Positions 1 through 64,000 of a stretch of DNA of 64,000 nucleotides are shown piece by piece (the first letter of the stretch is position 1; each line of letters opens with the position of its first letter). The stretch lies in NCBI GenBank assembly GCA_015068705.1, contig SVJZ01000003.1:1-64000 (forward strand), given 5' to 3'. Source of the stretch: Oscillospiraceae bacterium (GTDB lineage: Bacteria > Bacillota > Clostridia > UMGS1810). The position numbers and the translations under genes were made by a program. The notes under the pieces were generated by a model that was not told the DNA's origin, searched no databases, and worked only from the letters and a program-made list of their open reading frames with translations.

Positions 1-342
1 GGCAAATTGCTCTTTCGCTCCATCCGTTTCAAGCGGTCGCGCAAACGGAACACCCAGTTCCGTTGCGCTAAAAACGCCGCTATGTTGTATAAGGAAAATA
101 ATCGCGGCGTTTTTCCCGCAAAACGAACGCCGCTCACGGCAATTTTTATGCCAATTCGCGCGAATGCAAAAGGTTAAAACCAGAAAGGGAAAGCGAATCG
201 GTAGCCGAAAGAACAATCCCTCAGGCACTTCGTGCCAGCTCCCTTTACACAAGGGAGCCTTTTTTACATCGCACCCTACATCACTGGTTTTGCCCCGTGG
301 CGCAGCCGTGGGGCATTGTCGCCGTGCGTAGCGTGGCGGTTC
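1..342. repeat. Long dispersed repeat, copy 1 (left end cut by window)
   Basis: The stretch is nearly the same as 38684-39026 in the same orientation, with scattered substitutions. It holds several hairpins and no convincing gene: an AACGGAAC/GTTCCGTT hairpin near 52-71, a GCCGC/GCGGC hairpin followed by T residues near 74-114, GGCAC/GTGCC at 224-236 and GCTCCCTT/AAGGGAGC at 238-258 followed by a T run. The last two form a double hairpin seen again at 25676-25735 and 38898-38947. The short ORFs here follow the hairpins and lack ribosome binding sites, so I treat the region as noncoding repeat. Confidence 0.75.
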
Positions 343-495
343 TTCGAAGGATGGCTTCCCTCGGAGAGCGTGGGGGACCGGGGGTATCGCACCCCCGGCA
401 CCTTTTGGGTACTTTTCGGTGGTCGAAAAGTACCAACTGCATGTTTCGCCCGCAGGGCGTAAAACTTCTTGCGGGGTTTGGGGCAGAGCCCCAAT
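343..495 (+). repeat. Dispersed hairpin-rich repeat, inverted partner at 15787-15945
   Basis: The stretch reads as the reverse complement of 15787-15945, with divergence. Shared elements are the CCGGGGGT/ACCCCCGG hairpin, a GGTACTTT...AAAGTACC hairpin, the TCCCTCGGAGAGCG stretch and a terminal GGGGTTTGGGGC-type segment. The two copies differ in the stem of the second hairpin in a way that keeps pairing (TTTTCG/CGAAAA against TTTCG/CGAAA). No gene is supported here. Confidence 0.65.
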
Positions 496-563
496 ATAAA
501 AAATCCTTTTGTCCCCTTGGAATAAAAAAGAATAAAATTTTCATAAAACAAAAAATACCATTT

Positions 564-607
564 TGCTGATAGTTATCAGCAATCATAACAGAAAACGGTG
601 GTATAAT
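564..607 (+). promoter_or_regulatory. Palindromic operator candidate and -10 box before the 640 gene
   Basis: A perfect inverted repeat TGCTGATA-gt-TATCAGCA lies at 564-581, and a TATAAT hexamer at 602-607. The palindrome sits roughly where a -35 box would be, so it could be a repressor or activator site. No clear -35 hexamer is visible. Confidence 0.4.
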
Positions 608-639
608 TAATGTAAAAATAATAAAAAGGAGAAATTATT

Positions 640-933
640 ATGCCCACATTATCCCCAAACCTCATCGACATCACCGACTACACCGCAGAGTTGCAACACA
701 TTTTATCACAAATTGAAGTGCTCTGTGCCGATGTGCTCACCAACTATTTTGACCGCGCTCCGCACTACCCAAAACGAAGTGCATTCATTCGTGCGCACGA
801 TTTCAAAGTTGCCCGTTTGAAAACCGATTTGCTCCATCAGCAGGTGAACGCCGCACTGGAAAGAACATATCAACTGAAAAAACTGGTAACATCCATGAAC
901 CAAACAGACCAAAATCACATAAATCAAGGATAA
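640..933 (+). CDS. Small hypothetical protein, paralogue of the 60233-60493 product
   Basis: This 97-residue protein is preceded by a good ribosome binding site (aaaaaggaga, about 7 nt before the ATG). I do not recognise the family. It aligns with the 86-residue product of 60233-60493 over most of its length: both have LIDI near the N-terminus, then LQH-x-L-x-QIEV, a D followed by a YFD motif, and DF-x-x-AR-x-K-x-DLLH-x-Q towards the C-terminus. The sequence is soluble, with no signal peptide or membrane segment, and looks helical. Both genes sit beside REP-like repeats. Role unknown. Confidence 0.7.
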   Translation: MPTLSPNLIDITDYTAELQHILSQIEVLCADVLTNYFDRAPHYPKRSAFIRAHDFKVARLKTDLLHQQVNAALERTYQLKKLVTSMNQTDQNHINQG

Positions 934-945
934 AGAAAATATTTC

Positions 946-975
946 TTTACAAAATCAGACAAAATATGATATAAT
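946..975 (+). promoter_or_regulatory. Sigma-A promoter of the structured leader RNA
   Basis: TTTACA (946-951) and TATAAT (970-975) are separated by 18 bp. Transcription would start near 982, exactly where the closing stem of the downstream RNA begins. Confidence 0.7.
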
Positions 976-981
976 CTTTTT

Positions 982-1129
982 GGGCACACAGATACATATT
1001 TTTTTGCTATAAGAACAGAATACCTTGGTAAAAGGTGTTCTCTCTTTTCCTGTTCTTATAGCAAAGGGAATGTGTGCCCACACATAGAGGGACGCTTTTT
1101 CGGTGCGTCCTTCGGGGCGCACTTTTTTT
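982..1129 (+). ncRNA. Structured leader RNA with terminator (orphan riboswitch-like)
   Basis: The start of the transcript pairs perfectly with a distal segment (GGGCACACA 982-990 with TGTGTGCCC 1071-1079) and encloses a 13-bp perfect stem (1006-1018 with 1050-1062) topped by a small ACCTT/AAGGT hairpin. The 3' closing strand can instead pair with ACACAT at 1080-1085. Further on, GGACGC (1090-1095) can pair with GCGTCC (1105-1110), but the same bases form a terminator hairpin, GTGCGTCC-ttcg-GGGCGCAC (1103-1122), followed by seven T. Such exclusive pairings are typical of a transcription attenuator. A ribosome binding site and a 64-codon ORF follow. It matches no class I can name. The shape recalls 6S RNA but is about half the length. 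Confidence 0.6.
1103..1129 (+). terminator. Intrinsic terminator closing the leader RNA
   Basis: GTGCGTCC-ttcg-GGGCGCAC with one G-U pair and a T7 tail. It overlaps an alternative hairpin (1090-1110). Confidence 0.8.
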
Positions 1130-1161
1130 GTGCAAAATTTTTAAAGGAGAGGTTTTTTATT

Positions 1162-1356
1162 TTGGAAATAAAGATTGACACAAAATCTATATCTTATATT
1201 ATTGAAGAAATGAAAATCCAAAAAACCATGCGTGAGCTGGAAGAGTTGGACCGCAAGACCGGATTCATGAGGAAAGGCATGGCCAAAACATGGGACGCCC
1301 TATGCGACAAAATCCCGGAATTGCATGACCAAAAGGGAAAGTATGCGGTAGAATAA
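1162..1356 (+). CDS. 64-residue hypothetical protein downstream of leader RNA
   Basis: A TTG start at 1162 is preceded by aaaggagag about 10 nt upstream. No in-frame ATG is as well placed: the frame opens at 1072, but that part lies inside the RNA terminator. The product is charged and helical, rich in Lys and Glu, with no signal or membrane segment and no motif I recognise. It is followed at once by its own terminator (1361-1388), so the leader RNA and this ORF form a self-contained unit. It might be the gene controlled by the leader, or a small unrelated ORF. Confidence 0.5.
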   Translation: MEIKIDTKSISYIIEEMKIQKTMRELEELDRKTGFMRKGMAKTWDALCDKIPELHDQKGKYAVE

Positions 1357-1360
1357 TTAA

Positions 1361-1388
1361 AACCACCTGTAAAACAGGTGGTTTTTTT
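1361..1388 (+). terminator. Intrinsic terminator after the 64-residue ORF
   Basis: AACCACCTGT-aaa-ACAGGTGGTT followed by a T run. Confidence 0.85.
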
Positions 1389-1389
1389 G

Positions 1390-1469
1390 CGGGCTGTCGG
1401 GGACGCCAGCCCCTACAACTACACGAACAATATTTTTTGTAGGGGTCGGCTATAGGCATCGGCCCCTAC
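1390..1469. repeat. Two REP-like units (1390-1416 and 1439-1469)
   Basis: The unit at 1390-1416 is a class A element on the minus strand: it ends in CCCCTAC and its stem is GGGCTG/CAGCCC. The unit at 1439-1469 is longer (31 bp), starts with GTAGGGG and ends with CCCCTAC, and its inner stem is imperfect. Confidence 0.75.
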
Positions 1470-1495
1470 AATTTACGTATCATCACCGTTTTCCC

Positions 1496-1550
1496 GTAGG
1501 GAAGCACCTATGTGTGCTTCCGTCGGAACGACACGCAGGTCGTTCCCTAC
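1496..1550. repeat. BIME-like pair of 27-bp REP units, class B
   Basis: A plus-strand unit (1496-1522, starts GTAGGG, stem GGAAGCAC/GTGCTTCC) is followed after 1 nt by a minus-strand unit (1524-1550, ends CCCTAC, stem GGAACGAC/GTCGTTCC). The two stems differ at paired positions, so pairing is conserved while sequence is not. The GTAG feet lie at the two outer ends. Confidence 0.8.
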
Positions 1551-1573
1551 GAAAAACCATTGCATATGAATTT

Positions 1574-1628
1574 GTAAGGAACAGCCTATGCGCGCTCCCG
1601 TCGGAACGACACGCAGGTCGTTCCCTAC
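1574..1628. repeat. BIME-like pair, left unit degenerate
   Basis: The right unit (1602-1628) is identical in stem and loop to 1524-1550. The left unit (1574-1600) starts GTAAGG instead of GTAGGG and its stem is broken. It is a second copy of the pair at 1496-1550, spaced 78 bp from it. Confidence 0.7.
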
Positions 1629-1647
1629 AATGTTTGTACAAATATCA

Positions 1648-1680
1648 AAAAAGAGAGCAGAATTTCTGCTCTCTTTTTTC
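1648..1680 (-). terminator. Terminator of the dnaA-gyrA operon
   Basis: A perfect AGAGAGCAGAA/TTCTGCTCTCT hairpin flanked by A and T runs ends directly at the gyrA stop codon. It is symmetrical and could work on both strands. Confidence 0.8.
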
Positions 1681-4173
1681 TTATTCTTCTGTATTTTCTG
1701 CCGGTGTTTCCTGCTCTGCAGGCTCAGCATCATCCTCTTCTTCCTTGGCACAACGCTCGATGGAGGTTACTGCAATGCCGTCTTCCAACCGCATTACCCT
1801 TACGCCTTGAGTTACTCTGCCGTATTCACTGATTTCGGATGCATCGGTACGGATAATGACACCGTCCGAGGTGATCATCATGATATCATCCTCCGGCTCT
1901 ACCACCTTCATACCTGCCACCGGACCGGTTTTATCGGTCAAGCGGTAACCGGTTACACCCTTTCCGCCACGATACTGGAGTTTAAATTCATCCAGCGGTG
2001 TTCTCTTGCCGTAACCAAATTCGGTAACGGTAAGCAGGCTCGCACCCTCGCGACAGATTTCTGCACCAATCACATAGTCATCCTTACCCACACGGATGGC
2101 GGTAACACCCGTTGCACCACGTCCCATGGGACGAACATCTCGTTCTGCAAACTTGATGCACATACCCTGCTTGGTGCCCAGAATGATATCATTTTCGCCG
2201 TCGGTGAGTTTTACCTCAATGAGTTCGTCCTCTTCACGAAGACCGATTGCAATGAGTCCGCCCTTGCGTGCGGTGTTGTATTCCATCAGTCCCGTCTTTT
2301 TCACAAAGCCCTGCTTGGTAACCATGGTAAGATATTGCCCGTCGGCAAACTCGCGCACCGGAATCATAGCGGTAATCTTTTCGTCCGGCTCGATGGGGAG
2401 CAGATTTACAATCGCCGTTCCCTTTGCCTGACGCCCTGCCTCGGGAATCTGATAGGCTTTTAATTTATACATTCTGCCCTTATTGGTAAAGAAGAGCAGA
2501 TGTGCATGAGTGGATGCAATAAAGAGGGTTTCCACTACGTCTTCCTCACGGGTGGAAAGACCCGAAACGCCTCTGCCACCACGATGCTGCGCATGGTAAG
2601 TATTGACCGGCAGACGTTTCACATACCCGAAGTGGGTCATGGTAACCACATTATCCTCTTCTTCAATCAAATCCTCAATATCAATCTCATCGGTGGAAAT
2701 GCAAATCTCGGTGCGGCGATCATCACCATATTTATCGGCAATGACTTTTAGCTCGTCCTTGATGATATCGCACACCAGTTTTTCATTGACCAGCACTTCT
2801 TTTAAGTATGCAATGGTTTTGGAAAGTTCTTCCAGTTCATTTTCAATCTTTTCTCTTTCCAATCCCTGCAAACGTGCAAGACGCATATCCAAAATTGCCT
2901 GTGCCTGCACATCCGAAAAACCAAACCGGGTGATGAGGTTTTCTTTTGCATCATTATAACTATTGCGGATGATGGAAATGATTTCATCAATGTGGTCGAG
3001 TGCTTTTTTGAGCCCTTCCAATAAATGCGCACGCGCCTCTGCCTTACGCAGGTCAAATTTTGTGCGGCGGATGATGATATCCTTTTGGAATTCGATGTAA
3101 TGATCCAGAATCTGACGTAAGTTAAGCACTTTGGGCTGATTGTCCACCAGTGCCAGCATGATCACGCCAAATGCCTCCTGCATCTGGGAATATTTATAAA
3201 GCTGATTGAGAATAATATTGGCATTGGCGTCACGGCGCACCTCGATAACCACGCGGATACCGTCGCGGTCGGATTCGTCGCCGATATAGGTGATGCCGTC
3301 AATGCGTTTTTCCTTAACCAGTTCGGCAATTCGTTCAATCATACGCGCCTTGTTTACCTGATAGGGCAGCTCGGTAACCACGATACGCTGTTTTCCGCCG
3401 TCCATCTCCTCAATTTCTGCCCGTGCACGCATGATAATTCTGCCGCGACCGGTGGTGTAGGCATCATAGATACCTTTTTTGCCCATAATGAGTCCACTGG
3501 TGGGGAAGTCGGGACCTTTGATGTGCTCGATGAGCTCCTCAATGGTAATTTCGGGGTCATCAATGATGGCAACAATGCCGTCCACCAGCTCACGCAGGTT
3601 GTGGGGCGGAATGTTGGTTGCCATACCAACTGCGATACCCGACGAGCCGTTTGCCAGAAGTGCCGGGAAACGGGTGGGAAGTACCACAGGCTCTTTTCTG
3701 TTTTCGTCAAAGTTGGGCTGGAAATCTACCGTTTCTTTTTCAATATCTTCCAGCATGGCGGTACCGATTTTACTCATTCTCGCCTCGGTATAACGATAAG
3801 CAGCGGCAGGGTCGCCGTCTACCGAACCAAAGTTACCATGACCGTCTACCAGAGGATAACGCAGCGAAAAATCCTGTGCCATACGCACCAGTGCATCATA
3901 AACAGATGCGTCACCATGCGGATGGTACCGACCGAGCACGTCACCGACGGTGGTCGCACACTTTCTGTGCGGTTTGTCGGGGGTGAATCCATCCTCATTC
4001 ATGGTATATAAAATTCTGCGGTGAACGGGTTTCAAACCGTCACGCACATCGGGCAGTGCACGCCCTGCGATAACACTCATTGAGTATGCGATGTAGGACT
4101 TTTTCATTTCCTTACTAATCTCAACGGGTAGTATTTTTTGTCCTTCAAAAATGGACTGATCCAGTTGATCCAT
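1681..4173 (-). CDS. gyrA: DNA gyrase subunit A
   Basis: DNA gyrase A (about 830 aa) carries the breakage-reunion domain and the C-terminal beta-pinwheel that wraps DNA. With GyrB it introduces negative supercoils using ATP. Visible features are the winged-helix motif with HPHGD, the catalytic Tyr in [11 protein letters not shown] (about residue 128), and pinwheel repeats with RGGRG and RGGKG in place of a canonical GyrA box. At the position equivalent to E. coli Ser83 there is Ala (HGDASVYD), a residue associated with lower intrinsic quinolone sensitivity in other species. I chose the ATG at 4173 over the upstream GTG because AAAGGA lies 11 nt before it. It is the last gene of the dnaA operon and follows gyrB by 34 nt. 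Confidence 0.97.
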
Positions 4174-4207
4174 TATGGTCACATTCCTTTCTTTTAGGAA
4201 TTATTTT

Positions 4208-6386
<2,179 letters not shown>

Positions 6387-6401
6387 ATCCCTTGCCCCCT
6401 T

Positions 6402-7472
6402 TTACTGTATAATCCTGCCGTTTTCAATTTTGAAATAAGCTGCATCGTTGGATATGCGTTCGGGTTCGGTGCAGGTAAGAAATACCTGCTTATCACTGAT
6501 ATTGCCCAAGAGATAGGCACGCCTTCCCTCATCCAGCTCGCTCAAAATATCGTCCAGCAACAAAACGGGATATTCTCCCATAAATTCTTTTATCACTTCG
6601 CACTCGGCAAGTTTTGTTGCAATCACGCAGGTTCGTACCTGCCCTTGCGAGCCGAATCTGCGAAGACTTTTACCAGAAAGGCATGGTTCAAAATCATCCC
6701 GATGCGGACCCACCAAGGTCATACCATGCTCCAGCTCGCGCTCGAAATTTCTTTCCAACTGAGCAATATAAGCATCGATATCGTGATAATCACCCTTTAC
6801 CCCAGGCATGTAGGAAAATGAAAGTGTTTCCTTGCCGCCGGTAATTTCTCCGGTAAAATGTGCGGCATATTTTTCTATCTCACGGATTGCCTTTTCCCGG
6901 TAATCACAGATGGCACTGCCGTATTGCGCAAGGGTTTCATTCCACACCGAAATGCTGTCTTTCACCGATGGTGCACGGGTTTTCAGCAGGTGATTGCGCT
7001 GATGTAATATGCGGTAATAGCTCATCAGGGTTTTAAAATATACCGGTTTGATCTGGCTTAAAAATCCGTCTAAAAATTGTCTGCGCACACCCGGACCGTC
7101 CTTGATGAGTGAAAGGTGATCAGGGGTAAACACCACCACATTGAAAAAACCGACCAGTTCACTCAATCTGGATATGGGTACCCCGTTTAAGGATGCACTT
7201 TTTTTATCGGCAATGATAATCTCACCGGTATGCTCCATCCCACGGGAAGAAAAACGGATGTTTAAGGTTGCTCTCTCTTCTCCAAAGCGGATTGCCTCGC
7301 AATCCCTTACTGTGCGGTAGGATTTTCCATTGGAGAAAAGGGAGATTGCCTCAACCAGATTGGTTTTTCCCTGCCCGTTTGCGCCATGTAAAATATTAAA
7401 AGACGGATGCGGTTTTAAAAAAACCTTGTCATAATTGCGGAAATGCTCCGCCCTTAATTCTATGATTCGCAT
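6402..7472 (-). CDS. recF: DNA replication and repair protein RecF
   Basis: RecF (356 aa) is an SMC-like ABC ATPase that helps load RecA on gapped DNA with RecO and RecR. The Walker A motif GANGQGKTN lies near residue 31, the signature is FGSQGQ and the Walker B is VLLLDDILSELD near residue 300. The N-terminal RAEHFRNYDK is typical. It overlaps the end of yaaA by 13 nt, and its start lies within that gene, which indicates translational coupling. Confidence 0.97.
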   Translation of the reverse strand: MRIIELRAEHFRNYDKVFLKPHPSFNILHGANGQGKTNLVEAISLFSNGKSYRTVRDCEAIRFGEERATLNIRFSSRGMEHTGEIIIADKKSASLNGVPISRLSELVGFFNVVVFTPDHLSLIKDGPGVRRQFLDGFLSQIKPVYFKTLMSYYRILHQRNHLLKTRAPSVKDSISVWNETLAQYGSAICDYREKAIREIEKYAAHFTGEITGGKETLSFSYMPGVKGDYHDIDAYIAQLERNFERELEHGMTLVGPHRDDFEPCLSGKSLRRFGSQGQVRTCVIATKLAECEVIKEFMGEYPVLLLDDILSELDEGRRAYLLGNISDKQVFLTCTEPERISNDAAYFKIENGRIIQ

Positions 7473-7684
7473 ACTTGAAGTCGGATGTGGTCATCCTCAT
7501 AATCCACCGCAACTTCGTCACCCGGATAGAGCTTTCTGCCACGGCGGGTTTCTAACTTCCCATTTACCTTGATAAATCCGCCGGTTGCGAGAAATTTTGC
7601 ATCGGTTCCAACCTCAACCACGCCTGCAAATTTCAAAAACTGGTCTAATTTGATAAATGGGGTGGAAATGATAATCTGTTCCAT
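7460..7684 (-). CDS. yaaA: S4-domain RNA-binding protein YaaA
   Basis: A 74-residue single-domain S4 protein found between dnaN and recF in most Firmicutes, probably an RNA-binding factor linked to ribosome assembly. The S4 fold is shown by IKLDQFLKFAGVVEVG, FIKVNGKLETRRGRKL and the PGDEVAV end. The upstream GTG is possible, but AGGAG lies 5 nt before the ATG at 7684, so I use that start. Confidence 0.92.
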   Translation of the reverse strand: MEQIIISTPFIKLDQFLKFAGVVEVGTDAKFLATGGFIKVNGKLETRRGRKLYPGDEVAVDYEDDHIRLQVCES

Positions 7685-7692
7685 AAGCACTC

Positions 7693-8802
7693 CTAATTTT
7701 TCAGTCGGATGGGCAGCACCATATAAAGGAATGCGTTACCCTCGACCGGTTTTATGACACACGGCGACAGGGAAGAATTAAATTCCAAAATTGCCGTGGG
7801 AACTTCCACTGCATGCAGTGCATCCAAAAGCAGCTTGGATGCAAGACCAATGCGAAGATTGGCTCCTTCCATCCCTACCTCAACCGCATCGTTAAAATCG
7901 CCGCGTTTGGTCTGGCAACTGACCAAAATGGAAGAATCGGCAATATTTAAAATGATGGGGATGTCGGGATTATCATAGCTTACCATCACTGCTGCACGCT
8001 CGATGGATTCGGTTACTTTTTTCACATCCACCGTAAGCGTTGTCTGACGGTCTACCGGAATGATTTTTTTATAATCGATAAATTCACCCTCCAGCAAACG
8101 GGTGATGATGGTGTAGTGATCATAGCGGAACATCACATTATTTTCTTCAATCACAATATCGATGATGGTTTCATCATCCTTTAAAATTTTCAAAAGCTCC
8201 GAAAGCACTTTGCCGGGAACTACAAATTCCATGCCGTCACCCTTGATTTCGGGAATAACCTGGCGACGGATGGCAAGGCGGTATCCGTCTACCGAAATAA
8301 CCGTAAGGGTGCTTCCCTCCACCTCAAATTTGGAGCCGGTCAAGATGGGTTTATTTTCATTGGTGGAAATGGCAAACAAGGTGTCTTTGATGATGGATTT
8401 CAAATCACGGGAGTAAAGCTTTAATTCCCGTCCACCTTCTATCTTGTTCATTTTGGGGTAACCTTCTGCAGAAAGTGCCAGGAGAGTAAATTTTACCTTC
8501 TTTTCCCGGATGGTAACCACGCCGGTATCGTCCGAGGAAAATTCAATCTTTCCGTCCGGCATTCTTTTTACAATGTCCGAAAAAATACGGGCATCCAGTA
8601 CTAAAGATCCGGTTTCTTTGACATCGGCATCAAAGGTGCTTTCGATGAAAAGCTCCAAATCACTTCCGGTTAAGCGGATGGTGTTTTCGGTAGCATCAAT
8701 TTTTACGCCTTTTAATATTTCCACCGCACTTGCGGGGTTTGCCGCTTTTGCCACAATGGAAAGGCTTTGGGCAAGTACATCCTTTTCGCAGGTAAATTTC
8801 AT
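7693..8802 (-). CDS. dnaN: DNA polymerase III beta sliding clamp
   Basis: The processivity clamp of the replicase (369 aa), a ring-forming dimer of three repeated domains per subunit. The start MKFTCEKDVLAQ, the central DAVEVG stretch and the end YMVLPIRL are characteristic, the last being the hydrophobic-cleft tail that binds polymerase and other clients. The ribosome site AGGAGG lies 6 nt before ATG. It lies downstream of dnaA across the origin region (8803-9023). Confidence 0.97.
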   Translation of the reverse strand: MKFTCEKDVLAQSLSIVAKAANPASAVEILKGVKIDATENTIRLTGSDLELFIESTFDADVKETGSLVLDARIFSDIVKRMPDGKIEFSSDDTGVVTIREKKVKFTLLALSAEGYPKMNKIEGGRELKLYSRDLKSIIKDTLFAISTNENKPILTGSKFEVEGSTLTVISVDGYRLAIRRQVIPEIKGDGMEFVVPGKVLSELLKILKDDETIIDIVIEENNVMFRYDHYTIITRLLEGEFIDYKKIIPVDRQTTLTVDVKKVTESIERAAVMVSYDNPDIPIILNIADSSILVSCQTKRGDFNDAVEVGMEGANLRIGLASKLLLDALHAVEVPTAILEFNSSLSPCVIKPVEGNAFLYMVLPIRLKN

Positions 8803-9023
8803 GGCGTCCTCCTAAATAAATAGAATAATTAAATAATAAATTTTAGTAGTAGTAGCAGTAGGGGAATGGATAATGTGGATATCCGTCCAAAACCGCTTGA
8901 CATATGTAATAGAGCATACTTTATTATGGTGGATAACAAAGTTTTTATTTTTTATGGATTGTGAATAAAATAGTATCCACATTTTTAAAAACAAGTTATC
9001 CACGTTGATGGTGTGGATAGAAA
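8803..9023. other. oriC: Replication origin (oriC) candidate in the dnaA-dnaN gap
   Basis: This 221-bp gap holds six consecutive trinucleotides matching the DnaA-trio pattern (TAG TAG TAG TAG CAG TAG, 8844-8861), followed by a G run (8861-8864) and near-consensus DnaA boxes at 8865-8873 and 8874-8882. An AT-rich tract lies on the dnaN side (8815-8843). This order matches the basal unwinding site described in B. subtilis. More near-consensus boxes occur at 8929-8935, 8974-8981, 8996-9004 and 9011-9019. A perfect box lies on the other side of dnaA at 10409-10417, so the origin may be bipartite. Confidence 0.75.
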
Positions 9024-10352
9024 TTACTGTTGCTTGATATTCTTGATGATATCGTCAATTGCTGCGTGGATATTTGCATCTTTTTTATAATCGTCTTCAA
9101 TTTTTCGAATGCCGTGCATGATGGTGGTGTGATCCTTTTTTCCAAAAATCTGTGCTGTTTTGGTTAAGGGTAAATCAAGCAGTGTCTGGATGATATACAT
9201 GGCAATCTGTCTGGGATAGGAAATATCGCGTGTTTTCTTGGAAGATTTTAAATCGTTTTCCCGCAAAGAAAAATGATTTTCCACTGCCGAAATAATCATT
9301 TCGGGGGTGATTTTTTTCTTATTAGTTATATTAAAATCTTTCAGTGCTTCCTCTGCCAGCGACATATTGATATCTTTTTGCATGAGCCGGTGATAGGAAA
9401 TGATTTTTTTGATGGCTCCTTCCAGTTCACGGATGTTGGATGTGATTTTGGATGCCACATAACGCAATATTTCATCATCAATTTCAATATTTAACTGGGT
9501 TGCCTTTTTCTTGATGATGGCAACTCTGGTTTCAAAATCGGGTGGATTGATATCGGCAATGATGCCGGATGCCAGACGGGTGCGAAGTCTCTCTTCCAGC
9601 GTAACCAGCTCTTTTGGCGGACGGTCGGATGTGATGATGATTTGTTTGTTTGCCTGATGCAGGGTATTAAAGGTGTGGAAAAATTCTTCCTGCGTACCCT
9701 CTTTACCGCCGATAAACTGGATATCGTCAATCATCAGAAGGTCGATTGCACGGTATTTTTCACGAAATTCTTCTGTGCGGTCATCCTTGATGGAATTGAT
9801 GAGGTCGATGGTAAATTTTTCACTCGACACATACATAATTTTTTTGTGCGGTGCCTTTTGTAATACCATATTTCCAACCGCGTGCATGAGGTGAGTTTTT
9901 CCAAGTCCCACACCGCCGTAGAGGAAAAGAGGGTTGTACATATTATTAACACCCTCGGACACTGCAAGACATGCCGCATGTGCAAACTGGTTTGATTTGC
10001 CGATAACGAAAGAAGAAAAGGTATAATCGGGATTTAAATCATTTCTGCGTACCGGTTCAGGCTCACTGAATACGGCGGCCGGAGCAGGAACCGGTGCGGC
10101 GGATTCGCCTCTTACCCGGATGGAAATGTAATAATCCTGATTGGTCTGTAAAAAGACGGCATTTTTAATCAAATCAATATAACGGGTCTGGATGATGTTT
10201 TTGCTAAAATCGTAAGGTACCTCTAATGTGATTTCATTTTCCGAAATATCCACAGGAATGATGGGTTCTATCCACGTAGAAAAACCCACCTCTGAAATTT
10301 CCGGCTTGATAATTTCCAAGGTTTTCAGCCATAAATTCGTAAGATGTTCCAT
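9024..10352 (-). CDS. dnaA: Chromosomal replication initiator DnaA
   Basis: DnaA (442 aa from the ATG at 10352) opens oriC and recruits the helicase. Domain I starts MEHLTNLWLKTLEIIKPEIS; domain III has Walker A GGVGLGKTHLMHA, Walker B LLMIDDIQFIGG and sensor II; domain IV ends with the DnaA-box-binding helices DISYPRQIAMYI and KDHTTIMHGIRKI. The longer reading frame adds 14 residues upstream, but GGGGGAT lies just before the ATG at 10352, so the extension is rejected. The gene is read from a good promoter at 10451-10479, and a perfect DnaA box at 10409-10417 in its leader suggests autoregulation. Confidence 0.98.
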   Translation of the reverse strand: MEHLTNLWLKTLEIIKPEISEVGFSTWIEPIIPVDISENEITLEVPYDFSKNIIQTRYIDLIKNAVFLQTNQDYYISIRVRGESAAPVPAPAAVFSEPEPVRRNDLNPDYTFSSFVIGKSNQFAHAACLAVSEGVNNMYNPLFLYGGVGLGKTHLMHAVGNMVLQKAPHKKIMYVSSEKFTIDLINSIKDDRTEEFREKYRAIDLLMIDDIQFIGGKEGTQEEFFHTFNTLHQANKQIIITSDRPPKELVTLEERLRTRLASGIIADINPPDFETRVAIIKKKATQLNIEIDDEILRYVASKITSNIRELEGAIKKIISYHRLMQKDINMSLAEEALKDFNITNKKKITPEMIISAVENHFSLRENDLKSSKKTRDISYPRQIAMYIIQTLLDLPLTKTAQIFGKKDHTTIMHGIRKIEDDYKKDANIHAAIDDIIKNIKQQ

Positions 10353-10408
10353 AATAATCCCCCATGTAAAAAATCCTTCCACAAACCCTTCCACATGTGT
10401 GGACGGAA

Positions 10409-10479
10409 TGTGGATAAAATCAATTAAAATTCGCTGTTTTCGTCCACTATATTATAGCAAATTTTATCAAATTTTTCAA
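10409..10479 (-). promoter_or_regulatory. dnaA promoter and DnaA box
   Basis: On the minus strand TTGAAA (10474-10479) and TATAAT (10451-10456) are 17 bp apart. Downstream, between start point and gene, lies a perfect TTATCCACA box (10409-10417). This fits autoregulation by DnaA or a second part of oriC. Confidence 0.7.
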
Positions 10480-10532
10480 CCTTTTTTTTGAAATTATATA
10501 AAGGAAGAAACTATTTTTTTTGTGCAAAAATA

Positions 10533-10568
10533 CAAAACCCCTCTTTATGAAAAAAAGAGAGGTTTTTT
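10533..10568 (-). terminator. Terminator after the threonine/serine exporter gene
   Basis: AAAACCTCTCTTT/AAAGAGGGGTTTT hairpin, read on the minus strand, followed by T residues. It separates the exporter gene from the dnaA promoter. Confidence 0.7.
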
Positions 10569-10582
10569 GAATAAAAAAGTGA

Positions 10583-11824
10583 TTATTTTTTTGCAGAAAT
10601 ACTTCTGGAACAGAAGGTGGAAAGTGCAATTGCCATACTCATTGCAATCATTTGTACCAGAGTGTCGGCACCCGATTTTGCCAGAAGGGAATACATACCG
10701 CTGGCAAGATAGAGCATGGAGTCAAATAACCCCTTTCCGGGTACTAAAACCATGATTGCCGAAACCAGAAATACCGTGGCAGGAAGTTTCATCTTGCGTG
10801 CCATCCATTCACACGAAACACTCATCACCAACGCGCCCACAAAATATGCCGCAGGCATAAATGGAACGCATCCCACCATAAATTTGCAGACGATATAAGA
10901 AAATGCGCCGATAATTCCGCATACGATGATGGTTTTTGGAGGAGTACATTGTTCTATGGCAAGGCAGATAACCACAAAAAAGCCTGCAATAAAATGACCA
11001 ATCCATGGCAGGGAGATAAATTGCACCGGTTGTCCCACCAGCCCATTTGTCCAAAGACCAAATACCACCGCCGCGCCGGCGGCAAGCATACCCACTTTTA
11101 GCAGTGCCTCACATAATCTTGCAACGCCCGACACCAGATCACCATGCATGGTATCACGGATGGCATTTACAAATGCCGCTCCGGGATAGAGAGATATGGC
11201 AGATGCCGCAACGATTGCCACCGGATTTACCAAAGGAGAAATAAGGTAAGAAAGCATGGCGACGAGGGCAATCACCGCACCCGATGCACAATATACAATC
11301 ATCTGGGATGCCACCCGATCCTTCCATCGGTCGGGCATACACGGGTAAACCAGACCGCACAAAAAAGCAGGCAACAGGTCATACCACCCTCCGCCATATA
11401 CAAATACGGCGGCCGCAGCGGCGACACAAAAGCAGATTACATGAATGAGGCTGTGATAAGGTCCGTTTTTGCGTACGTTTTTGAGTTTTTCCTGCGCCTC
11501 GTCCAGGGTAATGGAACCGGCGCAGATGTTTCGCACAATTTCGTTTACCTGTGCCAGACAATCCAGATTCAAAGTGCGTTTGTCTAATCTTCTCACCGCC
11601 TGAACGGTTTGTCCGTCCAATTCAATCTGCACAAACAAGGTGGTGGAAAGCACTGCCACACCCACCTTTGCACCAAAATGTGCGCACAAAAAAGAAACAC
11701 TTTCCTCTGCCCGATAGGTTTCGCCGCCGTTTTCAATCATCATTCCGGCACTGCGACAACACACCTCAAGCAGAAGAGAAAGGGTTGTATCGGTTGTACA
11801 TGGAGTTTCCTGTAAGGTCATCAT
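10583..11824 (-). CDS. Threonine/serine exporter family protein (fused ThrE)
   Basis: A 413-residue membrane protein that joins the two halves of the ThrE family (DUF1212 followed by DUF3815), which many Firmicutes encode as separate genes. The N-terminal soluble part has EVCCRSAGMMIENGGETYRAE, typical of the DUF1212 domain, then about ten hydrophobic segments follow, with a PGKGLFDSMLYLASGMYSLL loop in the second half. It is expected to export threonine and serine or related small molecules. The start is one of two adjacent ATG codons (11824 or 11821) after GGGGGA. It follows the LexA-like gene by 13 nt and is probably cotranscribed with it. Confidence 0.85.
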   Translation of the reverse strand: MMTLQETPCTTDTTLSLLLEVCCRSAGMMIENGGETYRAEESVSFLCAHFGAKVGVAVLSTTLFVQIELDGQTVQAVRRLDKRTLNLDCLAQVNEIVRNICAGSITLDEAQEKLKNVRKNGPYHSLIHVICFCVAAAAAVFVYGGGWYDLLPAFLCGLVYPCMPDRWKDRVASQMIVYCASGAVIALVAMLSYLISPLVNPVAIVAASAISLYPGAAFVNAIRDTMHGDLVSGVARLCEALLKVGMLAAGAAVVFGLWTNGLVGQPVQFISLPWIGHFIAGFFVVICLAIEQCTPPKTIIVCGIIGAFSYIVCKFMVGCVPFMPAAYFVGALVMSVSCEWMARKMKLPATVFLVSAIMVLVPGKGLFDSMLYLASGMYSLLAKSGADTLVQMIAMSMAIALSTFCSRSISAKK

Positions 11825-11837
11825 ACATTCCCCCATT

Positions 11838-12488
11838 TTATATTGCATATGATTCATTCCGGATGGTTTTTACCACCCTACCCACAATGCGAACCTCATC
11901 CTTTTGTGCATGAAAACGCATGGGTGGGGTATCCATATCTCCGGTTGGAAAAACCGAGAAAAAACCATTTGACAGGGTAATTTTTCCTGCCATAATATGA
12001 TTTTTTACTGCGATTACATTGAGAAAACGTGGCGAAAGCTGGTCTTCCCGTTTTACAATCATATAGTCCTGCCGTTTTACCCCGATGGAGGAAAACAGGT
12101 TATCATCCGCCTTTAAGGCAATGTAATTTTCGTCTTTTAAAATATTGCAATCGTGCGGCAAATCGATATAATTTCTGGTTTCATCGCCCTCACCCGAAAA
12201 GATTTCCTGTGCCCGGTCGGTGCCGTATACACCCATCCTTCGGGACATGGAAAACTGATTAAAACGGGTTTGAAGATCCGATTCCCCTGCCAAAAAGGAC
12301 AGGTTTACATTAAATATTCTTGCCAATTCGAGCATTACGGGAAAGGTAGGAATATTAAACCCGTTTTCATAATTGGAAATGGCACTTTTGCTTTTGCCAA
12401 GGCGTTCTCCCAACTCCTCTTGTGTCATTCCCTTTTGAATGCGGAGAGCGGCGATTTGTTTTCCAAGTTCCTGCGCGGAAAAGGACAT
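11838..12488 (-). CDS. HTH regulator with degenerate S24 (LexA/CI-like) domain
   Basis: A 216-residue protein with an N-terminal Cro/CI-type helix-turn-helix (residues about 8-62, GMTQEELGERLGKSKSAIS) and a C-terminal LexA/CI-like S24 domain (about 95-210). In active S24 proteins the nucleophile lies in a GDSM-type motif; here the matching stretch reads ADDNLF, so the Ser appears replaced by Asn. The general-base Lys may be the one in MAGKITLS. If so, the protein cannot self-cleave in the SOS response and may instead sense a ligand or act as a plain repressor. It is not the true LexA of the cell. It lies directly upstream of the exporter gene. Confidence 0.75.
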   Translation of the reverse strand: MSFSAQELGKQIAALRIQKGMTQEELGERLGKSKSAISNYENGFNIPTFPVMLELARIFNVNLSFLAGESDLQTRFNQFSMSRRMGVYGTDRAQEIFSGEGDETRNYIDLPHDCNILKDENYIALKADDNLFSSIGVKRQDYMIVKREDQLSPRFLNVIAVKNHIMAGKITLSNGFFSVFPTGDMDTPPMRFHAQKDEVRIVGRVVKTIRNESYAI

Positions 12489-12512
12489 GATGAAACAACT
12501 TCCTTTCTGATG

Positions 12513-13838
12513 CTATGATATGAGTGTAAGCAGATGTTCTTTCTCATTTTCTTCGGGGTGTTCTGTCACCCGTTCCAATAGGGTATCCAAAATCCTGCCG
12601 ATTTGCTCGGGCAATACCCCTGCGGCGAGCAGGTGATTGCCGTTTACCGCAAGATGACGGGTCAGATACGGCTCGCCCGATTGGAGAATGGACTGATAGA
12701 CCGCATAGGATGCGTCCAGTATTTCAAGCTTTCCCTTTGCCAGTGCCGGTGCCTGCGCAAGTGCGTCTGCACGTTGCACGGCAAGTAAATTTTCAAAAGT
12801 GGAAAATTTTTCTAATATATGTAGGATCCGTTTGATGCAAACCCTGTCGGGAAAGATACGGATATCGTGCAGACGAATCAGCCCGCAAACCTCATGAATC
12901 AAGGCGTTTGGCGCTTTCAGGCGGGTGAGGATTTGCTGTGCGATTTTCACACCCATTTCATCATGCCCATAGAAGTGGTCGCGCCCCGAATCATCGGTGG
13001 TACGGGCGTTTGGCTTGCCCAGATCGTGCAGCAGCATGGTCCAGCGAAGCACCCGTTCGGGCGGTATGGTAGCGGTTGCATAAAGGATATGTTTTGCTAC
13101 GTTATGGATATGATGTTTGCTGTTTTGCGGTGTTTGAAAGCATATCGCAAGCTCGGGCAGGATTTCTCGTAAAAGAGGCATACTGTCACACAGGTGCTCG
13201 GGGTGCTCGGACAGGAGTAATCCGTCCAGTTCGGCAAAAATCCGCTCGGCACTCACATGGGAGATGAGGGGCGCATTTTCGTCCATTGCCTGCAGGGTGG
13301 CAGGCGCTATGGTGAACCCAAGACGTGCGGCAAACCGCACGGCACGGAGCATACGCAGGGCATCTTCACAAAAACGTTTGCGTGGGTCGCCCACCGCACG
13401 GATGATGCGTTTTCTTAAATCCTCTTTGCCCCCATGCAGGTCAATCAACCCATCTTTGGGGGAATAGGCAAGCGCATTTATGGTAAAATCCCGACGTGTG
13501 AGGTCCTGTTCCAGCGATGTGGCAAACTGCACCCCGTCGGGACGGCGATGGTCAGAATAGGCAGTTTCGGTGCGATAGGTGGTTACCTCTACCGGTGCAT
13601 CAAAATCAAGCACCGTCACCGTTCCATGTGCAATTCCGGTGTCCACCGTGCGTGAAAAACATGATTTTACTTGGTCGGGCAGGGCGTTTGTGGTGATGTC
13701 TGCATCCGAGCAATCACGCCCTAGCAGAGCATCCCGCACCACACCTCCTACCGCATAGGCTTCAAAGCCATGCGAGGAGAGGGTTTCCATGACCTGTAAT
13801 GCCTGATTGGGCAGGGTGATATTAGTTTCCCAGTTCAA
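12513..13838 (-). CDS. cca: CCA tRNA nucleotidyltransferase
   Basis: A class II tRNA nucleotidyltransferase that adds or repairs the 3' CCA end of tRNAs (441 aa). The polymerase head domain has AVGGVVRDALLG, the catalytic DADI pair, RRDFTINALAY and the RMLRAVRFAARLGF helix. An HD-type domain with MLLHDLGKP and HDEMG lies near residues 270-300, and the tail is short. The reading frame is open 38 codons further, inside the upstream gene, but a TTG at 13838 preceded by GGGAG is the best start. It overlaps the upstream stop by 17 nt, so the two are coupled. Confidence 0.9.
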   Translation of the reverse strand: MNWETNITLPNQALQVMETLSSHGFEAYAVGGVVRDALLGRDCSDADITTNALPDQVKSCFSRTVDTGIAHGTVTVLDFDAPVEVTTYRTETAYSDHRRPDGVQFATSLEQDLTRRDFTINALAYSPKDGLIDLHGGKEDLRKRIIRAVGDPRKRFCEDALRMLRAVRFAARLGFTIAPATLQAMDENAPLISHVSAERIFAELDGLLLSEHPEHLCDSMPLLREILPELAICFQTPQNSKHHIHNVAKHILYATATIPPERVLRWTMLLHDLGKPNARTTDDSGRDHFYGHDEMGVKIAQQILTRLKAPNALIHEVCGLIRLHDIRIFPDRVCIKRILHILEKFSTFENLLAVQRADALAQAPALAKGKLEILDASYAVYQSILQSGEPYLTRHLAVNGNHLLAAGVLPEQIGRILDTLLERVTEHPEENEKEHLLTLIS

Positions 13839-14928
13839 TGATAAAATCTCCCAACTGCTTGCATGCATAGGGTTTTCCAACCTGTCGCACCATGTGTGAC
13901 ATATATTGTGCGCGGTTGGGGTTTTGCATGAGCTGATACAGTGCCTCGTCAATGGGGAAGGTATCGGTTACCCCCAATGCAAGACCATTATTGAGCAAAA
14001 ATTCAAAGTTTCTGTCTTCCTGACCGGGAATGGGGTCGATGAGAATCATGGGAAGCCCCTTGGCAAGTGCCTCGGACACGGTAAGTCCGCCCGGTTTGGA
14101 TACGATATAGTCTGCCGCATCCATCATGACATCCACATTATTGACAAAGCCGAAATTGTATATCTTTTTATGGGTGTGCAGCTTGTCCACCTGTTCTTTG
14201 AGGTGTTTGTTGTTTCCGCACACGCACACAATCTGGAAATCCTGCTCCAGCCTGTCCATCTGGCGGATGTATTTGATGACATTGCCATAACCCATGGAGC
14301 CGGTAATGACAAAGATGGTGGTTTTATCTTCAATGCCCAGCTCTTTTCTTGCTGCCTGCTTGTCCATGGAACGGGAAAATTTTTCCTCAATGGGGATGCC
14401 AAACGGGAGTACCTTGTCGGCAGGGATTCCTTTTTTGGCAAGCTGGTTTCCCAACAGTTCACTGGGGGTTACATAATAGTCGATATCTGCGGTTTCCCAG
14501 AAGGGGTGAACGGTAAAATCGGTAATGATACCGAGGGTTTTTACGTCAATCAGACCGCGTTTTCGAAAACCCGACATCAGATCCGCCGCAAAAATATGGG
14601 TGGCAATGACCACGTCGGGGTTCTTTTCGGAAATGTAGCGTGCAAACTGGCGTGCCACAATGCGGCTGCTGATTTGCACACTGTTGAAGCGTTTATCGCG
14701 GTAATCGTTTTTTTCAATATGGCGATAGATGTTTCCGTAGGTTTTGGGCATATATTTGGTGGAAAGCAGATAGCCCTTGTCCACCAGTTTGTAAAGAGCG
14801 GTGTTAAAATATTTGTAGACATCTACAATGGATGCTTCTACTTGCCTGGAACGGAAGTAATCACACATGGCACGGGCAGTTTTATTGTGTCCCTGCCCGG
14901 CAGATATGGTTAAAATCAAAACCCGCAT
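13822..14928 (-). CDS. Glycosyltransferase of the MGDG synthase family
   Basis: A 368-residue GT28/MGDG synthase-like protein. The N-terminus RVLILTISAGQGHNKTARA is the signature of the diacylglycerol glucosyltransferase (UgtP/YpfP) group, followed by FVITGSMGYGN and the nucleotide-sugar site SKPGGLTVSEALAKGLPMILI. It probably transfers a sugar from UDP-sugar to diacylglycerol to make a membrane glycolipid or lipoteichoic acid anchor. The frame is open 46 codons upstream, but AAAAGGAG before the ATG at 14928 fixes the start. It overlaps cca by 17 nt. Confidence 0.88.
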   Translation of the reverse strand: MRVLILTISAGQGHNKTARAMCDYFRSRQVEASIVDVYKYFNTALYKLVDKGYLLSTKYMPKTYGNIYRHIEKNDYRDKRFNSVQISSRIVARQFARYISEKNPDVVIATHIFAADLMSGFRKRGLIDVKTLGIITDFTVHPFWETADIDYYVTPSELLGNQLAKKGIPADKVLPFGIPIEEKFSRSMDKQAARKELGIEDKTTIFVITGSMGYGNVIKYIRQMDRLEQDFQIVCVCGNNKHLKEQVDKLHTHKKIYNFGFVNNVDVMMDAADYIVSKPGGLTVSEALAKGLPMILIDPIPGQEDRNFEFLLNNGLALGVTDTFPIDEALYQLMQNPNRAQYMSHMVRQVGKPYACKQLGDFIIELGN

Positions 14929-14973
14929 CAAACCACTCCTTTTATTAGATGTTGCAGTGAAAGATGAGTCATG

Positions 14974-15046
14974 CGGGACGCCCGGAGGTCGTCCCCTACC
15001 AAATCGAAAGAATATAATTGTAGGGGCTGGCGTCCCCGACAGCCCG
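14974..15046. repeat. Two class A REP-like units facing each other
   Basis: A minus-strand unit (14974-14999, stem GGGACG/CGTCCC, ends CCCCTAC) and a plus-strand unit (15020-15046, starts GTAGGGG, stem GGGCTG/CAGCCC) lie 20 bp apart, with their GTAG feet facing inward. They occupy the gap upstream of the glycosyltransferase gene. Confidence 0.8.
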
Positions 15047-15187
15047 ATTCCTATAGATAAGTCCATTTTATCAAAACAAAAAACGTGTCAACGAATTGTA
15101 TCTCATGGTGTAACACCTTTTCCGCCTGCGGCATAGTATAACAGTGCAACACCCAATGCACAAAAAATTAAAACGGAGGTGTGAAGT

Positions 15188-15322
15188 ATGCTTTGCAACA
15201 ACGGCGGATTATTTGGTTCCAACGACGGTATCCTGTTTTTCATCCTGGTGTTCTTGCTTCTGTTCAGTGGCAACGGCTGTGATTGCGGATGCAAGAGCAA
15301 CTGCGGGTGCAACAACTGCTAA
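15188..15322 (+). CDS. Tiny cysteine-rich membrane protein 1 (44 aa)
   Basis: A 44-residue ORF with GGAGGTG 6 nt before its ATG. The order is a short polar N-terminus with one Cys and GG, a hydrophobic span at about residues 15-27 (ILFFILVFLLLF), then a Cys/Gly/Asn-rich tail with six Cys in CDCGC and CGCNNC patterns. It is one of three similar genes in a row. The layout recalls the tiny transmembrane YjcZ-like sporulation proteins of Bacillus, but with a cysteine tail that could bind metal or cross-link. Function unknown. Confidence 0.75.
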   Translation: MLCNNGGLFGSNDGILFFILVFLLLFSGNGCDCGCKSNCGCNNC

Positions 15323-15361
15323 AAAAGAGCAGTAAAAAATTTTTTGGAGGTGTAAACAACC

Positions 15362-15502
15362 ATGTTTAATCTGTTTGGCGGAAACTGCGGATGCGATGAC
15401 AACAGCTACAGCACCATTTTGTGGTTTATCATTTTGTTCCTGCTTCTGTTCCTCAACTGCGGCGGCAACAACATGGGCTGCGGTTGCGATAACAACTGCT
15501 AA
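15362..15502 (+). CDS. Tiny cysteine-rich membrane protein 2 (46 aa)
   Basis: The second of the three genes (46 aa), with TTGGAGGTG about 9 nt before ATG. It has an N-terminal LFGGNCGCDDN segment, a hydrophobic span at about residues 18-31 and a tail ending GCGCDNNC. The ending shares the NNC pattern of gene 1. Spacing to gene 1 is 39 nt and to gene 3 is 25 nt, with no terminator between them, so one transcript is likely. Confidence 0.75.
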   Translation: MFNLFGGNCGCDDNSYSTILWFIILFLLLFLNCGGNNMGCGCDNNC

Positions 15503-15527
15503 AAAATCATAAGAGAGGAGTATCAAC

Positions 15528-15680
15528 ATGGGCGAATGCTGTAACCCTTGTAATGACCGCTGCTGTAATGGCGGTTCCGGTTTCGGATTGTTTGGCGGCA
15601 GTTCCTGGTGGATCATCATTGTAATTATTGTGATTGTATGGCTTTTGCTGGACGATAACAACAACAATTGCTGCTGCTAA
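15528..15680 (+). CDS. Tiny cysteine-rich membrane protein 3 (50 aa)
   Basis: The third gene (50 aa), preceded by agaggag. The order differs: a Cys-rich head (CCNPCNDRCCNGG), a Gly-rich turn with FGLFGG, then a strong membrane span at about residues 27-41 and a tail DDNNNNCCC. A terminator follows at 15697-15725. The three genes converge on spo0A. A role in the spore or envelope is only an inference from their size and composition. Confidence 0.75.
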   Translation: MGECCNPCNDRCCNGGSGFGLFGGSSWWIIIVIIVIVWLLLDDNNNNCCC

Positions 15681-15696
15681 ACGTTGCACACATAGG

Positions 15697-15725
15697 CACG
15701 CACCCAAAGGGGTGCGTGTCTTTTT
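15697..15725 (+). terminator. Terminator after the tiny cysteine-rich genes
   Basis: CACGCACCC/GGGTGCGTG hairpin followed by TCTTTTT. Confidence 0.8.
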
Positions 15726-15786
15726 GTATGAACATTTTACATTCATGAAGACAGACAGGGTTCCAATGAAAAACCTTATGATTATT

Positions 15787-15945
15787 TGGGGCGTTGCCCC
15801 AAACCCCACAAGATGTCCTGCCCCCTGCGGGGGCGACAGGAAGCTGGTACTTTCGTTCGTCGAAAGTACCCAAAGCCGCCGGGGGTGCGATACCCCCGGA
15901 CCCCCGCGCTCTCCGAGGGAAGTAACTCTTTGAAGATTCCGTAAG
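15787..15945 (-). repeat. Dispersed hairpin-rich repeat, inverted copy of 343-495
   Basis: Contains the GGTACTTTCG/CGAAAGTACC hairpin (15846-15870) and the CCGGGGGT/ACCCCCGG hairpin (15879-15899), in opposite orientation to 343-495. It fills the gap between the tiny membrane genes and spo0A. Confidence 0.65.
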
Positions 15946-15956
15946 GGGTTGATTCT

Positions 15957-16751
15957 TCAACACACATTCATATCCAGTCGTACTTTATCTGCAATCATGG
16001 CGATAAATTCTGAGTTGGTGGGCTTGCCGCGGCTGGAAGAGATGGTATAGCCAAACACCCGGCAGAGCACCTCCGGGTCACCCCTGTCCCACGCCACTTC
16101 AATGGCATGGCGGATGGCACGCTCCACCCGTGACGGGGTGGTATCATAGTGCTTGGCAACCGCAGGATAGAGGATTTTGGTGATGGAATTGATGATATCC
16201 ATATCTGCAACCGCCAGGATGATTGCCTCCCAGATGTACTGGTAGCCCTTGATGTGGGCAGGGATGCCGATGCGCTGAATGATGGTGGTGATGGTGCTTT
16301 CCAGTTTGGCGTTTGCCGGCTCGATGGTGCGTGCACGGGCGGCACGGCTGACCAGATTGGTGGGTCTGCCAAGCCGGAAGGTGCGGATGCGGTCCACTAC
16401 GGCAGAGAGTTCAAACGGTTTCATAATATAATAGGAAGCACCAAGCTCCATCGCCTGTGCGGTGACATCCTCGGCACTGACTGCCGAAAGCACAATGCAG
16501 TTGGGCTGCTTTTCGAGGGTGGAATCGTTTACAATTTTGCTCAAAAGCCCCAAGCCGTCCAGTTCGGGCATGACAATATCGGTGAGCAGTACATCGGGTT
16601 TTGTCTGGCGTATCATTTCATATGCTTCCTTGCCGTTATGTGCAATGCCCACTAGTTCCATATCGGTTTGCATGGTAAAATAGTCGCGCATGGCATAGCA
16701 GAAATCCCGGTTATCGTCTGCGATGAGTATTTTTGTATGTTCTTGTTCCAT
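15957..16751 (-). CDS. spo0A: Stage 0 sporulation protein A
   Basis: Master response regulator of sporulation (264 aa). The receiver domain covers about residues 6-125, with acidic DDN at the N-terminus, the phosphoacceptor in [12 protein letters not shown] and the conserved Lys in YYIMKPF. The Spo0A C-terminal DNA-binding domain covers about 145-262, with [17 protein letters not shown] and [15 protein letters not shown] precedes the ATG. No spoIVB or recN neighbour is present, which is unlike the usual context. A promoter candidate lies at 16828-16856. It suggests that the organism can form spores. Confidence 0.97.
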
Positions 16752-17179
16752 GGGAAAACCTCCTTATAAAAATGAGAAATTTTGCCAAAATATCGGGCGC
16801 CCTGACATTTTGGTGACGGTAACTTTTATTATAATGGAAAATCCGTCACGCAACAACCTCACTGTCAATATTATTCGCTTTTCTCTCTTAATATTACAAA
16901 AAATGTAAAATTTGTTTCGAAAAAAGGCAGATTTTTTGCAAAAAAGTTCAGCCAAACTGGAATTTGGGTCAAAAAAATTCCAGTTTGCTCGGTCAAATGC
17001 CAACCGGAGAGAAACAAGGAGAAAAAGACTAACAAAAAGAGCAGGATTTTACTATCAAAAAGTGCCGTTTGGATATTCTTTTTACAGAGGAAAGGATGCT
17101 ATAATCAAATAAAAAGAAGAAACGCTTTGAGGTGGAGCGGAATATGCGGTAACCAACAAGCAAAGAAAGGGATGGGAGA
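16752..17179. promoter_or_regulatory. Divergent spo0A / reductase intergenic region
   Basis: This 428-bp gap holds no gene. For spo0A (minus strand) TTGTTG (16851-16856) and TATAAT (16828-16833) are 17 bp apart. A perfect 12-bp inverted repeat, AAACTGGAATTT/AAATTCCAGTTT with a 9-nt loop, lies at 16954-16986 and could be an operator or terminator. TATAAT at 17100-17105 is a likely -10 box for the plus-strand reductase gene. Confidence 0.5.
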
Positions 17180-18142
17180 ATGAAATACACCATGGTGAAT
17201 GGAAAGCGGATATCCGACATGACATTGGGAACGGTACAGTTGGGAATGAATTATGGGATTGCAAATTGCACCGGTCAGCCGGATGTTAAAAAGAGCTGCG
17301 ATATGCTGCAATTTGCGTTGGACAGCGGAATTACCGCGCTGGATACTGCACGGGCGTACGGCACTGCAGAAGAGGTATTGGGCGGATTTTTGAAAGAAAA
17401 AAGAGAAATTCCCTTTGTGGTGAGTAAGTTTATGACCAACCTCCCTGCCGGAAGCAGAGAATATGAGGTGGAAAGAGCGATTATCACCTCGGTGGAAACC
17501 TCGCTTTCCAATCTGCATCTGGGCAAGTTGGATTGCCTTTTGCTTCACCGTGCCGAGGACATGACCAAGCACGGGAAAGCGGTGGAGAAGGTGCTTTCCA
17601 AACTGATGGCACAAGGGATGGTATGCATGGTGGGTGTGTCGGTGTATTCCCCCGGGGAGATAGAAACCATGCTGGAGCATGACATCTATCAGGCAACCCA
17701 GATTCCCTTGAGCCTGTTTGACGGACGGATGCTCTATGCAGGGTGTATGGAGCGGCTTCGCCAAAAGGGAATCCTTACGTTTGTCCGGAGTGTGTTTTCG
17801 CAGGGGTTGTTGTTTTTGGACGAGGACAGGTTAGCGCAGGACGAGGCGATGCGACAATATGTGTTGCCCCATGTAAAAACCCTGCACCGTCTTTGTGACG
17901 AGGCAGGGATTTCGGTTGCGGAATTTGCCATTTCCTATATCCGGGATATTCCGGGAGTGACCTCGCTGGTGCTGGGAGCAGAAACGGCAGAGCAGGTCAT
18001 ACAGAATGCGGCGTATATGAATGCGCCTGCGCTTTCCCCTCAAATCCGCGAGAGGGCGATCAAGGCATTTTCCAGAGTGGATAACGAAAAAATCATGGAG
18101 ATTTTAAGCAGACCAAGAGTATCAGATAAAAGGAAAGGATGA
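17180..18142 (+). CDS. Aldo/keto reductase
   Basis: A 320-residue NADPH-dependent aldo/keto reductase (TIM barrel) with the family pattern DTARAYGTAEEVLGGFL (catalytic Asp and Tyr), the Lys in FVVSKF and the His in DCLLLHRAED. The C-terminal cofactor loop is SLVLGAETAEQVIQNAA. It is followed with a 4-nt ATGA overlap by a Gfo/Idh-type oxidoreductase, so the two probably act in one pathway, likely oxidation and reduction of a sugar or polyol. The real substrate cannot be told from sequence. Confidence 0.85.
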   Translation: MKYTMVNGKRISDMTLGTVQLGMNYGIANCTGQPDVKKSCDMLQFALDSGITALDTARAYGTAEEVLGGFLKEKREIPFVVSKFMTNLPAGSREYEVERAIITSVETSLSNLHLGKLDCLLLHRAEDMTKHGKAVEKVLSKLMAQGMVCMVGVSVYSPGEIETMLEHDIYQATQIPLSLFDGRMLYAGCMERLRQKGILTFVRSVFSQGLLFLDEDRLAQDEAMRQYVLPHVKTLHRLCDEAGISVAEFAISYIRDIPGVTSLVLGAETAEQVIQNAAYMNAPALSPQIRERAIKAFSRVDNEKIMEILSRPRVSDKRKG

Positions 18143-18147
18143 GGAGA

Positions 18148-19092
18148 ATGGAAACATTTAAAGTGGCAATGCTGGGGATGGTGGACGGAAACGGGCATCC
18201 GTATTCGTGGAGTGCCATGTTTAACGGCTATGACAAAGCGGCAATGGAAGAATGCGGATTTCCGGTGATACCCCGTTATCTGGAAAAGGAGCCGGAGGAA
18301 AATTTCGGAGTGGAGAATGCAAGGGTGACCCACATCTGGACGGATGATCCTGCCGATGCGGTGCGGGTTGCCGCGGCGTCCAACATTGCCCATATTGTAA
18401 AAAACCCCGAAGATGTTATCGGGGAAGTGGATGCGGTGATCATTGCCACCGACAAAGGAAACGAACATGTGTGGCGCGCAAGACCTTTTGTGGAGGCAGG
18501 GTTGCCGGTATTTATCGACAAGCCTATGGCAGATAATGTGGCAGACCTTAAGGTGTTTTGCGATTGGGTAAAAAACGGGGCGCGGATTATGTCGTCCAGT
18601 TCCTTGCGCTACACCAAGGAATATATTCCGTATTTCATCTCTACCCATGAACTGGGCGAACTTCGTTATATCAATATGACCATGATGAAAAGCTGGGAAC
18701 GGTATGGCATTCATGCATTGGAGCCGGTGTTTCGCATTACCGGTCCGGGATTTGTTTCGGTGCAAAATACCGGTGAGGCAGGGCGCGACATGGTGCATTT
18801 GATTCATCGGGACGGGATGGATGTGACCATCGCTTCCATCTACGACAGTGCAGGCTCCGACCTGAAACTGGTGGGTACCGGGGGGAGCGTGTGTGTGCCA
18901 AGCAAGGATAGTTATTATTCCTTCCGCACCCAGTTGCAGGAGTTTATCCGATTTGCCAAGGGAGGGGAACGACCCTATCCCTTTACCGAAACGGTGGAGC
19001 TGATGGAATTGGTGATTGCGGGTATCCGGAGCCGAAACGAGGGCGGCAGGAAGGTTTTGGTTTCAGAAATCCATGCCGAACTCAAGGGGTAA
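18148..19092 (+). CDS. Gfo/Idh/MocA-type oxidoreductase
   Basis: A 314-residue NAD(P)-dependent sugar or inositol dehydrogenase-like protein. The Rossmann start KVAMLGMVDGNGH replaces the canonical GxGxxG, then come ADAVIIATDKGNEH and PVFIDKPMADN, whose Lys is typical of the family's catalytic EKP/DKP motif. The ATG at 18139 overlaps the upstream stop; I prefer the ATG at 18148 because the protein then starts at the core fold and AAAGGA lies 8 nt before it. Its 3' end overlaps the convergent AraC gene by 11 nt. Confidence 0.82.
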   Translation: METFKVAMLGMVDGNGHPYSWSAMFNGYDKAAMEECGFPVIPRYLEKEPEENFGVENARVTHIWTDDPADAVRVAAASNIAHIVKNPEDVIGEVDAVIIATDKGNEHVWRARPFVEAGLPVFIDKPMADNVADLKVFCDWVKNGARIMSSSSLRYTKEYIPYFISTHELGELRYINMTMMKSWERYGIHALEPVFRITGPGFVSVQNTGEAGRDMVHLIHRDGMDVTIASIYDSAGSDLKLVGTGGSVCVPSKDSYYSFRTQLQEFIRFAKGGERPYPFTETVELMELVIAGIRSRNEGGRKVLVSEIHAELKG

Positions 19093-19993
19093 CGGATTTT
19101 GCCGTGTGGGATTTGCGGTAGGACGCGGGGGTTACACCGGTCATGTTTCGGAATGCCTTATAAAAGGAAGTAAGATTGGAATAGCCCACCTGCCGTGCCA
19201 CAGATTCTACCGGAACCGAGGTTTCGGTAAGCAGTTTTTTTGCGTTTTCCATGCGAAAACGGATTTGTTTTTGTTTGTAGGTGGTATGGTAACGCTTTTT
19301 TACCATACTGTTGATTTGCTTTTTGCTCAGATAGAGTTTTTCGGACACTTCCTGAAGGGACAGGTTGTTAATTTGATTGCTGGTCAGGTGGTCGAGCAGG
19401 TAATTGATCTGGTCGGGCGAATGGAATGCCGGTTTCAAGTTTGCGTTGTTTTGATGCAGTTTGTCGGGCGGGACAAGTTTGTCAAAGAGCAAAAACAAAA
19501 AGTTTGTGAGCATGGCATGAGAACGGCAGTGGTCGATTTCTCCGCCGTTTTGAAGATATGCAGCCAGTTCACACGAAAGGTTTGCCAAAGCGGAGCAGCC
19601 GGTTAACTTTATGCAGGGGAATATGGCAAAGGGCTGCGCCAGAGAGGCATACAGATTTTCTTTGGGCGGTTTGCCGTTATGGAACAGTTCAAATCCGATG
19701 CACACACGAAGGGTCTGTGCATCTGCACTCTTTGTAATATGGTAGGTTCTGGGTGGCAGAAAGAGAAGTTCGTTGGATTTTACGGTAATGATTTTTTGGT
19801 CTGCCTCAATGGTTACCCATCCTTTTTTTACGCAGTGTACCTCGTACCATGCGTGTTCATGCGCGATGGTGGGACGAGGGGGCAGTGCGGTATCCGAAAA
19901 TGCCGTGCGCAGATAAAACACCGCATGGAGATTGTCCAGAGAAAGGTGTGTGGTTTTGAGTTGTTCCCGTGAAAAGGAATCGGAAGGATTCAT
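19082..19993 (-). CDS. AraC-family transcriptional regulator
   Basis: A 303-residue regulator with an N-terminal cupin-like sensor domain (EHAWYEVHCVKKGWVTIEAD) and a C-terminal double helix-turn-helix (about residues 205-300, LSLQEVSEKLYLSKKQINSM and SVARQVGYSNLTSFYKAFR). It is divergent from the SDR gene at 20097 and convergent with the Gfo/Idh gene. The 103-bp gap to the SDR gene contains TGATATCA and TTGATATTATTA, which could be its operators. It probably controls the reductase/dehydrogenase cluster in response to a sugar-like ligand. Confidence 0.87.
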   Translation of the reverse strand: MNPSDSFSREQLKTTHLSLDNLHAVFYLRTAFSDTALPPRPTIAHEHAWYEVHCVKKGWVTIEADQKIITVKSNELLFLPPRTYHITKSADAQTLRVCIGFELFHNGKPPKENLYASLAQPFAIFPCIKLTGCSALANLSCELAAYLQNGGEIDHCRSHAMLTNFLFLLFDKLVPPDKLHQNNANLKPAFHSPDQINYLLDHLTSNQINNLSLQEVSEKLYLSKKQINSMVKKRYHTTYKQKQIRFRMENAKKLLTETSVPVESVARQVGYSNLTSFYKAFRNMTGVTPASYRKSHTAKSVTP

Positions 19994-20096
19994 TTGATAT
20001 CACCCACAAACGGATTGATTTGATATTATTATAAACCAAACCAAACGGGCGGTCAATGGGGTTTTGGGGAATTTGCATATGTGAGGAGGAAGAAAG

Positions 20097-20879
20097 ATGA
20101 ATGTGATGGATTTGTTTGGATTGCAGGGAAGGGTGGCAGTGGTTACCGGCGGCAGCGGGTTGTATGGGCGGCAGATGGTGGAGGCACTGGCAGGTGCCGG
20201 CGCAAAGGTGTATACCGTGTCTCGTAATCCGGAGGCAAATGAGAAATTTGCCCTTGCCATGCGGGAAAAGGGGTTGCAGGTGTATGCCGGAGTGATGGAT
20301 CAGGGGGATGAGCAAAGCATTACGGCGTGTCTGGATGCCATCCGCAAAGCCGGCGACAAGGTGGATATTCTGGTAAACAACGCAGTGCTTCGTATTACCA
20401 AGGGTTATCACACCGATTCTGCCTTGTTTGACCAAAGCCTGCATGTGAACGGCACGGGATTGATGATGGTTTCGCGCGTGTTTGGTGACCATATGGCAGA
20501 ACACGGCGGCGGAAGTATCATCAACATTGGTTCCTATATGGGGTTGCTTGGGCCGGATTATGAGCTTTACAAGGGAACCGATATGCCTACCGATTTTGCA
20601 GGGGATTACTTTTTTCACAAGGGTGGTATGCAGACTTATACCCGCTTTCTGGCCGGATATTACGGCGGAAAAAATGTTCGGTGCAACGTGTTGAATTTAG
20701 GCGGGGTGTTTCACCATCAGCCTGAAGAATTTGTGCAACGCTACTGTGCCAAAACCTTTTTAAATCGGATGGCAAACCACACCGATGTGATGGGTGCGGT
20801 GGTGTTTCTGGCGTCCGATGCATCTGCCTACATTACCGGCTCATCCATCGAAATTGACGGCGGATATACCGCAAAATAA
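20097..20879 (+). CDS. Short-chain dehydrogenase/reductase
   Basis: A 260-residue classical SDR: cofactor motif TGGSGLYGR near residue 18, NNA in the ILVNNAVLR segment, catalytic Ser in NIGSYMG, the YxxxK pair in DYFFHKGG, and the C-terminal ITGSSIEIDGGY. Similar proteins act as gluconate or other polyol/keto-acid dehydrogenases. GAGGAGG precedes the ATG. It is divergent from the AraC gene. With the neighbouring aldo/keto reductase and Gfo/Idh protein it suggests a small catabolic cluster with no visible transporter or kinase. Confidence 0.87.
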   Translation: MNVMDLFGLQGRVAVVTGGSGLYGRQMVEALAGAGAKVYTVSRNPEANEKFALAMREKGLQVYAGVMDQGDEQSITACLDAIRKAGDKVDILVNNAVLRITKGYHTDSALFDQSLHVNGTGLMMVSRVFGDHMAEHGGGSIINIGSYMGLLGPDYELYKGTDMPTDFAGDYFFHKGGMQTYTRFLAGYYGGKNVRCNVLNLGGVFHHQPEEFVQRYCAKTFLNRMANHTDVMGAVVFLASDASAYITGSSIEIDGGYTAK

Positions 20880-20880
20880 C

Positions 20881-20921
20881 AAAAAAAGACCCCCTACCGA
20901 AAAATGGCAAGGGGTTTTTCT
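20881..20921. terminator. Bidirectional terminator between SDR and NUDIX genes
   Basis: Imperfect ACCCC...GGGGGT hairpin with A and T runs on both sides, between convergent genes. Confidence 0.6.
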
Positions 20922-20928
20922 GTTTGAA

Positions 20929-21432
20929 TTAAGATTCCAGCAGGGCAAAATAGTCAATGCCCTCCAGCACGGTATGTTCTCGTTCCATACGGGCAAACTC
21001 GGCGGCGGATACCCATTTGGCGGCATCCACCTCGCTCTCTTGCAGAACCAGTTGGTCGATGGAAACGTCGCAGGGAAACAGCCAGTTATCATAAAAGGTA
21101 TGGTCTGCATGGATGGTGGAATAAAGGGTTGCGTCCTCGGCGCGAACCGCGATGCCAACCTCCTCCAGGGTTTCGCGTATGGCGGCGGTGAGGGTGTCTT
21201 CTCCGCTTAACACGCCGCCTCCGGGGCATTCCCAATAGCCTGCCATTACCTTGGATTTGGCACGACGGGTAAAGAGAAGCTTGCCCTTGGAATTGACCAG
21301 ATAGCAGATTGCAACCAGATGATTTTCGTTATCGCCCAATGCGGTACCGCGGGTAACCGTGCGACCGGTGGGGTTGCGGTTGTCATCAAATATGTCCCAT
21401 AATTCGTGTGCGTTTTTGTCGATGGAAGGCAT
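20929..21432 (-). CDS. NUDIX hydrolase
   Basis: A 167-residue NUDIX protein with a clear box: GGGVLSGEDTLTAAIRETLEEVG, in which the ends match G-x5-E-x7-RE-x2-EE-x-G. The N-terminal part (WDIFDDNRNPTGRTVTRG) recalls isopentenyl-diphosphate isomerase-like and dihydroneopterin-type NUDIX enzymes. The substrate is unknown. AAAGGAG precedes the ATG. Confidence 0.88.
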   Translation of the reverse strand: MPSIDKNAHELWDIFDDNRNPTGRTVTRGTALGDNENHLVAICYLVNSKGKLLFTRRAKSKVMAGYWECPGGGVLSGEDTLTAAIRETLEEVGIAVRAEDATLYSTIHADHTFYDNWLFPCDVSIDQLVLQESEVDAAKWVSAAEFARMEREHTVLEGIDYFALLES

Positions 21433-21460
21433 GGAAGTTCTCCTTTTGTATGTAGTGTAA

Positions 21461-21907
21461 TTATTCCGTTTTATATGTACCCTTAATCATCACAATGCCA
21501 TCTGTTTGCATGGCAAGACCGCGTCCGTCATCCACCGGCACAATGAGCAGGTGGTTGGAGGGCGCGTTGGAGTCGTTTGCAAGGTCATACCCTGCCGTAA
21601 CATCCGCAAGGCCGCCCTTTTGGGTGGCGATTACGGTTGCCTTGCCCTGCCGTAAAATGAGCTCGGTGCTCGCAGAGGCAATCACACGCGTGCCGGCAGG
21701 CACTGTTACCACTTCAAAGCCTGCTGATGCGGCATTGGATTTGCCCAGTGCCTCATCCACATATGCTTTGATTTCTGGAATGACGTGCTCGGTGAGGTAG
21801 GAAAGGCTTACCACCGGGTCATCCTGTGAGCCGGGGGTTGCAAAACCGGTTACTGCAACTGCCGCAATCAGTGCCACACAAAGCAGAATGATGTTTTTCT
21901 TTTTCAT
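21461..21907 (-). CDS. Secreted protein of unknown function
   Basis: A 148-residue protein with a Sec signal peptide (MKKKN, hydrophobic core, cleavage probably after ATGFA). The mature part has an EIKAYVDEA helix, then beta-rich sequence with VPAGTRVIASASTELILRQGKATV and ends DGIVMIKGTYK. I have the impression that such proteins are common in Clostridia but know no function. AAAGGTGA lies before the ATG. It lies 26 nt downstream of the toxin gene and may share its transcript. Confidence 0.75.
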   Translation of the reverse strand: MKKKNIILLCVALIAAVAVTGFATPGSQDDPVVSLSYLTEHVIPEIKAYVDEALGKSNAASAGFEVVTVPAGTRVIASASTELILRQGKATVIATQKGGLADVTAGYDLANDSNAPSNHLLIVPVDDGRGLAMQTDGIVMIKGTYKTE

Positions 21908-21933
21908 TTTTCGTCACCTTTCTTTCAGGTAGT

Positions 21934-22281
21934 TCAATCACCCAGCGAAAAGCTCACGGCAATCGCCTCGTCTACGGCGTGCATTTGCCCCTCGTCCAGA
22001 TGTCCGATGCGTTCTTTGAGTCTTTTTTTATCTATGGTCCGGATTTGCTCTAACAAAATGACCGAATCCTTGCTCAAGCCACATTCCTCCCCGTGCACCT
22101 CGATGTGGGTGGGGAGTTTTGCCTTATTGATCTGGCTGGTAATCGCCGCAATGATAACGGTGGGTGAGTATTTGTTTCCGATATCATTTTGCACCACCAG
22201 CACCGGGCGCACTCCGCCCTGCTCCGAGCCTACTACCGGACTTAAATCTGCGTAAAAAATATCTCCGCGTTTTACAATCAC
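21934..22281 (-). CDS. ndoA: EndoA/MazF-family mRNA interferase toxin
   Basis: A 115-residue PemK/MazF toxin of the B. subtilis EndoA type. The start [21 protein letters not shown] and the RPVLVVQND strand carry the catalytic Arg, and the Thr in IIAAITSQ completes the usual pair. It cleaves mRNA at a short specific site when not bound by its antitoxin. GTG start. It lies 2 nt after the antitoxin gene, as in acpS-alr-ndoAI-ndoA of Bacillus. Confidence 0.93.
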
Positions 22282-22283
22282 GA

Positions 22284-22559
22284 TTATTCACACTCCGCCA
22301 GTTTTTCCTCGTAGCTCCGTTGCAAACAGGTATCGGCTGCGAGCCAGGCGTTGGCAATCTCTAAATTGATTTCCGCCATCTCCTCGTAGCCCTTTTTCAT
22401 GCGTGCACTCATTTCCACCCGCTTTTTCTCTTTGAGATAAAAGCGCATAGCCTCGCGTATCAATTCACTGCGGTTGACTTGCTGTGAGTCAACCATGGCG
22501 TCCAGTTCGTCCAGCAGTGAATCAGGTAAACTGATGAGTATTTTTTTTAGCCGTGCCAA
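22284..22559 (-). CDS. ndoAI: Ribbon-helix-helix antitoxin (EndoAI-like)
   Basis: A 91-residue antitoxin with an N-terminal ribbon-helix-helix DNA-binding fold ([19 protein letters not shown] and [14 protein letters not shown]) and a charged C-terminal tail that would wrap the toxin. The frame is open to a TTG at 22568, but the TTG at 22559 has GGGGG at 10 nt and leaves a normal start. The pair probably represses its own transcription. Confidence 0.88.
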
Positions 22560-22644
22560 GATAACCAAGCCCCCAATCGGTAAAAGAAGTCAATAAACCT
22601 TACTGATATTATACAGTGTAACCATGTGTGGTGTCAAATGAAGT

Positions 22645-23811
22645 TTATACCAACACATTCCGGCTATTGACCGATTCACCGTTTTGTATGTAAACCCGGG
22701 GGACGCGCTTACCGACGGCACACAGCACCTCATAGCTGATGGTACCCTTTAGAAACGCAACGGATTCCACGGTGATTGTAGTATTGCCGGAATTTCCAAA
22801 TAATATAACCTCATCGCCGATTTTTATGTCGGGGATGTGCGAAACCTCTGCCATGCACTGGTCCATGCAAACATTTCCGGCGATGGGTGCCTTTTGCCCG
22901 TTGATGATTACCTGTGCGCGGTTGGAGAGGATACGGGAATAGCCGTCGGCATAGCCCACACTGATGGTGGCGATTTTCTGCTTTGCCGGGGCAACGTAAG
23001 TGCCGCCATAACTTAGTGCGGTGCCTTCCGGTACGATTTTTACATTTGACACCCTTGCCTTAAAGTCCATGACCGGCCTGATATCTGCCATGCCTTCCAT
23101 TTCGTCGGACGGCGCACTGCCATAGAGAATGATGCCGCACCGCACCATATCCAGATGGTATTCGGGGAATTTTATGGTTGCCGCACTGTTGCACACATGG
23201 TGGATGGGAATGTGGATGCCCATTTCTTCCAGCAGGGAACACATGGCAGAAAATCTGGAAAACTGCAGGTCGGTAAAGGAGCGGTCTGCCTCGTCTGCCT
23301 TGGCAAAATGGGTGAAAATGCCTTCCACATTGATGTGTGGCAATGTTGCAATTTGAGCAATTTCTTCTGCAATTGCCCGGTTTTCTGTGCTGTTTTCGGT
23401 GCAGGGGAACCCCACCCGTGACATACCGGTGTCCAGTTTGATGTGCAATTTGGCGGTGCGTCCGGCAAGGGCTGCCGCCTCGCTGATTTGTTGTGCGGTG
23501 GCAAGGTCAAACACCGTGAGGGTGATGTTGTTTGCTACCGCCCGGGAAATGGCATCATCAAAGACGGGACTCAGAATCAGAATGGGCACATCAAAACCTG
23601 CGTCACGAAGTTCGAGTGCCTCATCAATGGTGGTAACCGCCAGCATATCCGCGCCGTTTTCCAGAAGTACCCGGGAAACGGGGATGCTGCCGTGACCGTA
23701 TGCATCCGCTTTTACCACCGCCATGATTTTGGTTTTTGGGGCAACGATATTGCGGATATAGTGGATGTTGTGTTCGATATGATTTAAGTTGATTTGTGCC
23801 CAGGCTCTCAT
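22645..23811 (-). CDS. alr: Alanine racemase
   Basis: PLP-dependent alanine racemase (388 aa) supplying D-alanine for peptidoglycan. The PLP Lys lies in VVKADAYGHG (about residue 34), and the second catalytic Tyr in ALSYGGTY. The N-terminal TIM barrel starts RAWAQINLNHIEHNI. GGAGG lies before the ATG. It lies between the AcpS-NnrD fusion and the toxin-antitoxin pair, the conserved Bacillus order minus ydcC. Confidence 0.95.
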   Translation of the reverse strand: MRAWAQINLNHIEHNIHYIRNIVAPKTKIMAVVKADAYGHGSIPVSRVLLENGADMLAVTTIDEALELRDAGFDVPILILSPVFDDAISRAVANNITLTVFDLATAQQISEAAALAGRTAKLHIKLDTGMSRVGFPCTENSTENRAIAEEIAQIATLPHINVEGIFTHFAKADEADRSFTDLQFSRFSAMCSLLEEMGIHIPIHHVCNSAATIKFPEYHLDMVRCGIILYGSAPSDEMEGMADIRPVMDFKARVSNVKIVPEGTALSYGGTYVAPAKQKIATISVGYADGYSRILSNRAQVIINGQKAPIAGNVCMDQCMAEVSHIPDIKIGDEVILFGNSGNTTITVESVAFLKGTISYEVLCAVGKRVPRVYIQNGESVNSRNVLV

Positions 23812-23829
23812 TTGAGATATTCCTCCAAT

Positions 23830-25092
23830 TTATCTTATGGTATATTGATTCAGGTAATGCATGGCATAGGGGAGTTGCCCGACGAGGTCGGTGGGGGTTA
23901 GACCGTATTCCCCTTTATCCAGTGCCGCCATGTCGCCGGCAAGCGAGTGCAGATACACACCCAGCACGGCGGCATCAAAGGGGGTGCACCCCTGTCCGAG
24001 CAGCGAGAGAATGACTCCTGCTAGCACGTCACCACTGCCACCGGTTGCCATACCGGGGTTGCCCAGTACATTTTTCATTACCCTGCCATCCGGTGCGGCA
24101 ATGACGGTACGATGGGATTTTAACACCACCACGGCACCGCTTTGCGCGGCAAGATTTTGTGCGCATTGACACGGATTGGCAAGCACCTGTGCGGTGGTTT
24201 CGCCCGTCATCCGGCAAAATTCTGCCACATGGGGGGTGAGCACGGTGGTGCGACCCTGTAATTTATCTATATGCGTGCCCAGTGCATTTATGCCGTCGGC
24301 ATCCAGCACCAACGGGGCGGAAACTTCTTTTAATACCCGGTCGAGAATAACCGGAATGGAATCGGCACGGGAAAGACCGCCGCCAAAGAGCACCGCGTCT
24401 GCGGTGTGCGCCTTTTCCAGTAATGCCGGAATGCAGGCGGTGTCGAGGGTGCCTTCCATATCGGCAAGCGGATGGGTCATGACCTCGGTAAGGGCGACCT
24501 CGAAAATGGGGTTGAGGCTTTGGGAACAGCCCACCGTGATGAGTCCGCTGCCGCAGGCAAGTGCCGCGCGCGCAGCCAGAATACCTGCGCCGGTAAGACC
24601 GGCAGAGCCTGCAACGGCATACACCTTGCCGCAATCGCCTTTATGAAATTCTTTTTTTCGCTTTGGAATGAGGGACGCCGCAAGGGAAGGGGAGATGACC
24701 TCTTCTGCCTGCCCGATGGAAGGCAAAATGGCTTGGTCAAATGCCTTTTTTTGTGCTGGAATGGTAATGATCACTGCGGCGATTGCCATACCGCCGTCAT
24801 GGGTGATGGAAACCTCTGCTTCGCCCGGCAGAGGGAATGTGGTGCGGATGGTGGGTTTGCCCAAGGGGGTGTGGGTAACCGAAATATCTTTTAACCCAAA
24901 CCCGCGCACACCTGTGCCAAGTGCTTTGGAAAGCGCCTCTTTTGCGGCAAAGAACCCTGCCGCCGCCTCTTCCGGGCGCTTTCGGGAGGTGATATATTCC
25001 ACCTCTTTTGTGGTGAAAAAGCGGGGCAAAAAAGAGGGGTCCTCCAATGCGCGCGCCATCCGGGCAATTTCTACCATATCGATACCGAGCAT
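23830..25092 (-). CDS. Fusion of holo-ACP synthase and NAD(P)HX dehydratase
   Basis: A 420-residue two-domain protein. Residues 1-120 are holo-ACP synthase (AcpS): MLGIDMVEIARM with the metal-binding Asp, FAAKEALSKALG, and a C-terminal SITHDGGMAIAAVI. It would transfer 4'-phosphopantetheine from CoA to acyl carrier protein. Residues about 130-420 are an ADP-dependent NAD(P)H-hydrate dehydratase of the ribokinase-like fold (YjeF C-terminal), with GKVYAVAGSAGLTGA, LDADGIN and PGMATGGSGDVLAG. The epimerase half of YjeF is absent. The two domains are usually separate genes. AAGGAGG precedes the ATG and the frame shows no break. Confidence 0.92.
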   Translation of the reverse strand: MLGIDMVEIARMARALEDPSFLPRFFTTKEVEYITSRKRPEEAAAGFFAAKEALSKALGTGVRGFGLKDISVTHTPLGKPTIRTTFPLPGEAEVSITHDGGMAIAAVIITIPAQKKAFDQAILPSIGQAEEVISPSLAASLIPKRKKEFHKGDCGKVYAVAGSAGLTGAGILAARAALACGSGLITVGCSQSLNPIFEVALTEVMTHPLADMEGTLDTACIPALLEKAHTADAVLFGGGLSRADSIPVILDRVLKEVSAPLVLDADGINALGTHIDKLQGRTTVLTPHVAEFCRMTGETTAQVLANPCQCAQNLAAQSGAVVVLKSHRTVIAAPDGRVMKNVLGNPGMATGGSGDVLAGVILSLLGQGCTPFDAAVLGVYLHSLAGDMAALDKGEYGLTPTDLVGQLPYAMHYLNQYTIR

Positions 25093-25107
25093 GGAAAGAC
25101 CTCCTTT

Positions 25108-25632
25108 TTATTGTTCGCTGCGTTTATGCACATTTCGGGGAACAAACGTGGTAAATGCGTCCAGCATCCGTTCGGTTGGCTCAAAAATGAGTTTGATGCG
25201 CTGTCCGTCCTTGGAAAAGAGTGCAAAATATGCCCGTTCACTGGTGGGAGAGCTTGCCACGTCGATGACCCTGCTCACGGTGGAATGTTCCTCGCCGCGG
25301 TATGCGCTCTCGCCCACAGGGGCTACCATATCAAAGGTTTTGGAGTGCACCGAAATGATGCGTTTGCGCTTGCGGCGGTGGGTGATTTTATCGATATCCA
25401 CCTCGCCGTTGGTTACAATGTACTCATACTCCACATTGCGTGAGGTAATGCCAAGATATGCCAGATAAATAAGCCCTGCATCCAGCAGCATGACAAACGA
25501 GCTTAACTGGGTAAACATAAAAAACAGGGAGATAAACAAGAGCAGACAAAGCCCTAACAAAATGCCTGCGATGATGGCGATATCCTTTAAATTTTTCTTG
25601 CGTGCGACAATGTATTCGAGAAAAATGTCCAT
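25108..25632 (-). CDS. DUF6106-like membrane protein
   Basis: A 174-residue protein with two membrane spans (about residues 17-38 and 43-60), then a soluble domain with VEYEYIVTNGEVDIDKI and a polybasic HRRKRKR stretch. This arrangement matches the DUF6106 family of Clostridia, whose function is unknown. AAGGA lies upstream of ATG. It precedes the AcpS fusion by 15 nt and may be cotranscribed with it. Confidence 0.7.
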   Translation of the reverse strand: MDIFLEYIVARKKNLKDIAIIAGILLGLCLLLFISLFFMFTQLSSFVMLLDAGLIYLAYLGITSRNVEYEYIVTNGEVDIDKITHRRKRKRIISVHSKTFDMVAPVGESAYRGEEHSTVSRVIDVASSPTSERAYFALFSKDGQRIKLIFEPTERMLDAFTTFVPRNVHKRSEQ

Positions 25633-25675
25633 AATAATTTCGTCCTTTCGAGTGAATGGTTGAGTTGATTAATTT

Positions 25676-25735
25676 TTACAATCCCTCAGTCAAACCTGCG
25701 GTTTGCCAGCTCCTTTTACACAAGGGAGCCTTAAC
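25676..25735. repeat. Double-hairpin dispersed repeat
   Basis: Two hairpins, CAAACC/GGTTTG and GCTCC..GGAGC, in the same order as at 217-260 and 38898-38947. The first stem differs completely in sequence (GGCAC/GTGCC in the other two copies) but still pairs. Confidence 0.6.
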
Positions 25736-25793
25736 TTTACGGGATGACATATTTTGGTGTAAGGCGGCCTTTTTGGATCATTTGCCGGCGTCC

Positions 25794-27089
25794 TTAAAAA
25801 ATGCGGTCGCAGATGGCGGCGGTATCGTGTTTGACCCGTTCCACATCAATGGTGAGCCACTGCCCGTTTTCATACAAAATCTCGCCCTTTACCATGGTGA
25901 GATGCACATCACTGCCCTGCGCCGCATAGACCAGGTTGGAGCAGAGGTTGTGGATGGGGGACATGTGCGGCTTTTGAGTATCTACCAGAATCAAATCCGC
26001 ATCCTTGCCCACCTCCAATGTGCCGGTGCGATGGGCAAGCCCCATGGCGCGTGCACCGTTTATGGTGGCGCACTGCAACACCTGTTCGGGGGAAAGCAGA
26101 GATGCATCCTGCCGCACCCCTTTCAAGAGCAGGGAAAACAGATGCATTTCTTCAAACATATTGAGGTTATTGTTGCTGGAGGCACCATCGGTACCGATGG
26201 CAACATTGATGCCGTTTGCAAAGAGTTTATCTGCCTCGCAGATGCCGCTACCCAGTTTGAGATTGCTCTCGGGGCAGGTGGCAACCGATGCGCCGTGCTC
26301 GGCAAGGATTGCCCTGTCTTCATCCGACAGATGCACACAGTGGGCAAGGGTTGCAGGTACATCGAAAAAGCCGATGTTGTTTAAGTAGGCGGTGGGGGTT
26401 ACCCCGCGTGCTGTAAGGCAATCCGCGTTTTCTCCCACCGTTTCGGACAGGTGGGTGTATACAAAGGTATCCAGCCTTGCCGCCTCCTCGGCGCAAAAGC
26501 GCAGTAGCCGTTCACTGCAGGTATAGATGGCGTGGGGGGATACGCTCACCCGGATGCGGTCGTCGTCATAGCCGTGGTAATCGGCAAACAGACGGCGGTT
26601 GTTTTGTACCGCGCGCAGGGTGGTGATATCTTCCACGTTGTTTCCGATGTCGGTGGCGCAATAGGTGAGGCATGCACGGGTTTTGGCGTCAATGACCGCC
26701 TCTGCGCTCTTGTGGGTAAAGAAATACATATCATTAAACAAGCCCGTGCCGGTGGAAACCATCTCGGCAATGCCCAACAGGGTGAGGGTGTACATATCCT
26801 GCTCGGTGAGTTTATCCTCGGCAGGAAACACCTTTTCATTGAGCCAGCGCTGGAGAGGAAGCCCCTCGCCGCAACCGCGCAAAAAGCCCATGGGGGAATG
26901 CACATGGGTGTTTATGAGTGCCGGCATGACAACAAACCCACGCCCGTCTATGGTTCGGTCAAAGGTCATGCCTTGGGGAATTTCGCCGATGGCGGCGATT
27001 TTTCCGTCTGACACCGCAATATCGGTATCAGCCAAAACGGCGCCATCCGTCATGGGGATAACGGAAGCGCCGGTGATGAGCAAATTCAT
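25794..27089 (-). CDS. Amidohydrolase (SAH/MTA deaminase-like)
   Basis: A 431-residue metal-dependent amidohydrolase of the 5-methylthioadenosine/S-adenosylhomocysteine deaminase group. The metal ligands are visible as NTHVHS (HxH), SPHAIYTCS, THLSET and IGTDGASSNNNLNMFEEM. The composite barrel and the C-terminal ADLILVDTQKPHM segment are typical. A related substrate such as guanine or another aminopurine cannot be ruled out. Translation starts at an ATG overlapping no other gene; it is separate from mgsA (70 nt). Confidence 0.85.
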   Translation of the reverse strand: MNLLITGASVIPMTDGAVLADTDIAVSDGKIAAIGEIPQGMTFDRTIDGRGFVVMPALINTHVHSPMGFLRGCGEGLPLQRWLNEKVFPAEDKLTEQDMYTLTLLGIAEMVSTGTGLFNDMYFFTHKSAEAVIDAKTRACLTYCATDIGNNVEDITTLRAVQNNRRLFADYHGYDDDRIRVSVSPHAIYTCSERLLRFCAEEAARLDTFVYTHLSETVGENADCLTARGVTPTAYLNNIGFFDVPATLAHCVHLSDEDRAILAEHGASVATCPESNLKLGSGICEADKLFANGINVAIGTDGASSNNNLNMFEEMHLFSLLLKGVRQDASLLSPEQVLQCATINGARAMGLAHRTGTLEVGKDADLILVDTQKPHMSPIHNLCSNLVYAAQGSDVHLTMVKGEILYENGQWLTIDVERVKHDTAAICDRIF

Positions 27090-27159
27090 GGTGATAACTC
27101 CTTTCGGTGCATCGGCTGCACCGGAGATTTACTGCGTGCGGAAAATGACCGCGGCAGAA

Positions 27160-27564
27160 TTATTTTTTGGGATTGACAATATCACGCCAAGCCAGGTCGC
27201 CCCGTGCCAGACCCTGAATGAGTACCTCGGCGGTGGCGGCATTGGTTGCCAGCGGGATGTTGTGCACATCACACAGGCGGAACAGTGCCGAAACATCCGG
27301 CTCGTGCGGCTGTGCGGTGAGTGGGTCACGGAAAAAGAGAACCAGGTCAATCTCATTATATGCAATGCGTGCGCCAATCTGCTGATCGCCGCCCTGCGGA
27401 CCGGACAGAAAACGATGAACATTCAAGCCGGTTGCGTCTGCAATGAGGCCCCCGGTGGTGCCGGTGGCAAACAGATTGTGCTCTGCGAGGATACCTTTAT
27501 ATGCAATGCAGAACTGGACCATAAGCTCTTTCTTTTTGTCGTGTGCAATCAGTGCGATGTTCAT
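27160..27564 (-). CDS. mgsA: Methylglyoxal synthase
   Basis: A 134-residue enzyme converting dihydroxyacetone phosphate to methylglyoxal and phosphate, a bypass of lower glycolysis. Signature segments are [33 protein letters not shown] and the catalytic Asp in [15 protein letters not shown]. It directly follows minE (24 nt) and is the last gene of the cell-shape operon. Confidence 0.95.
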
Positions 27565-27588
27565 TGACTTCTCTCCTTTTTTGTATTG

Positions 27589-27876
27589 TTATCGGGTGTT
27601 TTTCATGCTCTTGATGGGGATATTGGCAACCAGTGCAGGCACCATGTTTTCGCCATCGTCACTCTCGGTTTTGGTAATCTGGATGTCCAGCTCCTCCACC
27701 GCAATATCCATATATTTTGAAATTACCTGCAGGATTTCAGCACGAAGGTCTTCCAGAAGGTCGGTATTGGTAGTGGCGCGGTCGTGCACCAGTACCAGCT
27801 GGAGCCGCTCTTTGGCGATGTCCTTGGACGACTGCTTATTCTTGGAAAAGATGCTGAACAAATCTTTTAACGACAT
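27589..27876 (-). CDS. minE: Cell division topological specificity factor MinE
   Basis: A 95-residue MinE. The N-terminal amphipathic stretch MSLKDLFSIFSK binds membrane, and AKERLQLVLVHDR is the MinD-activating segment; the C-terminal dimer domain follows. Together with MinC and MinD it positions the division site by oscillation. MinE is absent from Bacillus (which uses DivIVA) but present in many Clostridia. Confidence 0.95.
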   Translation of the reverse strand: MSLKDLFSIFSKNKQSSKDIAKERLQLVLVHDRATTNTDLLEDLRAEILQVISKYMDIAVEELDIQITKTESDDGENMVPALVANIPIKSMKNTR

Positions 27877-27893
27877 TCCTTGGCACCGTCCTT

Positions 27894-28688
27894 TCAGTTT
27901 TTGGAAAACAGCTTTTTGATTTTGCCGAAAAAGCCCTTGGCTTCATCCATGTCCATGATGGGCACATCTTCGCCGGTCAGACGCAGTGCGATATTGCGGT
28001 ATGCCTGACCCGAACGGGTGCTGTTTCCTGCAACCACCGGTTCGCCACGGTTGGTGGAAATGATGATATCCTGGTCGTCCGGCACCACGCCGATGAGGCT
28101 GACTGCCAGAATGTCGATAATATCATCCACATTCATCATGTCGCCTGTTTTTACCATGTCGGGGCGCAGACGGTTGATGACCAGATCGGTGGATTTCATC
28201 TCATTTGCCTCCAAAAGGCCGATGATGCGGTCTGCGTCACGCACCGCCGAAACTTCGGGTGTGGTGACAACCAACGCCCGGTCGGCACCGGCAATGGCGT
28301 TTTTGAATCCCTGCTCGATACCTGCAGGGCAGTCGATAATCACATAGTCAAATTCTTTTTTTAAGTTTTCGCACAGCTTTTGCATCTGCTCTTCATTGAC
28401 CGAGTTTTTATCACGGGTCTGTGCGGCAGGCAGCAAGCTGAGTCCGGTGTAGCGTTTATCCTTAATGAGTGCCTGCTTTAAGCGGCACTTTTCTTCCACA
28501 ACGTCCACGATATCATATACAATGCGGTTTTCCAGACCCATTACCACGTCCAGATTGCGCAGTCCGATATCGGTATCCACCAACACAACCTTTTTGCCCA
28601 GCAACGCAAGACCGGTGCCGATATTTGCCGTAGTGGTGGTTTTTCCCACGCCGCCTTTACCCGACGTGATTACGATTACCTCAGCCAT
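27894..28688 (-). CDS. minD: Septum site-determining ATPase MinD
   Basis: A 264-residue deviant Walker ATPase: SGKGGVGKTTTTANIG at the N-terminus, switch segments VDTDIGLRNLDVV and IDCPAGIEQGF, and a C-terminal amphipathic membrane-targeting helix (FGKIKKLFSKN). It recruits MinC to the membrane to block FtsZ. AAGGAGGAG precedes the ATG. The 153-nt gap to minC holds no gene. Confidence 0.97.
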   Translation of the reverse strand: MAEVIVITSGKGGVGKTTTTANIGTGLALLGKKVVLVDTDIGLRNLDVVMGLENRIVYDIVDVVEEKCRLKQALIKDKRYTGLSLLPAAQTRDKNSVNEEQMQKLCENLKKEFDYVIIDCPAGIEQGFKNAIAGADRALVVTTPEVSAVRDADRIIGLLEANEMKSTDLVINRLRPDMVKTGDMMNVDDIIDILAVSLIGVVPDDQDIIISTNRGEPVVAGNSTRSGQAYRNIALRLTGEDVPIMDMDEAKGFFGKIKKLFSKN

Positions 28689-28841
28689 CCGTATGACTCC
28701 TCCTTATATATCCATACAAAAATTTTATCCTTGGTTTTACATCTGTTTTATTTTACCATAAAACGGGCGGGTTGTCCACCCTTTTTTGTGGGAAATTTAC
28801 ACAAAAATGATGGGGATTTGTACTGCATTTCTGCCGACTGC

Positions 28842-29450
28842 TTATCCTTTTTTGCGATAATCGCTCATCGGCTCAACATAGATGTTTCCGTCGCGGATGT
28901 AGGCGATTTCCGGCACGCTTGCCGCCTCTTCCCCGTCGGGGGGACGGGTGATGATTTCTGCGATGCGGATCTGGGTGGGATTGAGGCTGAGTGCCACAAT
29001 CACCGCGTCGCGATTGCCATCCTTACCGGCGTGCACAATGCCGCGCAACGAGCCGAGCACGGTGACATTGCCTGCTGCCGAAATCTGTGCACCGGGATTG
29101 ACGTCACCTACAATGACCAGGTCGGTATCCGACTCCATCTGTGCGCCCGAACGCACGGTGCCCATGTAAAAGCAGCTCTTTGGTGGCTCTTCCTTGACGG
29201 TAAGCGGCTGGAAGGTGACTAGAGTATCTTTGCCAAACCGCTCGCACACCAAAGAGAGCAGCTCCATCTGTTCGCCTGCAGAAAAATCTCTGCTGCGCAC
29301 GGTGAGGGAGCGCATGCTTGCGCCTTCTAAAAAATTGCTGTACTCATCCAGTTTTTCTTTGATTTCCTCCATCAGGTCGGCAAACGGCGTGCTTTCGGTG
29401 AGCACCATGACAATGCCGTTGCTGCCGCCTTTTAATATGACGTGTTCCAT
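28842..29450 (-). CDS. minC: Septum site-determining protein MinC
   Basis: A FtsZ inhibitor of 202 aa. The N-terminal domain (about 1-100) interacts with FtsZ; the C-terminal beta-helix has TVRSGAQMESDTDLVIVGDV and AAGNVTVLGSLRGIVHAG, the known MinC repeat. The frame is open 26 codons upstream but GAGG 10 nt before the ATG at 29450 marks the start. Confidence 0.93.
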   Translation of the reverse strand: MEHVILKGGSNGIVMVLTESTPFADLMEEIKEKLDEYSNFLEGASMRSLTVRSRDFSAGEQMELLSLVCERFGKDTLVTFQPLTVKEEPPKSCFYMGTVRSGAQMESDTDLVIVGDVNPGAQISAAGNVTVLGSLRGIVHAGKDGNRDAVIVALSLNPTQIRIAEIITRPPDGEEAASVPEIAYIRDGNIYVEPMSDYRKKG

Positions 29451-29530
29451 GTGGATAAAACCTCGCTTTCTTTTAAAATAACTGAACATGGGCAAAGCCC
29501 CGATAAAAATATGATAATTGTGTAGCAATC

Positions 29531-31576
29531 CTACGGCAACAAAGTATTCGGATAGGTTGCAGCAGGGCGGGAGTTCTCGGCATTCAATCCGAAATATGCG
29601 GTATAAATATCCCGCGCGATGGGCGCGATTGCGTTACCCGAGCCGGCATTTTCCACCACCGCGGCAACCGCAATCTGCGGGTTTTTGTAGGGTGCGAACG
29701 AAACGAAAATACCGTTTGCAACGCCGGTGGAAACCTCTGCAGAGCCGGTTTTGGAGCACACCTCAATGGGGAAATTACCAAACACACTGCCTGCAGTGCC
29801 CCCCTCGGCACTTACCATCCGCATACCATAGGTGATTGCCTGATGGGTGGCATGGCTCATGTCCACCTTGCCGTAAACTTCCGGAGAAGATTCCTGCATG
29901 AGTGCACCGGTTTCTACGTCGCGCACGCTTTTTAAAAGATGCGCCTTGTAACGGGTGCCGCCATTTGCAATGGTTGCGGTGTAGCTTGCCAACTGAATGG
30001 GGGAAAACAGATTAAAACTCTGCCCGATTGCCATTTGCAGGGTGTCGCCGGGGAACCACACCTGGTCAAAGGTTTTTTTCTTGTAGTCGGGGTTTGCCAG
30101 AATACCTTTGGTTTCCCCTTCCAGTTCAATGCCGGTATACTCGCCCAACCCAAATTTTTTCCCGTATTCGGCAAGTTTATCCACACCCAGCCGTTTTCCT
30201 GCCTCATAAAAATAGTAGTTACACGAATCGCGGAGCGCACCCGACACGTTCACATTGCCATGGGTTCTGCGCTCGTCCGACCAGATCCAGCAGTTGAAGG
30301 TCTGCCCGTAATAGCGGTACACACCCTGGTCCTGAATGATTTCGTCCACCGTAACCGCGCCCTCCTCCAGTGCCGCCACCGAGGTGAGCATTTTAAAGGT
30401 GGAGCCGGGCGGATATGCACCGGCAATGGCACGGTTGAACATGGGTTTTAGGGGATCATTGTAAAGCCGGCTGTAATCGGCGTCAAAGGTTTTGGGATTG
30501 AACCCCGGATAGCTTGCAATGGCAAGGATTTCGCCGGTGTTGACATCCATGACCACCGCAGAGGCGGTCTGTGCGGTTTTGCCCCTGCCTTGGCGCACGC
30601 TTTCCAGTGTGGTTTGCAGGGATTGTTCTAAAATCTGCTGCAACTCTAAATCAATGGTGAGCACCGCGTGGTCACCCGGTGTGGCAGGAACGGTTGCCGC
30701 AATGGCGGTGGTGCGTCCGTCCACCGTCTGCACGGCGCTCTGTCTGCCGTCCACCCCCTTGATGTAGGGTTCCAGATACTTTTCCATCCCATCCTTGCCG
30801 ATGGTATCGTTCATGCCGTAACCCTGGTTTTTGAGCACGGCATATTCTTCTTTATAAATGGGACCCACCCTGCCCAGAATATGGCAGGCGAGGTTATCGT
30901 AAACATATTCCCGGATGGGTTCGGTGACCACTGCCACGTTTTTAAAGCGCATATTCTGCTCGCGCACACGGGTGATGACCGATTGCCCCACGTCCTTTGC
31001 AAAGGTGTAGGGAGCATTCACACTAAATCCGCGTTCGTCCATTTCGTAGCGCACACCTGCGATGGCGCGCCGCTCGGCTGGAGTGTATGCAGGGTCGATT
31101 TCATATGTTTCACAAAGCAGTGCCATTGCGTCAAAGGCACCGCCGGATTCCAAGCCGATTTCGCTATTGAAACGGGCAATCCGGTTTTGGCGTTCCTCCC
31201 CCTCATACCCGTCAAAGGTATAGTCGGTGCCCTCAGCATTGATGGGCAGGGAGTCGATGTATTCTTCACCCTCGGCTTGCATGAGGGCAATCAAATCCAG
31301 TATGATGGCGTTTTGCTCCTGCTTGGTGAGGTTGGTTTTCTGAATTTGCAGAGAAAATGCCATGCGATTGGTGACCAAGGGTCTGCCATACCGGTCTAAA
31401 ATTTCTCCTCTGGGTGCGGCAATGGGCATGGAGCGGAGCATGCGGTTTTCGGACTGGGTACGGTAATCTGTGCCGTTTACCAGCTGCAAGTCCACCAGAC
31501 GCACCGAGATGAGCACCAACAAAACCGTTGCAAAAACAAGGATTTTTTTAAATTTTTTGTCAAACTCTTCGGGCAA
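29531..31576 (-). CDS. mrdA: Penicillin-binding protein 2 (elongation transpeptidase)
   Basis: A class B PBP of 681 aa. One N-terminal membrane span (about residues 11-29), a dimerisation domain, then the transpeptidase with SxxK in PPGSTFKM, SxN in RDSCNYYF and KTG in CSKTGSAEV. It cross-links peptidoglycan in the elongation complex with MreBCD. The TTG start at 31576 has AAGGGGGTGA upstream. It follows mreD by 12 nt. Confidence 0.95.
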   Translation of the reverse strand: MPEEFDKKFKKILVFATVLLVLISVRLVDLQLVNGTDYRTQSENRMLRSMPIAAPRGEILDRYGRPLVTNRMAFSLQIQKTNLTKQEQNAIILDLIALMQAEGEEYIDSLPINAEGTDYTFDGYEGEERQNRIARFNSEIGLESGGAFDAMALLCETYEIDPAYTPAERRAIAGVRYEMDERGFSVNAPYTFAKDVGQSVITRVREQNMRFKNVAVVTEPIREYVYDNLACHILGRVGPIYKEEYAVLKNQGYGMNDTIGKDGMEKYLEPYIKGVDGRQSAVQTVDGRTTAIAATVPATPGDHAVLTIDLELQQILEQSLQTTLESVRQGRGKTAQTASAVVMDVNTGEILAIASYPGFNPKTFDADYSRLYNDPLKPMFNRAIAGAYPPGSTFKMLTSVAALEEGAVTVDEIIQDQGVYRYYGQTFNCWIWSDERRTHGNVNVSGALRDSCNYYFYEAGKRLGVDKLAEYGKKFGLGEYTGIELEGETKGILANPDYKKKTFDQVWFPGDTLQMAIGQSFNLFSPIQLASYTATIANGGTRYKAHLLKSVRDVETGALMQESSPEVYGKVDMSHATHQAITYGMRMVSAEGGTAGSVFGNFPIEVCSKTGSAEVSTGVANGIFVSFAPYKNPQIAVAAVVENAGSGNAIAPIARDIYTAYFGLNAENSRPAATYPNTLLP

Positions 31577-31588
31577 ACCGTCACCCCC

Positions 31589-32077
31589 TTAAAAATCCCG
31601 CATGCGGTAGCCTCTGACCCGTTTGATCAAGTAATGGCAGGGCACCGCAACGGCGGCATTATAAAAACTTTCCAGAAAGATGGTACGCAGTGCCGCACCA
31701 AACGAGCCGTTGCCAAACAGAAATAGTCCGGCAAGCACAAACACCGTTTGATAAATGAAGGTGGCACCAAACACCGTGATGGCGGTTACATGAACGTTGC
31801 CACGGAAACAGTAATTGCCAAACAGGGAGGCGCCAAGCCCCAAATAGAGCATCAAAATTGCCTCGAAGCCCACAATCTGACCGCCGGAAATGTCCAGCAA
31901 AAGCCCTGCTACAAGCCCAAATACGGCAGACCACAACGGCTCGCCGGTCAAACACAGGCAGACTGCAAGGGTGAGCACCAGATTGGGTGCAACGCCAAAT
32001 ATGGTGCACGCCTGACCGAGGGTGGACTGTAAAATGAGTGCGACAAAAAGCAGGAGGTAGGAGACGGCCGTTCTCAT
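31589..32077 (-). CDS. mreD: Rod shape-determining protein MreD
   Basis: A 162-residue integral membrane protein with about five hydrophobic spans and almost no polar domains. Family identity follows from size, ISGGQIVGFEAILMLYLGLGASL and the strict position between mreC and mrdA. It overlaps mreC by 4 nt (ATGA), typical of coupled translation. Confidence 0.9.
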   Translation of the reverse strand: MRTAVSYLLLFVALILQSTLGQACTIFGVAPNLVLTLAVCLCLTGEPLWSAVFGLVAGLLLDISGGQIVGFEAILMLYLGLGASLFGNYCFRGNVHVTAITVFGATFIYQTVFVLAGLFLFGNGSFGAALRTIFLESFYNAAVAVPCHYLIKRVRGYRMRDF

Positions 32078-32925
32078 TGTCCCACCTCCGGCGCATTCAA
32101 TACCGATTTGATTACCATAACCATGCCGAGGGATTCAAAATCCACACCCGGCTCGACCACCGCCTGACGGCTGATGCCATCGGCATCTGCCTCCACCGAC
32201 AGTACCTTGCCGATGTACAGACCCGGCGGATAGATGCCGCCCGTTCCGGCGGTTTCGATGGCATCTCCTGCGGTGATATTGGCATCCTTTTGCAGATAGC
32301 TCATGGCGCACAGCCCCTGCTCGGAGAGGCTCATATTGCCCTCGGCAACACCGGTGTCGCCGGTGCGTTTTACGGTTGCCGCCGCGGCAGAGGATGGGTC
32401 GATGATGGTGCGCACCTTTGCCCAGGTGCTCCCCACTTCATACACATACCCCACAAGTCCACTGTCCACAATGACCGGATTGCCTGCCCCAACGCCGGAC
32501 GAAGTGCCCTTGTCGATGGTGAAGGTGATAAACCAGTTGCCCGGGTCGCGTGCAACCACCTGCGCCGCCTCCAAATCGTACTGGGGAGAGCGGTCGCGCA
32601 GTTCAAGCAATGCACGCAGGCGGGTATTTTCCTTTTCCAGTTGTTCGGTTTCCCGCACTTCGTTTTCCAGTGCGGTAATATGGGCACGCAGGTCGGCGTT
32701 ATCCGATTCAAACTGTTTCATATTGACCAGGTAATCGAAAAAGCCGCCGGTGCCGTCCAGCACCCAACTGACCGCTTTTTGAACAGGCGAAATTACCACG
32801 CCCAAAACATTGCTGACCGGATTTGCCTTTCCGCCCGGCAGGGAGGAAAATGCCATCAGGATAATCAGCACCAGCGTGACAGAAATGAGGATAATTTTTG
32901 CTTTGTTCCGTTCAAAAAAGGTCAT
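32074..32925 (-). CDS. mreC: Rod shape-determining protein MreC
   Basis: A 283-residue protein with one N-terminal membrane span, a coiled coil (about residues 70-110, rich in Leu and Glu) and a C-terminal beta domain with RDPGNWFITFTIDKGTSSGV and the GNPVIVDSGLVGYV pattern. It scaffolds the elongation machinery outside the cell. AGAAGGA precedes the ATG. Confidence 0.95.
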   Translation of the reverse strand: MTFFERNKAKIILISVTLVLIILMAFSSLPGGKANPVSNVLGVVISPVQKAVSWVLDGTGGFFDYLVNMKQFESDNADLRAHITALENEVRETEQLEKENTRLRALLELRDRSPQYDLEAAQVVARDPGNWFITFTIDKGTSSGVGAGNPVIVDSGLVGYVYEVGSTWAKVRTIIDPSSAAAATVKRTGDTGVAEGNMSLSEQGLCAMSYLQKDANITAGDAIETAGTGGIYPPGLYIGKVLSVEADADGISRQAVVEPGVDFESLGMVMVIKSVLNAPEVGQ

Positions 32926-32951
32926 GGGAAATTCCTTCTGTTAGTTAAAAA

Positions 32952-33962
32952 TTACTTTATTTTGGTGTGAATGAGCACCTTTTTGAGCACTTCGATCTGG
33001 TCCAGCACTTTTCCGGTACCCAGTACCACGCAATCGAGCGGATTTTCTGCAATGTTGACCGGCATACCCGTTTCACGGGTGATGAGAGAATCCAGACCGC
33101 GCAGCAGTGCACCGCCGCCGGTGAGGGTGATGCCGTGGTCCATGATGTCTGCCGCAAGCTCGGGGGGCGTTTGCTCGAGGGTGTTTTTGATTGCCTCGAT
33201 GATGCTGGTAACCGGCTCGGACAGTGCCTGGCGGATTTCCTCGGAAGAGATGGTGATGTTTTTGGGCAGACCGGTTAAAAGGTCACGTCCGCGTACTTCC
33301 ATGCGCTCCTCGGGGGTGCGGGGGTATGCAGAACCGATGGCGAGCTTGATGCTTTCGGCGGTGCGCTCGCCCGTCATGAGGTTGTATTCTTTTTTGATGA
33401 AGGCGATGATGGAATCGTCCAGGTCGTCGCCTGCCACACGCAGAGACTGGCTGGTTACAATGCCGCCCAACGAAATGACTGCCACCTCACTGGTGCCGCC
33501 ACCGATGTCTACCACCATGGAGCCGGTGGGATCTTCTACCGGCAGGTTTGCGCCGATTGCCGCCGCCATGGGCTCTTCAATCAGGTAAACCTCGCGTGCA
33601 CCTGCCTGCAGGGTGGATTCTTCTACGGCACGTTTTTCCACCTCGGTGATGCCGGACGGTACGCACACGATCACACGGGGACGGAAAAATCCGTTGGAGG
33701 GGTATGCTTTTTTGATAAAATATTTGAGCATTGCCTGGGTGACTTCAAAATCGGCAATCACGCCATCCTTCAAGGGACGGATTGCTACAATGTTGCCGGG
33801 GGTACGACCCAGCATTTGCTTGGCATCGTCACCTACTGCGAGCACCTGACCGCTTTCGCGGTTGATGGCAACCACGCTCGGCTCGTTTACGATAATGCCT
33901 TTGTTTTTCACATGTACCAGCGTATTGGCGGTACCCAAGTCAATTCCGATATCTCGTTTCAT
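32952..33962 (-). CDS. mreB: Rod shape-determining protein MreB
   Basis: Bacterial actin of 336 aa. Phosphate 1 motif [32 protein letters not shown] and [17 protein letters not shown] are the actin-fold nucleotide motifs. It forms membrane-bound filaments that guide lateral wall synthesis. GAGAGGAG lies upstream of the ATG. Its presence indicates a rod-shaped cell. Confidence 0.97.
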
Positions 33963-33979
33963 GGTTTTGGTATCTCCTC

Positions 33980-34558
33980 TCAGATTAAGATTTCAAATTC
34001 ATCCCGTATCAGGCATTTGAGCCGATAAACGGGTAATCCTACCACATTGAAAAAATCGCCCTCGATGTGACTGACAAACCTGCCGGCGCGCCCCTGCACA
34101 CCATACGAGCCTGCCTTGTCGGCATATTCGCCCGAGGCGATGTAGGCGTCAATCTCGGCGTCGGAGAGCTTTCCGAAGGTAACACGGGTGCATTCGGCGG
34201 CGGTGACCATTTTGCCGGTTGCCGCATCACATACCGCGATGCCGGTATACACCGCATGGGTGTGACCCGACAGGGAGGAAAGGGTGTGCCGTGCATCCGC
34301 ACTGTCTATAGGTTTTCCCAAAATCTGTCCGTTAAACAGCACAACCGTATCTGCACCGATGACCAGACCCGATTTGTAGCCCGAGGCAACGCTTGCGCAC
34401 TTTAATGCGGCAAGCTCCTGCACATACAGTGCAGGGGGCAAATCCTGCGGAATTGCCGATTCGTCTGCGCCCGACACGTCCACCGTAAAGGTAAGACCCA
34501 GGTTTTGCATCAGCTCCTGCCGTCGGGGCGAGGCGGAAGCCAAAATGAGCTTATGCAA
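33980..34558 (-). CDS. maf: Maf-like nucleotide pyrophosphatase
   Basis: A 192-residue Maf protein, a house-cleaning pyrophosphatase that hydrolyses dTTP/UTP or modified nucleotides. The signature [14 protein letters not shown] lies at the N-terminus, with [16 protein letters not shown] and [14 protein letters not shown] further on. The frame stays open 131 codons upstream, but only as the shadow of the neighbouring gene; AAGGAGG lies 7 nt before a TTG at 34558, which I take as the start. It precedes mreB by 17 nt, the common maf-mre arrangement. Confidence 0.93.
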
Positions 34559-34605
34559 GCGATAACCTCCTTGCTCTTTTGTATGATAACGCCCGAAGGC
34601 GGTGA

Positions 34606-35115
34606 TTACTTGGTAAGAAAGGGGATGCGGTTGAGTGAAACCGAGGCGACAATGCCCACCCCAATGCCCGAAACGCACGAAATTGCCAGCAATATGGCAA
34701 GGTATGGCACCAGTGCGCCGGTGCGTAAAATGATTGCGGCAACCGCAACCTGTGCGGCATTGTGTGTCGCCGCGCCTGCAACACTTACCCCGATGGGGGA
34801 AAGGTGTTTTAAACGGGAGAGCAATATCATCACGGCACAGGAGCAAACCGCCCCTGCCAGTGCATACACCATGCTCATACCGCCGCCGGTGAGCAGGGAT
34901 GCCACAAGCGCACGCACGATATTTACGCAAAATGCCGCTCTGCCGCCCCATGCAAAGAGCACAATCACCGTTACCACATTGGCAAGACCAATCTTGCCGC
35001 CCGGTATCATTCCCACTGCAGGGAGCAGACCTTCGGCGATGTGCAGGGCAATCCCAACCGCCGTGAGCAGACCCAGACGGGAAAGGGATGTTGCTGTAAG
35101 ACCATTTCTGTCCAT
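34606..35115 (-). CDS. Gx transporter family membrane protein
   Basis: A 169-residue hydrophobic protein with about five spans, of the Gx transporter family once called heptaprenyl diphosphate synthase component I. Diagnostic segments are AVGIALHIAEGLLP, PGGKIGLANVVTVIVLF and GAATHNAAQVAVA. It follows a NusG-II domain gene, as it often does in Clostridia. Substrate unknown. I use the ATG at 35115; the frame is open 14 codons further. Confidence 0.8.
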   Translation of the reverse strand: MDRNGLTATSLSRLGLLTAVGIALHIAEGLLPAVGMIPGGKIGLANVVTVIVLFAWGGRAAFCVNIVRALVASLLTGGGMSMVYALAGAVCSCAVMILLSRLKHLSPIGVSVAGAATHNAAQVAVAAIILRTGALVPYLAILLAISCVSGIGVGIVASVSLNRIPFLTK

Positions 35116-35169
35116 CTTTCTATTATAACTCCTATGTAATGAGATTTCAATGCACAAATTGTTAAAATT

Positions 35170-35541
35170 TTACTCGGTTACGGCGTCCACCTGTTGTGTG
35201 CCGGTAAGACGTACCACCAACCGATGGGGCAGGCACACTGCTGTATCCCCTGCCTTTTCCAGTCTGCCGCGTTTCACCTCGTCGCCATTGGGGCAATCGC
35301 TTTGAGAAACATATGCGCCCCTTTGGTCAATGACCACTTGGTTAAACCCACGTTCGGTGCGGATGTCCACGGTTTTGGGTGTGTGGCATTCGTCCAGCCG
35401 GTAGGTGGCATAGGTGTGTCCGTCCAGTTCGATGACACACGCGGTTGCACGGGTTGCCCCTGCCGCCGAGAAAATCCACAATGCCGCCGCGAGGGTAATC
35501 ACCAGTGCAATCACTAAAATATCGCCCGTTTTCCACCGCAT
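35170..35541 (-). CDS. NusG domain II-containing protein
   Basis: A 123-residue protein with one N-terminal membrane span (about residues 8-30) and an extracytoplasmic NusG-II domain, seen as GRYVS-like GAYVSQSDCPNGDEVKRGRL and AVCLPHRLVVRL. The pair of Cys residues may be functional. Its stop overlaps nothing, but its start shares one base with the dut stop. Such proteins often accompany Gx transporters; their role is unclear. Confidence 0.85.
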   Translation of the reverse strand: MRWKTGDILVIALVITLAAALWIFSAAGATRATACVIELDGHTYATYRLDECHTPKTVDIRTERGFNQVVIDQRGAYVSQSDCPNGDEVKRGRLEKAGDTAVCLPHRLVVRLTGTQQVDAVTE

Positions 35542-36005
35542 CAGTTTCGACCTGTGGAGCCGAAACCGCCTGCGCCGCGTTCGGTTTGCTCCAATTCATC
35601 CACTGCCGTAAACTGCGCCTTGGCAACCTCTAAAATGACCAGTTGTGCGATGCGGTCGCCATTTTTTATGGTATAGGGGGAGTTACTTAAATTAATCAGC
35701 CCCACCTTGATTTCGCCGGTGTAGTCGCTATCCACCACCCCGACACAGTTTGCAAGGGTGATGCCCGACTTGATCGCCAGACCCGACCGGGCAAACACAA
35801 ACGCCCCAAAGCGTGCATCGGGCAGTTTGATGGCAATGCCGGTGCCGATGAGTGCCCGTCCCAACGGGGGCAGGGTAACATCCTCGCTGATGCAGGCTTT
35901 CAAATCCATGCCTGCCGACCCCTCGGTAGCGTAAAATGGCAGGGTCTTTTCGGTATTGTGTTCCAAAAATTTAATGTTGATTTGTGCGATGGTTTGTTTG
36001 TTCAT
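35541..36005 (-). CDS. dut: dUTP diphosphatase
   Basis: A trimeric dUTPase of 154 aa that hydrolyses dUTP to dUMP. All five motifs are present: EGSAGMDLKA, RSGLAIK, GVVDSDYTGEI with the catalytic Asp, GDRIAQLVI, and RGAGGFGSTG at the C-terminus. Length and motif order are typical. Confidence 0.97.
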   Translation of the reverse strand: MNKQTIAQINIKFLEHNTEKTLPFYATEGSAGMDLKACISEDVTLPPLGRALIGTGIAIKLPDARFGAFVFARSGLAIKSGITLANCVGVVDSDYTGEIKVGLINLSNSPYTIKNGDRIAQLVILEVAKAQFTAVDELEQTERGAGGFGSTGRN

Positions 36006-36025
36006 GTATTTTCATCCTTTCGGTT

Positions 36026-38074
36026 TTATACCCCCCGGTAATAGTGTCCACGGGTAAAATTAGCCTGCGGTTTGTCGCCATTTCGGTATGCCTCCACCAC
36101 CTGCACCGCCTCGTCCGGCGATTCGGTGGTAAAGATCAGCCGCCCGAATGACACCCCTGAGCGCCGTATCTCGTTCATCCGTTCTGCCATGTAGATGGGG
36201 GCAGAGTTGTAGAGCACGCTCTGGTGGGTGGTGGGGTCGGGTTTTAGGGGGAAGGAAATCCCCTTGCGGTCGGTGAGGGCATACCATCCGTCACACGGGC
36301 AACCGACGGCAGATTTTACCGTGCAGTTTTTCATGGTCATCAGGGGCAACCGCCCATACACCACCGCCTCCAACGGAATGGGGCTTTTGAGTGCGGCAAT
36401 CTGCTTGACCGTCAGCTCGGGCGACAGACATGCACGGGTAAACCCGTCCTCCGCCGCTTGTGCCAGTGCGTGGGAATTGAAGAGGTTGAGCGGAAAGTCC
36501 GCCGTTTTGTCAGGGCAATCCAATCCAACCTGCGCATGGTTTCCCACTGCAATTGCCATGTGGCCTGGCAGATGGAAGGTGTCGTTTTGCGGTACAGAGG
36601 GCAATTTCACAATCAACCGGTCTGCATGGCGCATCGCCCATTCGCGGTTTTGGTCAAACACCCCGTAGGGCAGGTAGATTGCGGCAAGGTCGGTTTTGAG
36701 CAATGCACGCGCCTGCTCCAGTGTGCACACCTCTGCGGTGTAGCGGAAGGGAGATTTTGCGTGGGGATTTTCGATTTTGGGGAAGGGAGCTGCTGCACCG
36801 CCTCGTTTGTAGGGGGCGAGCCGCAACTCGTCCAACTGCTCCAGCGCGTCCCGTCGCAGGGCGTTGAGTGCGCTTGCCGGCAGGAATGCATTGCCGCAGG
36901 TGGAAACCGAAATGGAATCCATCCGGTAGGCAGTGCCGCCGGTTTTTTCCAGTGCCGCGGCGATACGCTCCTCGGTAAGGGGCGCGTTTTTGGCTTGTTG
37001 CACCATTTCTCCGGTTACGGCAACCGTGTTGCCATCTGCATCGGTGATGGTAAGGGCTGCAGGTGCTCCTGCGCATATGGTTGCACATCCGGTCAGGGAA
37101 ATCAGCCGTTCTCTGTCGGGCATTTCGCTGGAAAAGGTATCGTAAATGCCGGTGCTGTCGGCATCATATTTGAGCAGTTCCCGTCCCGACACGCCGCCGA
37201 AATGACCTTTGGTAAATTCACTGCGGCAGAATGCGTTTTTCAAGGTGGCGCGGTCGGCATCGGTAACATAGCCTCTGTCACGGCAATCCCGATACACGCC
37301 CGTTACTGCACCCACATACGCCGCACCCTTCATTCTGCCTTCAATTTTTGCGGAAGTGATTCCCATTTTTTGCAAATCGTCCAGATGGTCGATCAGGCAC
37401 AAATCACGGGGGCTGAGCAGGTATTTTGCACCATCCGAGATGGGTGCGCCCGAAAGGTCGGTCAGGGTATAGGGCAACCGGCAGGGCTGTTTGCAACCGC
37501 CCCGGTTTCCACTGCAACCGCCGATGATGGAGCTCATCAGACATTGCCCCGAATAGCTCATGCAAAGCGCACCGTGTACAAACACTTCCAGTTCGGCATC
37601 GGTTTGCCCGGCAATATGTGCAATCTGTGTTTTGGTGAGCTCCCGTGCGAGCACCACACGGGAAAAGCCCAGTTTTTGTGCCCGTTTCACACCCTCTGGG
37701 GTGCAAATGGTCATCTGGGTGCTTGCGTGCAGGGGAAGGTCGGGAAAGCATTGTCGCACCATCCGTGCAAGACCGGTATCCTGCACAATCAGGGCATCTG
37801 CGCCTGCGCGGTAACAAAAATCAATAAAATGATAAGCGTCTTTGAGTTCGCTGTCGCTCAACAAGGTGTTTACCGCCACATACACCTTTACTCCACGCAA
37901 ATGGGCATAACCAAATGCGTCCTCCATTTCCTGTTCGGAAAAATTGAGGGCGCCTGCCCGTGCAGAAAATTGCCGCCCGCCCAGATAGATGGCATCTGCA
38001 CCGTTATCCACGGCGGCACAAAACGCCTCATATCCGCCTGCGGGGGATAGAATTTCAAGTGTTTGAGGGGTCAA
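36026..38074 (-). CDS. U32 family hydroxylation protein (RlhA-like)
   Basis: A 682-residue U32 family protein with the N-terminal U32 TIM-like domain (LSPAGGYEAFCAAVDNGADAIYLGG, EVFVHGALCMSYSGQCLMS) and the Cys cluster SIIGGCSGNRGGCKQPCRLPY that probably binds a Fe-S centre, followed by a DUF3656-type domain. Length and layout match E. coli RlhA, which is needed for 5-hydroxycytidine at 23S rRNA C2501. By analogy it may hydroxylate rRNA using prephenate. The start is a TTG with GGAGG upstream. A shorter U32 paralogue lies at 61380. Confidence 0.8.
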   Translation of the reverse strand: MTPQTLEILSPAGGYEAFCAAVDNGADAIYLGGRQFSARAGALNFSEQEMEDAFGYAHLRGVKVYVAVNTLLSDSELKDAYHFIDFCYRAGADALIVQDTGLARMVRQCFPDLPLHASTQMTICTPEGVKRAQKLGFSRVVLARELTKTQIAHIAGQTDAELEVFVHGALCMSYSGQCLMSSIIGGCSGNRGGCKQPCRLPYTLTDLSGAPISDGAKYLLSPRDLCLIDHLDDLQKMGITSAKIEGRMKGAAYVGAVTGVYRDCRDRGYVTDADRATLKNAFCRSEFTKGHFGGVSGRELLKYDADSTGIYDTFSSEMPDRERLISLTGCATICAGAPAALTITDADGNTVAVTGEMVQQAKNAPLTEERIAAALEKTGGTAYRMDSISVSTCGNAFLPASALNALRRDALEQLDELRLAPYKRGGAAAPFPKIENPHAKSPFRYTAEVCTLEQARALLKTDLAAIYLPYGVFDQNREWAMRHADRLIVKLPSVPQNDTFHLPGHMAIAVGNHAQVGLDCPDKTADFPLNLFNSHALAQAAEDGFTRACLSPELTVKQIAALKSPIPLEAVVYGRLPLMTMKNCTVKSAVGCPCDGWYALTDRKGISFPLKPDPTTHQSVLYNSAPIYMAERMNEIRRSGVSFGRLIFTTESPDEAVQVVEAYRNGDKPQANFTRGHYYRGV

Positions 38075-38132
38075 TCCGGATTCCTCCGATTCTTTGAGAT
38101 GTGTTGGGGAAAACGAGCGGTATGTATGGGGG

Positions 38133-38489
38133 TTAGCGGTTTTTCCTTTCCAATTCGGCTTTCAACCGCTTAAGTTCGTCTTTTAAAAATTCGTTTTCCT
38201 TTTGCAGTCCTGCCATCACGTCACGATTGGGTGTACCCTGTGCGCGGTATTGCTCCAGCTCTGCGTTTGCCTGCTCGAGCGCCTCTTTTGCCTTGTGGTA
38301 ACCGTCACTCATGTTGATGGCGGTGAGCACCGACACTTTTGCGGTGGAGAGGTTGGAATCGTAGCTCAGGTTTCGCATCAGCCGGTCTACATATTGGCAG
38401 ATTTTTTGCATATACGCTTCACTCTCGGTGCCTACCAGGGTGTATTCCTCGCCAAAAATCTGCACCGTAGTTTTATTTCTTTCGTCCAT
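38133..38489 (-). CDS. zapA: Cell division protein ZapA
   Basis: A 118-residue ZapA that stabilises FtsZ bundles. The N-terminal fold is visible as TVQIFGEEYTLVGTESEAYMQKICQYVD and the C-terminal half (about 65-118) is a long coiled coil. The frame is open to 38522, but GGAGG at 7 nt marks the ATG at 38489. It lies directly before the RlhA-like gene. Confidence 0.88.
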   Translation of the reverse strand: MDERNKTTVQIFGEEYTLVGTESEAYMQKICQYVDRLMRNLSYDSNLSTAKVSVLTAINMSDGYHKAKEALEQANAELEQYRAQGTPNRDVMAGLQKENEFLKDELKRLKAELERKNR

Positions 38490-38683
38490 TTTGTTACCTC
38501 CGCTTGCAATGGAATGTTCCATGAAATATCAGAATAATTTCTACTTATTATATTATACAACATTTTTTTCTGTCTGCATAGGGGATAAATGTAAATTTTT
38601 GAAATTTATTTTAAGTTTTCTTTTTCTTTCTTTTAAGGGGGTGATACCCCCTTAAAAATCCCCCTTTTTGCGTCTTGCTCATT

Positions 38684-39026
38684 GGCAAATTGCACGTTTG
38701 CTCCGCTCGTTTCAGGTGGTCGCGCAAACGGAACACTCAGTTCCGTTGCGCTAAAAACGCCGCTATGTTGTATAAGGGAAATAATCGCGGCGTTTTTCCC
38801 ACCAAACGTGCGTCGCTCACGGCAATTTTTATGCCAATTCGCGCGAATGCAAAAGGTTAAAACCAGAAAGGGAAAGCGAACCGGTAGCCGAGAGAACAAT
38901 CCCTCAGGCACTTCGTGCCAGCTCCCTTTACACAAGGGAGCCTTTTTTACACCGCACTCTACATCAGCGTTTTTGCCCCGTGGCGCAGCCGTGGGGTTTT
39001 GCCGCCGTGTGAAACGTGGCGGTGTG
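38684..39026. repeat. Long dispersed repeat, copy 2
   Basis: Aligns with 1-342 from end to end in the same orientation, with scattered changes. It probably extends further left than 38684 but the counterpart is outside the window. Confidence 0.75.
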
Positions 39027-39035
39027 ATACAGAGT

Positions 39036-39093
39036 GTAGGGAATGACCTATGTGTCATTCCGGGAGCGGAACGGCACGCAGGCCGTTCCCTAC
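39036..39093. repeat. BIME-like pair of class B REP units
   Basis: Plus-strand unit 39036-39062 (GTAGGG, stem GGAATGAC/GTCATTCC) and minus-strand unit 39067-39093 (stem GGAACGGC/GCCGTTCC, ends CCCTAC), 4 nt apart. The stems differ from those at 1496-1550 at paired positions. Confidence 0.8.
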
Positions 39094-39118
39094 GGGGGAA
39101 TAATGTGGGTGTGAGGGT

Positions 39119-39188
39119 GTAGGGGCTGGCGTCCCCGACAGCCCGAATGTGGTTTTGCAATCGGGTCGATGAGGGCATCGCCCCTTAC
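39119..39188. repeat. Class A and class C REP units
   Basis: A plus-strand class A unit (39119-39145, GTAGGGG, stem GGGCTG/CAGCCC) is followed by a minus-strand class C unit (39162-39188, near-palindrome around GATGAGGGCATC, ends CCCCTTAC, a slight deviation from CCCCTAC). Confidence 0.75.
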
Positions 39189-39197
39189 CATGTGACA

Positions 39198-40010
39198 TCA
39201 ATTTGCATTCAACCTGCGCCGGAACTCTGCTACATATTCCCCCTCATGGTATGCACCATTTTTCACCTGCTCCGCCACCACCGTGCGTAGGATGTTCCAC
39301 GAATACACCTCGTCAAAGGGTAGGATGGGATAAAACTGCGCCCCCACCTCCTTTGCCGCCGCAAGGTCGGAAAGTGCATCGCCGCACATCACACATTTTT
39401 GGGGCGAATATCCTCTGTTCAGCACGATACGCAGCATATCCGCCTTACTCCCCATCCCCTGATGTCCCATGAAATTGACGTATTTCTCCAGCCCGTATTC
39501 GCCCCACTCCCGTTTTAATGCCCCCTCGTTCGCCGAGGAAACCACCGCAATATCTGCAAACCCGTGGATGAGCGCAAGGGTTCGCTCTACCCCTGCAAAG
39601 GGACGGATGGTAAGGGTTTTGCAGATGTCATTTACCCGTTCCGACCACTGCAATGCCCGTGTCAGCTGCTCCCGTTCCGCGCCGTCCGCTTGGGAAATTG
39701 CCTTGGAAAGCGCCGCCTCGCCCAGTACCGGCGTACTGTTTGCCCATGCGCAAAAGTGGGCGGTATCGGGCAGAGAAAAACCCTGCTCCTGCATCCGGGC
39801 AAAAAAATACGCCAACCCCAGAAACCGGTTGATTCCACGGGTGGCGTCGGTAAGGTTAATCCGGTCCCACACCGCAAGCACATGTGTTCGTATGTGTTCC
39901 AGACCGTAAACCTCTACCAGCGCAGGCCCGAACGCGGCGCGATGCTTTGGCGTCATGGCATCAAACACGCACCCGTCCGAATCCACGCAAAATAACATAT
40001 CCTTTTTCAT
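39198..40010 (-). CDS. HAD-superfamily hydrolase
   Basis: A 270-residue HAD phosphatase-like protein. Motif I FCVDSDGCVFD, motif II VVSSANEG, a Lys in GMGSKADM and motif IV CGDALSDL are all present. A large helical cap lies at about residues 20-150. The substrate is unknown. It lies 31 nt downstream of murC. Confidence 0.82.
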   Translation of the reverse strand: MKKDMLFCVDSDGCVFDAMTPKHRAAFGPALVEVYGLEHIRTHVLAVWDRINLTDATRGINRFLGLAYFFARMQEQGFSLPDTAHFCAWANSTPVLGEAALSKAISQADGAEREQLTRALQWSERVNDICKTLTIRPFAGVERTLALIHGFADIAVVSSANEGALKREWGEYGLEKYVNFMGHQGMGSKADMLRIVLNRGYSPQKCVMCGDALSDLAAAKEVGAQFYPILPFDEVYSWNILRTVVAEQVKNGAYHEGEYVAEFRRRLNAN

Positions 40011-40041
40011 CGTAATCCACGCCCTTTCGTCGCAATTACGA

Positions 40042-41385
40042 TTATTTTACAATCATTTCCCCGATTTTATACACATCGCCTGCGCCCATGGTGATGATGA
40101 GGTCGCCCTCTTTTGCCTCTGCACGCAGATAGTCGGCAATTTTTTCAAAACTGTCAAAATAATGTGCACCCGAAACCTTGTCGGCAACATCCTTGGAGGA
40201 AACCAGTCCGGTATCCGGCTCACGGGCGGCAAAAATATCCGCCATAATGAGCTGGTCGGCAAGGGAGAGCACCTGCACAAACTCGTCAAACAGTGCCTTG
40301 GTGCGGGTGTAGGTGTGGGGCTGAAATACCAGATAAAGCTTGCCGATATCCATTTTCTCCACCGCGGCAAGGGTTGCGGCAATTTCGGTGGGGTGGTGCG
40401 CATAATCGTCCACCACGGTTGCACCGTTGCATTTGCCCTTATACTCAAACCGTCTGTGCGCTCCGACAAATGACTCCACGCCCTTGATGATTGCCCCGTC
40501 CGGAATGCCCAACGCACGGGATGCCGCAATTGCCGCGAGGGCGTTTAAGATGCTGTGTTCGCCTGCCACTGCAAGCTGCACCCCAAAGAGGGTCTGACCG
40601 CGCAGGGTAACATCAAAGCCGGCGCACCCCTTTTGGTTGTAGGTGATGTTTTTGGCGGTGTAATCGCCGTTTTGCAATCCAAAAGACACGGCGTTCGCCT
40701 TTGTCTTGCTTGCCGCAACCTCTGCACGGGGGCTGTCGGCACAGTAGACCAGTGCGCCATCCTCGGGCAGTAGTGCCGCAAAATCGCCAAACGCATCGGT
40801 GATGTCGTCCAGATCCTTAAAATAGTCCAGATGGTCTGCCTCAACATTTAAAATAATGCCCAAAAAGGGATGAAATTGCAGAAAACTGCGGCAATACTCG
40901 CACGCCTCGGCAAGGAAATAGTCATCCCCGCCAATACGCAGGTTGCCCCCTAAAATATCCAGATCACCGCCCACCGTGATGGTGGGGTCCAGCTCTGCGG
41001 CAAGCAGAATGTGTGCCAGCATGGAGGTGGTGCTGGTTTTTCCGTGGGTGCCCGACACTGCAATCGCCTTGGGGTAGCCAGCCATCATTTCGCCCAAAAG
41101 TACCGCCCGTTCGATGGTGCGGACGCCCTTTTGCCGTGCCGCAACCAGTTCGGGGTTATCCTCCTTGATTGCCGCGGTATATACCACCAGTTCGGGGTTT
41201 TCTATATTATGTGCCGCATGGGGAACAGACACCCGTGCGCCGAGTGCCGAAAGGGCGTCGGTTGCCGCCGAGTGGTTTAAATCCGAGCCGGACACGGCAA
41301 CGCCGTTATGTAGCAGAATTTTTGCCAGACCGCTCATGCTCACGCCGCCAATGCCGATAAAATGTACGCTTTTCGGTGTTGTCAA
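40042..41385 (-). CDS. murC: UDP-N-acetylmuramate--L-alanine ligase
   Basis: MurC (447 aa) adds L-alanine to UDP-MurNAc. The N-terminal Rossmann domain has HFIGIGGVSMSGLAK, the ATP site is AVSGTHGKTSTTSML, and later motifs include EACEYCRSFL and HHPTEIAATL. It starts with TTG after GGGAG (an in-frame ATG nearby is out of frame for the gene). Divergent from spoVG. Confidence 0.97.
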   Translation of the reverse strand: MTTPKSVHFIGIGGVSMSGLAKILLHNGVAVSGSDLNHSAATDALSALGARVSVPHAAHNIENPELVVYTAAIKEDNPELVAARQKGVRTIERAVLLGEMMAGYPKAIAVSGTHGKTSTTSMLAHILLAAELDPTITVGGDLDILGGNLRIGGDDYFLAEACEYCRSFLQFHPFLGIILNVEADHLDYFKDLDDITDAFGDFAALLPEDGALVYCADSPRAEVAASKTKANAVSFGLQNGDYTAKNITYNQKGCAGFDVTLRGQTLFGVQLAVAGEHSILNALAAIAASRALGIPDGAIIKGVESFVGAHRRFEYKGKCNGATVVDDYAHHPTEIAATLAAVEKMDIGKLYLVFQPHTYTRTKALFDEFVQVLSLADQLIMADIFAAREPDTGLVSSKDVADKVSGAHYFDSFEKIADYLRAEAKEGDLIITMGAGDVYKIGEMIVK

Positions 41386-41521
41386 TCAAATCATCTCCCA
41401 AAAAATGCTCATGTTATTATCTATTATAACATGAATTTTCCAAAATTAAAACACTTTGCATATTATTTTTACAAATCGCACAACATAAAGGCGCAAGAAA
41501 ACATTTTTGGAGGGCTGACAA

Positions 41522-41797
41522 ATGGATATTACAGACATCCGCATCCGGCAGATTGCGGCAGAGGGAAAGATGAAGGCGGTCGTTTCGGTGACCTTTGACA
41601 ATTGCTTTGTGGTGCACGACATTAAAATCATCGAGGGGGACGACAGGTTGTTTATTGCCATGCCTTCGCGCAAAACGCCCGATGGAGAATTTAAGGATAT
41701 TGCGCATCCCATCAACATGGAAACCCGTACGCTGCTGCAGGAGTCCATATTGGAGAAATATCACACCACGGTGATAGAGGAAGAGGGAAGGGTATAA
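41522..41797 (+). CDS. spoVG: Septation/sporulation regulator SpoVG
   Basis: A 91-residue SpoVG, a small conserved RNA- or DNA-binding regulator acting in sporulation, division and virulence in various Firmicutes. Start MDITDIRIR, central [15 protein letters not shown], and [21 protein letters not shown] are diagnostic. TTGGAGG precedes ATG. An 8-bp inverted repeat (CATGTTAT/ATAACATG, 41410-41433) lies in the gap to murC and may be regulatory. Confidence 0.96.
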
Positions 41798-41880
41798 TCG
41801 GAGTAAAAACACGAAAAAGGATTTACAGTTTCGCCCAAAAATGATATAATAAGATATTATGGTAAAAAGGGGGCGAAACC

Positions 41881-43212
41881 ATGGCGGACAAAGGTGGACG
41901 TATGACAGCGGGCGCGGACAACAGCCAAAAGGCGCACACATCAGGGGAAGACCGAAAAAGCCGGACGTTGCGCGCGGCAGATGCAAGCGGCAATAACCGG
42001 GCAGCGCGTGCGGCAGGCGCAAATGACAAGAGCCGAACGTTGCGTGCAGAAGATGTGGGCAACCAAAACCGCATGGTGACCCTGGCAGACACAGACCGGC
42101 AGAGCGAAAAAACGGAGCGGGAGTTGAGGAAAATTGTCGCGCCCTTACTGGAATGGTTTGGGGAAAACGCACGCTCCATGCCGTGGCGCAGTGACCCCAC
42201 CCCATATCATGTGTGGCTTTCGGAAATTATGCTCCAGCAAACCCGTGTGGAGGCGGTGCGCGGCTACTATGACCGCTTTCTGACCGCCCTGCCCGACATC
42301 CCATCCCTTGCCGCCGCACCCGAGGAGGCTTTGCTCAAATTGTGGCAGGGATTGGGGTATTACAACCGCGTGAGAAACCTGCAAAAGGCGGCAATTACTG
42401 TGTGTGAGCGGTATGGCGGAGCCTTGCCTGCCGATTATGAAAAATTAAAAGAGCTGCCGGGTTTTGGCGAATATACCGCAGGGGCGGTGGCGTCCATTGC
42501 GTTTGGAATCCCTGCTGCGGCGGTGGATGGAAATGTGCTGCGTGTGATCGCCCGTATTACAGGATGCGAGGGGGATATTACCCTTACCAGAACAAAAAAG
42601 CAGATTGCAGCCTTGGTGAGCAAAATGATTCCTGCCGACAAACCCGGTGAATTCAACCAGGCATTGATGGAGCTTGGTGCAACCGTGTGCCTACCCAACG
42701 GCGCACCGCTTTGCGACGTGTGTCCGGTAGCAAAACATTGTGTAGCGCGACGTGAGGAAAAAACGCACATCATACCGGTAAAATCCCCAAAAAAGGCAAG
42801 AAAAATTGAGGAAAAAACGATTTTGCTGCTTTTGTGCGGAAATCGGGTTGCAATTCAAAAACGTCCCAAAACAGGTCTGTTGGCAGGGCTGTGGGAGTTC
42901 CCGTCGGCAGAGGAGTTTTTGGATTTGGCGGCGAGTGCACACGCAAAACAAAGTGAGGATTTGACGCATATCCGCGAGAGAATAAGCGATATGGGAGCAG
43001 GGGTGATTGACCTGTTTCCGCTTGCTCGTGCCAAGCATATTTTTACCCATATTGAGTGGCATATGGGTGGGATTTTGGTGCGATTGAGGATGCCTTTTGG
43101 TAATTTCAAGTGGGCATCGGCGGATGAACTTCGCCATGCATACAGTATACCGACTGCCCTTTCGGTTTATACACGGGCGGCACTGGAACGATTGGAGGGA
43201 GACCCGACATGA
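41881..43212 (+). CDS. mutY: A/G-specific adenine glycosylase with repeat-bearing N-terminal tail
   Basis: MutY (443 aa) removes adenine paired with 8-oxoguanine. The helix-hairpin-helix glycosylase core starts near residue 80 (MPWRSDPTPYHVWLSEIMLQQTRV with the catalytic Glu), then LPGFGEYTAGAV with the catalytic Asp in AVDGNV, and the 4Fe-4S Cys cluster CLPNGAPLCDVCPVAKHC. A NUDIX-like MutT domain for 8-oxoG recognition follows (about 295-440). The first 80 residues are an unusual hydrophilic tail with two copies of a 15-residue unit beginning KSRTLRA. The ATG has AGGGGG upstream. It overlaps the ABC transporter gene by 4 nt. Confidence 0.95.
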   Translation: MADKGGRMTAGADNSQKAHTSGEDRKSRTLRAADASGNNRAARAAGANDKSRTLRAEDVGNQNRMVTLADTDRQSEKTERELRKIVAPLLEWFGENARSMPWRSDPTPYHVWLSEIMLQQTRVEAVRGYYDRFLTALPDIPSLAAAPEEALLKLWQGLGYYNRVRNLQKAAITVCERYGGALPADYEKLKELPGFGEYTAGAVASIAFGIPAAAVDGNVLRVIARITGCEGDITLTRTKKQIAALVSKMIPADKPGEFNQALMELGATVCLPNGAPLCDVCPVAKHCVARREEKTHIIPVKSPKKARKIEEKTILLLLCGNRVAIQKRPKTGLLAGLWEFPSAEEFLDLAASAHAKQSEDLTHIRERISDMGAGVIDLFPLARAKHIFTHIEWHMGGILVRLRMPFGNFKWASADELRHAYSIPTALSVYTRAALERLEGDPT

Positions 43213-44963
43213 AAAGCAAACGACCCAAACATTTAATCGGGCGGTTTATGCCCTATTTCAAACCCTATCTGGGGGTACTGATACTGGATTTATTCTGCGC
43301 GGCACTGACCACTGTGTGCGAACTGGTGTTGCCCCTCATTGTACGTTACATAACCGACAAGGGAATGAATGACCTTGCCGCACTTACCGTGCAGACGGTA
43401 TTGACTTTGGGAGGGGTGTACCTGCTCCTTCGGGTGATTGACACTGCGGCAAACTATGTGATGGCATCCATGGGACATATCATGGGAACACGGATTGAAA
43501 CGGATATGCGGCGTGATTTGTTTTCGCATTTACAAAAATTGCCCTACTCCTATTATGACAACACCAAAATCGGGCAACTGATGTCACGCATTACCAGTGA
43601 CCTGTTTGATGTGACCGAGTTTGCCCACCATTGTCCCGAGGAGTTTTTTATTGCAGGGCTTAAAATCAGTGCGGCGTTTATTATTTTGGTGGGGGTAAAT
43701 CTGCCCCTTACCTTAATTATCTTCTCCTTCCTGCCACTCATGCTTGCTTGCTCCATGTTTTTTAACAAACGGATGCGGCGTGCATTTAAAAAGTCCCGTG
43801 CGCAGGTGGGGGAAATCAATTCGCAGGTAGAGGACAGCCTTTTGGGTATCCGGGTGGTAAAATCCTTTGCCGCAGAGCGGATTGAGGAGGAAAAGTTTGA
43901 AGAGGGAAACCGTGGGTTTTTATCCATCAAGCAGGAGATGTATCATGCCATGGCAGGATTTCACTCCACCACCCGTATCTATGACGGGGTGATGTATATC
44001 GCTGTGGTGGTCGTGGGTGCACTCTTTATGATAGACGGGCAGATTACCCCTGCAGACCTGATGGCATACCTGCTCTATGTGTCCACCCTGCTCACCTCCA
44101 TCCGCAGGATTGTGGAATTTACCGAGCAGTTTCAGCGTGGCATGACCGGAATCGAGCGGTTTTTGGAGGTAATCGACACCCCGGTGGACATCGTGGACGC
44201 GCCGGATGCGACAGAGCTGACCGATGTAAAAGGCGACATCCGGTTTGAGGGGGTAAGTTTTCGGTACAATGATGAAAAGAACCAGGTGCTCCGCAACATC
44301 AACCTGCACGTTGCACCGGGCGAAACCATCGCACTGGTGGGACCGTCGGGCGGCGGAAAGACCACCCTGTGCAATCTCATTCCCCGTTTTTATGAAGCGA
44401 CCGAGGGGCGGATTCTGGTGGATGGCAAGGACATTCGTACCCTGACCCAGGCATCCCTGAGAAATGCCATCGGTGTGGTGCAACAGGATGTGTATCTGTT
44501 TTCGGGGACGGTGTTTGAAAATATTGCATATGGCAGACCGGATGCCACATATGAGCAGGTGCAGGAGGCGGCACGCATGGCGGGGGCGCATGAATTTATT
44601 ACCCAGCTTGCCGATGGCTACGACACCTATGTGGGGGAACGGGGAGTAAAACTCTCGGGTGGGCAGAAACAGCGCATCTCCATCGCACGGGCATTTTTGA
44701 AAAATCCGCCCATCTTAATACTGGACGAGGCAACCAGTGCACTGGACAACGAAAGCGAACGTGTGGTGCAACAATCTCTCGAACGGCTCGCGGTGGGGCG
44801 CACTACCTTTACCATTGCGCACCGCCTTTCCACCATCCGCAACGCAGGACGGATTCTGGTGCTGACCGACGATGGCATTGCCGAGCAGGGAAATCATGCC
44901 GAACTTATGGAGAAAAAGGGTTTGTATTATGAGCTGTACCAAATCAGTACAGCGTGTGAATAA
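43209..44963 (+). CDS. ABC transporter, fused membrane and ATPase (exporter)
   Basis: A 584-residue half-transporter: six-span type-1 exporter domain (about residues 15-305), then the ATPase with Walker A LVGPSGGGKTTLCN, ABC signature VKLSGGQKQRISIARAF and Walker B ILILDEATSALD. It would dimerise and export lipid, drug or peptide. No partner half-transporter lies next to it, so a homodimer is likely. The start overlaps the mutY stop (ATGA). Confidence 0.92.
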   Translation: MKSKRPKHLIGRFMPYFKPYLGVLILDLFCAALTTVCELVLPLIVRYITDKGMNDLAALTVQTVLTLGGVYLLLRVIDTAANYVMASMGHIMGTRIETDMRRDLFSHLQKLPYSYYDNTKIGQLMSRITSDLFDVTEFAHHCPEEFFIAGLKISAAFIILVGVNLPLTLIIFSFLPLMLACSMFFNKRMRRAFKKSRAQVGEINSQVEDSLLGIRVVKSFAAERIEEEKFEEGNRGFLSIKQEMYHAMAGFHSTTRIYDGVMYIAVVVVGALFMIDGQITPADLMAYLLYVSTLLTSIRRIVEFTEQFQRGMTGIERFLEVIDTPVDIVDAPDATELTDVKGDIRFEGVSFRYNDEKNQVLRNINLHVAPGETIALVGPSGGGKTTLCNLIPRFYEATEGRILVDGKDIRTLTQASLRNAIGVVQQDVYLFSGTVFENIAYGRPDATYEQVQEAARMAGAHEFITQLADGYDTYVGERGVKLSGGQKQRISIARAFLKNPPILILDEATSALDNESERVVQQSLERLAVGRTTFTIAHRLSTIRNAGRILVLTDDGIAEQGNHAELMEKKGLYYELYQISTACE

Positions 44964-44981
44964 GAAAGGAAGATACATATT

Positions 44982-45965
44982 ATGGAATGGATTCAGGTTT
45001 GCATTACCACAACCACCGCAGGCATCGAGCCGGTAAGCGGACGGCTGTACCAACTGGGCATCAAGGGTGTGGAGATTGAGGACAAGGAAGATTTTGCCGA
45101 GTTTTTGGACCAGAACACCCCCTACTGGGACATGGTGGATGAGGATTTGATGGCGCAGATGCGCTGGTGTGACACCCGCGTGAAGGCGTATATCTGTGCC
45201 GATGAAACGGCGCAGGACACCCTGTCTGACATCCGTGCGTCCATGCTTGCGCTTGCCGGCATGGATGAGGAGGGTGAGTTCGGCTCCCTTACGGTGGAGT
45301 GCCAGTCCATGAACGAGGAGGATTGGGCAAACAACTGGAAGCAATATTTCAAACCGCTCAATGTGGGCGAAAAGGTGCGCATTGTTCCCGAATGGGAGAA
45401 TACGGGCGATACCCAGGGGCGCACGGTATTTGTGGTAAACCCCGGCATGACCTTTGGCACCGGCACCCACCACAGCACCAGACTTTGCATTGAAGAGCTG
45501 GAGCAGGTGATTTCGGGCGGAGAAACCATGATAGACATTGGTTGCGGCAGCGGAATTTTATCCATCATCGGGTTGCAGCTGGGTGTTTCCCATGCAGAGG
45601 CGGTGGACATTGACCCTAATGCGGTACATACGGCGTATGAAAATGCCGAGCGAAACGGAATCGGCAAAGACCGTTACCATGTGTGTGCAGGAAATGTGCT
45701 CACCGACACCGCGTTGGTGGAAGAACTTGCCAAGGAGCGGTATGATATTGTAGCGGCAAACATTGTGGCGGATGTGATTATTGCCCTGCTCCCCACCGTG
45801 AAACGGCTCATCAAACCGGGTGGCGTATTTGTGTGCTCGGGCATCATCACCGAACGGCAGGCGGATGTGGAAAAGGCGTTGGCGGCTCACGGATTTTCCA
45901 TGGACAAGGTGCGCACCTCGGCAGATTGGTGTGCCATCCGTTGCACCCATGCGGTGGCAGAATAA
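44982..45965 (+). CDS. prmA: Ribosomal protein L11 methyltransferase
   Basis: PrmA (327 aa) trimethylates ribosomal protein L11. The N-terminal substrate domain is followed by a SAM domain with PGMTFGTGTHHSTRLC, DIGCGSGILSI and ANIVADVII, the N-x-x-x-D motif. GAAAGGAAG lies upstream of ATG. It is followed by rsmE as in many Firmicutes. Confidence 0.95.
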   Translation: MEWIQVCITTTTAGIEPVSGRLYQLGIKGVEIEDKEDFAEFLDQNTPYWDMVDEDLMAQMRWCDTRVKAYICADETAQDTLSDIRASMLALAGMDEEGEFGSLTVECQSMNEEDWANNWKQYFKPLNVGEKVRIVPEWENTGDTQGRTVFVVNPGMTFGTGTHHSTRLCIEELEQVISGGETMIDIGCGSGILSIIGLQLGVSHAEAVDIDPNAVHTAYENAERNGIGKDRYHVCAGNVLTDTALVEELAKERYDIVAANIVADVIIALLPTVKRLIKPGGVFVCSGIITERQADVEKALAAHGFSMDKVRTSADWCAIRCTHAVAE

Positions 45966-45976
45966 AAAAGTTACCC

Positions 45977-46005
45977 TTGACTTGTCTGGGACAAACCATT
46001 ATAAT
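45977..46005 (+). promoter_or_regulatory. Sigma-A promoter of rsmE
   Basis: TTGACT (45977-45982) and TATAAT (46000-46005) with exactly 17 bp between them, in the gap after prmA. It gives rsmE and the next gene their own transcript. Confidence 0.75.
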
Positions 46006-46034
46006 AGTAAGTAAGCACGAAAGGGGACGAGGCG

Positions 46035-46760
46035 ATGCACAAGTTTTTTGCGCAACCGCAAAATATCGGCGAAAGCACCATCCATCTGGACGGTGACGAT
46101 GCAAAGCACATCACCAAAGTGCTCCGGCTGGGGCAAAATGACATGGTGATGGTGTGTGACGGAAATTGCAACGATTATCTTTGCACCATTGCAACTGCCG
46201 ATAAAAATGGCGTTGCCCTGACCATCAATCAGGTGCTCAAAAACACAACCGAATGCCCATTGGACATTACCATTTATCAATCCATCCCCAAATCGGACAA
46301 GATGGATTACATCATTCAAAAGTGCGTGGAGCTGGGAGTGAACGAAATCATTCCGGTGGTAACCGAGCGCACGGTGGTAAAGGTGAAGGACGGCGACCGC
46401 AAACGGGAGCGGTGGCAACGGATTGCTCTGGAAGCCGCAAAGCAGTGCGGACGGGGTGTGGTTCCTGCCATTGGCGAGGTGTGTACCTTCCGCGAGGCGA
46501 TTGACTCGGAGGGAGGACTAAAATTATTCCCGTATGAAAACGAGCGTGCCAGCTCCATCAGGAAGGTGTTGGAGGAGGCGCAGGGCGTACAGAAGGTGCG
46601 GATTTTTGTGGGTCCCGAAGGGGGCTTTGCCGAAGAGGAGGCAGAATGCGCACGGGAAAACGGCTGGCAGACGGTGAAGATGGGGCCGCGCATCCTGCGG
46701 TGCGAAACGGCACCGGTTGCGGCGACTGCGGCGGTAATCTGTATGCTGGGTGACTGGTAA
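46035..46760 (+). CDS. rsmE: 16S rRNA (uracil1498-N3)-methyltransferase
   Basis: RsmE (241 aa), a SPOUT-class enzyme methylating U1498 of 16S rRNA. The N-terminal PUA-like part HKFFAQPQNI and DDAKHITKVLRL, and the knotted C-terminal SAM site with FVGPEGGFAEEEAE and KMGPRILRCETAPVAATAA, are diagnostic. It has its own promoter at 45977-46005. Confidence 0.95.
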   Translation: MHKFFAQPQNIGESTIHLDGDDAKHITKVLRLGQNDMVMVCDGNCNDYLCTIATADKNGVALTINQVLKNTTECPLDITIYQSIPKSDKMDYIIQKCVELGVNEIIPVVTERTVVKVKDGDRKRERWQRIALEAAKQCGRGVVPAIGEVCTFREAIDSEGGLKLFPYENERASSIRKVLEEAQGVQKVRIFVGPEGGFAEEEAECARENGWQTVKMGPRILRCETAPVAATAAVICMLGDW

Positions 46761-46792
46761 AACCAATTGACGAAAGGTGAGAATACACAATC

Positions 46793-47200
46793 ATGAAAAA
46801 GAATGTTTCGACCAACAAGGTCAGTAAATATGAGGCAGAAACCAACCGCTTGCTGGTGGCAACGGTGGTGGCAATTATGGCATTATTCGGGTTGCTTTTG
46901 GTACACCGTGGCATGGGAAATGCGGCAACCATCATGGGCGCACGCTCTGTGATGGCGGTTTGTGCAATCCTCCTGTGCATTTTTGCGGCAATCTTTGCAG
47001 TGTATGCGTTGGTGAAAAAACGCGACTGGACCCTTTTGGAATATCCGCTGTTTGCGCTCTTGTATGCGTTTGGTCTGTATTGCATCCGGGGTGTGTGGTT
47101 TGTAAATTCCCTGCATTCGCTCTATGCAATGGTGCCGGTGTGTGTGCTCTACCTTGCGGTAAGTTTTGTATTTCACACCCTTCGGGCAAAGAGAAAGTAA
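46793..47200 (+). CDS. Four-span membrane protein of unknown function
   Basis: A 135-residue protein with a charged N-terminal tail of about 20 residues and four hydrophobic spans (about 22-40, 50-72, 82-100, 107-128), ending in a basic KRK tail. I do not recognise a family. AAGGTGAG precedes the ATG. It is followed at once by a terminator (47219-47247) and lies downstream of rsmE. Confidence 0.7.
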   Translation: MKKNVSTNKVSKYEAETNRLLVATVVAIMALFGLLLVHRGMGNAATIMGARSVMAVCAILLCIFAAIFAVYALVKKRDWTLLEYPLFALLYAFGLYCIRGVWFVNSLHSLYAMVPVCVLYLAVSFVFHTLRAKRK

Positions 47201-47218
47201 TAATATAGGAAGTGTTTC

Positions 47219-47247
47219 GCCCCTTTCCGGAAACGGAGAGGGGTTTT
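47219..47247 (+). terminator. Terminator before walR
   Basis: CCCCT..CCG-gaaa-CGG..AGGGG hairpin followed by TTTTT, separating the rsmE transcript from the walRK transcript. Confidence 0.75.
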
Positions 47248-47282
47248 TGTTTCTCCGTTTTTTACAAACAGATTGGGATAAT

Positions 47283-47408
47283 ATTACAACATATTACAAA
47301 ATTTTTGCCCGTGGTTGACTTTGCACCAAGCAAATGTTACAATAAATTGAAAGAATGCATCAAGTGGCAAATTTTTACGGGAGGTGAAGGGTTTTCAGAC
47401 CCGATCAT
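47283..47408 (+). promoter_or_regulatory. walR promoter and leader
   Basis: TTGACT (47315-47320) and TACAAT (47338-47343) are 17 bp apart. Upstream, a 10-bp direct repeat contains ATTACA twice (47283-47288, 47293-47298), resembling binding sites of OmpR-type regulators. In the leader, GGAGGTGA (47380-47387) lies about 22 nt before the ATG, unusually far, and a GGGT/ACCC hairpin (47389-47402) sits between the two. Confidence 0.6.
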
Positions 47409-47409
47409 C

Positions 47410-48099
47410 ATGGATAAAACCATTCTGGTTGTAGATGACGAAAAACCGATTGCGGAAATATTGAAGGTAAATTTAGAGAAAAACGGATACAAGGTAATCA
47501 ACGCCTATGACGGCAAGCAGGCGGTGGAATATGCCCTGCGATATGACCCCGACATGATTCTGCTGGACGTGATGCTGCCCGAGATGGACGGCTTTGCGGT
47601 GTGCCGGAAAATACGCGAAACCATGGCAACCCCCATCATCATGCTGACCGCACGCGAAGAAGAGGTGGACAAGGTGTTGGGTCTGGAGCTTGGCGCAGAC
47701 GATTATATGACCAAGCCATTTTCCCTGCGTGAGCTGATGGCCCGTGTAAAAGCAAACCTGCGCCGCACCCAGATGGCATCCGGTGAGGGTGCAGGTGGCG
47801 AAAAGCTTACCTTTGGTGACCTTGCCATTGATTGTGACAAATATGAAGTGAAAAAACGCGGAGAGGTGATTGAACTGACCTTCCGCGAATTTGAGCTGCT
47901 CAAATTCCTTGCCGGACACAAAGGGCGCATTTTTTCCAGAGAAAATCTGCTCAACAAGGTGTGGGACTATGAGTTTTACGGCGATGTGCGCACGGTGGAC
48001 GTTACCATCCGCCGCTTGCGCGAAAAGATTGAGGACAATCCCAGTTCGCCCGAATATATCATTACCAAGCGAGGTGTGGGCTACTATTTTGGTAGCTGA
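47410..48099 (+). CDS. walR: Response regulator WalR
   Basis: An OmpR-type response regulator of 229 aa. Receiver domain: [10 protein letters not shown], phospho-Asp in [11 protein letters not shown], Lys in YMTKPF. The winged-helix DNA-binding domain ends with [18 protein letters not shown] and the KRGVGYYF tail. The neighbouring histidine kinase and YycHI genes identify it as the essential WalR/YycF, which controls cell wall hydrolases. The longer frame upstream is rejected; the start is [11 protein letters not shown]. Confidence 0.93.
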
Positions 48100-48101
48100 G
48101 T

Positions 48102-49865
48102 ATGTTTAAGAGCATTCGTTATAAAATTGTGATCATGTTTGTGCTGCTGACGGTATCCATCATCATTGTAATCGGCACCTTTATGACCGGCTCGGTGGAT
48201 TCGTTTTACAGCAGAGAATTTGTGGACATGATGGGCAATGTATTTCACGACGAATATGTGGACCGGCTGCGGGATATGGCATCTCGCGGCGAGTCGGCGA
48301 GCGCTCTTTACGACAGTGTGTATAACTATGCCGGACAAATCGGAGTGGACTCATTCCGAAACTGTTATCTGTTGGACGGGGCAACCGGAAAATCTGTGGT
48401 GGGCTCTGATCCGGTGCTTGCGGCGACACTGGAGGCATCGCCCAACATCATTGCCGCCATGCGCGGACGGTTGGGATGCGAAATCAACGCCGGTTATATG
48501 GACTATGCCGTGCCCATCTTAAACGGGGACACGGTGCAATATATTGTATATGTAAAGGACAGTAAAGAAGAATCCAGTACCATTTTGAAAAACATTTTTT
48601 CCATCATCATGCAGGCGCTTTTACTGGGGCTTGCCATTTCGGTGGTATTTGGGATGCTCCTTTCGGGCACCATTACCTCGCCCATTCATTCGCTTACCCA
48701 GAAAGCGACCAAGATTGCGGCAGGCGATTTTGATATTACCATAGACGTGCGCTCGCAGGATGAAATCGGGCAACTGACCGAGAGTTTTAACTCCATGGCG
48801 GGCGAAATCAAGGAAAACCTTTCTGCCATCCGCAGTGAGAAGGACAAGCTGGAAACCATTCTGCTCTACATGAACGATGGCGTTATTGCGTTTGATTCGG
48901 AGGGACGGATTATCCACTCCAACCCGGCGGCACGCCGGATGCTCCGCATTGGCGGAAGTGAGCAGTTTGACCGCGTGTTTGAGGGGCTGGAAATCTCCTT
49001 TGCACAGCTGGGATTTTTGGAGCATTACAAGAGCCTGGAGGAAAGCTTTGAGCGCGGTGGCACCGAGATTAAGGCGTATTTTGCAACCTTTCAGGCCGAC
49101 GACCATTCCACCGGTGCGGTTGTGGTGCTGCAAGACATTACCAAGCAACAAAAACTCGAACGTGCACGGCGCGAATTTGTGGCGAATGTATCCCACGAGC
49201 TGCGTACTCCCATCACCGCCATCAAGAGTTATGCCGAAACCATGCTCTTTTCATTGGAGGACAGTGAACCGGACTGGGAGCAGTTTGGCTCCTTCCTTGG
49301 GGTAATCAACGACGAATCCGACCGCATGGCGCGGCTGATTAAGGATTTGCTGCTTTTGTCGCGATTGGACAACGGACGGTTGGAGCTCAAATGCAAGCCG
49401 TTTGATCTGGCGGTGCTCATTGCGGATGTAACCGCAAAGCTGGGCATTACTGCAAAGGAAAAGCACCAGACTCTCACCTATCAGCCCACCAACAACCTGC
49501 CCATTTTCTGCGGCGATCGTGACCGTGTGGCGCAGGTGCTTATCAACATCATTTCCAATGCGCTCAAATACACGCCGGAGCATGGTGAAATCAGCGTGAC
49601 CAGTATGTATCTGTATGATGCCATCTATGTGAAAATCCGCGACAACGGCATTGGCATTCCCGAAAAGGATTTAGAGCACATCTTTGAACGCTTCTTCCGT
49701 GTGGACAAGGCGCGTTCGCGCGAGATGGGCGGCACCGGTCTGGGGCTTGCCATTTCCAAGGAGATTGTGGAGTCGCACGGGGGCACCATTTCCATTGTAA
49801 GCCGCGTGGGAGAAGGAACCGAGGTTACGGTGCGGTTCCCCTGCAAGGAGAATTTGTCAAGCTAA
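48102..49865 (+). CDS. walK: Sensor histidine kinase WalK
   Basis: A 587-residue kinase: a membrane span near residues 10-28, an extracytoplasmic domain of about 130 residues, a second span (about 163-186), HAMP (about 188-240), PAS domain (about 250-345), then the HisKA with VSHELRTPITAIKSYAE and the ATPase with DNGIGIPEKDLEHIFERF and GGTGLGLAISKEIVESHGG. This order matches WalK. It starts 2 nt after walR. Confidence 0.95.
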   Translation: MFKSIRYKIVIMFVLLTVSIIIVIGTFMTGSVDSFYSREFVDMMGNVFHDEYVDRLRDMASRGESASALYDSVYNYAGQIGVDSFRNCYLLDGATGKSVVGSDPVLAATLEASPNIIAAMRGRLGCEINAGYMDYAVPILNGDTVQYIVYVKDSKEESSTILKNIFSIIMQALLLGLAISVVFGMLLSGTITSPIHSLTQKATKIAAGDFDITIDVRSQDEIGQLTESFNSMAGEIKENLSAIRSEKDKLETILLYMNDGVIAFDSEGRIIHSNPAARRMLRIGGSEQFDRVFEGLEISFAQLGFLEHYKSLEESFERGGTEIKAYFATFQADDHSTGAVVVLQDITKQQKLERARREFVANVSHELRTPITAIKSYAETMLFSLEDSEPDWEQFGSFLGVINDESDRMARLIKDLLLLSRLDNGRLELKCKPFDLAVLIADVTAKLGITAKEKHQTLTYQPTNNLPIFCGDRDRVAQVLINIISNALKYTPEHGEISVTSMYLYDAIYVKIRDNGIGIPEKDLEHIFERFFRVDKARSREMGGTGLGLAISKEIVESHGGTISIVSRVGEGTEVTVRFPCKENLSS

Positions 49866-49887
49866 TTTAATTCTGCCGTAATATGTT

Positions 49888-49909
49888 TGTAACATTTGTG
49901 TTGTATAAT
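49888..49909 (+). promoter_or_regulatory. Promoter with WalR-like box
   Basis: TGTAAC-ATTTG-TGTTGT (49888-49904) matches the two-hexamer WalR box with one mismatch and partly overlaps the -10 element TATAAT (49904-49909). It lies right after walK and upstream of the secreted protein gene. Confidence 0.45.
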
Positions 49910-49963
49910 GATATCAAGTCGAATTGGCTTTCGATATATTCTGAATTTTATGAGGTGATTTTC

Positions 49964-50437
49964 ATGCGTCGATTTTACAAATCTATCTTAACCGCAGTGC
50001 TGGCGCTTGTGATATGTGTGTTGCCCTTGTGCAGCTTTGCATCCCCTGAGGTTTTGCCGGCAAGCTACGGCGGAACGGTGGATTATCTGATCAACATCAA
50101 AAACCCCGACACCGTAACCTCCACCACTTCCACCCGCACCTATGTGCTTTCGGCAGTAGGACTTCCGGGCACCACGGTTACCCTCTATTCCATGGGGGCA
50201 GACGGGCAGTATTACAAAATGTATGCAGATGGTGTTGCACTCGAATCGGTGATTGGCGCAAGCGGTCTGTATGCGCAGCAGATTACCCTGCTGGACGGCA
50301 CAAATACCATTCTGGTGCGGTGTGCAACCGATGCCGGCGAAGAACAGGGTGTGCATCTGTATATCAACCTGCTGGGTCAGGGCTTCCTCGACAAGCTCAA
50401 AGCCTTTACGGTTGACATTACCAACACGTTCAATTAA
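49964..50437 (+). CDS. Secreted protein of unknown function in the walRK locus
   Basis: A 157-residue protein with an N-terminal signal peptide (MRRFYKS, hydrophobic core, cleavage near CSFAS). The mature part is beta-rich and Thr-rich (a TSTTSTRTYVLSAVG stretch), perhaps an Ig-like or Big-type fold. I recognise no family. It sits where B. subtilis has nothing, between walK and yycH. GAGGTGA lies before the ATG at 49964; the upstream 27 codons are not used. A WalR-like box precedes it. Confidence 0.7.
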   Translation: MRRFYKSILTAVLALVICVLPLCSFASPEVLPASYGGTVDYLINIKNPDTVTSTTSTRTYVLSAVGLPGTTVTLYSMGADGQYYKMYADGVALESVIGASGLYAQQITLLDGTNTILVRCATDAGEEQGVHLYINLLGQGFLDKLKAFTVDITNTFN

Positions 50438-50451
50438 TCTGGGAGAAACCG

Positions 50452-51870
50452 ATGAAGAAGGAATCTGTGAAAACCTGTCTTCTGGTCTTTTTGGTGTGCA
50501 GTAGTATTTTTCTGACAATTCATAAGTGGTACCGTGAAAAATTATGGCCTGATGGCTATAATTTTTTTGCTACTATCGGGAATCATTTGCGGTTAACACC
50601 ACCACTCAAGAGCACACTGACCAAGGAGAGCGTTTCCTATCCGAAACGCATTACCGTAAGTAATATTGAAACTGAAAAACGCAGTGTGTATATGCCGGAC
50701 AGCAGCCGCGCCACCGAGCTTACCGCGCAGGTGAAGGAAATCCTGCGCAACGCCCTCGTCAGCGACAATGTGACGGTGGCGGAGGATAGTGCCCAGTGGG
50801 AAAATGCGCTCCAGTCCAAGTCCATTTATGTGGAGTATCCCGTGGCATTTGACACTGCGATTTTTGCTAGTATTTTAGAATTGGAACTCTCTCCCACACC
50901 GGCGGCGAAATTGGTGCGGGAATTTATCATATCCGGCGCAGACACCGTTTCCTCTGCGGTAACGGTATATGTGCGGGATGCAGGCACGGGTCAGGTGTAT
51001 GTGGCACCGGTGCGCTATGACAAGCAGCAGCTTATTTCCATGATTGACACCTATGCAACCGATTCCATTGGGGATCATCGTTTTTCGGTGGAACTCAAAT
51101 TCAACGATGCCGGCGGTGGCATCAATGACGGGCAGGTGCAGCAGAGCGTGGTGCTTTCGCCCAATGTATTGCTGGCACTGCGCGAGCAGCCCTATCCGAT
51201 GGTTAAGGAAACCAATCTGCTCTTTGACCACGAATATAAAGAGGAGTTGGTGCAAAACATACTGATTGCGTTCGGGTTTAACACCTCGGGCATCCGCCGG
51301 TATGTGGAAAGCGACAATTCACTAGTGTATGTGGAAAACTACGGTACCATCAAGCTACACGAAAACGGTTGGATGGAATACCGTGCGCTGGACGCTGAAA
51401 AGGGGTTTGCCCTGTCGGCAGAGAGCGGCGCAACCCAGTATGACAGTTTTATCTCGGCGATTGACTTTGTAAATAGCCTCTGGGAGGAGGCGGTACCGGG
51501 GATTCCTCTAAACCTCAACCTTTCTTCTAATGTGACGGATGAAAAAAACAAGGCATTTTCGGTGTATCTGGATTATTCGGCAGGTGGTGCAAAAATCAGC
51601 GATCCGGTTAGTCATGCCATTGAAATTCAGATTGTAAACAACCGGATTGTGTCTTACAAGCAAAAGTTTGCCTATTTTGAAACAACCGACGAAATGGCGC
51701 GGTACAGTACCGCAATCGATGCCATCAATCTGTTGCTCTCCCAGCAAAGACCGGATGTAACCCAGATCAACGACATCTTTATGGTGTATGATTTTTCGGG
51801 AAGCACCCTGTGGCGTCCCACCTGGGCGGCGAGAACGGGCAGCGGAGAGGAATTTGTAATCGGGCATTGA
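50452..51870 (+). CDS. WalK activity regulator YycH-like, probable 3' frameshift
   Basis: A 472-residue protein with one N-terminal membrane span and a large outer domain, in the position of yycH. In B. subtilis YycH and YycI bind WalK and damp its activity. The C-terminus may be altered: past the stop TGA, in the +1 frame, an open stretch continues GIDGGGERLDLALRKGELDG and runs to TAG at 51947-51949, inside the GTAG of a REP unit. One base less near 51865 would join the two. Identity rests on size, context and topology. Confidence 0.75.
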   Translation: MKKESVKTCLLVFLVCSSIFLTIHKWYREKLWPDGYNFFATIGNHLRLTPPLKSTLTKESVSYPKRITVSNIETEKRSVYMPDSSRATELTAQVKEILRNALVSDNVTVAEDSAQWENALQSKSIYVEYPVAFDTAIFASILELELSPTPAAKLVREFIISGADTVSSAVTVYVRDAGTGQVYVAPVRYDKQQLISMIDTYATDSIGDHRFSVELKFNDAGGGINDGQVQQSVVLSPNVLLALREQPYPMVKETNLLFDHEYKEELVQNILIAFGFNTSGIRRYVESDNSLVYVENYGTIKLHENGWMEYRALDAEKGFALSAESGATQYDSFISAIDFVNSLWEEAVPGIPLNLNLSSNVTDEKNKAFSVYLDYSAGGAKISDPVSHAIEIQIVNNRIVSYKQKFAYFETTDEMARYSTAIDAINLLLSQQRPDVTQINDIFMVYDFSGSTLWRPTWAARTGSGEEFVIGH

Positions 51871-51945
51871 CGGGGGCGGCGAACGGCTTGATCTTGCCTT
51901 GCGAAAGGGCGAGTTGGACGGTGATTCCTATTATGTAAAATGGTC

Positions 51946-52014
51946 GTAGGGGCGGATGCCTATGTTCGCTCGCAAGGAATGATGTTACGGGTCGATGCGG
52001 GCATCGACCCCTAC
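51946..52014. repeat. REP pair in the yycH-yycI gap
   Basis: A plus-strand unit at 51946-51972 (GTAGGGG, imperfect stem) and a minus-strand class C unit at 51988-52014 (stem GGGTCGATG/CATCGACCC, ends CCCCTAC). The feet are at the outer ends. Confidence 0.75.
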
Positions 52015-52060
52015 CATATTTGTCTGAGTAATAAAATTTTAGAACCATAACAAACGGGAG

Positions 52061-52828
52061 GTGTGCGGTATGAATTGGGAAAAACTGAAAACATTTTTGA
52101 TTTTTCTGTTTTTGGGGATCAATATTTTCTTGATTGCCACCAACCTGCACTCCTTTTATACTGAATCCATCATCAGCCGTGAAACGGTTTCGGATACGGT
52201 GTCGCTCCTTGCCCAAAAGGGGATTTCGGTGGAGCCGGACATCATTCCCCGTTCGGTGGAAAGTCTGGAAAATATCATTCTGACCAATATTTTATTTGAA
52301 AATGATCAAATCACCCGTGCACAGACGGGAGAACAGTTTGCACATCCCATGGATTGGGGTGAGGTTACCGAAAACAGTGCCAAAGACGAGGCAAAACGGG
52401 CGGCAAAACGCATGGGATTGGAGTATGCGCAGGCCTTTTCGCCCCGTAAAACCGAGGGGGGCATTGTGGTGGAGCTGGGCCAGCAAATCCGGGGGATTAC
52501 GGTGTTTGACAGTGTGGCGCAGGCGGTGTTTGCAAACGGAACGGCAACCCTTTCGGGAACATGGTATGTGCCCGAAGTGCTTCCCCGTAAGGCGAGCGCA
52601 GATGATTCGGAAAAGGTGTATATTACCGGTGTGTTGATTGATTTTATCGGCAATCCCGACCGCGCGGCGCAAACGCAGATTACCGGAATTGATTTTGGAT
52701 ATCGGATTCCCACCTACGAATCGGGAATGTCGCACAAACAGGTGACGGCGGTGCCATGCTACCGGCTTACCACTGCCGACGGCAACCGATATGATTATAA
52801 CGCAAAAACAGGGGAATATATCCGGTAG
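52061..52828 (+). CDS. Two-component regulatory protein YycI-like
   Basis: A 255-residue membrane-anchored protein with one N-terminal span (MNWEKLKTFLIFLFLGINIFL) and an extracytoplasmic domain, matching YycI in topology, size and position after yycH. It is predicted to join YycH at the WalK sensor. The YycH-YycI gap (190 bp) is much larger than in related loci because of the REP pair. Confidence 0.8.
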   Translation: MCGMNWEKLKTFLIFLFLGINIFLIATNLHSFYTESIISRETVSDTVSLLAQKGISVEPDIIPRSVESLENIILTNILFENDQITRAQTGEQFAHPMDWGEVTENSAKDEAKRAAKRMGLEYAQAFSPRKTEGGIVVELGQQIRGITVFDSVAQAVFANGTATLSGTWYVPEVLPRKASADDSEKVYITGVLIDFIGNPDRAAQTQITGIDFGYRIPTYESGMSHKQVTAVPCYRLTTADGNRYDYNAKTGEYIR

Positions 52829-52852
52829 GTTACAACATAGGAGGGTTTTGAC

Positions 52853-54181
52853 ATGAAGAAAAAATGGATGGTTGCCCTTGTGGCGCTGATGTGCAGTGTG
52901 GTTGTTTCGCTTACGGCATGGGCAACCGCGCCGGAAGATGTTGTGGTAAGCCTGCAGATTGACAATCCATGGATGCAGGTAAATGGCGAAACAGAGGAGA
53001 TTGACCCGGGCAGAGGAACCAGTCCGCTTGTGACCGACGGGCGTACTCTGGTGCCCATTCGTGCGATTATTGAAGCGTTTGGCGGTACGGTGGGCTGGGA
53101 CGGAGATACCCAAACCGTTTCTCTTGCCATGGAGGGTGACATTGTTACCCTGGTGATAGACAGTCACACTGCGTATCGCAACAAGGACGCACATACGTTG
53201 GATGTTGCCCCTGCGGTGATGAACGACCGCACCATGCTCCCCATTCGTTTTGTGGCGGAGAGTTTTGACCTTGGTGTGGCGTGGGACGGCGGCACCAATA
53301 CGGTGTGGGTACTCCGCAACGGTATGGATGCGGAGGAATATGACTACCTGATGCGCGAGGTGCCTGCATATAGCGGTGCGGCGTGGGTCGAGATGAACGG
53401 AAATGTGCCCATGTTTGACCCCTATGAAGTGATACCGGCGTCCTTTGAATATTACAGTGCGCAGGATGGGATGGGTCGGTGTGATGTGTGCATGGCATCG
53501 GTTGCAGAAGATATCATGCCCACCGGCGAACGGGAGAGCATCAGCTCGGTTACCCCTACCGGTTGGATCAATGCAAAGTATGATGTGGTGGCAGGAGGCT
53601 ATCTTTACAATCGTTGCCATTTAATCGGATACCAGCTTACCGGCGAAAATGCCAATCCGCGCAATCTCATTACCGGAACAAGGCATCTTAACATCGAGGG
53701 AATGTTACCCTTTGAAAATCAAGTGGACGATTATATCGAACGAACAGGAAACCATGTGATGTATCGGGTGACGCCGCTTTTTATCGGCAACAATCAGGTG
53801 GCAAACGGTGTGCTGATGGAGGGGTATTCGGTGGAGGATAACGGACGCGGTGTATCTTTTTGTGTGTATTGCTACAACGTGCAACCGGGGATTGCCATTG
53901 ATTATACCACCGGAGCGAGCAGCTTGGAAGGTGTGACAGAGCAGACCGATTGGAGCGACAATCAGGAAGGCGCATATGGTGATTGGCAAGGCGGCACCGC
54001 TCAGACCGATTGGTATGATGATGCAGGAAATGAGCCGGATGTGCAATCGAGTGGAATATACCGCACTCCCACCGGAAAGAGATATCACCTTGACCCGGAT
54101 TGCGGCGGAAAGAACAGTTATCCGGTTACCCTGGACGAGGCACTGGGTGCGGGACTTACTCCTTGTAAAAAGTGTGCGTGA
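52853..54181 (+). CDS. Secreted stalk-domain nuclease
   Basis: A 442-residue secreted protein in three parts. After a signal peptide, a copper amine oxidase N-terminal-like stalk domain is present (two VPIRAIIEAFGGTVGWD and LPIRFVAESFDLGVAWD repeats). Then a DNA/RNA non-specific endonuclease domain (about residues 195-345) with YNRCHLIGYQLTGENANPRN and LITGTRHLN. Last, a C-terminal Cys-rich module with YHLDPDCG...CKKCA resembling an Ada-type zinc domain found on other secreted nucleases. It probably degrades external nucleic acid at the cell surface. Confidence 0.85.
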   Translation: MKKKWMVALVALMCSVVVSLTAWATAPEDVVVSLQIDNPWMQVNGETEEIDPGRGTSPLVTDGRTLVPIRAIIEAFGGTVGWDGDTQTVSLAMEGDIVTLVIDSHTAYRNKDAHTLDVAPAVMNDRTMLPIRFVAESFDLGVAWDGGTNTVWVLRNGMDAEEYDYLMREVPAYSGAAWVEMNGNVPMFDPYEVIPASFEYYSAQDGMGRCDVCMASVAEDIMPTGERESISSVTPTGWINAKYDVVAGGYLYNRCHLIGYQLTGENANPRNLITGTRHLNIEGMLPFENQVDDYIERTGNHVMYRVTPLFIGNNQVANGVLMEGYSVEDNGRGVSFCVYCYNVQPGIAIDYTTGASSLEGVTEQTDWSDNQEGAYGDWQGGTAQTDWYDDAGNEPDVQSSGIYRTPTGKRYHLDPDCGGKNSYPVTLDEALGAGLTPCKKCA

Positions 54182-54206
54182 GTAAGCGAAGGTTAAATGG
54201 TATTTT

Positions 54207-54253
54207 GTAGGGGGCGGCTTGTATTTCGGGCTGTCGAGGACGCCAGCCCCTAC
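54207..54253. repeat. REP pair, left half degenerate
   Basis: The minus-strand class A unit at 54227-54253 has stem GGGCTG/CAGCCC and ends CCCCTAC. The left arm starts GTAGGGG at 54207 but its hairpin is lost. Confidence 0.7.
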
Positions 54254-54374
54254 ATTTTTAGATGAAATCGGTATTTGCATGCGGGAAATCCGCTTGACGG
54301 AAGAAGAATTTTGCGGTAAAATAAACGAGATAATATGGTTTATAATATGAAATGAAAATATGGAGGGAAATAAT

Positions 54375-54716
54375 ATGGGCAGACCGAGAATGCCGATGGG
54401 CGGCATGGGAAACATGAACAGCATGATCAAGCAGGCACAGAAAATGCAGCAGGATATGCTGAAAATGCAGGAAGAAATGGAGCAAACCGATTTTGAGGCG
54501 AGTGCAGGCGGCGGCATGGTGAGTGTGACCGTGACCGGCAAAAAGGAAATCAAGGCAATTTCCATCAATCCCGAGGCGGTTGACCCGGACGATGTGGAGA
54601 TGCTCCAAGATCTTATCCTGGTGGCGGTGAACGACGCACTCAAAAAAGTGGATGATGCCAACGCGCAAAAAATGGGGGCGCTCACGGGCGGATTGAACAT
54701 CCCCGGAATGTTTTAA
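54375..54716 (+). CDS. Nucleoid-associated protein YbaB/EbfC
   Basis: A 113-residue YbaB protein. The N-terminus [25 protein letters not shown] and the core [23 protein letters not shown] are diagnostic. It binds DNA as a dimer and is normally next to dnaX and recR, but both are absent here. GGAGGG lies 7 nt before the ATG at 54375. Confidence 0.93.
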
Positions 54717-54724
54717 ATTTAATA

Positions 54725-54797
54725 AAAAATCCCTGCGGAACGGGTCGTTTTCGCAGGGATTTTTGCGTGTGCGGCACTTTGGTGCCGGACACGCAAA
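54725..54797 (+). terminator. Double terminator after ybaB
   Basis: AAATCCCTGCG/CGCAGGGATTT with T5 (54725-54765), overlapped by a second hairpin GCGTGT-G-CGGCAC/GTGCCG-G-ACACGC (54764-54794). Confidence 0.75.
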
Positions 54798-54839
54798 AAA
54801 ATGGAAAATGCGCATCGACACAACTTGACATAATCCTTT

Positions 54840-55100
54840 ATGAAACCTGCCCCATGGGGTGAGTTTCATCCACATTTCCACAGGTTTATCCACAAAATTG
54901 CTCCCATTCCATGGGTGTTCCACGGATTTATCCACATTTTTTACACAAAAAAGTGACTTTTCCACAGAAGTTATCCACACCAATATTCCTTTTATTTCCA
55001 GTAATTAAATGGTAAAAATTACATTTTTTATGTAAAAAATGAAGGAAATTTTTCAAAAAAAATGAAAAAAATTTGAAAAAACACTTGACAAGTCACGGGG
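54840..55100. other. Cluster of perfect DnaA boxes next to an AT-rich tract
   Basis: Three perfect TTATCCACA boxes in the same orientation (54886-54894, 54928-54936, 54971-54979) with several near-matches between them, followed by a strongly AT-rich stretch (about 54985-55085). No gene is present in the 546-bp gap between ybaB and ctsR. It could be a DnaA titration or regulatory site; with dnaA 44 kb away it is not the classical origin. Confidence 0.65.
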
Positions 55101-55176
55101 GTGGCTTGGCACCTTGCTTTGCGCCCAAACACAAAAATTTTTTTGTGTGGAAATAAAAATTTTTTGAAAAAAAGAC

Positions 55177-55239
55177 TTGACAAAAACAGTGGTTCGGTAG
55201 TATAATGCACTCGAAAGGTCAAAGAAAGTCAAAGTCAAA
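55177..55239 (+). promoter_or_regulatory. ctsR promoter and CtsR operator
   Basis: TTGACA (55177-55182) and TATAAT (55201-55206) are 18 bp apart. Just downstream, GGTCAAA-gaa-AGTCAAA (55217-55233) with a third partial GTCAAAT matches the heptad direct repeat bound by CtsR, so the operon is autoregulated. Confidence 0.85.
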
Positions 55240-55262
55240 TTTTGACGAATGGAGGTGTGGGC

Positions 55263-55712
55263 GTGAAAATCAGTGACAGTATTGAAATGTTTATTCGGCA
55301 GATGTTGGATGCCGAAAGCAGTGTGGAATTGAAACGCAACGAACTGGCATCCTATTTCAACTGTGTTCCGTCCCAGATCAATTATGTAATTTCCACCCGT
55401 TTTACCACCGAACGGGGCTACACGGTGGAGAGCCGGCGTGGGGGCGGTGGATACATCAAGATTAGCCGTGTTCCGTCGGGCGGAAATGTTGCCCTGATGC
55501 ATATTGTCAATGCAATTGGTGATAATTTAGACAGTCTGACTGCCGAGGCGATTGTGCGAAACCTTTATCACAACGGCGACCTCTCGGCACGCGAGGTGAA
55601 AATTATTTTGGCGGCGTGCTCGGATAATACCCTTGGGAGAGTGGCAGATGGTGTCGCAAGGAACCGATTGCGTGCGGATATGTTTAAGACCATATTGGTG
55701 AATCTGGTATGA
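55263..55712 (+). CDS. ctsR: Heat-shock repressor CtsR
   Basis: A 149-residue winged-helix repressor of clp genes. The N-terminus KISDSIEMFIRQML, the DNA-contact segment FNCVPSQINYVISTRFT, the RGGGGYIKI wing (with the Gly-rich loop that senses heat) and the C-terminal dimer region are present. The GTG at 55263 has GGAGGTG 7 nt upstream. Its last 67 bp are duplicated just downstream. Confidence 0.96.
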   Translation: MKISDSIEMFIRQMLDAESSVELKRNELASYFNCVPSQINYVISTRFTTERGYTVESRRGGGGYIKISRVPSGGNVALMHIVNAIGDNLDSLTAEAIVRNLYHNGDLSAREVKIILAACSDNTLGRVADGVARNRLRADMFKTILVNLV

Positions 55713-55816
55713 TATTTATGTGATGTTTTTAAAAAAACATCACGGGAGAGGCAGATGGTGTCGCAAGGAACCGATTGCGTGCGGATATGTTTAAGACCAT
55801 ATTGGTGAATTTGGTG
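55643..55816 (+). repeat. Duplicated 3' end of ctsR
   Basis: The segment 55643-55709 recurs at 55750-55816 with only a few changes (offset 107 bp). Between the copies lies an A/T hairpin TGATGTTTTT/AAAAACATCA (55721-55742). The second copy runs to a TAG stop that is the start of a REP unit (55816). Confidence 0.8.
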
Positions 55817-55842
55817 TAGGGGCTGGCGTTCCCGACAGCCCG
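55816..55842 (+). repeat. REP unit, class A
   Basis: Starts GTAGGGG, stem GGGCTG/CAGCCC, loop gcgttcccga. It lies directly at the end of the second copy of the ctsR tail. Confidence 0.75.
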
Positions 55843-55866
55843 ATTATGGAAAGGGAGGTTTTACTT

Positions 55867-56382
55867 ATGTTGTGTACTCATTGTGGACAAAAAGAGGCAA
55901 CGCTACATTATCAACAAAATAAAAACGGGCACAAGAGCGAAATGCATCTGTGTGCCGATTGTGCAAAAGAGATGGGGCTGCTTGGCAGTGATATGCTCTT
56001 TTCGGGCGGATTTAATTTCAACGGCCTGCTCAATCAGTTGCTTGGCACACCGGTAACCGCTGCGCCGTCGGCAGGTGCGGTGTGTGACAAGTGCGGTGAA
56101 CGGATTGACGAGTTTCGTTCCACCGGATTTTTGGGATGCGACCGGTGTTATGACGTGTTTGCCGATGCGGTGGAATCCATGCTTACCCGGATTCAACCCG
56201 ACACCACCCACCGTGGCAGGGTTTCGGGAGAAGAGGGAGAGAAATTCCGTCGTACAAACCGGCTCAAAGAATTGAAAGAGCAACTGCAAAAGGCAATTTT
56301 GGAGGAAAAGTACGAGCAGGCGGCGCAGCTTCGTGACCAGATCCGCGCAATACAAAATGAGGGAGGGGAAGTAGATGGCTAA
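55867..56382 (+). CDS. mcsA: McsA, activator of the arginine kinase
   Basis: A 171-residue protein with two pairs of zinc-binding CxxC motifs (CTHCGQ and CADCAK near the N-terminus; CDKCGE and GCDRCYD around residue 75-100) and a C-terminal UVR motif (LKELKEQLQKAILEEKYEQAAQLRDQI). It binds and activates McsB and modulates CtsR. The ATG at 55867 has GGGAGG 8 nt upstream. It overlaps mcsB by 8 nt. Confidence 0.94.
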   Translation: MLCTHCGQKEATLHYQQNKNGHKSEMHLCADCAKEMGLLGSDMLFSGGFNFNGLLNQLLGTPVTAAPSAGAVCDKCGERIDEFRSTGFLGCDRCYDVFADAVESMLTRIQPDTTHRGRVSGEEGEKFRRTNRLKELKEQLQKAILEEKYEQAAQLRDQIRAIQNEGGEVDG

Positions 56383-57385
56383 ATGGTATCATGACCAAGG
56401 CGCCCAGAGTGATATTGTGCTTTCCACCCGTGTGCGGCTGGCACGAAACATCAAGGGGATTCCCTTTCCGTCCCGTATGAAGGGTGAGGACGGCGAGAAG
56501 GTAATTTGTCTGGTGAAGGATGCACTGGACGCACTGCATTACAACTTTTCCCTTATCCGGTTAAGTGAGTGTCCCGATTTGGAAAAGCAACGGCTGTTGG
56601 AGGCGCATTTTATCAGCCCCGATATGCTGCGCGACACCGAGCACAAGGCGGTGTTTTTAAGCGAGGACGGGTATGTGTCCATCTTAATCAATGAGGAGGA
56701 CCACATCCGGTTGCAGGGGATTTTTTCGGGAATGGAAAGCGAGAAGGCATATGACCTGATTGCCAAAATTGACGATTGCCTTGCAGAACGGCTGAACTAT
56801 GCAGTACATGAAAAATACGGATACCTTACCGCCTGCCCCTCCAATGCAGGAACCGGAATGCGGCTTTCGTTTATGTTGCACCTGCCGGCATTGTGCATGG
56901 CGCAGCTTACCGAAAAGCTCTTTGCAACCATTGGCAAACTGGGTGTTACGGTGAGAGGGTTGTATGGCGAGGGCACCAAGGCGAGCGGATATGTGTTTCA
57001 GATATCCAACCAGTTTACTCTGGGGCGCAGTGAGCAGGAGCTGATGGCGAGCATCACCGAGGTGGTGGGGCAAATCATTTCCAAGGAGAGGGAACTTCGC
57101 ACAAAACTTCTGCGTGAAAACGGAGTTGCGCTGGAGGACAAAATTATGCGCGCATACGGGCAGATGAAGTACGCCCGGGTGATGAGCACCAAGGAGTTTA
57201 ACGGGTTGCTTTCGTTTGTGAGGCTGGGTGTGTCGGCAGGGCTGATTGATTCGCTTACCATACGGGAGGTAAATACATTGATGGTGGAGGCGCGCCCTGC
57301 GCATGTGATGGGTGATGCGCCGCTGACCGAAATGGAGCGGGATGTGAAGCGCGCGGACATCATCCGCAGGGCATTGGAAAAGTAA
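56375..57385 (+). CDS. mcsB: Protein arginine kinase McsB
   Basis: A 336-residue phosphagen-kinase-like enzyme that phosphorylates arginine on proteins and marks them for ClpC. Signature segments are STRVRLARNIKGIPFPS, the ATP/guanidino site NEEDHIRLQ and the loop CPSNAGTGMRLSF. The last 12 residues (57353-57385) are part of a tandem repeat. Confidence 0.95.
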   Translation: MAKWYHDQGAQSDIVLSTRVRLARNIKGIPFPSRMKGEDGEKVICLVKDALDALHYNFSLIRLSECPDLEKQRLLEAHFISPDMLRDTEHKAVFLSEDGYVSILINEEDHIRLQGIFSGMESEKAYDLIAKIDDCLAERLNYAVHEKYGYLTACPSNAGTGMRLSFMLHLPALCMAQLTEKLFATIGKLGVTVRGLYGEGTKASGYVFQISNQFTLGRSEQELMASITEVVGQIISKERELRTKLLRENGVALEDKIMRAYGQMKYARVMSTKEFNGLLSFVRLGVSAGLIDSLTIREVNTLMVEARPAHVMGDAPLTEMERDVKRADIIRRALEK

Positions 57386-57571
57386 GATTTTATTATATTT
57401 TTACAAAATATAATGGATGGGAATAAAACGTGCGGACATCATCCGCAAGGCGTTGGAAAAGTAAGATTTTATTATATTTTTACAAAATATAATGGATGGG
57501 AATAAAACGCGCGGACATCATCCGCAGGGCGTTGGAAAAGTAATTTTTATTATATTTTTACAAAATATAAT
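57353..57571 (+). repeat. 79-bp tandem repeat at the mcsB 3' end
   Basis: Units start at 57353, 57432 and 57511 (period exactly 79 bp, about 2.8 copies). Each contains the last codons of mcsB with the stop, then a hairpin ATTATATTTT/AAAATATAAT. Only the first unit is in frame with mcsB. The third is followed 11 bp later by a REP unit. Confidence 0.85.
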
Positions 57572-57581
57572 GTGAGAGATT

Positions 57582-57608
57582 GTAGGGGCCGGCGTCCTCG
57601 ACGGCCCG
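57582..57608 (+). repeat. REP unit, class A variant
   Basis: Starts GTAGGGG, stem GGGCCG/CGGCCC, loop gcgtcctcga. It lies 11 bp after the mcsB tandem repeat and 79 bp before the clpC start. Confidence 0.75.
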
Positions 57609-57687
57609 AAAAAACAGAATAAACTCATGCATTTTTGTAAAATTTTAATTGTCGCGAGGAACCGAAAAAATAAAGGAGGAACAGACC

Positions 57688-60099
57688 ATGGAGAGCAGAT
57701 TTTCCGAGCAGGCGCGCCGTGCATTACAACTGGCGCAGGAAACGGCAAAAGAGATGGGCTATGGCTTTGTGGGAAGCGAGCACATTCTGGCGGGTATCAT
57801 CCGCGAGGGCAACTCCAAGGCGGCTCATATATTAGAAGAGATGGGTGCAGACGAGCAGGCGGTTACCCAAAAAATCAAGGAACTGTCCGACCCCGGCACA
57901 CCGGGCGCACAGGGGCAGGTGCTTCCGCTTACCCCACGCACCAAAACGGTGATTGAATTAAGCTACAACGAATCCCGTCGGGCAGGGCAAAGCTATATCA
58001 CGCCCGAGCATTTGCTCATGGCAATATTACGCGAAGGGCAGAGCATGGCAATACGCATATTGCACGAGCTGGGAATAGAGCTGAATCGTCTGGCAGCCGA
58101 GCTTTCGGGCGAGCAGCAGGGTAACGCCAGTGGCGCGCCCAAGGCAAACGGCACCCTCAAAGGGTTGGAGCAATTTGGCACAGACCTTACCGCGCAGGCA
58201 CGGGAGGGGAAATTCGACCCCATCATTGGCAGGGACAAGGAAATAACCAGGGTGATACAGATTTTGTCCCGTCGCACCAAAAACAACCCCTGTCTGATTG
58301 GTGAGCCTGGGGTGGGTAAAACTGCCGTTGCCGAGGGTCTTGCGCAAAAAATTGTGTCGGGGCAGATCCCGGAAATTTTAAAAGGGAAACGGGTATTTGC
58401 ACTGGATCTGGGCGGCATGATTGCAGGCACAAAATATCGTGGCGAATTTGAAGAGCGCATCAAAAAAGCGCTCGATCAGGTGAAACAGGACGGCAACACC
58501 ATCCTCTTCATCGACGAGGTGCACACACTGGTAGGTGCCGGTGCGGCAGAGGGCGCAATGGATGCGGCAAACATCTTAAAACCCCTGCTCGCGCGCGGAG
58601 AAATTCAGGTAATCGGTGCAACCACACTGGATGAATATCGCAAAAATATCGAAAAGGATGCGGCGTTGGAAAGAAGGTTCCAACCCATCACGGTGGGCGA
58701 GCCGACCGTTTCCGAAACCATCGAGATTTTAAAGGGCATCCGTGACAAATACGAGGCGCACCACAAGGTTACCATTACAGACGAAGCACTGGAGAGTGCG
58801 GCGCGGCTGTCTGCCCGTTACATTACCGAACGGTTCCTGCCCGACAAGGCAATTGACCTGATTGATGAGGCGGCATCCAAAATCCGCCTGACCGCATACA
58901 CCGCGCCCCCCGACATCAAGGAGCTGGAGGGACAGGCGGCAGAGCTTGCCGAGCAAAAGCGTGCGGCGATTGCGGCGGAGGAATTTGAAAAAGCGGCAGG
59001 GCTGCGTGACCGGGAAGAATCCTTGCGCGCTGAGTTGGAGGAGAAGAAGGCAGGTTGGGAAAAGACCAATTCCAAAGAGGCGCTTTCGGTGACCGAAGAG
59101 GATATTTGTGACATCATCACCGACTGGACGGGGATTCCAGTGAAAAAGCTTGCCGACGAGGAGCAGGAAAGACTCCGCAATATGGAGCAGATTTTGCACC
59201 GACGTGTGGTGGGTCAGGACGAGGCGGTGTCGGCGGTGGCAAAGGCAATCCGCCGTGGTCGTACCGGCTTGAAAGACCCCAAACGCCCCACCGGATCGTT
59301 CATTTTCTTGGGTCCTACCGGTGTGGGAAAAACCGAGCTGTGCAAGGCACTTGCCGAAACCATTTTCGGGGACGAAAATGCCATCATCCGTGTGGACATG
59401 AGTGAATATATGGACAAGCACAATGTGTCCCGTTTGGTCGGCTCGCCCCCGGGATTTGTGGGCTATGAGGAGGGCGGTCAACTTACCGAAAAGGTACGGC
59501 GCAAGCCTTATTCGGTGGTGCTGTTTGACGAGATTGAAAAGGCGCATCCGGATGTGTTTAACATTCTCCTGCAGATTTTAGAGGACGGAATTTTAACCGA
59601 TTCTCAGGGGCGCAGGGTGGATTTTAAAAACACGGTAGTGATTATGACCTCCAACATCGGGGCGCGATTGATTACCGAAAAGAGCCGTACGCTGGGCTTT
59701 GGCGGCGGTGAAGATGCAGAGCGTGGATATGAGCAGATCAAAGAGGATGTGTTGGGCGAGCTGAAAAAGGTGTTTCGACCCGAGCTTCTCAACCGTATCG
59801 ACGAGATGATTGTATTCCACAAGCTGAATGAGGAAAACATCGAGCAGATTTCGCGCATCATGCTCTCTTCGCTGAAAGAGCGGATGGCGGCGTTGGGCAT
59901 CGAGGTGAATTTTACCGATGAACTGGTAAAATTCATTGCCAAGGCAGGATATGACCCGGTTTATGGAGCAAGACCCCTTCGCAGGGCGATTCAGTCGAGG
60001 GTGGAGGATTTGCTGTCCGACGAGATGCTTTCGGGGCGCGTGAGTGCAAGTGCACCCGTGACGGTGGACGCAGACGAGAACGGCGTAAAATTAGGATAA
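57688..60099 (+). CDS. clpC: ATP-dependent Clp protease ATPase subunit ClpC
   Basis: An 803-residue Hsp100 unfoldase. The N-domain has two repeats ([20 protein letters not shown] and the second around residue 80), then AAA-1 with Walker [14 protein letters not shown] and Walker [18 protein letters not shown], an M-domain/UVR motif ([18 protein letters not shown]), and AAA-2 with [13 protein letters not shown] and [13 protein letters not shown]. It works with ClpP and McsB. AAGGAGGA lies 7 nt before the ATG at 57688; the frame upstream is not used. Confidence 0.97.
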
Positions 60100-60103
60100 A
60101 AAG

Positions 60104-60136
60104 AAAAAGAGTGCTTTTCGTGAGCACTCTTTTTTG
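60104..60136 (+). terminator. Terminator of the ctsR-clpC operon
   Basis: AAAGAGTGCT/AGCACTCTTT hairpin with a T run. Confidence 0.8.
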
Positions 60137-60139
60137 TAT

Positions 60140-60225
60140 GAGGAAATGTCGGGACGAAAGAGGACGCCGTCCCCTACAGGTTTTGTGCGAATGGGTTGCG
60201 GAACGACACGCAGGTCGTTCCCTAC
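60140..60225 (-). repeat. Two REP units upstream of the RAYT locus
   Basis: Class A variant at 60140-60167 (stem GGGACG/CGTCCC, ends CCCCTAC) and class B unit at 60199-60225 (stem GGAACGAC/GTCGTTCC, ends CCCTAC), both on the minus strand. Confidence 0.8.
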
Positions 60226-60232
60226 GAGGGTA

Positions 60233-60493
60233 TTATGGAGTGACGTGTGAAAGGCAGATCAGTTGATGTGCCTTGTTCAGGGCGGTAACGGCTTGGGTGT
60301 GGAGTAAATCTGCCTTGACCCGTGCCGCGGCAAAATCGTATTGTTCTGTTTCGGAAAGGGAGTTTACATTCAGGCAATCAAAATAATCAACGCACAAATC
60401 CCGTGCATGCACCTCGATTTGTTGCAGAAAATGTTGCAGGGTGTTGGCGGCATCGCAGATGTCGATGAGGGTGGATTGTTTGGAAGTGGGCAT
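60233..60493 (-). CDS. Small hypothetical protein, paralogue of the 640-933 product
   Basis: An 86-residue protein resembling the 640-933 product: STLIDICDAANTLQHFLQQIEV at the N-terminus, a YFD motif after about 15 residues, and YDFAAARVKADLLHTQ further on. Its length is slightly smaller and it has more Cys. AAAGGAG precedes the ATG. It is flanked on both sides by REP units. Family and function unknown. Confidence 0.7.
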   Translation of the reverse strand: MPTSKQSTLIDICDAANTLQHFLQQIEVHARDLCVDYFDCLNVNSLSETEQYDFAAARVKADLLHTQAVTALNKAHQLICLSHVTP

Positions 60494-60528
60494 AAGAATT
60501 CTCCTTTATGATTTATTGTTGTGGTAAG

Positions 60529-60555
60529 CGGAACGGCACGCAGGCCGTTCCCTAC
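60529..60555 (-). repeat. REP unit, class B
   Basis: Stem GGAACGGC/GCCGTTCC with loop acgcag, ends CCCTAC, minus strand. It lies between the small orphan gene and the RAYT operon. Confidence 0.8.
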
Positions 60556-60662
60556 ATATTCATTTTAGAATATTATACCACATAATTTTGTTGATTGCAA
60601 TACATTTGTTATGCATACAATAAAAATATAGTTATATATAATTGTATTGCAGAGGTGATTAT

Positions 60663-60836
60663 ATGAAAAAGTTTAAAATTCCGTCTGTTCCACCTACCAC
60701 AAACAAATGTATACGGTTTCCGAACGATATTATTGATGAGGTAGAAAAGGCGATAGAAGGTGAAAACTGTACCTTTACGGCTTTTGTTGTGGAAGCGGTA
60801 AGAGTGGCATTGGAAAATATTGAAGATGAAAAGTAA
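60663..60836 (+). CDS. Ribbon-helix-helix-like protein overlapping the RAYT gene
   Basis: A 57-residue protein preceded by AGAGGTGA. After a basic Pro-rich start (KKFKIPSVPPTTNK), the sequence CIRFPNDIIDEVEKAIEGENCTFTAFVVEAVRVAL fits a short beta strand and two helices, as in CopG/Arc-type DNA-binding proteins or antitoxins. Its stop lies inside the start of the RAYT gene, so the two are translated together. It may regulate the RAYT gene or act as its partner. Confidence 0.65.
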   Translation: MKKFKIPSVPPTTNKCIRFPNDIIDEVEKAIEGENCTFTAFVVEAVRVALENIEDEK

Positions 60837-61338
60837 ATTACCAAAGCGAAAACCGACCAGGTTAAAAGGGTATGATTATGGGGCACCGGGGGCGTATTTT
60901 GTTACGATATGTGTAAAAGACAGAAAAGAATTGTTGTCACAGATCGTAGGGGACGGCGTCCACGACGTCCCGAAAAATGTATTAACGAGCTATGGTAAAA
61001 TTGCAGAAAAGCAGATCAATCAAATGAATGAATTTTATGATTACATTACGGTTGATAAATATATCGTTATGCCAAACCACATACATTTGCTGTTATCAAT
61101 AACAAATGTGGAGTATAATCCGGGCTGCGGGACGTCGAGGACGCCGTCCCCTACAAGTGCAACTGTAGCAAGCTTTGTATCAACATTCAAGCGATTTTGC
61201 AACAAGGAATACGGGGATAACATTTGGCAGCGTTCCTACCATGATCACATTATCCGTGGCGAAAGGGATTACCAAAAAATATGGGAATACATCGACACCA
61301 ATGCGTTGCGTTGGGAAGAAGATTGTTTTTACGTTTAA
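60826..61338 (+). CDS. REP-associated tyrosine transposase (RAYT)
   Basis: A 170-residue Y1 transposase-like protein. The HUH motif lies in VMPNHIHLLLS, and the candidate catalytic Tyr in WQRSYHDHIIRGERDYQKIW; the N-terminal GYDYGAPGAYFVTICVKDRKE is typical. RAYTs cut single-stranded DNA at hairpins with a GTAG foot and are thought to spread REPs. Two such hairpins lie within this gene: 60946-60972 (plus) and 61128-61154 (minus), each 27 bp, reading VGDGVHDVP and GTSRTPSPT in frame. The start is weak: ATG at 60826 or TTG at 60820. No transposon ends are visible. Confidence 0.9.
   Translation: MKSKLPKRKPTRLKGYDYGAPGAYFVTICVKDRKELLSQIVGDGVHDVPKNVLTSYGKIAEKQINQMNEFYDYITVDKYIVMPNHIHLLLSITNVEYNPGCGTSRTPSPTSATVASFVSTFKRFCNKEYGDNIWQRSYHDHIIRGERDYQKIWEYIDTNALRWEEDCFYV
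60946..60972 (+). repeat. REP unit inside the RAYT gene (plus)
   Basis: Starts GTAGGGG, stem GGGACG/CGTCCC, loop gcgtccacga. Exactly 27 bp, in frame. Confidence 0.85.
61128..61154 (-). repeat. REP unit inside the RAYT gene (minus)
   Basis: Stem GGGACG/CGTCCC, loop tcgaggacgc, ends CCCCTAC. Exactly 27 bp, in frame, opposite in orientation to the unit at 60946. Confidence 0.85.
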
Positions 61339-61371
61339 AACGGAGCAGTGAAATTCACTGCTCCGTTTTTT
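61337..61371 (+). terminator. Terminator after the RAYT gene
   Basis: AAAACGGAGCAGTG/CACTGCTCCGTTTT with a T run; the A run on the other side could also serve the minus-strand operon. Confidence 0.8.
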
Positions 61372-61379
61372 GTATGGGA

Positions 61380-62603
61380 TTAATTTTCTTTTTTACGTCT
61401 TAACAGAGTATATGGCTCTACTGCCGTGGGAACCGGCATGGTAAGGCGCGTTTGCGGATGTGGTGCGGCGGTGATGGGAACTCCTTCTGCATCCTTCATA
61501 CCGCTTGCCGTAAAGGTTGCACCATCCAAGGTGGGGTTTAAGGTTTCGAGGATATCCCCCTCTACAAAGCGGTTGCGCTGTTCGATGAGCGCAGTTTTGG
61601 TTTGGGGGTCATACTCCACCACCACTCCCACAATTTCATAATTCTGAATGTAGGAGGAGGTGCCGTATACCTGCTCATCCGGCCCCGGTTTGCCAAAGAA
61701 AAATCCGGTGGTATATCCGCGGTAGCTTGCCTTGGTAAGCTCGGTGAGCAAGGCAGGGTCAAAGGTGTAGCCGTCGGGGTTTGCAACATATGCATCAATG
61801 GCGGTGCGGTACGCCTTTACCACCGTGGCAAGGTAGAGCTCATTTTTGATGCGTCCCTCTATCTTAAAACTATTGATGCCGGCGTTTACCAATTCGGGGA
61901 TGTGGTCAATCATGCACAAATCCTTGGAATTGAAAATAAAGGTGCCCCGTTCGGTTTCCTCCACGGGATAATATTGCCCCGGACGTTGCTCCTCCACCAA
62001 TGCATATTTCCAGCGGCAGGGATGGGTGCACGCGCCCTGATTGGCGTCACGCCCGGTCATATAATTGCTCAAAAGGCATCGTCCCGAATAGGAAATGCAC
62101 ATGGCACCATGGACAAATGCTTCCAGTTCCATATCGGTTTTTTGGCGGATGTCGGCAATCTCGGAAAGCGAAAGCTCGCGCGCCAACACCACACGGCTTG
62201 CCCCCTGTGATTTCCAGAATTCCACCGACCGCCAGTTTACATTGTTTGCCTGGGTGCTGATGTGGATGGGCAGGTCGGGTGCGTATTCACGCGCAAGGGC
62301 AAATAGTCCCGGGTCGGATATGATGACCCCGTCTGCACCCATATCGGCGACCGAACGGATGTAGTCGGGAAATGCATCCAGATCGGCGTTGTGGGGGATG
62401 ATGTTTGCGGCGATATACACCTTTTTGCCGCGCGCGTGGGCAAAGTCAATACCCTCATTGAGCTCGTCGGGGGTGAAATTTTTTGCCGCTGCACGCAGCG
62501 AGAATGCCTCGCCGCCTGCATACACCGCATCTGCGCCATAAATCAAAGCACATTTTAATTTGTTCAGACTTCCTGCCGGAGCAAGGAGTTCGGGTTTGTT
62601 CAT
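61380..62603 (-). CDS. trhP: U32 family tRNA hydroxylation protein (TrhP-like)
   Basis: A 407-residue U32 protein with PELLAPAGSLNKLKCALIYGADAVYAGG, AFVHGAMCISYSGRCLLSNYM and the Cys pattern CTHPCRWKY. In B. subtilis and E. coli such proteins are needed for 5-hydroxyuridine at tRNA position 34, which TrmR then methylates. The neighbouring mltG and trmR genes give the same order as the yrr operon. GTG (62612) and ATG (62603) are both possible; I chose the ATG. Confidence 0.85.
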   Translation of the reverse strand: MNKPELLAPAGSLNKLKCALIYGADAVYAGGEAFSLRAAAKNFTPDELNEGIDFAHARGKKVYIAANIIPHNADLDAFPDYIRSVADMGADGVIISDPGLFALAREYAPDLPIHISTQANNVNWRSVEFWKSQGASRVVLARELSLSEIADIRQKTDMELEAFVHGAMCISYSGRCLLSNYMTGRDANQGACTHPCRWKYALVEEQRPGQYYPVEETERGTFIFNSKDLCMIDHIPELVNAGINSFKIEGRIKNELYLATVVKAYRTAIDAYVANPDGYTFDPALLTELTKASYRGYTTGFFFGKPGPDEQVYGTSSYIQNYEIVGVVVEYDPQTKTALIEQRNRFVEGDILETLNPTLDGATFTASGMKDAEGVPITAAPHPQTRLTMPVPTAVEPYTLLRRKKEN

Positions 62604-62608
62604 TCCAA

Positions 62609-63244
62609 TCACCGTACCTTTTTCTTTTTTACCGACAAGGATACCCCGTCGCCCAAGGGCAGGATGGTGGTGGTAAGTTCCTCGTCATGGGTAATTGCAT
62701 CCAAAAACTCCCGTAAATTCATGGTGAGAGCACGTTTGGCATAGGGCGGGATGCCCGGCTGGGCAACCATTCCGTCAAAGAGCACATTATCTGCAACCAG
62801 CACACCGCCCTCTTTGAGCAATCGCTTGCAATCGGGCAGATAGCGGTTGTAGTAGGATTTATTTGCGTCCAGAAAAATCAGATCGTAGTGTTGGTCCGGC
62901 AACATCCGTACCACCGTTTCGGCGTCATCCTCAATGAGGTGGACGTTGCCCTCAGGTGCATACTGCGCCAGCACCTCTCTGGCATACGCCGCACGTTCGG
63001 CATCCTTTTCCACCGTGGTAACCGCACCATAGCGTGACAAAAGGGTTGTGCTGTAGCCGATTGCCGTGCCGATTTCCAGGATGCGTGAAGGGTTCAGGGT
63101 AACGCACAAAAACTGCAGTAGTTGCGCCGTTTCCGGTTTTAATATGGGTATATAATTTGCGTGTGCATATGCCTCTACCTCGGGCAGGGAAAAGCCGCCC
63201 GCATGCGCGCGCAAAAAGCGTTCTACATCAGGATTGGTAATCAT
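62609..63244 (-). CDS. trmR: tRNA 5-hydroxyuridine methyltransferase TrmR-like
   Basis: A class I SAM methyltransferase of 211 aa, of the O-methyltransferase family 3 type. The SAM motif is ILEIGTAIGYSTTLL, with VEKDAERAAYA, and the metal-binding Asp residues lie in LIFLDANKSYY and VADNVLF. Located between mltG and a U32 gene, it matches YrrM/TrmR, which methylates 5-hydroxyuridine in tRNA. It ends at the start of the U32 gene. Confidence 0.87.
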   Translation of the reverse strand: MITNPDVERFLRAHAGGFSLPEVEAYAHANYIPILKPETAQLLQFLCVTLNPSRILEIGTAIGYSTTLLSRYGAVTTVEKDAERAAYAREVLAQYAPEGNVHLIEDDAETVVRMLPDQHYDLIFLDANKSYYNRYLPDCKRLLKEGGVLVADNVLFDGMVAQPGIPPYAKRALTMNLREFLDAITHDEELTTTILPLGDGVSLSVKKKKVR

Positions 63245-63247
63245 AAT

Positions 63248-64000
63248 CTACTGCGCCATCGCCGCGAGGTGTTCCTCGTAGGTTCTGGAAAAGACGTGCC
63301 TGCCCGATGCCGCCAGACCGAAGTAGAGGCAGTCGGTCTGTTCGGGATGGAGTGCCGCAGAGAGCGAGGCGCGTCCCGGGTTTGCGATGGGTCCCACCGG
63401 AAGTCCGGGGTTGAGATAGGTGTTATACGGAGATTTGATTTGAGTGTCTTCGGTGGAAAGCACCGGCTTTCTCTCCTTTAAAATATATTGCACGGTGGCA
63501 CACGATTGCAGGCGGTTCATATAGTCGGTACGTTTCAACCGGTTGTGAAACACGCCCGAAACCAAACCGCGATCTGCATCCGAAAGTGCTTCGCGCTCGA
63601 TGATGCTGGCAAGGGTAACCACCTCGTCTGCCGTCATGCCCAGCTCGTCCAGGCGGGTTTGGTCACACACCGCAGAAAACACCTGTTCAAAGCGGTTTAA
63701 GAATACCTTGACCACTTCCTCTGCCATCATGCCCCGTTCAAATTCATAGGTATCGGGGAAGAGATATCCTTCCAGTGCATAGGTGCGTTTGCCCTTGTCG
63801 GTGATGGAAGAGAGAAAGTCAAAATCGTAATCGGTGGAATTGATTGCCTGCTCAAATGCCTCCCGGCTCACAATGCCGTTTTCTGCCAGACGGTCGGCAA
63901 TCTGCCGCGCCTCAAATCCCTCCGGGATGAGCACACGCACATAAGATGCCGAGTTTGGCGCGCCATTTAAGGTTTGGATGATTTGGGCGTAGCTGTCGCC
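63248..64000 (-). CDS. mltG: Endolytic murein transglycosylase MltG (partial)
   Basis: The C-terminal part (about 250 residues) of MltG; the N-terminus lies beyond the window. Visible are VRVLIPEGFEARQIADRLAENGI, GYLFPDTYEFE, the catalytic-Glu segment ASIIEREALSDADRGLVSGVF and the end GPIANPGRASLSAALHPEQTDCLYFG. It cleaves nascent glycan strands at the membrane. The stop at 63248 lies 3 nt from the trmR start. Confidence 0.93.
   Translation of the reverse strand, partial: GDSYAQIIQTLNGAPNSASYVRVLIPEGFEARQIADRLAENGIVSREAFEQAINSTDYDFDFLSSITDKGKRTYALEGYLFPDTYEFERGMMAEEVVKVFLNRFEQVFSAVCDQTRLDELGMTADEVVTLASIIEREALSDADRGLVSGVFHNRLKRTDYMNRLQSCATVQYILKERKPVLSTEDTQIKSPYNTYLNPGLPVGPIANPGRASLSAALHPEQTDCLYFGLAASGRHVFSRTYEEHLAAMAQ

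Follow-up and report, generated by a model that had tools for sequence, protein, structure and literature searches.

In-frame REP hairpins in a RAYT gene family of gut Clostridia match each other within a gene and appear linked in stem class to the middle of the protein

The window analyzed here is a 64,000-nt stretch of an Oscillospiraceae genome, and it probably lies at the replication origin because it contains gyrA (1681–4182) and dnaN (7693–8802). GTAGGG occurs at 35 sites within it, compared to 15.4 ± 3.8 in shuffled sequence (maximum 25), and about 20 of these sites (20–22) are hairpin units, mostly of 27 bp. A preliminary description of this DNA reported about 25 such units in three stem classes (A, B, and C); the hairpins, their usual length, and the classes are as described, although the number is nearer 20–22, with some GTAGGG sites lacking a hairpin (7873, 8858, 11876, 20892, 31007, 43542, and 53554, among others). 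Degenerate units are found at 1439, 51946, and 54207. Class A units with the GGGCTG arm lie at 1390–1416 (minus strand), 15020–15046 (plus), 39119–39145 (plus), 54227–54253 (minus), and 55816–55842 (plus), with a GGGCCG variant at 57582–57608 (plus) and a GGGACG variant with an altered loop at 60151–60177 (minus); the unit at 15020–15046 forms an inverted pair with a 26-bp class A partner at 14974–14999 (minus). Class B units lie at 1496–1522 (plus, GGAAGCAC), 1524–1550 and 1602–1628 (both minus, GGAACGAC), and, near the RAYT gene described below, at 60199–60225 and 60529–60555 (both minus), and a class C unit lies at 51988–52014 (minus, GGGTCGATG). Folded as single-stranded DNA (ssDNA), class A units have a stem of 6 bp, then a 1 × 1 mismatch and two inner pairs; the class B stem is a perfect 8 bp, and that of class C is 9 bp.

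To place these units in their genome, we counted them by pattern search and read the sequence around each match. The pattern GTAGGGN16–18CCG has 77 matches genome-wide compared to 45 for a reversed-pattern control, and all six foot-proximal pairs are present in 46 of the 77, where about 1.5 would be expected. The window holds 17 of 53 paired units in 64 kb of a 1.77-Mb genome; this densest REP region is near both the origin and the RAYT gene, so the two effects are inseparable. Among 27 distinct 27-mers from this genome, 96.3% of stem cells are paired, compared to 78.9% after shuffling, and the covariation score is 0.495 (0.169 shuffled), with none of 500 shuffles as high and no slid register approaching the score of the true one. 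Changes on both sides of the stem occur at four of six positions; the stem differences are compensatory, as the preliminary description had proposed. Class B is further found as a REPIN: at 39036–39093 in the window and in copies on contigs C1, C6, and C14, a GTAG-unit, a 4-nt spacer, and an inverted unit make up a 58-bp inverted pair. The copies have sharp ends, and their flanks at the four places are unrelated. The window units thus show the GTAG foot, palindromic form, dispersal, and inverted pairing of REPs and REPINs, and the 58-bp element, among others, resembles the REPINs of Bertels and Rainey 2011 (PMC3116915), in which two inverted REPs are dispersed as one unit; here the halves have different stems (GGAATGAC and GGAACGGC).

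At 60826–61338 (plus strand, ATG at 60826), a 170-aa open reading frame encodes a RAYT/TnpAREP-like HUH-Tyr1 protein with its HUH motif at PNHIH, a catalytic Tyr155, and a WQ motif reading IWQ. The RAYT gene noted earlier at this position is real: it matches NCBIfam REP_Tyr_transpos (E 1.4e-16) and Pfam Y1_Tnp (E 3e-5), and the best PDB match of its AlphaFold2 model (pLDDT 79) is E. coli TnpAREP with a REP hairpin (4er8, E 1.4e-7). The NCBIfam score of 60.7 bits misses the curated cut-off of 80, which weakens the RAYT label and leaves the fold-level assignment in place; the threshold is a matter of the database, not of biology. Relatives were identified in public genomes and in 78 related genomes. 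In 32 proteins compared, H85 and H87 of the HUH motif are invariant, as are Y155 and N159. The Y motif reads YIDTNA in the window protein and YIDTN in most relatives, with the P position of the Y---NP motif occupied by A in the window and by P, V, A, T, Q, or E in relatives. By protein search, this is the sole RAYT found in the 93%-complete assembly; a Pfam Y1_Tnp search of the same genome missed it at the threshold used and detected a separate IS200-type TnpA on contig C2 (62896–63252, E 1.3e-40; L001). GTAG-foot hairpins lie beside the gene (the units starting at 60151, 60199, and 60529) and within it. Immediately upstream, a small gene (60663–60836, plus) overlaps the RAYT start, and its 57-aa YlcI/YnfO-like product (NF041551, E 3.7e-11) is probably a small DNA-binding regulator.

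The preliminary description placed the hairpin units between genes, which holds for most of them, but two lie in frame inside the RAYT gene. Unit 1 (60946–60972, plus) encodes VGDGVHDVP at the β-hairpin turn before αA and has an ssDNA hairpin energy of −9.0 kcal/mol. Unit 2 (61128–61154, minus) is inverted relative to unit 1, encodes GTSRTPSPT, and has an ssDNA hairpin energy of −9.9 kcal/mol; in the predicted structure its peptide forms a disordered loop between the HUH strand and αC, and both unit peptides fall in surface loops. The two units lie on either side of the HUH-coding segment, with unit 2 between the HUH and Y motifs. This arrangement recurs widely: among 52 full-length distinct RAYT genes, including that of the window, 49 carry at least one in-gene unit and 42 carry both, at the same two places, in the same orientations, and mutually inverted. 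No units are found in L038, L061, or L091, and unit 1 is missing from L032, L062, and L082, with L032 having a unit further downstream in its place.

Stem sequences differ widely between RAYT genes, and the two units of one gene match each other. In 33 genes, they share an average of 13.4 of 14 arm bases, compared to 9.3 for shuffled partners (maximum 11.0 in 10,000); these genes are related rather than independent, but the roughly ten stem classes are approximately independent, and the match within the gene is found in all ten classes with both units. Unit 1 is always read as V(G)..., whereas the frame of unit 2 differs between classes, with three in use, indicating that it is the DNA unit and not the peptide that has been preserved. 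In the window RAYT mRNA, unit 1 is predicted to fold onto unit 2 (−88.6 kcal/mol, z −7.3), the fold behind the autoregulation idea raised below, although any long inverted pair folds by construction. In-frame REPs within RAYT genes were already reported in 2018 (PMC6006769). A literature search on RAYT or REPIN together with Firmicutes found nothing, and in-gene REPs are now extended to gut Clostridia.

To determine which part of the gene goes with stem class, we compared same-class and different-class DNA identity along a codon alignment of 49 RAYT genes, with nearest-neighbor counts on 45. The excess of same-class over different-class identity is about zero over the N-terminal 32 codons, rises at unit 1, is high over αA, drops at the invariant HUH strand, reaches its maximum over unit 2 and αC, and is gone after the W/F-Q motif. 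The nearest neighbor in DNA is of the same class for 44/45 genes in αC and 42/45 in the αA region, and for 17/45 in the N-terminal and 23/45 in the C-terminal segment. On a tree of the middle, built with the unit codons and HUH left out, stem class changes six times, the minimum, compared to 19 times on a tree of the ends, where shuffled labels give a mean of 27.8 changes and a minimum of 21. When each of four classes was constrained to one clade on the ends, two were rejected (class e, AU p 0.016; class d, 0.019), class a was marginal (0.059), and class c was not rejected (0.33). Pairs of different class reach 88–93% DNA identity in one end and 48–63% in αC; L014 and L026, for example, have different REPs, with C-terminal DNA 93% identical and αC 62% identical. 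Because the ends are short (69 codons), support for reassortment comes from a combination of tests of moderate strength and not from any single one, and the weak class signal there could in part reflect the low resolution of short, conserved sequence. In E. coli TnpAREP, GTAG is contacted by β1, around β4, and by the C-terminal tail, and helix α3 contacts the stem and bulge (PMC8266576). By position, between the HUH strand and β4, α3 corresponds to αC. The pattern is what would be expected if the invariant foot were recognized by the constant ends and the changing stem by the variable helix, the step from correlation to contact being an inference.

Some relatives of the window RAYT lie within larger mobile elements. 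At least ten are in elements of about 1.6–2.0 kb bounded by terminal inverted repeats (TIRs; GGTGTACTCTAAAGGACAGTAA), and an ungapped scan for this TIR gives 28 matches at four or fewer mismatches compared to 0 for shuffled patterns. From end to end, the elements contain a TIR, a terminator, a minus-strand gene, a small RHH or HTH_3 regulator, the RAYT, a terminator, and a TIR; no other transposase is apparent in them. In most cases the minus-strand cargo is a secreted Cu_amine_oxidN1 protein, variable at one end, and otherwise it is DUF4190/Zn-ribbon; similar RAYTs are accompanied by differing regulators and cargo. TIRs were found at L003, L005, L008, L011, L015, L022, L023, L026, and L032, where the cargo–regulator–RAYT arrangement was noted, and at L030, L034, L036, and L039; G030 holds a 690-bp version. 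A homolog of the 57-aa regulator occupies the same position in L003, within the TIR-bounded element; the window copy keeps this regulator type and has no recognizable TIR, with none near the RAYT within seven mismatches and none in its genome at three. Elsewhere in the window, a DNA/RNA non-specific endonuclease (52853–54181) has the Cu_amine_oxidN1 domain type seen in the TIR cargo. Several truncated copies start exactly at GTAG (L034, L036, L039, and L040), and we considered and rejected these as RAYT cleavage products: REPs also flank the left terminator (L007), so exact GTAG starts are explained by ordinary deletion between two direct REPs. In L043 (4681–4953), a truncated RAYT has lost the interior from unit 1 to unit 2, leaving a double-foot hairpin (GTAGTGTCGATTCACGAATCGCCCCTAC), in agreement with the origin proposed for double-foot REPs in the 2018 report (PMC6006769).

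Comparison with known systems places the window RAYT near, rather than within, a described subclass. It shares NH[IFV]H and WQ motifs and GTAG-foot REPs with TnpAREP subclass 2.4 of Quentin et al. 2018 (Bertels group 4; PMC6006769), whose in-frame REP between the HuH and Y motifs is matched here by unit 2. As given in that paper, subclass 2.4 occurs chiefly in Cyanobacteria and Bacteroidetes and has the Y motif YIxNNP, whereas the proteins studied here have YIDTN followed by P, V, A, or T; with YIDTNA instead of YIxNNP, we file the window RAYT as subclass-2.4-like rather than as a member. The main text of the paper describes no matched inverted pair at two fixed sites, no inheritance of class with αA and αC, and no reassortment of ends, and relative to it the matched pair, the class linkage, and the reassortment appear to be new. 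E. coli TnpAREP/REP (4ER8; Bertels group 2, Quentin subclass 2.2) has the same fold, HUH motif, and single Tyr, and likewise has GTAG-footed hairpins and inverted pairs, but its REPs flank the gene rather than lying inside it, its hairpins are longer and bulged, and the protein has a C-terminal extension that touches GTAG. The TIR-bounded relatives resemble TIRtrons and their TIRYT genes, RAYT-like genes with flanking terminal inverted repeats (Di Nocera et al. 2013; PMC3733652). Many published TIRYT TIRs share GGGGWSAS and replace GTAG REPs, whereas those of the relatives (GGTGTACTCTAAAGGACAGTAA) enclose cargo, regulator, and a RAYT that itself contains GTAG REPs; the window copy has no recognizable flanking TIRs, which define TIRtrons.

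Across the 78 related genomes, such a RAYT is present in 19 (E < 1e-40), and RAYT relatives are nearly absent among viral contigs and plasmids. The preliminary description proposed comparing unit copy number with RAYT presence, and the outcome is largely in its favor: the median log2(units/control) is 0.79 in the 19 RAYT genomes compared to −0.96 in the 59 without (Mann-Whitney p 2.4e-7), with an association inside the family at p 0.034. The link has exceptions: units are also in excess in G028, G046, G066, and G097, which lack an intact RAYT of this kind (RAYT fragments are present in G028 and G046), and some RAYT genomes have no excess. Most of the 29 RAYT matches in G046 (L069 and L095) are fragments, and among them are two RAYTs fused end to end; this genome looks like a graveyard of RAYT copies. 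Among 24 genomes, the agreement between class abundance and RAYT class is suggestive in G023, with 62 copies of its RAYT's class, and in G005, G011, G013, and G017, and is not always concordant; the test is not clean because many genomes hold several RAYTs. In G002, G007, G008, G015, G016, and G020, the tested class is represented, within the mismatch limits, only by the two in-gene copies. Persistence of the pair therefore does not depend on dispersed copies, in keeping with a gene that brings its own seed.

Taken together, the GTAG foot, hairpins, REPIN pairs, and HUH-Tyr enzyme make a RAYT/REP system well supported at the sequence level. The further suggestion that the system is active or recently active is not supported for all three classes: the only RAYT found bears class-A-type units, its in-gene 27-mer has one exact copy elsewhere in the genome, no class B RAYT was found in the assembly, and the probable class B RAYT, with in-gene units of that class, is found only in a relative (L065, from the same-family genome G033). 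A RAYT of the L065 type may explain the class B units here without a class B RAYT of the genome's own.

We propose that RAYT acts as a single-strand HUH-Tyr nuclease that would recognize hairpins with a GTAG foot and is the probable agent of their spread, whether as single units or as inverted pairs (REPINs). At the sequence level, stem class is inherited with the segment running from unit 1 through αA, HUH, and unit 2 to αC, and the N- and C-terminal ends appear common to the classes and reassorted between them; in layout, the gene resembles an exchangeable specificity cassette that is linked to its own substrate and set between constant ends. The ends would bind the constant GTAG foot and carry out the chemistry, with αA and αC binding the variable stem, and the substrate hairpin inside the gene would maintain the match between enzyme and substrate through movement or recombination of the gene, allowing each RAYT to seed a new REP population. 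The least certain step is that the inverted pair might act on its own gene, for example as a protein-binding mRNA or ssDNA hairpin that limits RAYT expression. We consider it probable that these genes form a RAYT/REP system of the in-gene-REP type, with a class-linked middle, reassorted ends, and enzyme and substrate kept matched. Only tentatively do we go further, to RAYTs of gut Clostridia being modular, such that REP specificity changes in a single step upon exchange of a recognition cassette with its own substrate, an exchange possibly promoted by the enzyme at the in-gene hairpins, and such that the enzyme can, through the hairpin pair, sense its own gene and limit it.

Somewhat doubtful, though the most plausible of the alternatives, is that the in-gene units are passive: REPs that landed in permissive loops and stayed because the frame was unbroken, with the class match reflecting spread by the local RAYT. 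Many unrelated genes do carry intragenic in-frame REPs (PMC3733652), the peptides of both units are surface loops, that of unit 2 being disordered in the predicted structure, and Quentin et al. proposed in the 2018 paper that there is little effect on activity (PMC6006769). Passive landing fits less well with the recurrence of the same two sites and orientations across classes and genomes, with the reading of unit 2 in three different frames at one site, with the inheritance of stem class alongside αA and αC, or with the several genomes where no other copies of the class were found from which to land. It is less probable again that the middle is not an exchanged cassette, and that RAYTs diverged by class while their ends merely evolved slowly under strong constraint. 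The ends do include catalytic and GTAG-contact residues, and the ends are compatible with a single class c clade (AU p 0.33), but slow ends leave unexplained the different-class pairs that are nearly identical in one end and far apart in αC, the 19 class changes on the ends tree, and the rejection of classes d and e as clades. That the hairpins are ordinary RNA elements, such as terminators or mRNA-stabilizing structures, multiplied by recombination with the RAYT incidental, seems very improbable: the units are mostly intergenic and some are near gene ends, but the foot is invariant and unpaired, the 58-bp REPIN copies have sharp ends and unrelated flanks, unit excess goes with RAYT presence, and class-matched units lie within the RAYT genes themselves.

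The preferred reading, in which a class-linked middle and its hairpins travel together, bears on what keeps a RAYT and its REP family matched, on how specificity switches, and on why domesticated transposases persist. The physical linkage of enzyme and substrate in one gene is maintained over about ten stem classes, and the findings suggest that a single gene with its own seed can be the founder of a dispersed REP population. Because natural swaps of the recognition segment exist, stem specificity could be mapped by simple segment exchange. Besides the GTAG units, the window has at 38887–38946 a member of another, unrelated dispersed repeat family: about 55–60 bp long (AGAACAATCCCTCAGGCGCTTCGCGCCAGCTCCCTTTACACAAGGGAGCC), it has two hairpins with compensatory variants, and three copies each are found in L112 and L107.

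Follow-up and report, generated by a model that had tools for sequence, protein, structure and literature searches.

In the description by Nunvar et al. 2010 (PMC2817692), a RAYT gene always lies between two REPs in inverted orientation; rayT of E. coli likewise is bordered by REPs on either side and contains none. REPs that keep the frame within a tnpA-REP gene have also been reported before. According to the main text of Quentin et al. 2018 (PMC6006769), genes of subclass 2.4, which equals RAYT group 4, may hold REPs inserted without frame disruption, generally between HUH and Y and in addition to flanking REPs. The same text gives long REPs and the motifs NH[IFV]H, WQ and YIxNNP for this subclass, and describes it as abundant in Cyanobacteria and Bacteroidetes and occurring also in various phyla. 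Intragenic REPs and the palindromic elements of Rickettsia (PMC3733652) are further examples of small palindromes inserted in frame in ORFs.

The RAYT genes of Clostridia described here share features with each of these systems. As in the canonical REPtron (REP-rayt-REP, PMC2817692), a RAYT co-evolves with the inverted REP pair that accompanies it; however, the REPs flank the ORF in the REPtron and lie inside it in the Clostridia clade. The elements of PMC3733652 are likewise in frame, but the genes that host them are unrelated ones (uvrA, recB etc.) and the sites usually vary, whereas the present ones occupy two fixed sites in the gene of the cognate transposase.

A RAYT gene with two internal REPs

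The window, that is, the whole stretch of 64,000 nucleotides analysed here (contig SVJZ01000003.1 of an Oscillospiraceae bacterium), contains a RAYT gene with the following features.

60826..61338, + strand: RAYT / TnpA-REP coding sequence, ATG at 60826, TAA at 61336-61338, 170 aa
60946..60972, + strand: internal REP site 1, GTAGGGGACGGCGTCCACGACGTCCCG, 27 nt, reads VGDGVHDVP, in the loop between beta-1 and helix alpha-A
61078..61086, + strand: HUH motif HIH (H84, H86, numbered from K at 60829), between both internal REPs, invariant in alignments A1 and A2
61128..61154, - strand: internal REP site 2, GTAGGGGACGGCGTCCTCGACGTCCCG on the - strand, 27 nt, GTSRTPSPT in codons 61129-61155, in a low-confidence loop from the HUH strand to the next helix
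61288..61290, + strand: putative catalytic Tyr Y154, YIDTN.. motif, invariant in A1 and A2, equivalent to E. coli Y115 in YIYINP

The predicted protein matched Pfam Y1_Tnp above the cut-off (E 3e-5), and it matched the RAYT equivalog model of NCBIfam, REP_Tyr_transpos, with E 1e-16, yet under the cut-off of that model. Sequence similarity to the ISDra2 transposases in PDB was weak. The top fold match of its AlphaFold model (mean pLDDT 79) was PDB 4er8, which is E. coli RAYT with a bound REP hairpin, and residues H84, H86, Y154 and N158 were unchanged throughout alignments of 19 and 23 members. By sequence and fold, the gene is assigned to RAYT (TnpA-REP), with a Y1 HUH transposase core and the putative catalytic Tyr in a Y...N(P) context. 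No second RAYT was found in its own genome by protein or profile search.

The clade most likely belongs to TnpA-REP subclass 2.4 (RAYT group 4). NHIH and WQ are present in the window protein, and its YIDTNA (YIDTNP in the clade) fits Y...N(P), with T in place of the first consensus N. Long REPs whose stem starts with three G-C pairs are a trait of this subclass and are present in the window gene, and the clade resembles the subclass, as presented in the main text of PMC6006769, in NHIH and WQ, in part in the Y motif, in the in-frame REPs within the gene and in having a variable insertion after the HUH strand and before alpha-C. Unlike that main-text description, the Clostridia clade has a second fixed site before HUH, its REP pair is strand-fixed, inverted and concerted, and flanking REPs are usually absent.

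Two REP hairpins in opposite orientation had been predicted within the RAYT coding sequence, and both were located exactly where they had been placed. Codon reading confirmed that they keep the frame and encode the two peptides listed above, and the gene indeed carries its own putative substrate inside the ORF. The two units differ by a single base and are both GTAGGG-footed; each folds into a 6-bp stem beginning with GGG/CCC, followed by an internal mismatch and 2 more pairs. The GTAGGGG foot and GGGACG/CGTCCC stem given in the original prediction hold for these units, but are only one among many REP types in the gene family. Counting up to one mismatch, GTAGGGGACG has 21 occurrences in the window, where 2.0 +/- 1.4 would be expected. 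In the AlphaFold model, site 1 forms a turn between two strands, one ending at about residue 40 and the next starting from 49, before helix alpha-A, and site 2 forms the loop 96-108 after the HUH strand, modelled with low confidence. Synonymous recodings of the window gene were equally stable in 96 of 20,000 cases at site 1 and 80 of 20,000 at site 2, and the probability of the exact codons given the peptide was about 4e-6 and 2e-6, respectively.

A small ORF of 57 aa at 60663-60836 (+), of the NCBIfam YlcI/YnfO family, overlaps the start of the RAYT gene by 11 nt. Its close relatives (83-93% identity) adjoin just 4 other RAYTs, which are of a different REP type, once on the opposite strand, and this suggests a recent independent association. 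A conserved operon of this ORF with RAYT was rejected, as the ORF precedes only 5 of 111 RAYTs.

Distribution of internal REPs in Clostridia

RAYT homologues were gathered from the same GTDB family, from GTDB species genomes and by profile searches, first of the genomes of these homologues and then of the class, and were read with their flanks. The class-wide profile search covered 393 genomes of Clostridia and gave a match in 114, the weakest matches not being full-length RAYTs; searches at genus and order level gained no further genomes. The sampling is that of class Clostridia only, and nearly all genomes are MAGs. The query and the profile include the REP peptides, which slightly biases the set towards REP carriers.

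In a first set of 64 full-length genes, 112 of 116 GTAGGG hexamers on either strand fell at the two sites or at close relatives of them, with 51 at site 1 and 59 at site 2, and nearly all of these form hairpins. After near-identical genes were dropped, 110 non-redundant RAYTs remained, of which 79 had site 1, 98 had site 2, 76 had both and 9 had neither. The strand was fixed, site 1 being on the + strand in 79/79 and site 2 on the - strand in 98/98. There were 177 GTAGGG hairpins in the 110 RAYT genes (about 3 per kb), roughly 100-fold above the 0.033 per kb counted with a lenient threshold in about 1.17 Mb of other ORFs of the fetched loci. Two genes of the set (L126, L156) come from one genome without MAG label, Acetivibrio sp. 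MSJd-27, and an assembly artefact is therefore unlikely.

The comparison of homologues that had been proposed, asking whether these segments are insertions or belong to the whole family, showed that the sites are common to the whole clade and ancestral to most of it, and are not a one-off insertion.

Some genes depart from this arrangement. In a side lineage (L152, L157, L232, L240), site 1 is absent and a + REP lies at codon 113-114, after the - REP; the internal - and + REPs of these genes are of two types (GTAGGGAAGGGATTTATCCCTTCC, GTAGGGAATGCATTTATGCATTCC) and stand tail-to-tail. In another gene (L145, genome G036), site 1 now reads GGGGACGTTC..GAACGTCCC and the hairpin of site 2, GTAGGGGACTTGCGCGTTCGTCCC, is imperfect; this gene may have been caught midway through a switch of REP type.

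Constraint on the DNA and concerted change of the two sites

The internal REPs comprise 41 different 8-nt 5′ arms. They encode 50 kinds of peptide at site 1 and 87 kinds at site 2, in two reading frames at site 1 (75+4 genes) and three at site 2 (66/28/4). Because peptides and frames differ, the peptide is not what is kept. In comparison, codons are: where relatives shared an amino acid, they shared its codon at a rate of 0.87-0.98 within the REPs, against 0.50-0.66 elsewhere, in five clades. The same residues in synonymous codons that break the hairpin had been named beforehand as the mark of ordinary protein sequence; the data point the other way, as conserved residues keep the REP codons. 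Stem covariation scored 0.489, compared with 0.157 for shuffled and 0.03-0.16 for slid alignments, in rows selected partly for pairing, which favours structure. Among 51 aligned variants, the two outermost stem-base pairs were G-C in 51/51 and the third in 35/51. A known RNA family was rejected, Rfam matches being sub-threshold only. These data indicate that the internal REPs are under constraint at the DNA level, and that the peptide is not the conserved target.

The two sites also change together. Compared with the reverse complement of site 2, site 1 had a mean mismatch of 2.6 of 24 positions within a gene and of 10.3 between genes, and 0 of 10,000 permutations reached the within-gene match; the permutations ignore relatedness, which the tree argument does not. 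For the latter, a RAYT tree was built without both sites, by a quick method that leaves many weak forks. REP type tracks the protein on this tree. Parsimony gave 23 changes of the stem code at site 1 and 18 at site 2, but joint changes numbered only 24, so that a change at site 2 almost always goes with one at site 1. In the GGGGAGGG clade, the loop bases differ between site 1 and site 2 and each version is kept; the two sites are thus not simply homogenised, which fits one enzyme selecting on two sites better than plain copying from site to site. With position, strand and mutual identity all maintained, the domesticated insertion that had been offered as one possibility is too weak a reading.

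Internal REPs in place of flanking REPs

Where both REPs are internal, no REP occurred within 300 bp in 57 of 71 genes with full flanks. A + REP lay at most 300 bp upstream in 15 of 29 genes without site 1, against 9 of 74 with it (p 5e-5), and a - REP lay at most 300 bp downstream in 7 of 11 genes without site 2, against 4 of 92 with it (p 5e-6). Flanking REPs thus tend to occur on the same side and strand when the internal one is missing and are rare when both are internal, which argues that the internal pair substitutes for the flanking pair. As typical cases, five genes (L234, L235, L239, L244, L246) combine a + REP 66-74 bp upstream with internal site 2, one (L217) combines internal site 1 with a - REP 101 bp downstream, and four (L130, L231, L247, L258) have flanking REPs and none internal. 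Others, e.g. L113, L121, L222, L224 and L155, have lost an internal REP with no visible replacement.

Within 300 bp of the window gene there is a single REP, which is of a different type and lies to one side, and the gene so does not show the canonical flanking pair. An own-type REP lies further upstream, and none was found downstream.

60148..60177, - strand: imperfect own-type REP, GTAGGGGACGGCGTCCTCTTTCGTCCC, upstream, about 650 bp from the window RAYT

Dispersed REPs in the genomes

The genome of the window contains 4 exact copies of the REP type, and 35 sites at most two mismatches from GTAGGGGACGGCGTCC, against 6 for the reversed control; the dispersed GTAG-footed REPs by which a RAYT is recognised are thus present. 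In the 10-kb flanks of RAYT genes, there were 60 REPs of the gene's own type, compared with 4.5 expected from foreign types. Among 40 genomes that lack a RAYT of type GTAGGGCAGGGGCTTGCTCCTGCC, the median copy number of this REP was 0; the 7 genomes that have such a RAYT contain 2-67 copies. In two of these genomes (G027, G033) the internal pair accounts for all copies present, and in G022 a pair of another type is likewise kept without dispersed copies; in G038, 53 of the 67 copies are identical to the internal REP. For a second REP type, enrichment was weak after the internal pair was subtracted (p 0.08), and for a third there was no evident enrichment with a matching RAYT and there were many orphan copies. 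A matching RAYT is often missing where dispersed REPs occur, and the idea that a REP type strictly marks its RAYT was rejected, as it did not hold for the third type.

Some dispersed REPs in G034 and G038 carry about 10 nt of flank identical to the gene (10/64 and 8/64, against 0.07 expected), and doublets in these genomes, such as REP-GAAAATCAATTGAAATGGC-iREP of G038, resemble an internally deleted gene segment. No RAYT-derived flank was seen on other REP types, where just the 23-27 nt REP is shared. A general rule that dispersed REPs carry such flanks was rejected, being true for the G034/G038 type only; outside that type only the REP itself is shared, which does not show copying out of the gene. 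The suggestion that the internal pair may be a template for REP spread is a possibility compatible with these data: some genomes have tens of dispersed copies that match the internal REP exactly, and others have the internal pair only.

The window also holds REPs of types other than that of its RAYT. Those of type GTAGGGAACGRCCTGCGTGYCGTTCC, all on the - strand, lie at 60200-60225, 60530-60555, 1525-1550, 1603-1628 and 39068-39093; no RAYT of this type was found in the own genome, and RAYTs with internal REPs of this type (L144/L158) are known from other genomes. The REP most often found dispersed in the own genome is GTAGGGGCTGGCGTCCCCGACAGCCC, which differs from the internal REP at two bases, with window copies at 1401-1416, 15020-15041, 39119-39140, 54232-54253 and 55816-55837, and no RAYT carrying exactly this form was found in the RAYT set. 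A tandem REP array with a 24-nt spacer and a 48-bp unit was observed at a contig end in G034 (L280).

Possible roles of the internal pair

We lean towards the reading that the internal pair is kept as the putative cognate cis-site of the enzyme, and that it would do the job of the flanking pair from inside the ORF. An inverted REP pair that once flanked the gene would have come to lie in two surface loops encoded by the ORF and would have been maintained for its DNA sequence, the REP-encoded peptides being tolerated by-products in those loops. Such an embedded pair would tie the identity of the substrate to that of the enzyme, and the gene and its specificity would be inherited and transferred together. 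Dispersed REPs may also originate from the pair, which would then be their reserve or seed copy. We infer that the internal REPs could take part in binding, cleavage, seeding or regulation.

A more tentative proposal goes further: the internal inverted pair could be a master copy, from whose coding sequence the enzyme copies or regenerates REPs, as singles or as internally deleted REP-iREP units like the one in G038. If so, a RAYT gene would be a self-contained seed that could found a REP population in any genome it entered, and the same nucleotides would encode both the specificity of the enzyme and its substrate.

The main rival is autoregulation, in which RAYT would bind the hairpins in its own single-stranded gene DNA or mRNA and so limit its own synthesis. 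This would explain why a + REP sits towards the 5′ end, about 50-140 bp upstream of the gene or at about codon 37, with a - REP further down, and it agrees with the complementary distribution of upstream and internal + REPs and with the retention of the pair in genomes without dispersed copies (G027 and G033, and G022 for another type). We nevertheless consider it unlikely, because site 1 is about 110 nt into the ORF and distant from the start codon, in the mRNA the - strand REP gives no GTAG-footed hairpin, and TnpA-REP has been reported to act strand-specifically on ssDNA (PMC8266576).

We rank somewhat lower, as improbable, a tolerated selfish insertion, with REPs re-inserted into two permissive loops, or gene-converted there, from the dispersed pool and having no function for the gene. 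Such an origin is close to the reading in the main text of PMC6006769, in which loop insertions have little impact on activity; the loops are indeed variable or of low model confidence, several frames and peptides occur, and unrelated genes are known to contain REPs in frame (PMC3733652). It accounts poorly for a strand fixed at each site (79/79 and 98/98), for a pair that persists where the genome has no dispersed copies, for the enrichment of about 100-fold over other ORFs and for the scarcity of flanking REPs around genes with both internal ones.

That the REP-encoded peptides are functional recognition loops, the REP sequence and peptide together specifying binding, is very improbable. Site 2 is near the HUH strand, and peptide type follows REP type, though by construction; the same REP family, however, is read in different frames and in reverse orientation to give unrelated peptides, and the variable region lies away from the DNA-binding surface in the main text of PMC6006769. 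Ordinary protein sequence that is palindromic by chance, in favour of which there is nothing except that the units are in frame, is rejected by codon conservation, synonymous recoding, covariation and the matching of site 1 with site 2.

Within the openly licensed literature, what the Clostridia genes add to the main text of PMC6006769 is a site before HUH, a strand-fixed inverted pair whose members evolve in concert, constraint at the codon level and a substitution for flanking REPs, although the overlap with that work may be larger. An internal pair kept as the enzyme's putative cis-site bears on how REPs and RAYTs stay matched in the long term and on how a new REP family is founded. With the substrate pair embedded in the enzyme gene and retained even without dispersed copies, synonymous destruction of the pair offers a clean test system, and the cognate REP of a RAYT can be read directly from its ORF. 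The internal REPs are also a case of strong DNA-level constraint in a bacterial coding sequence, of a kind overlooked by protein-based annotation.
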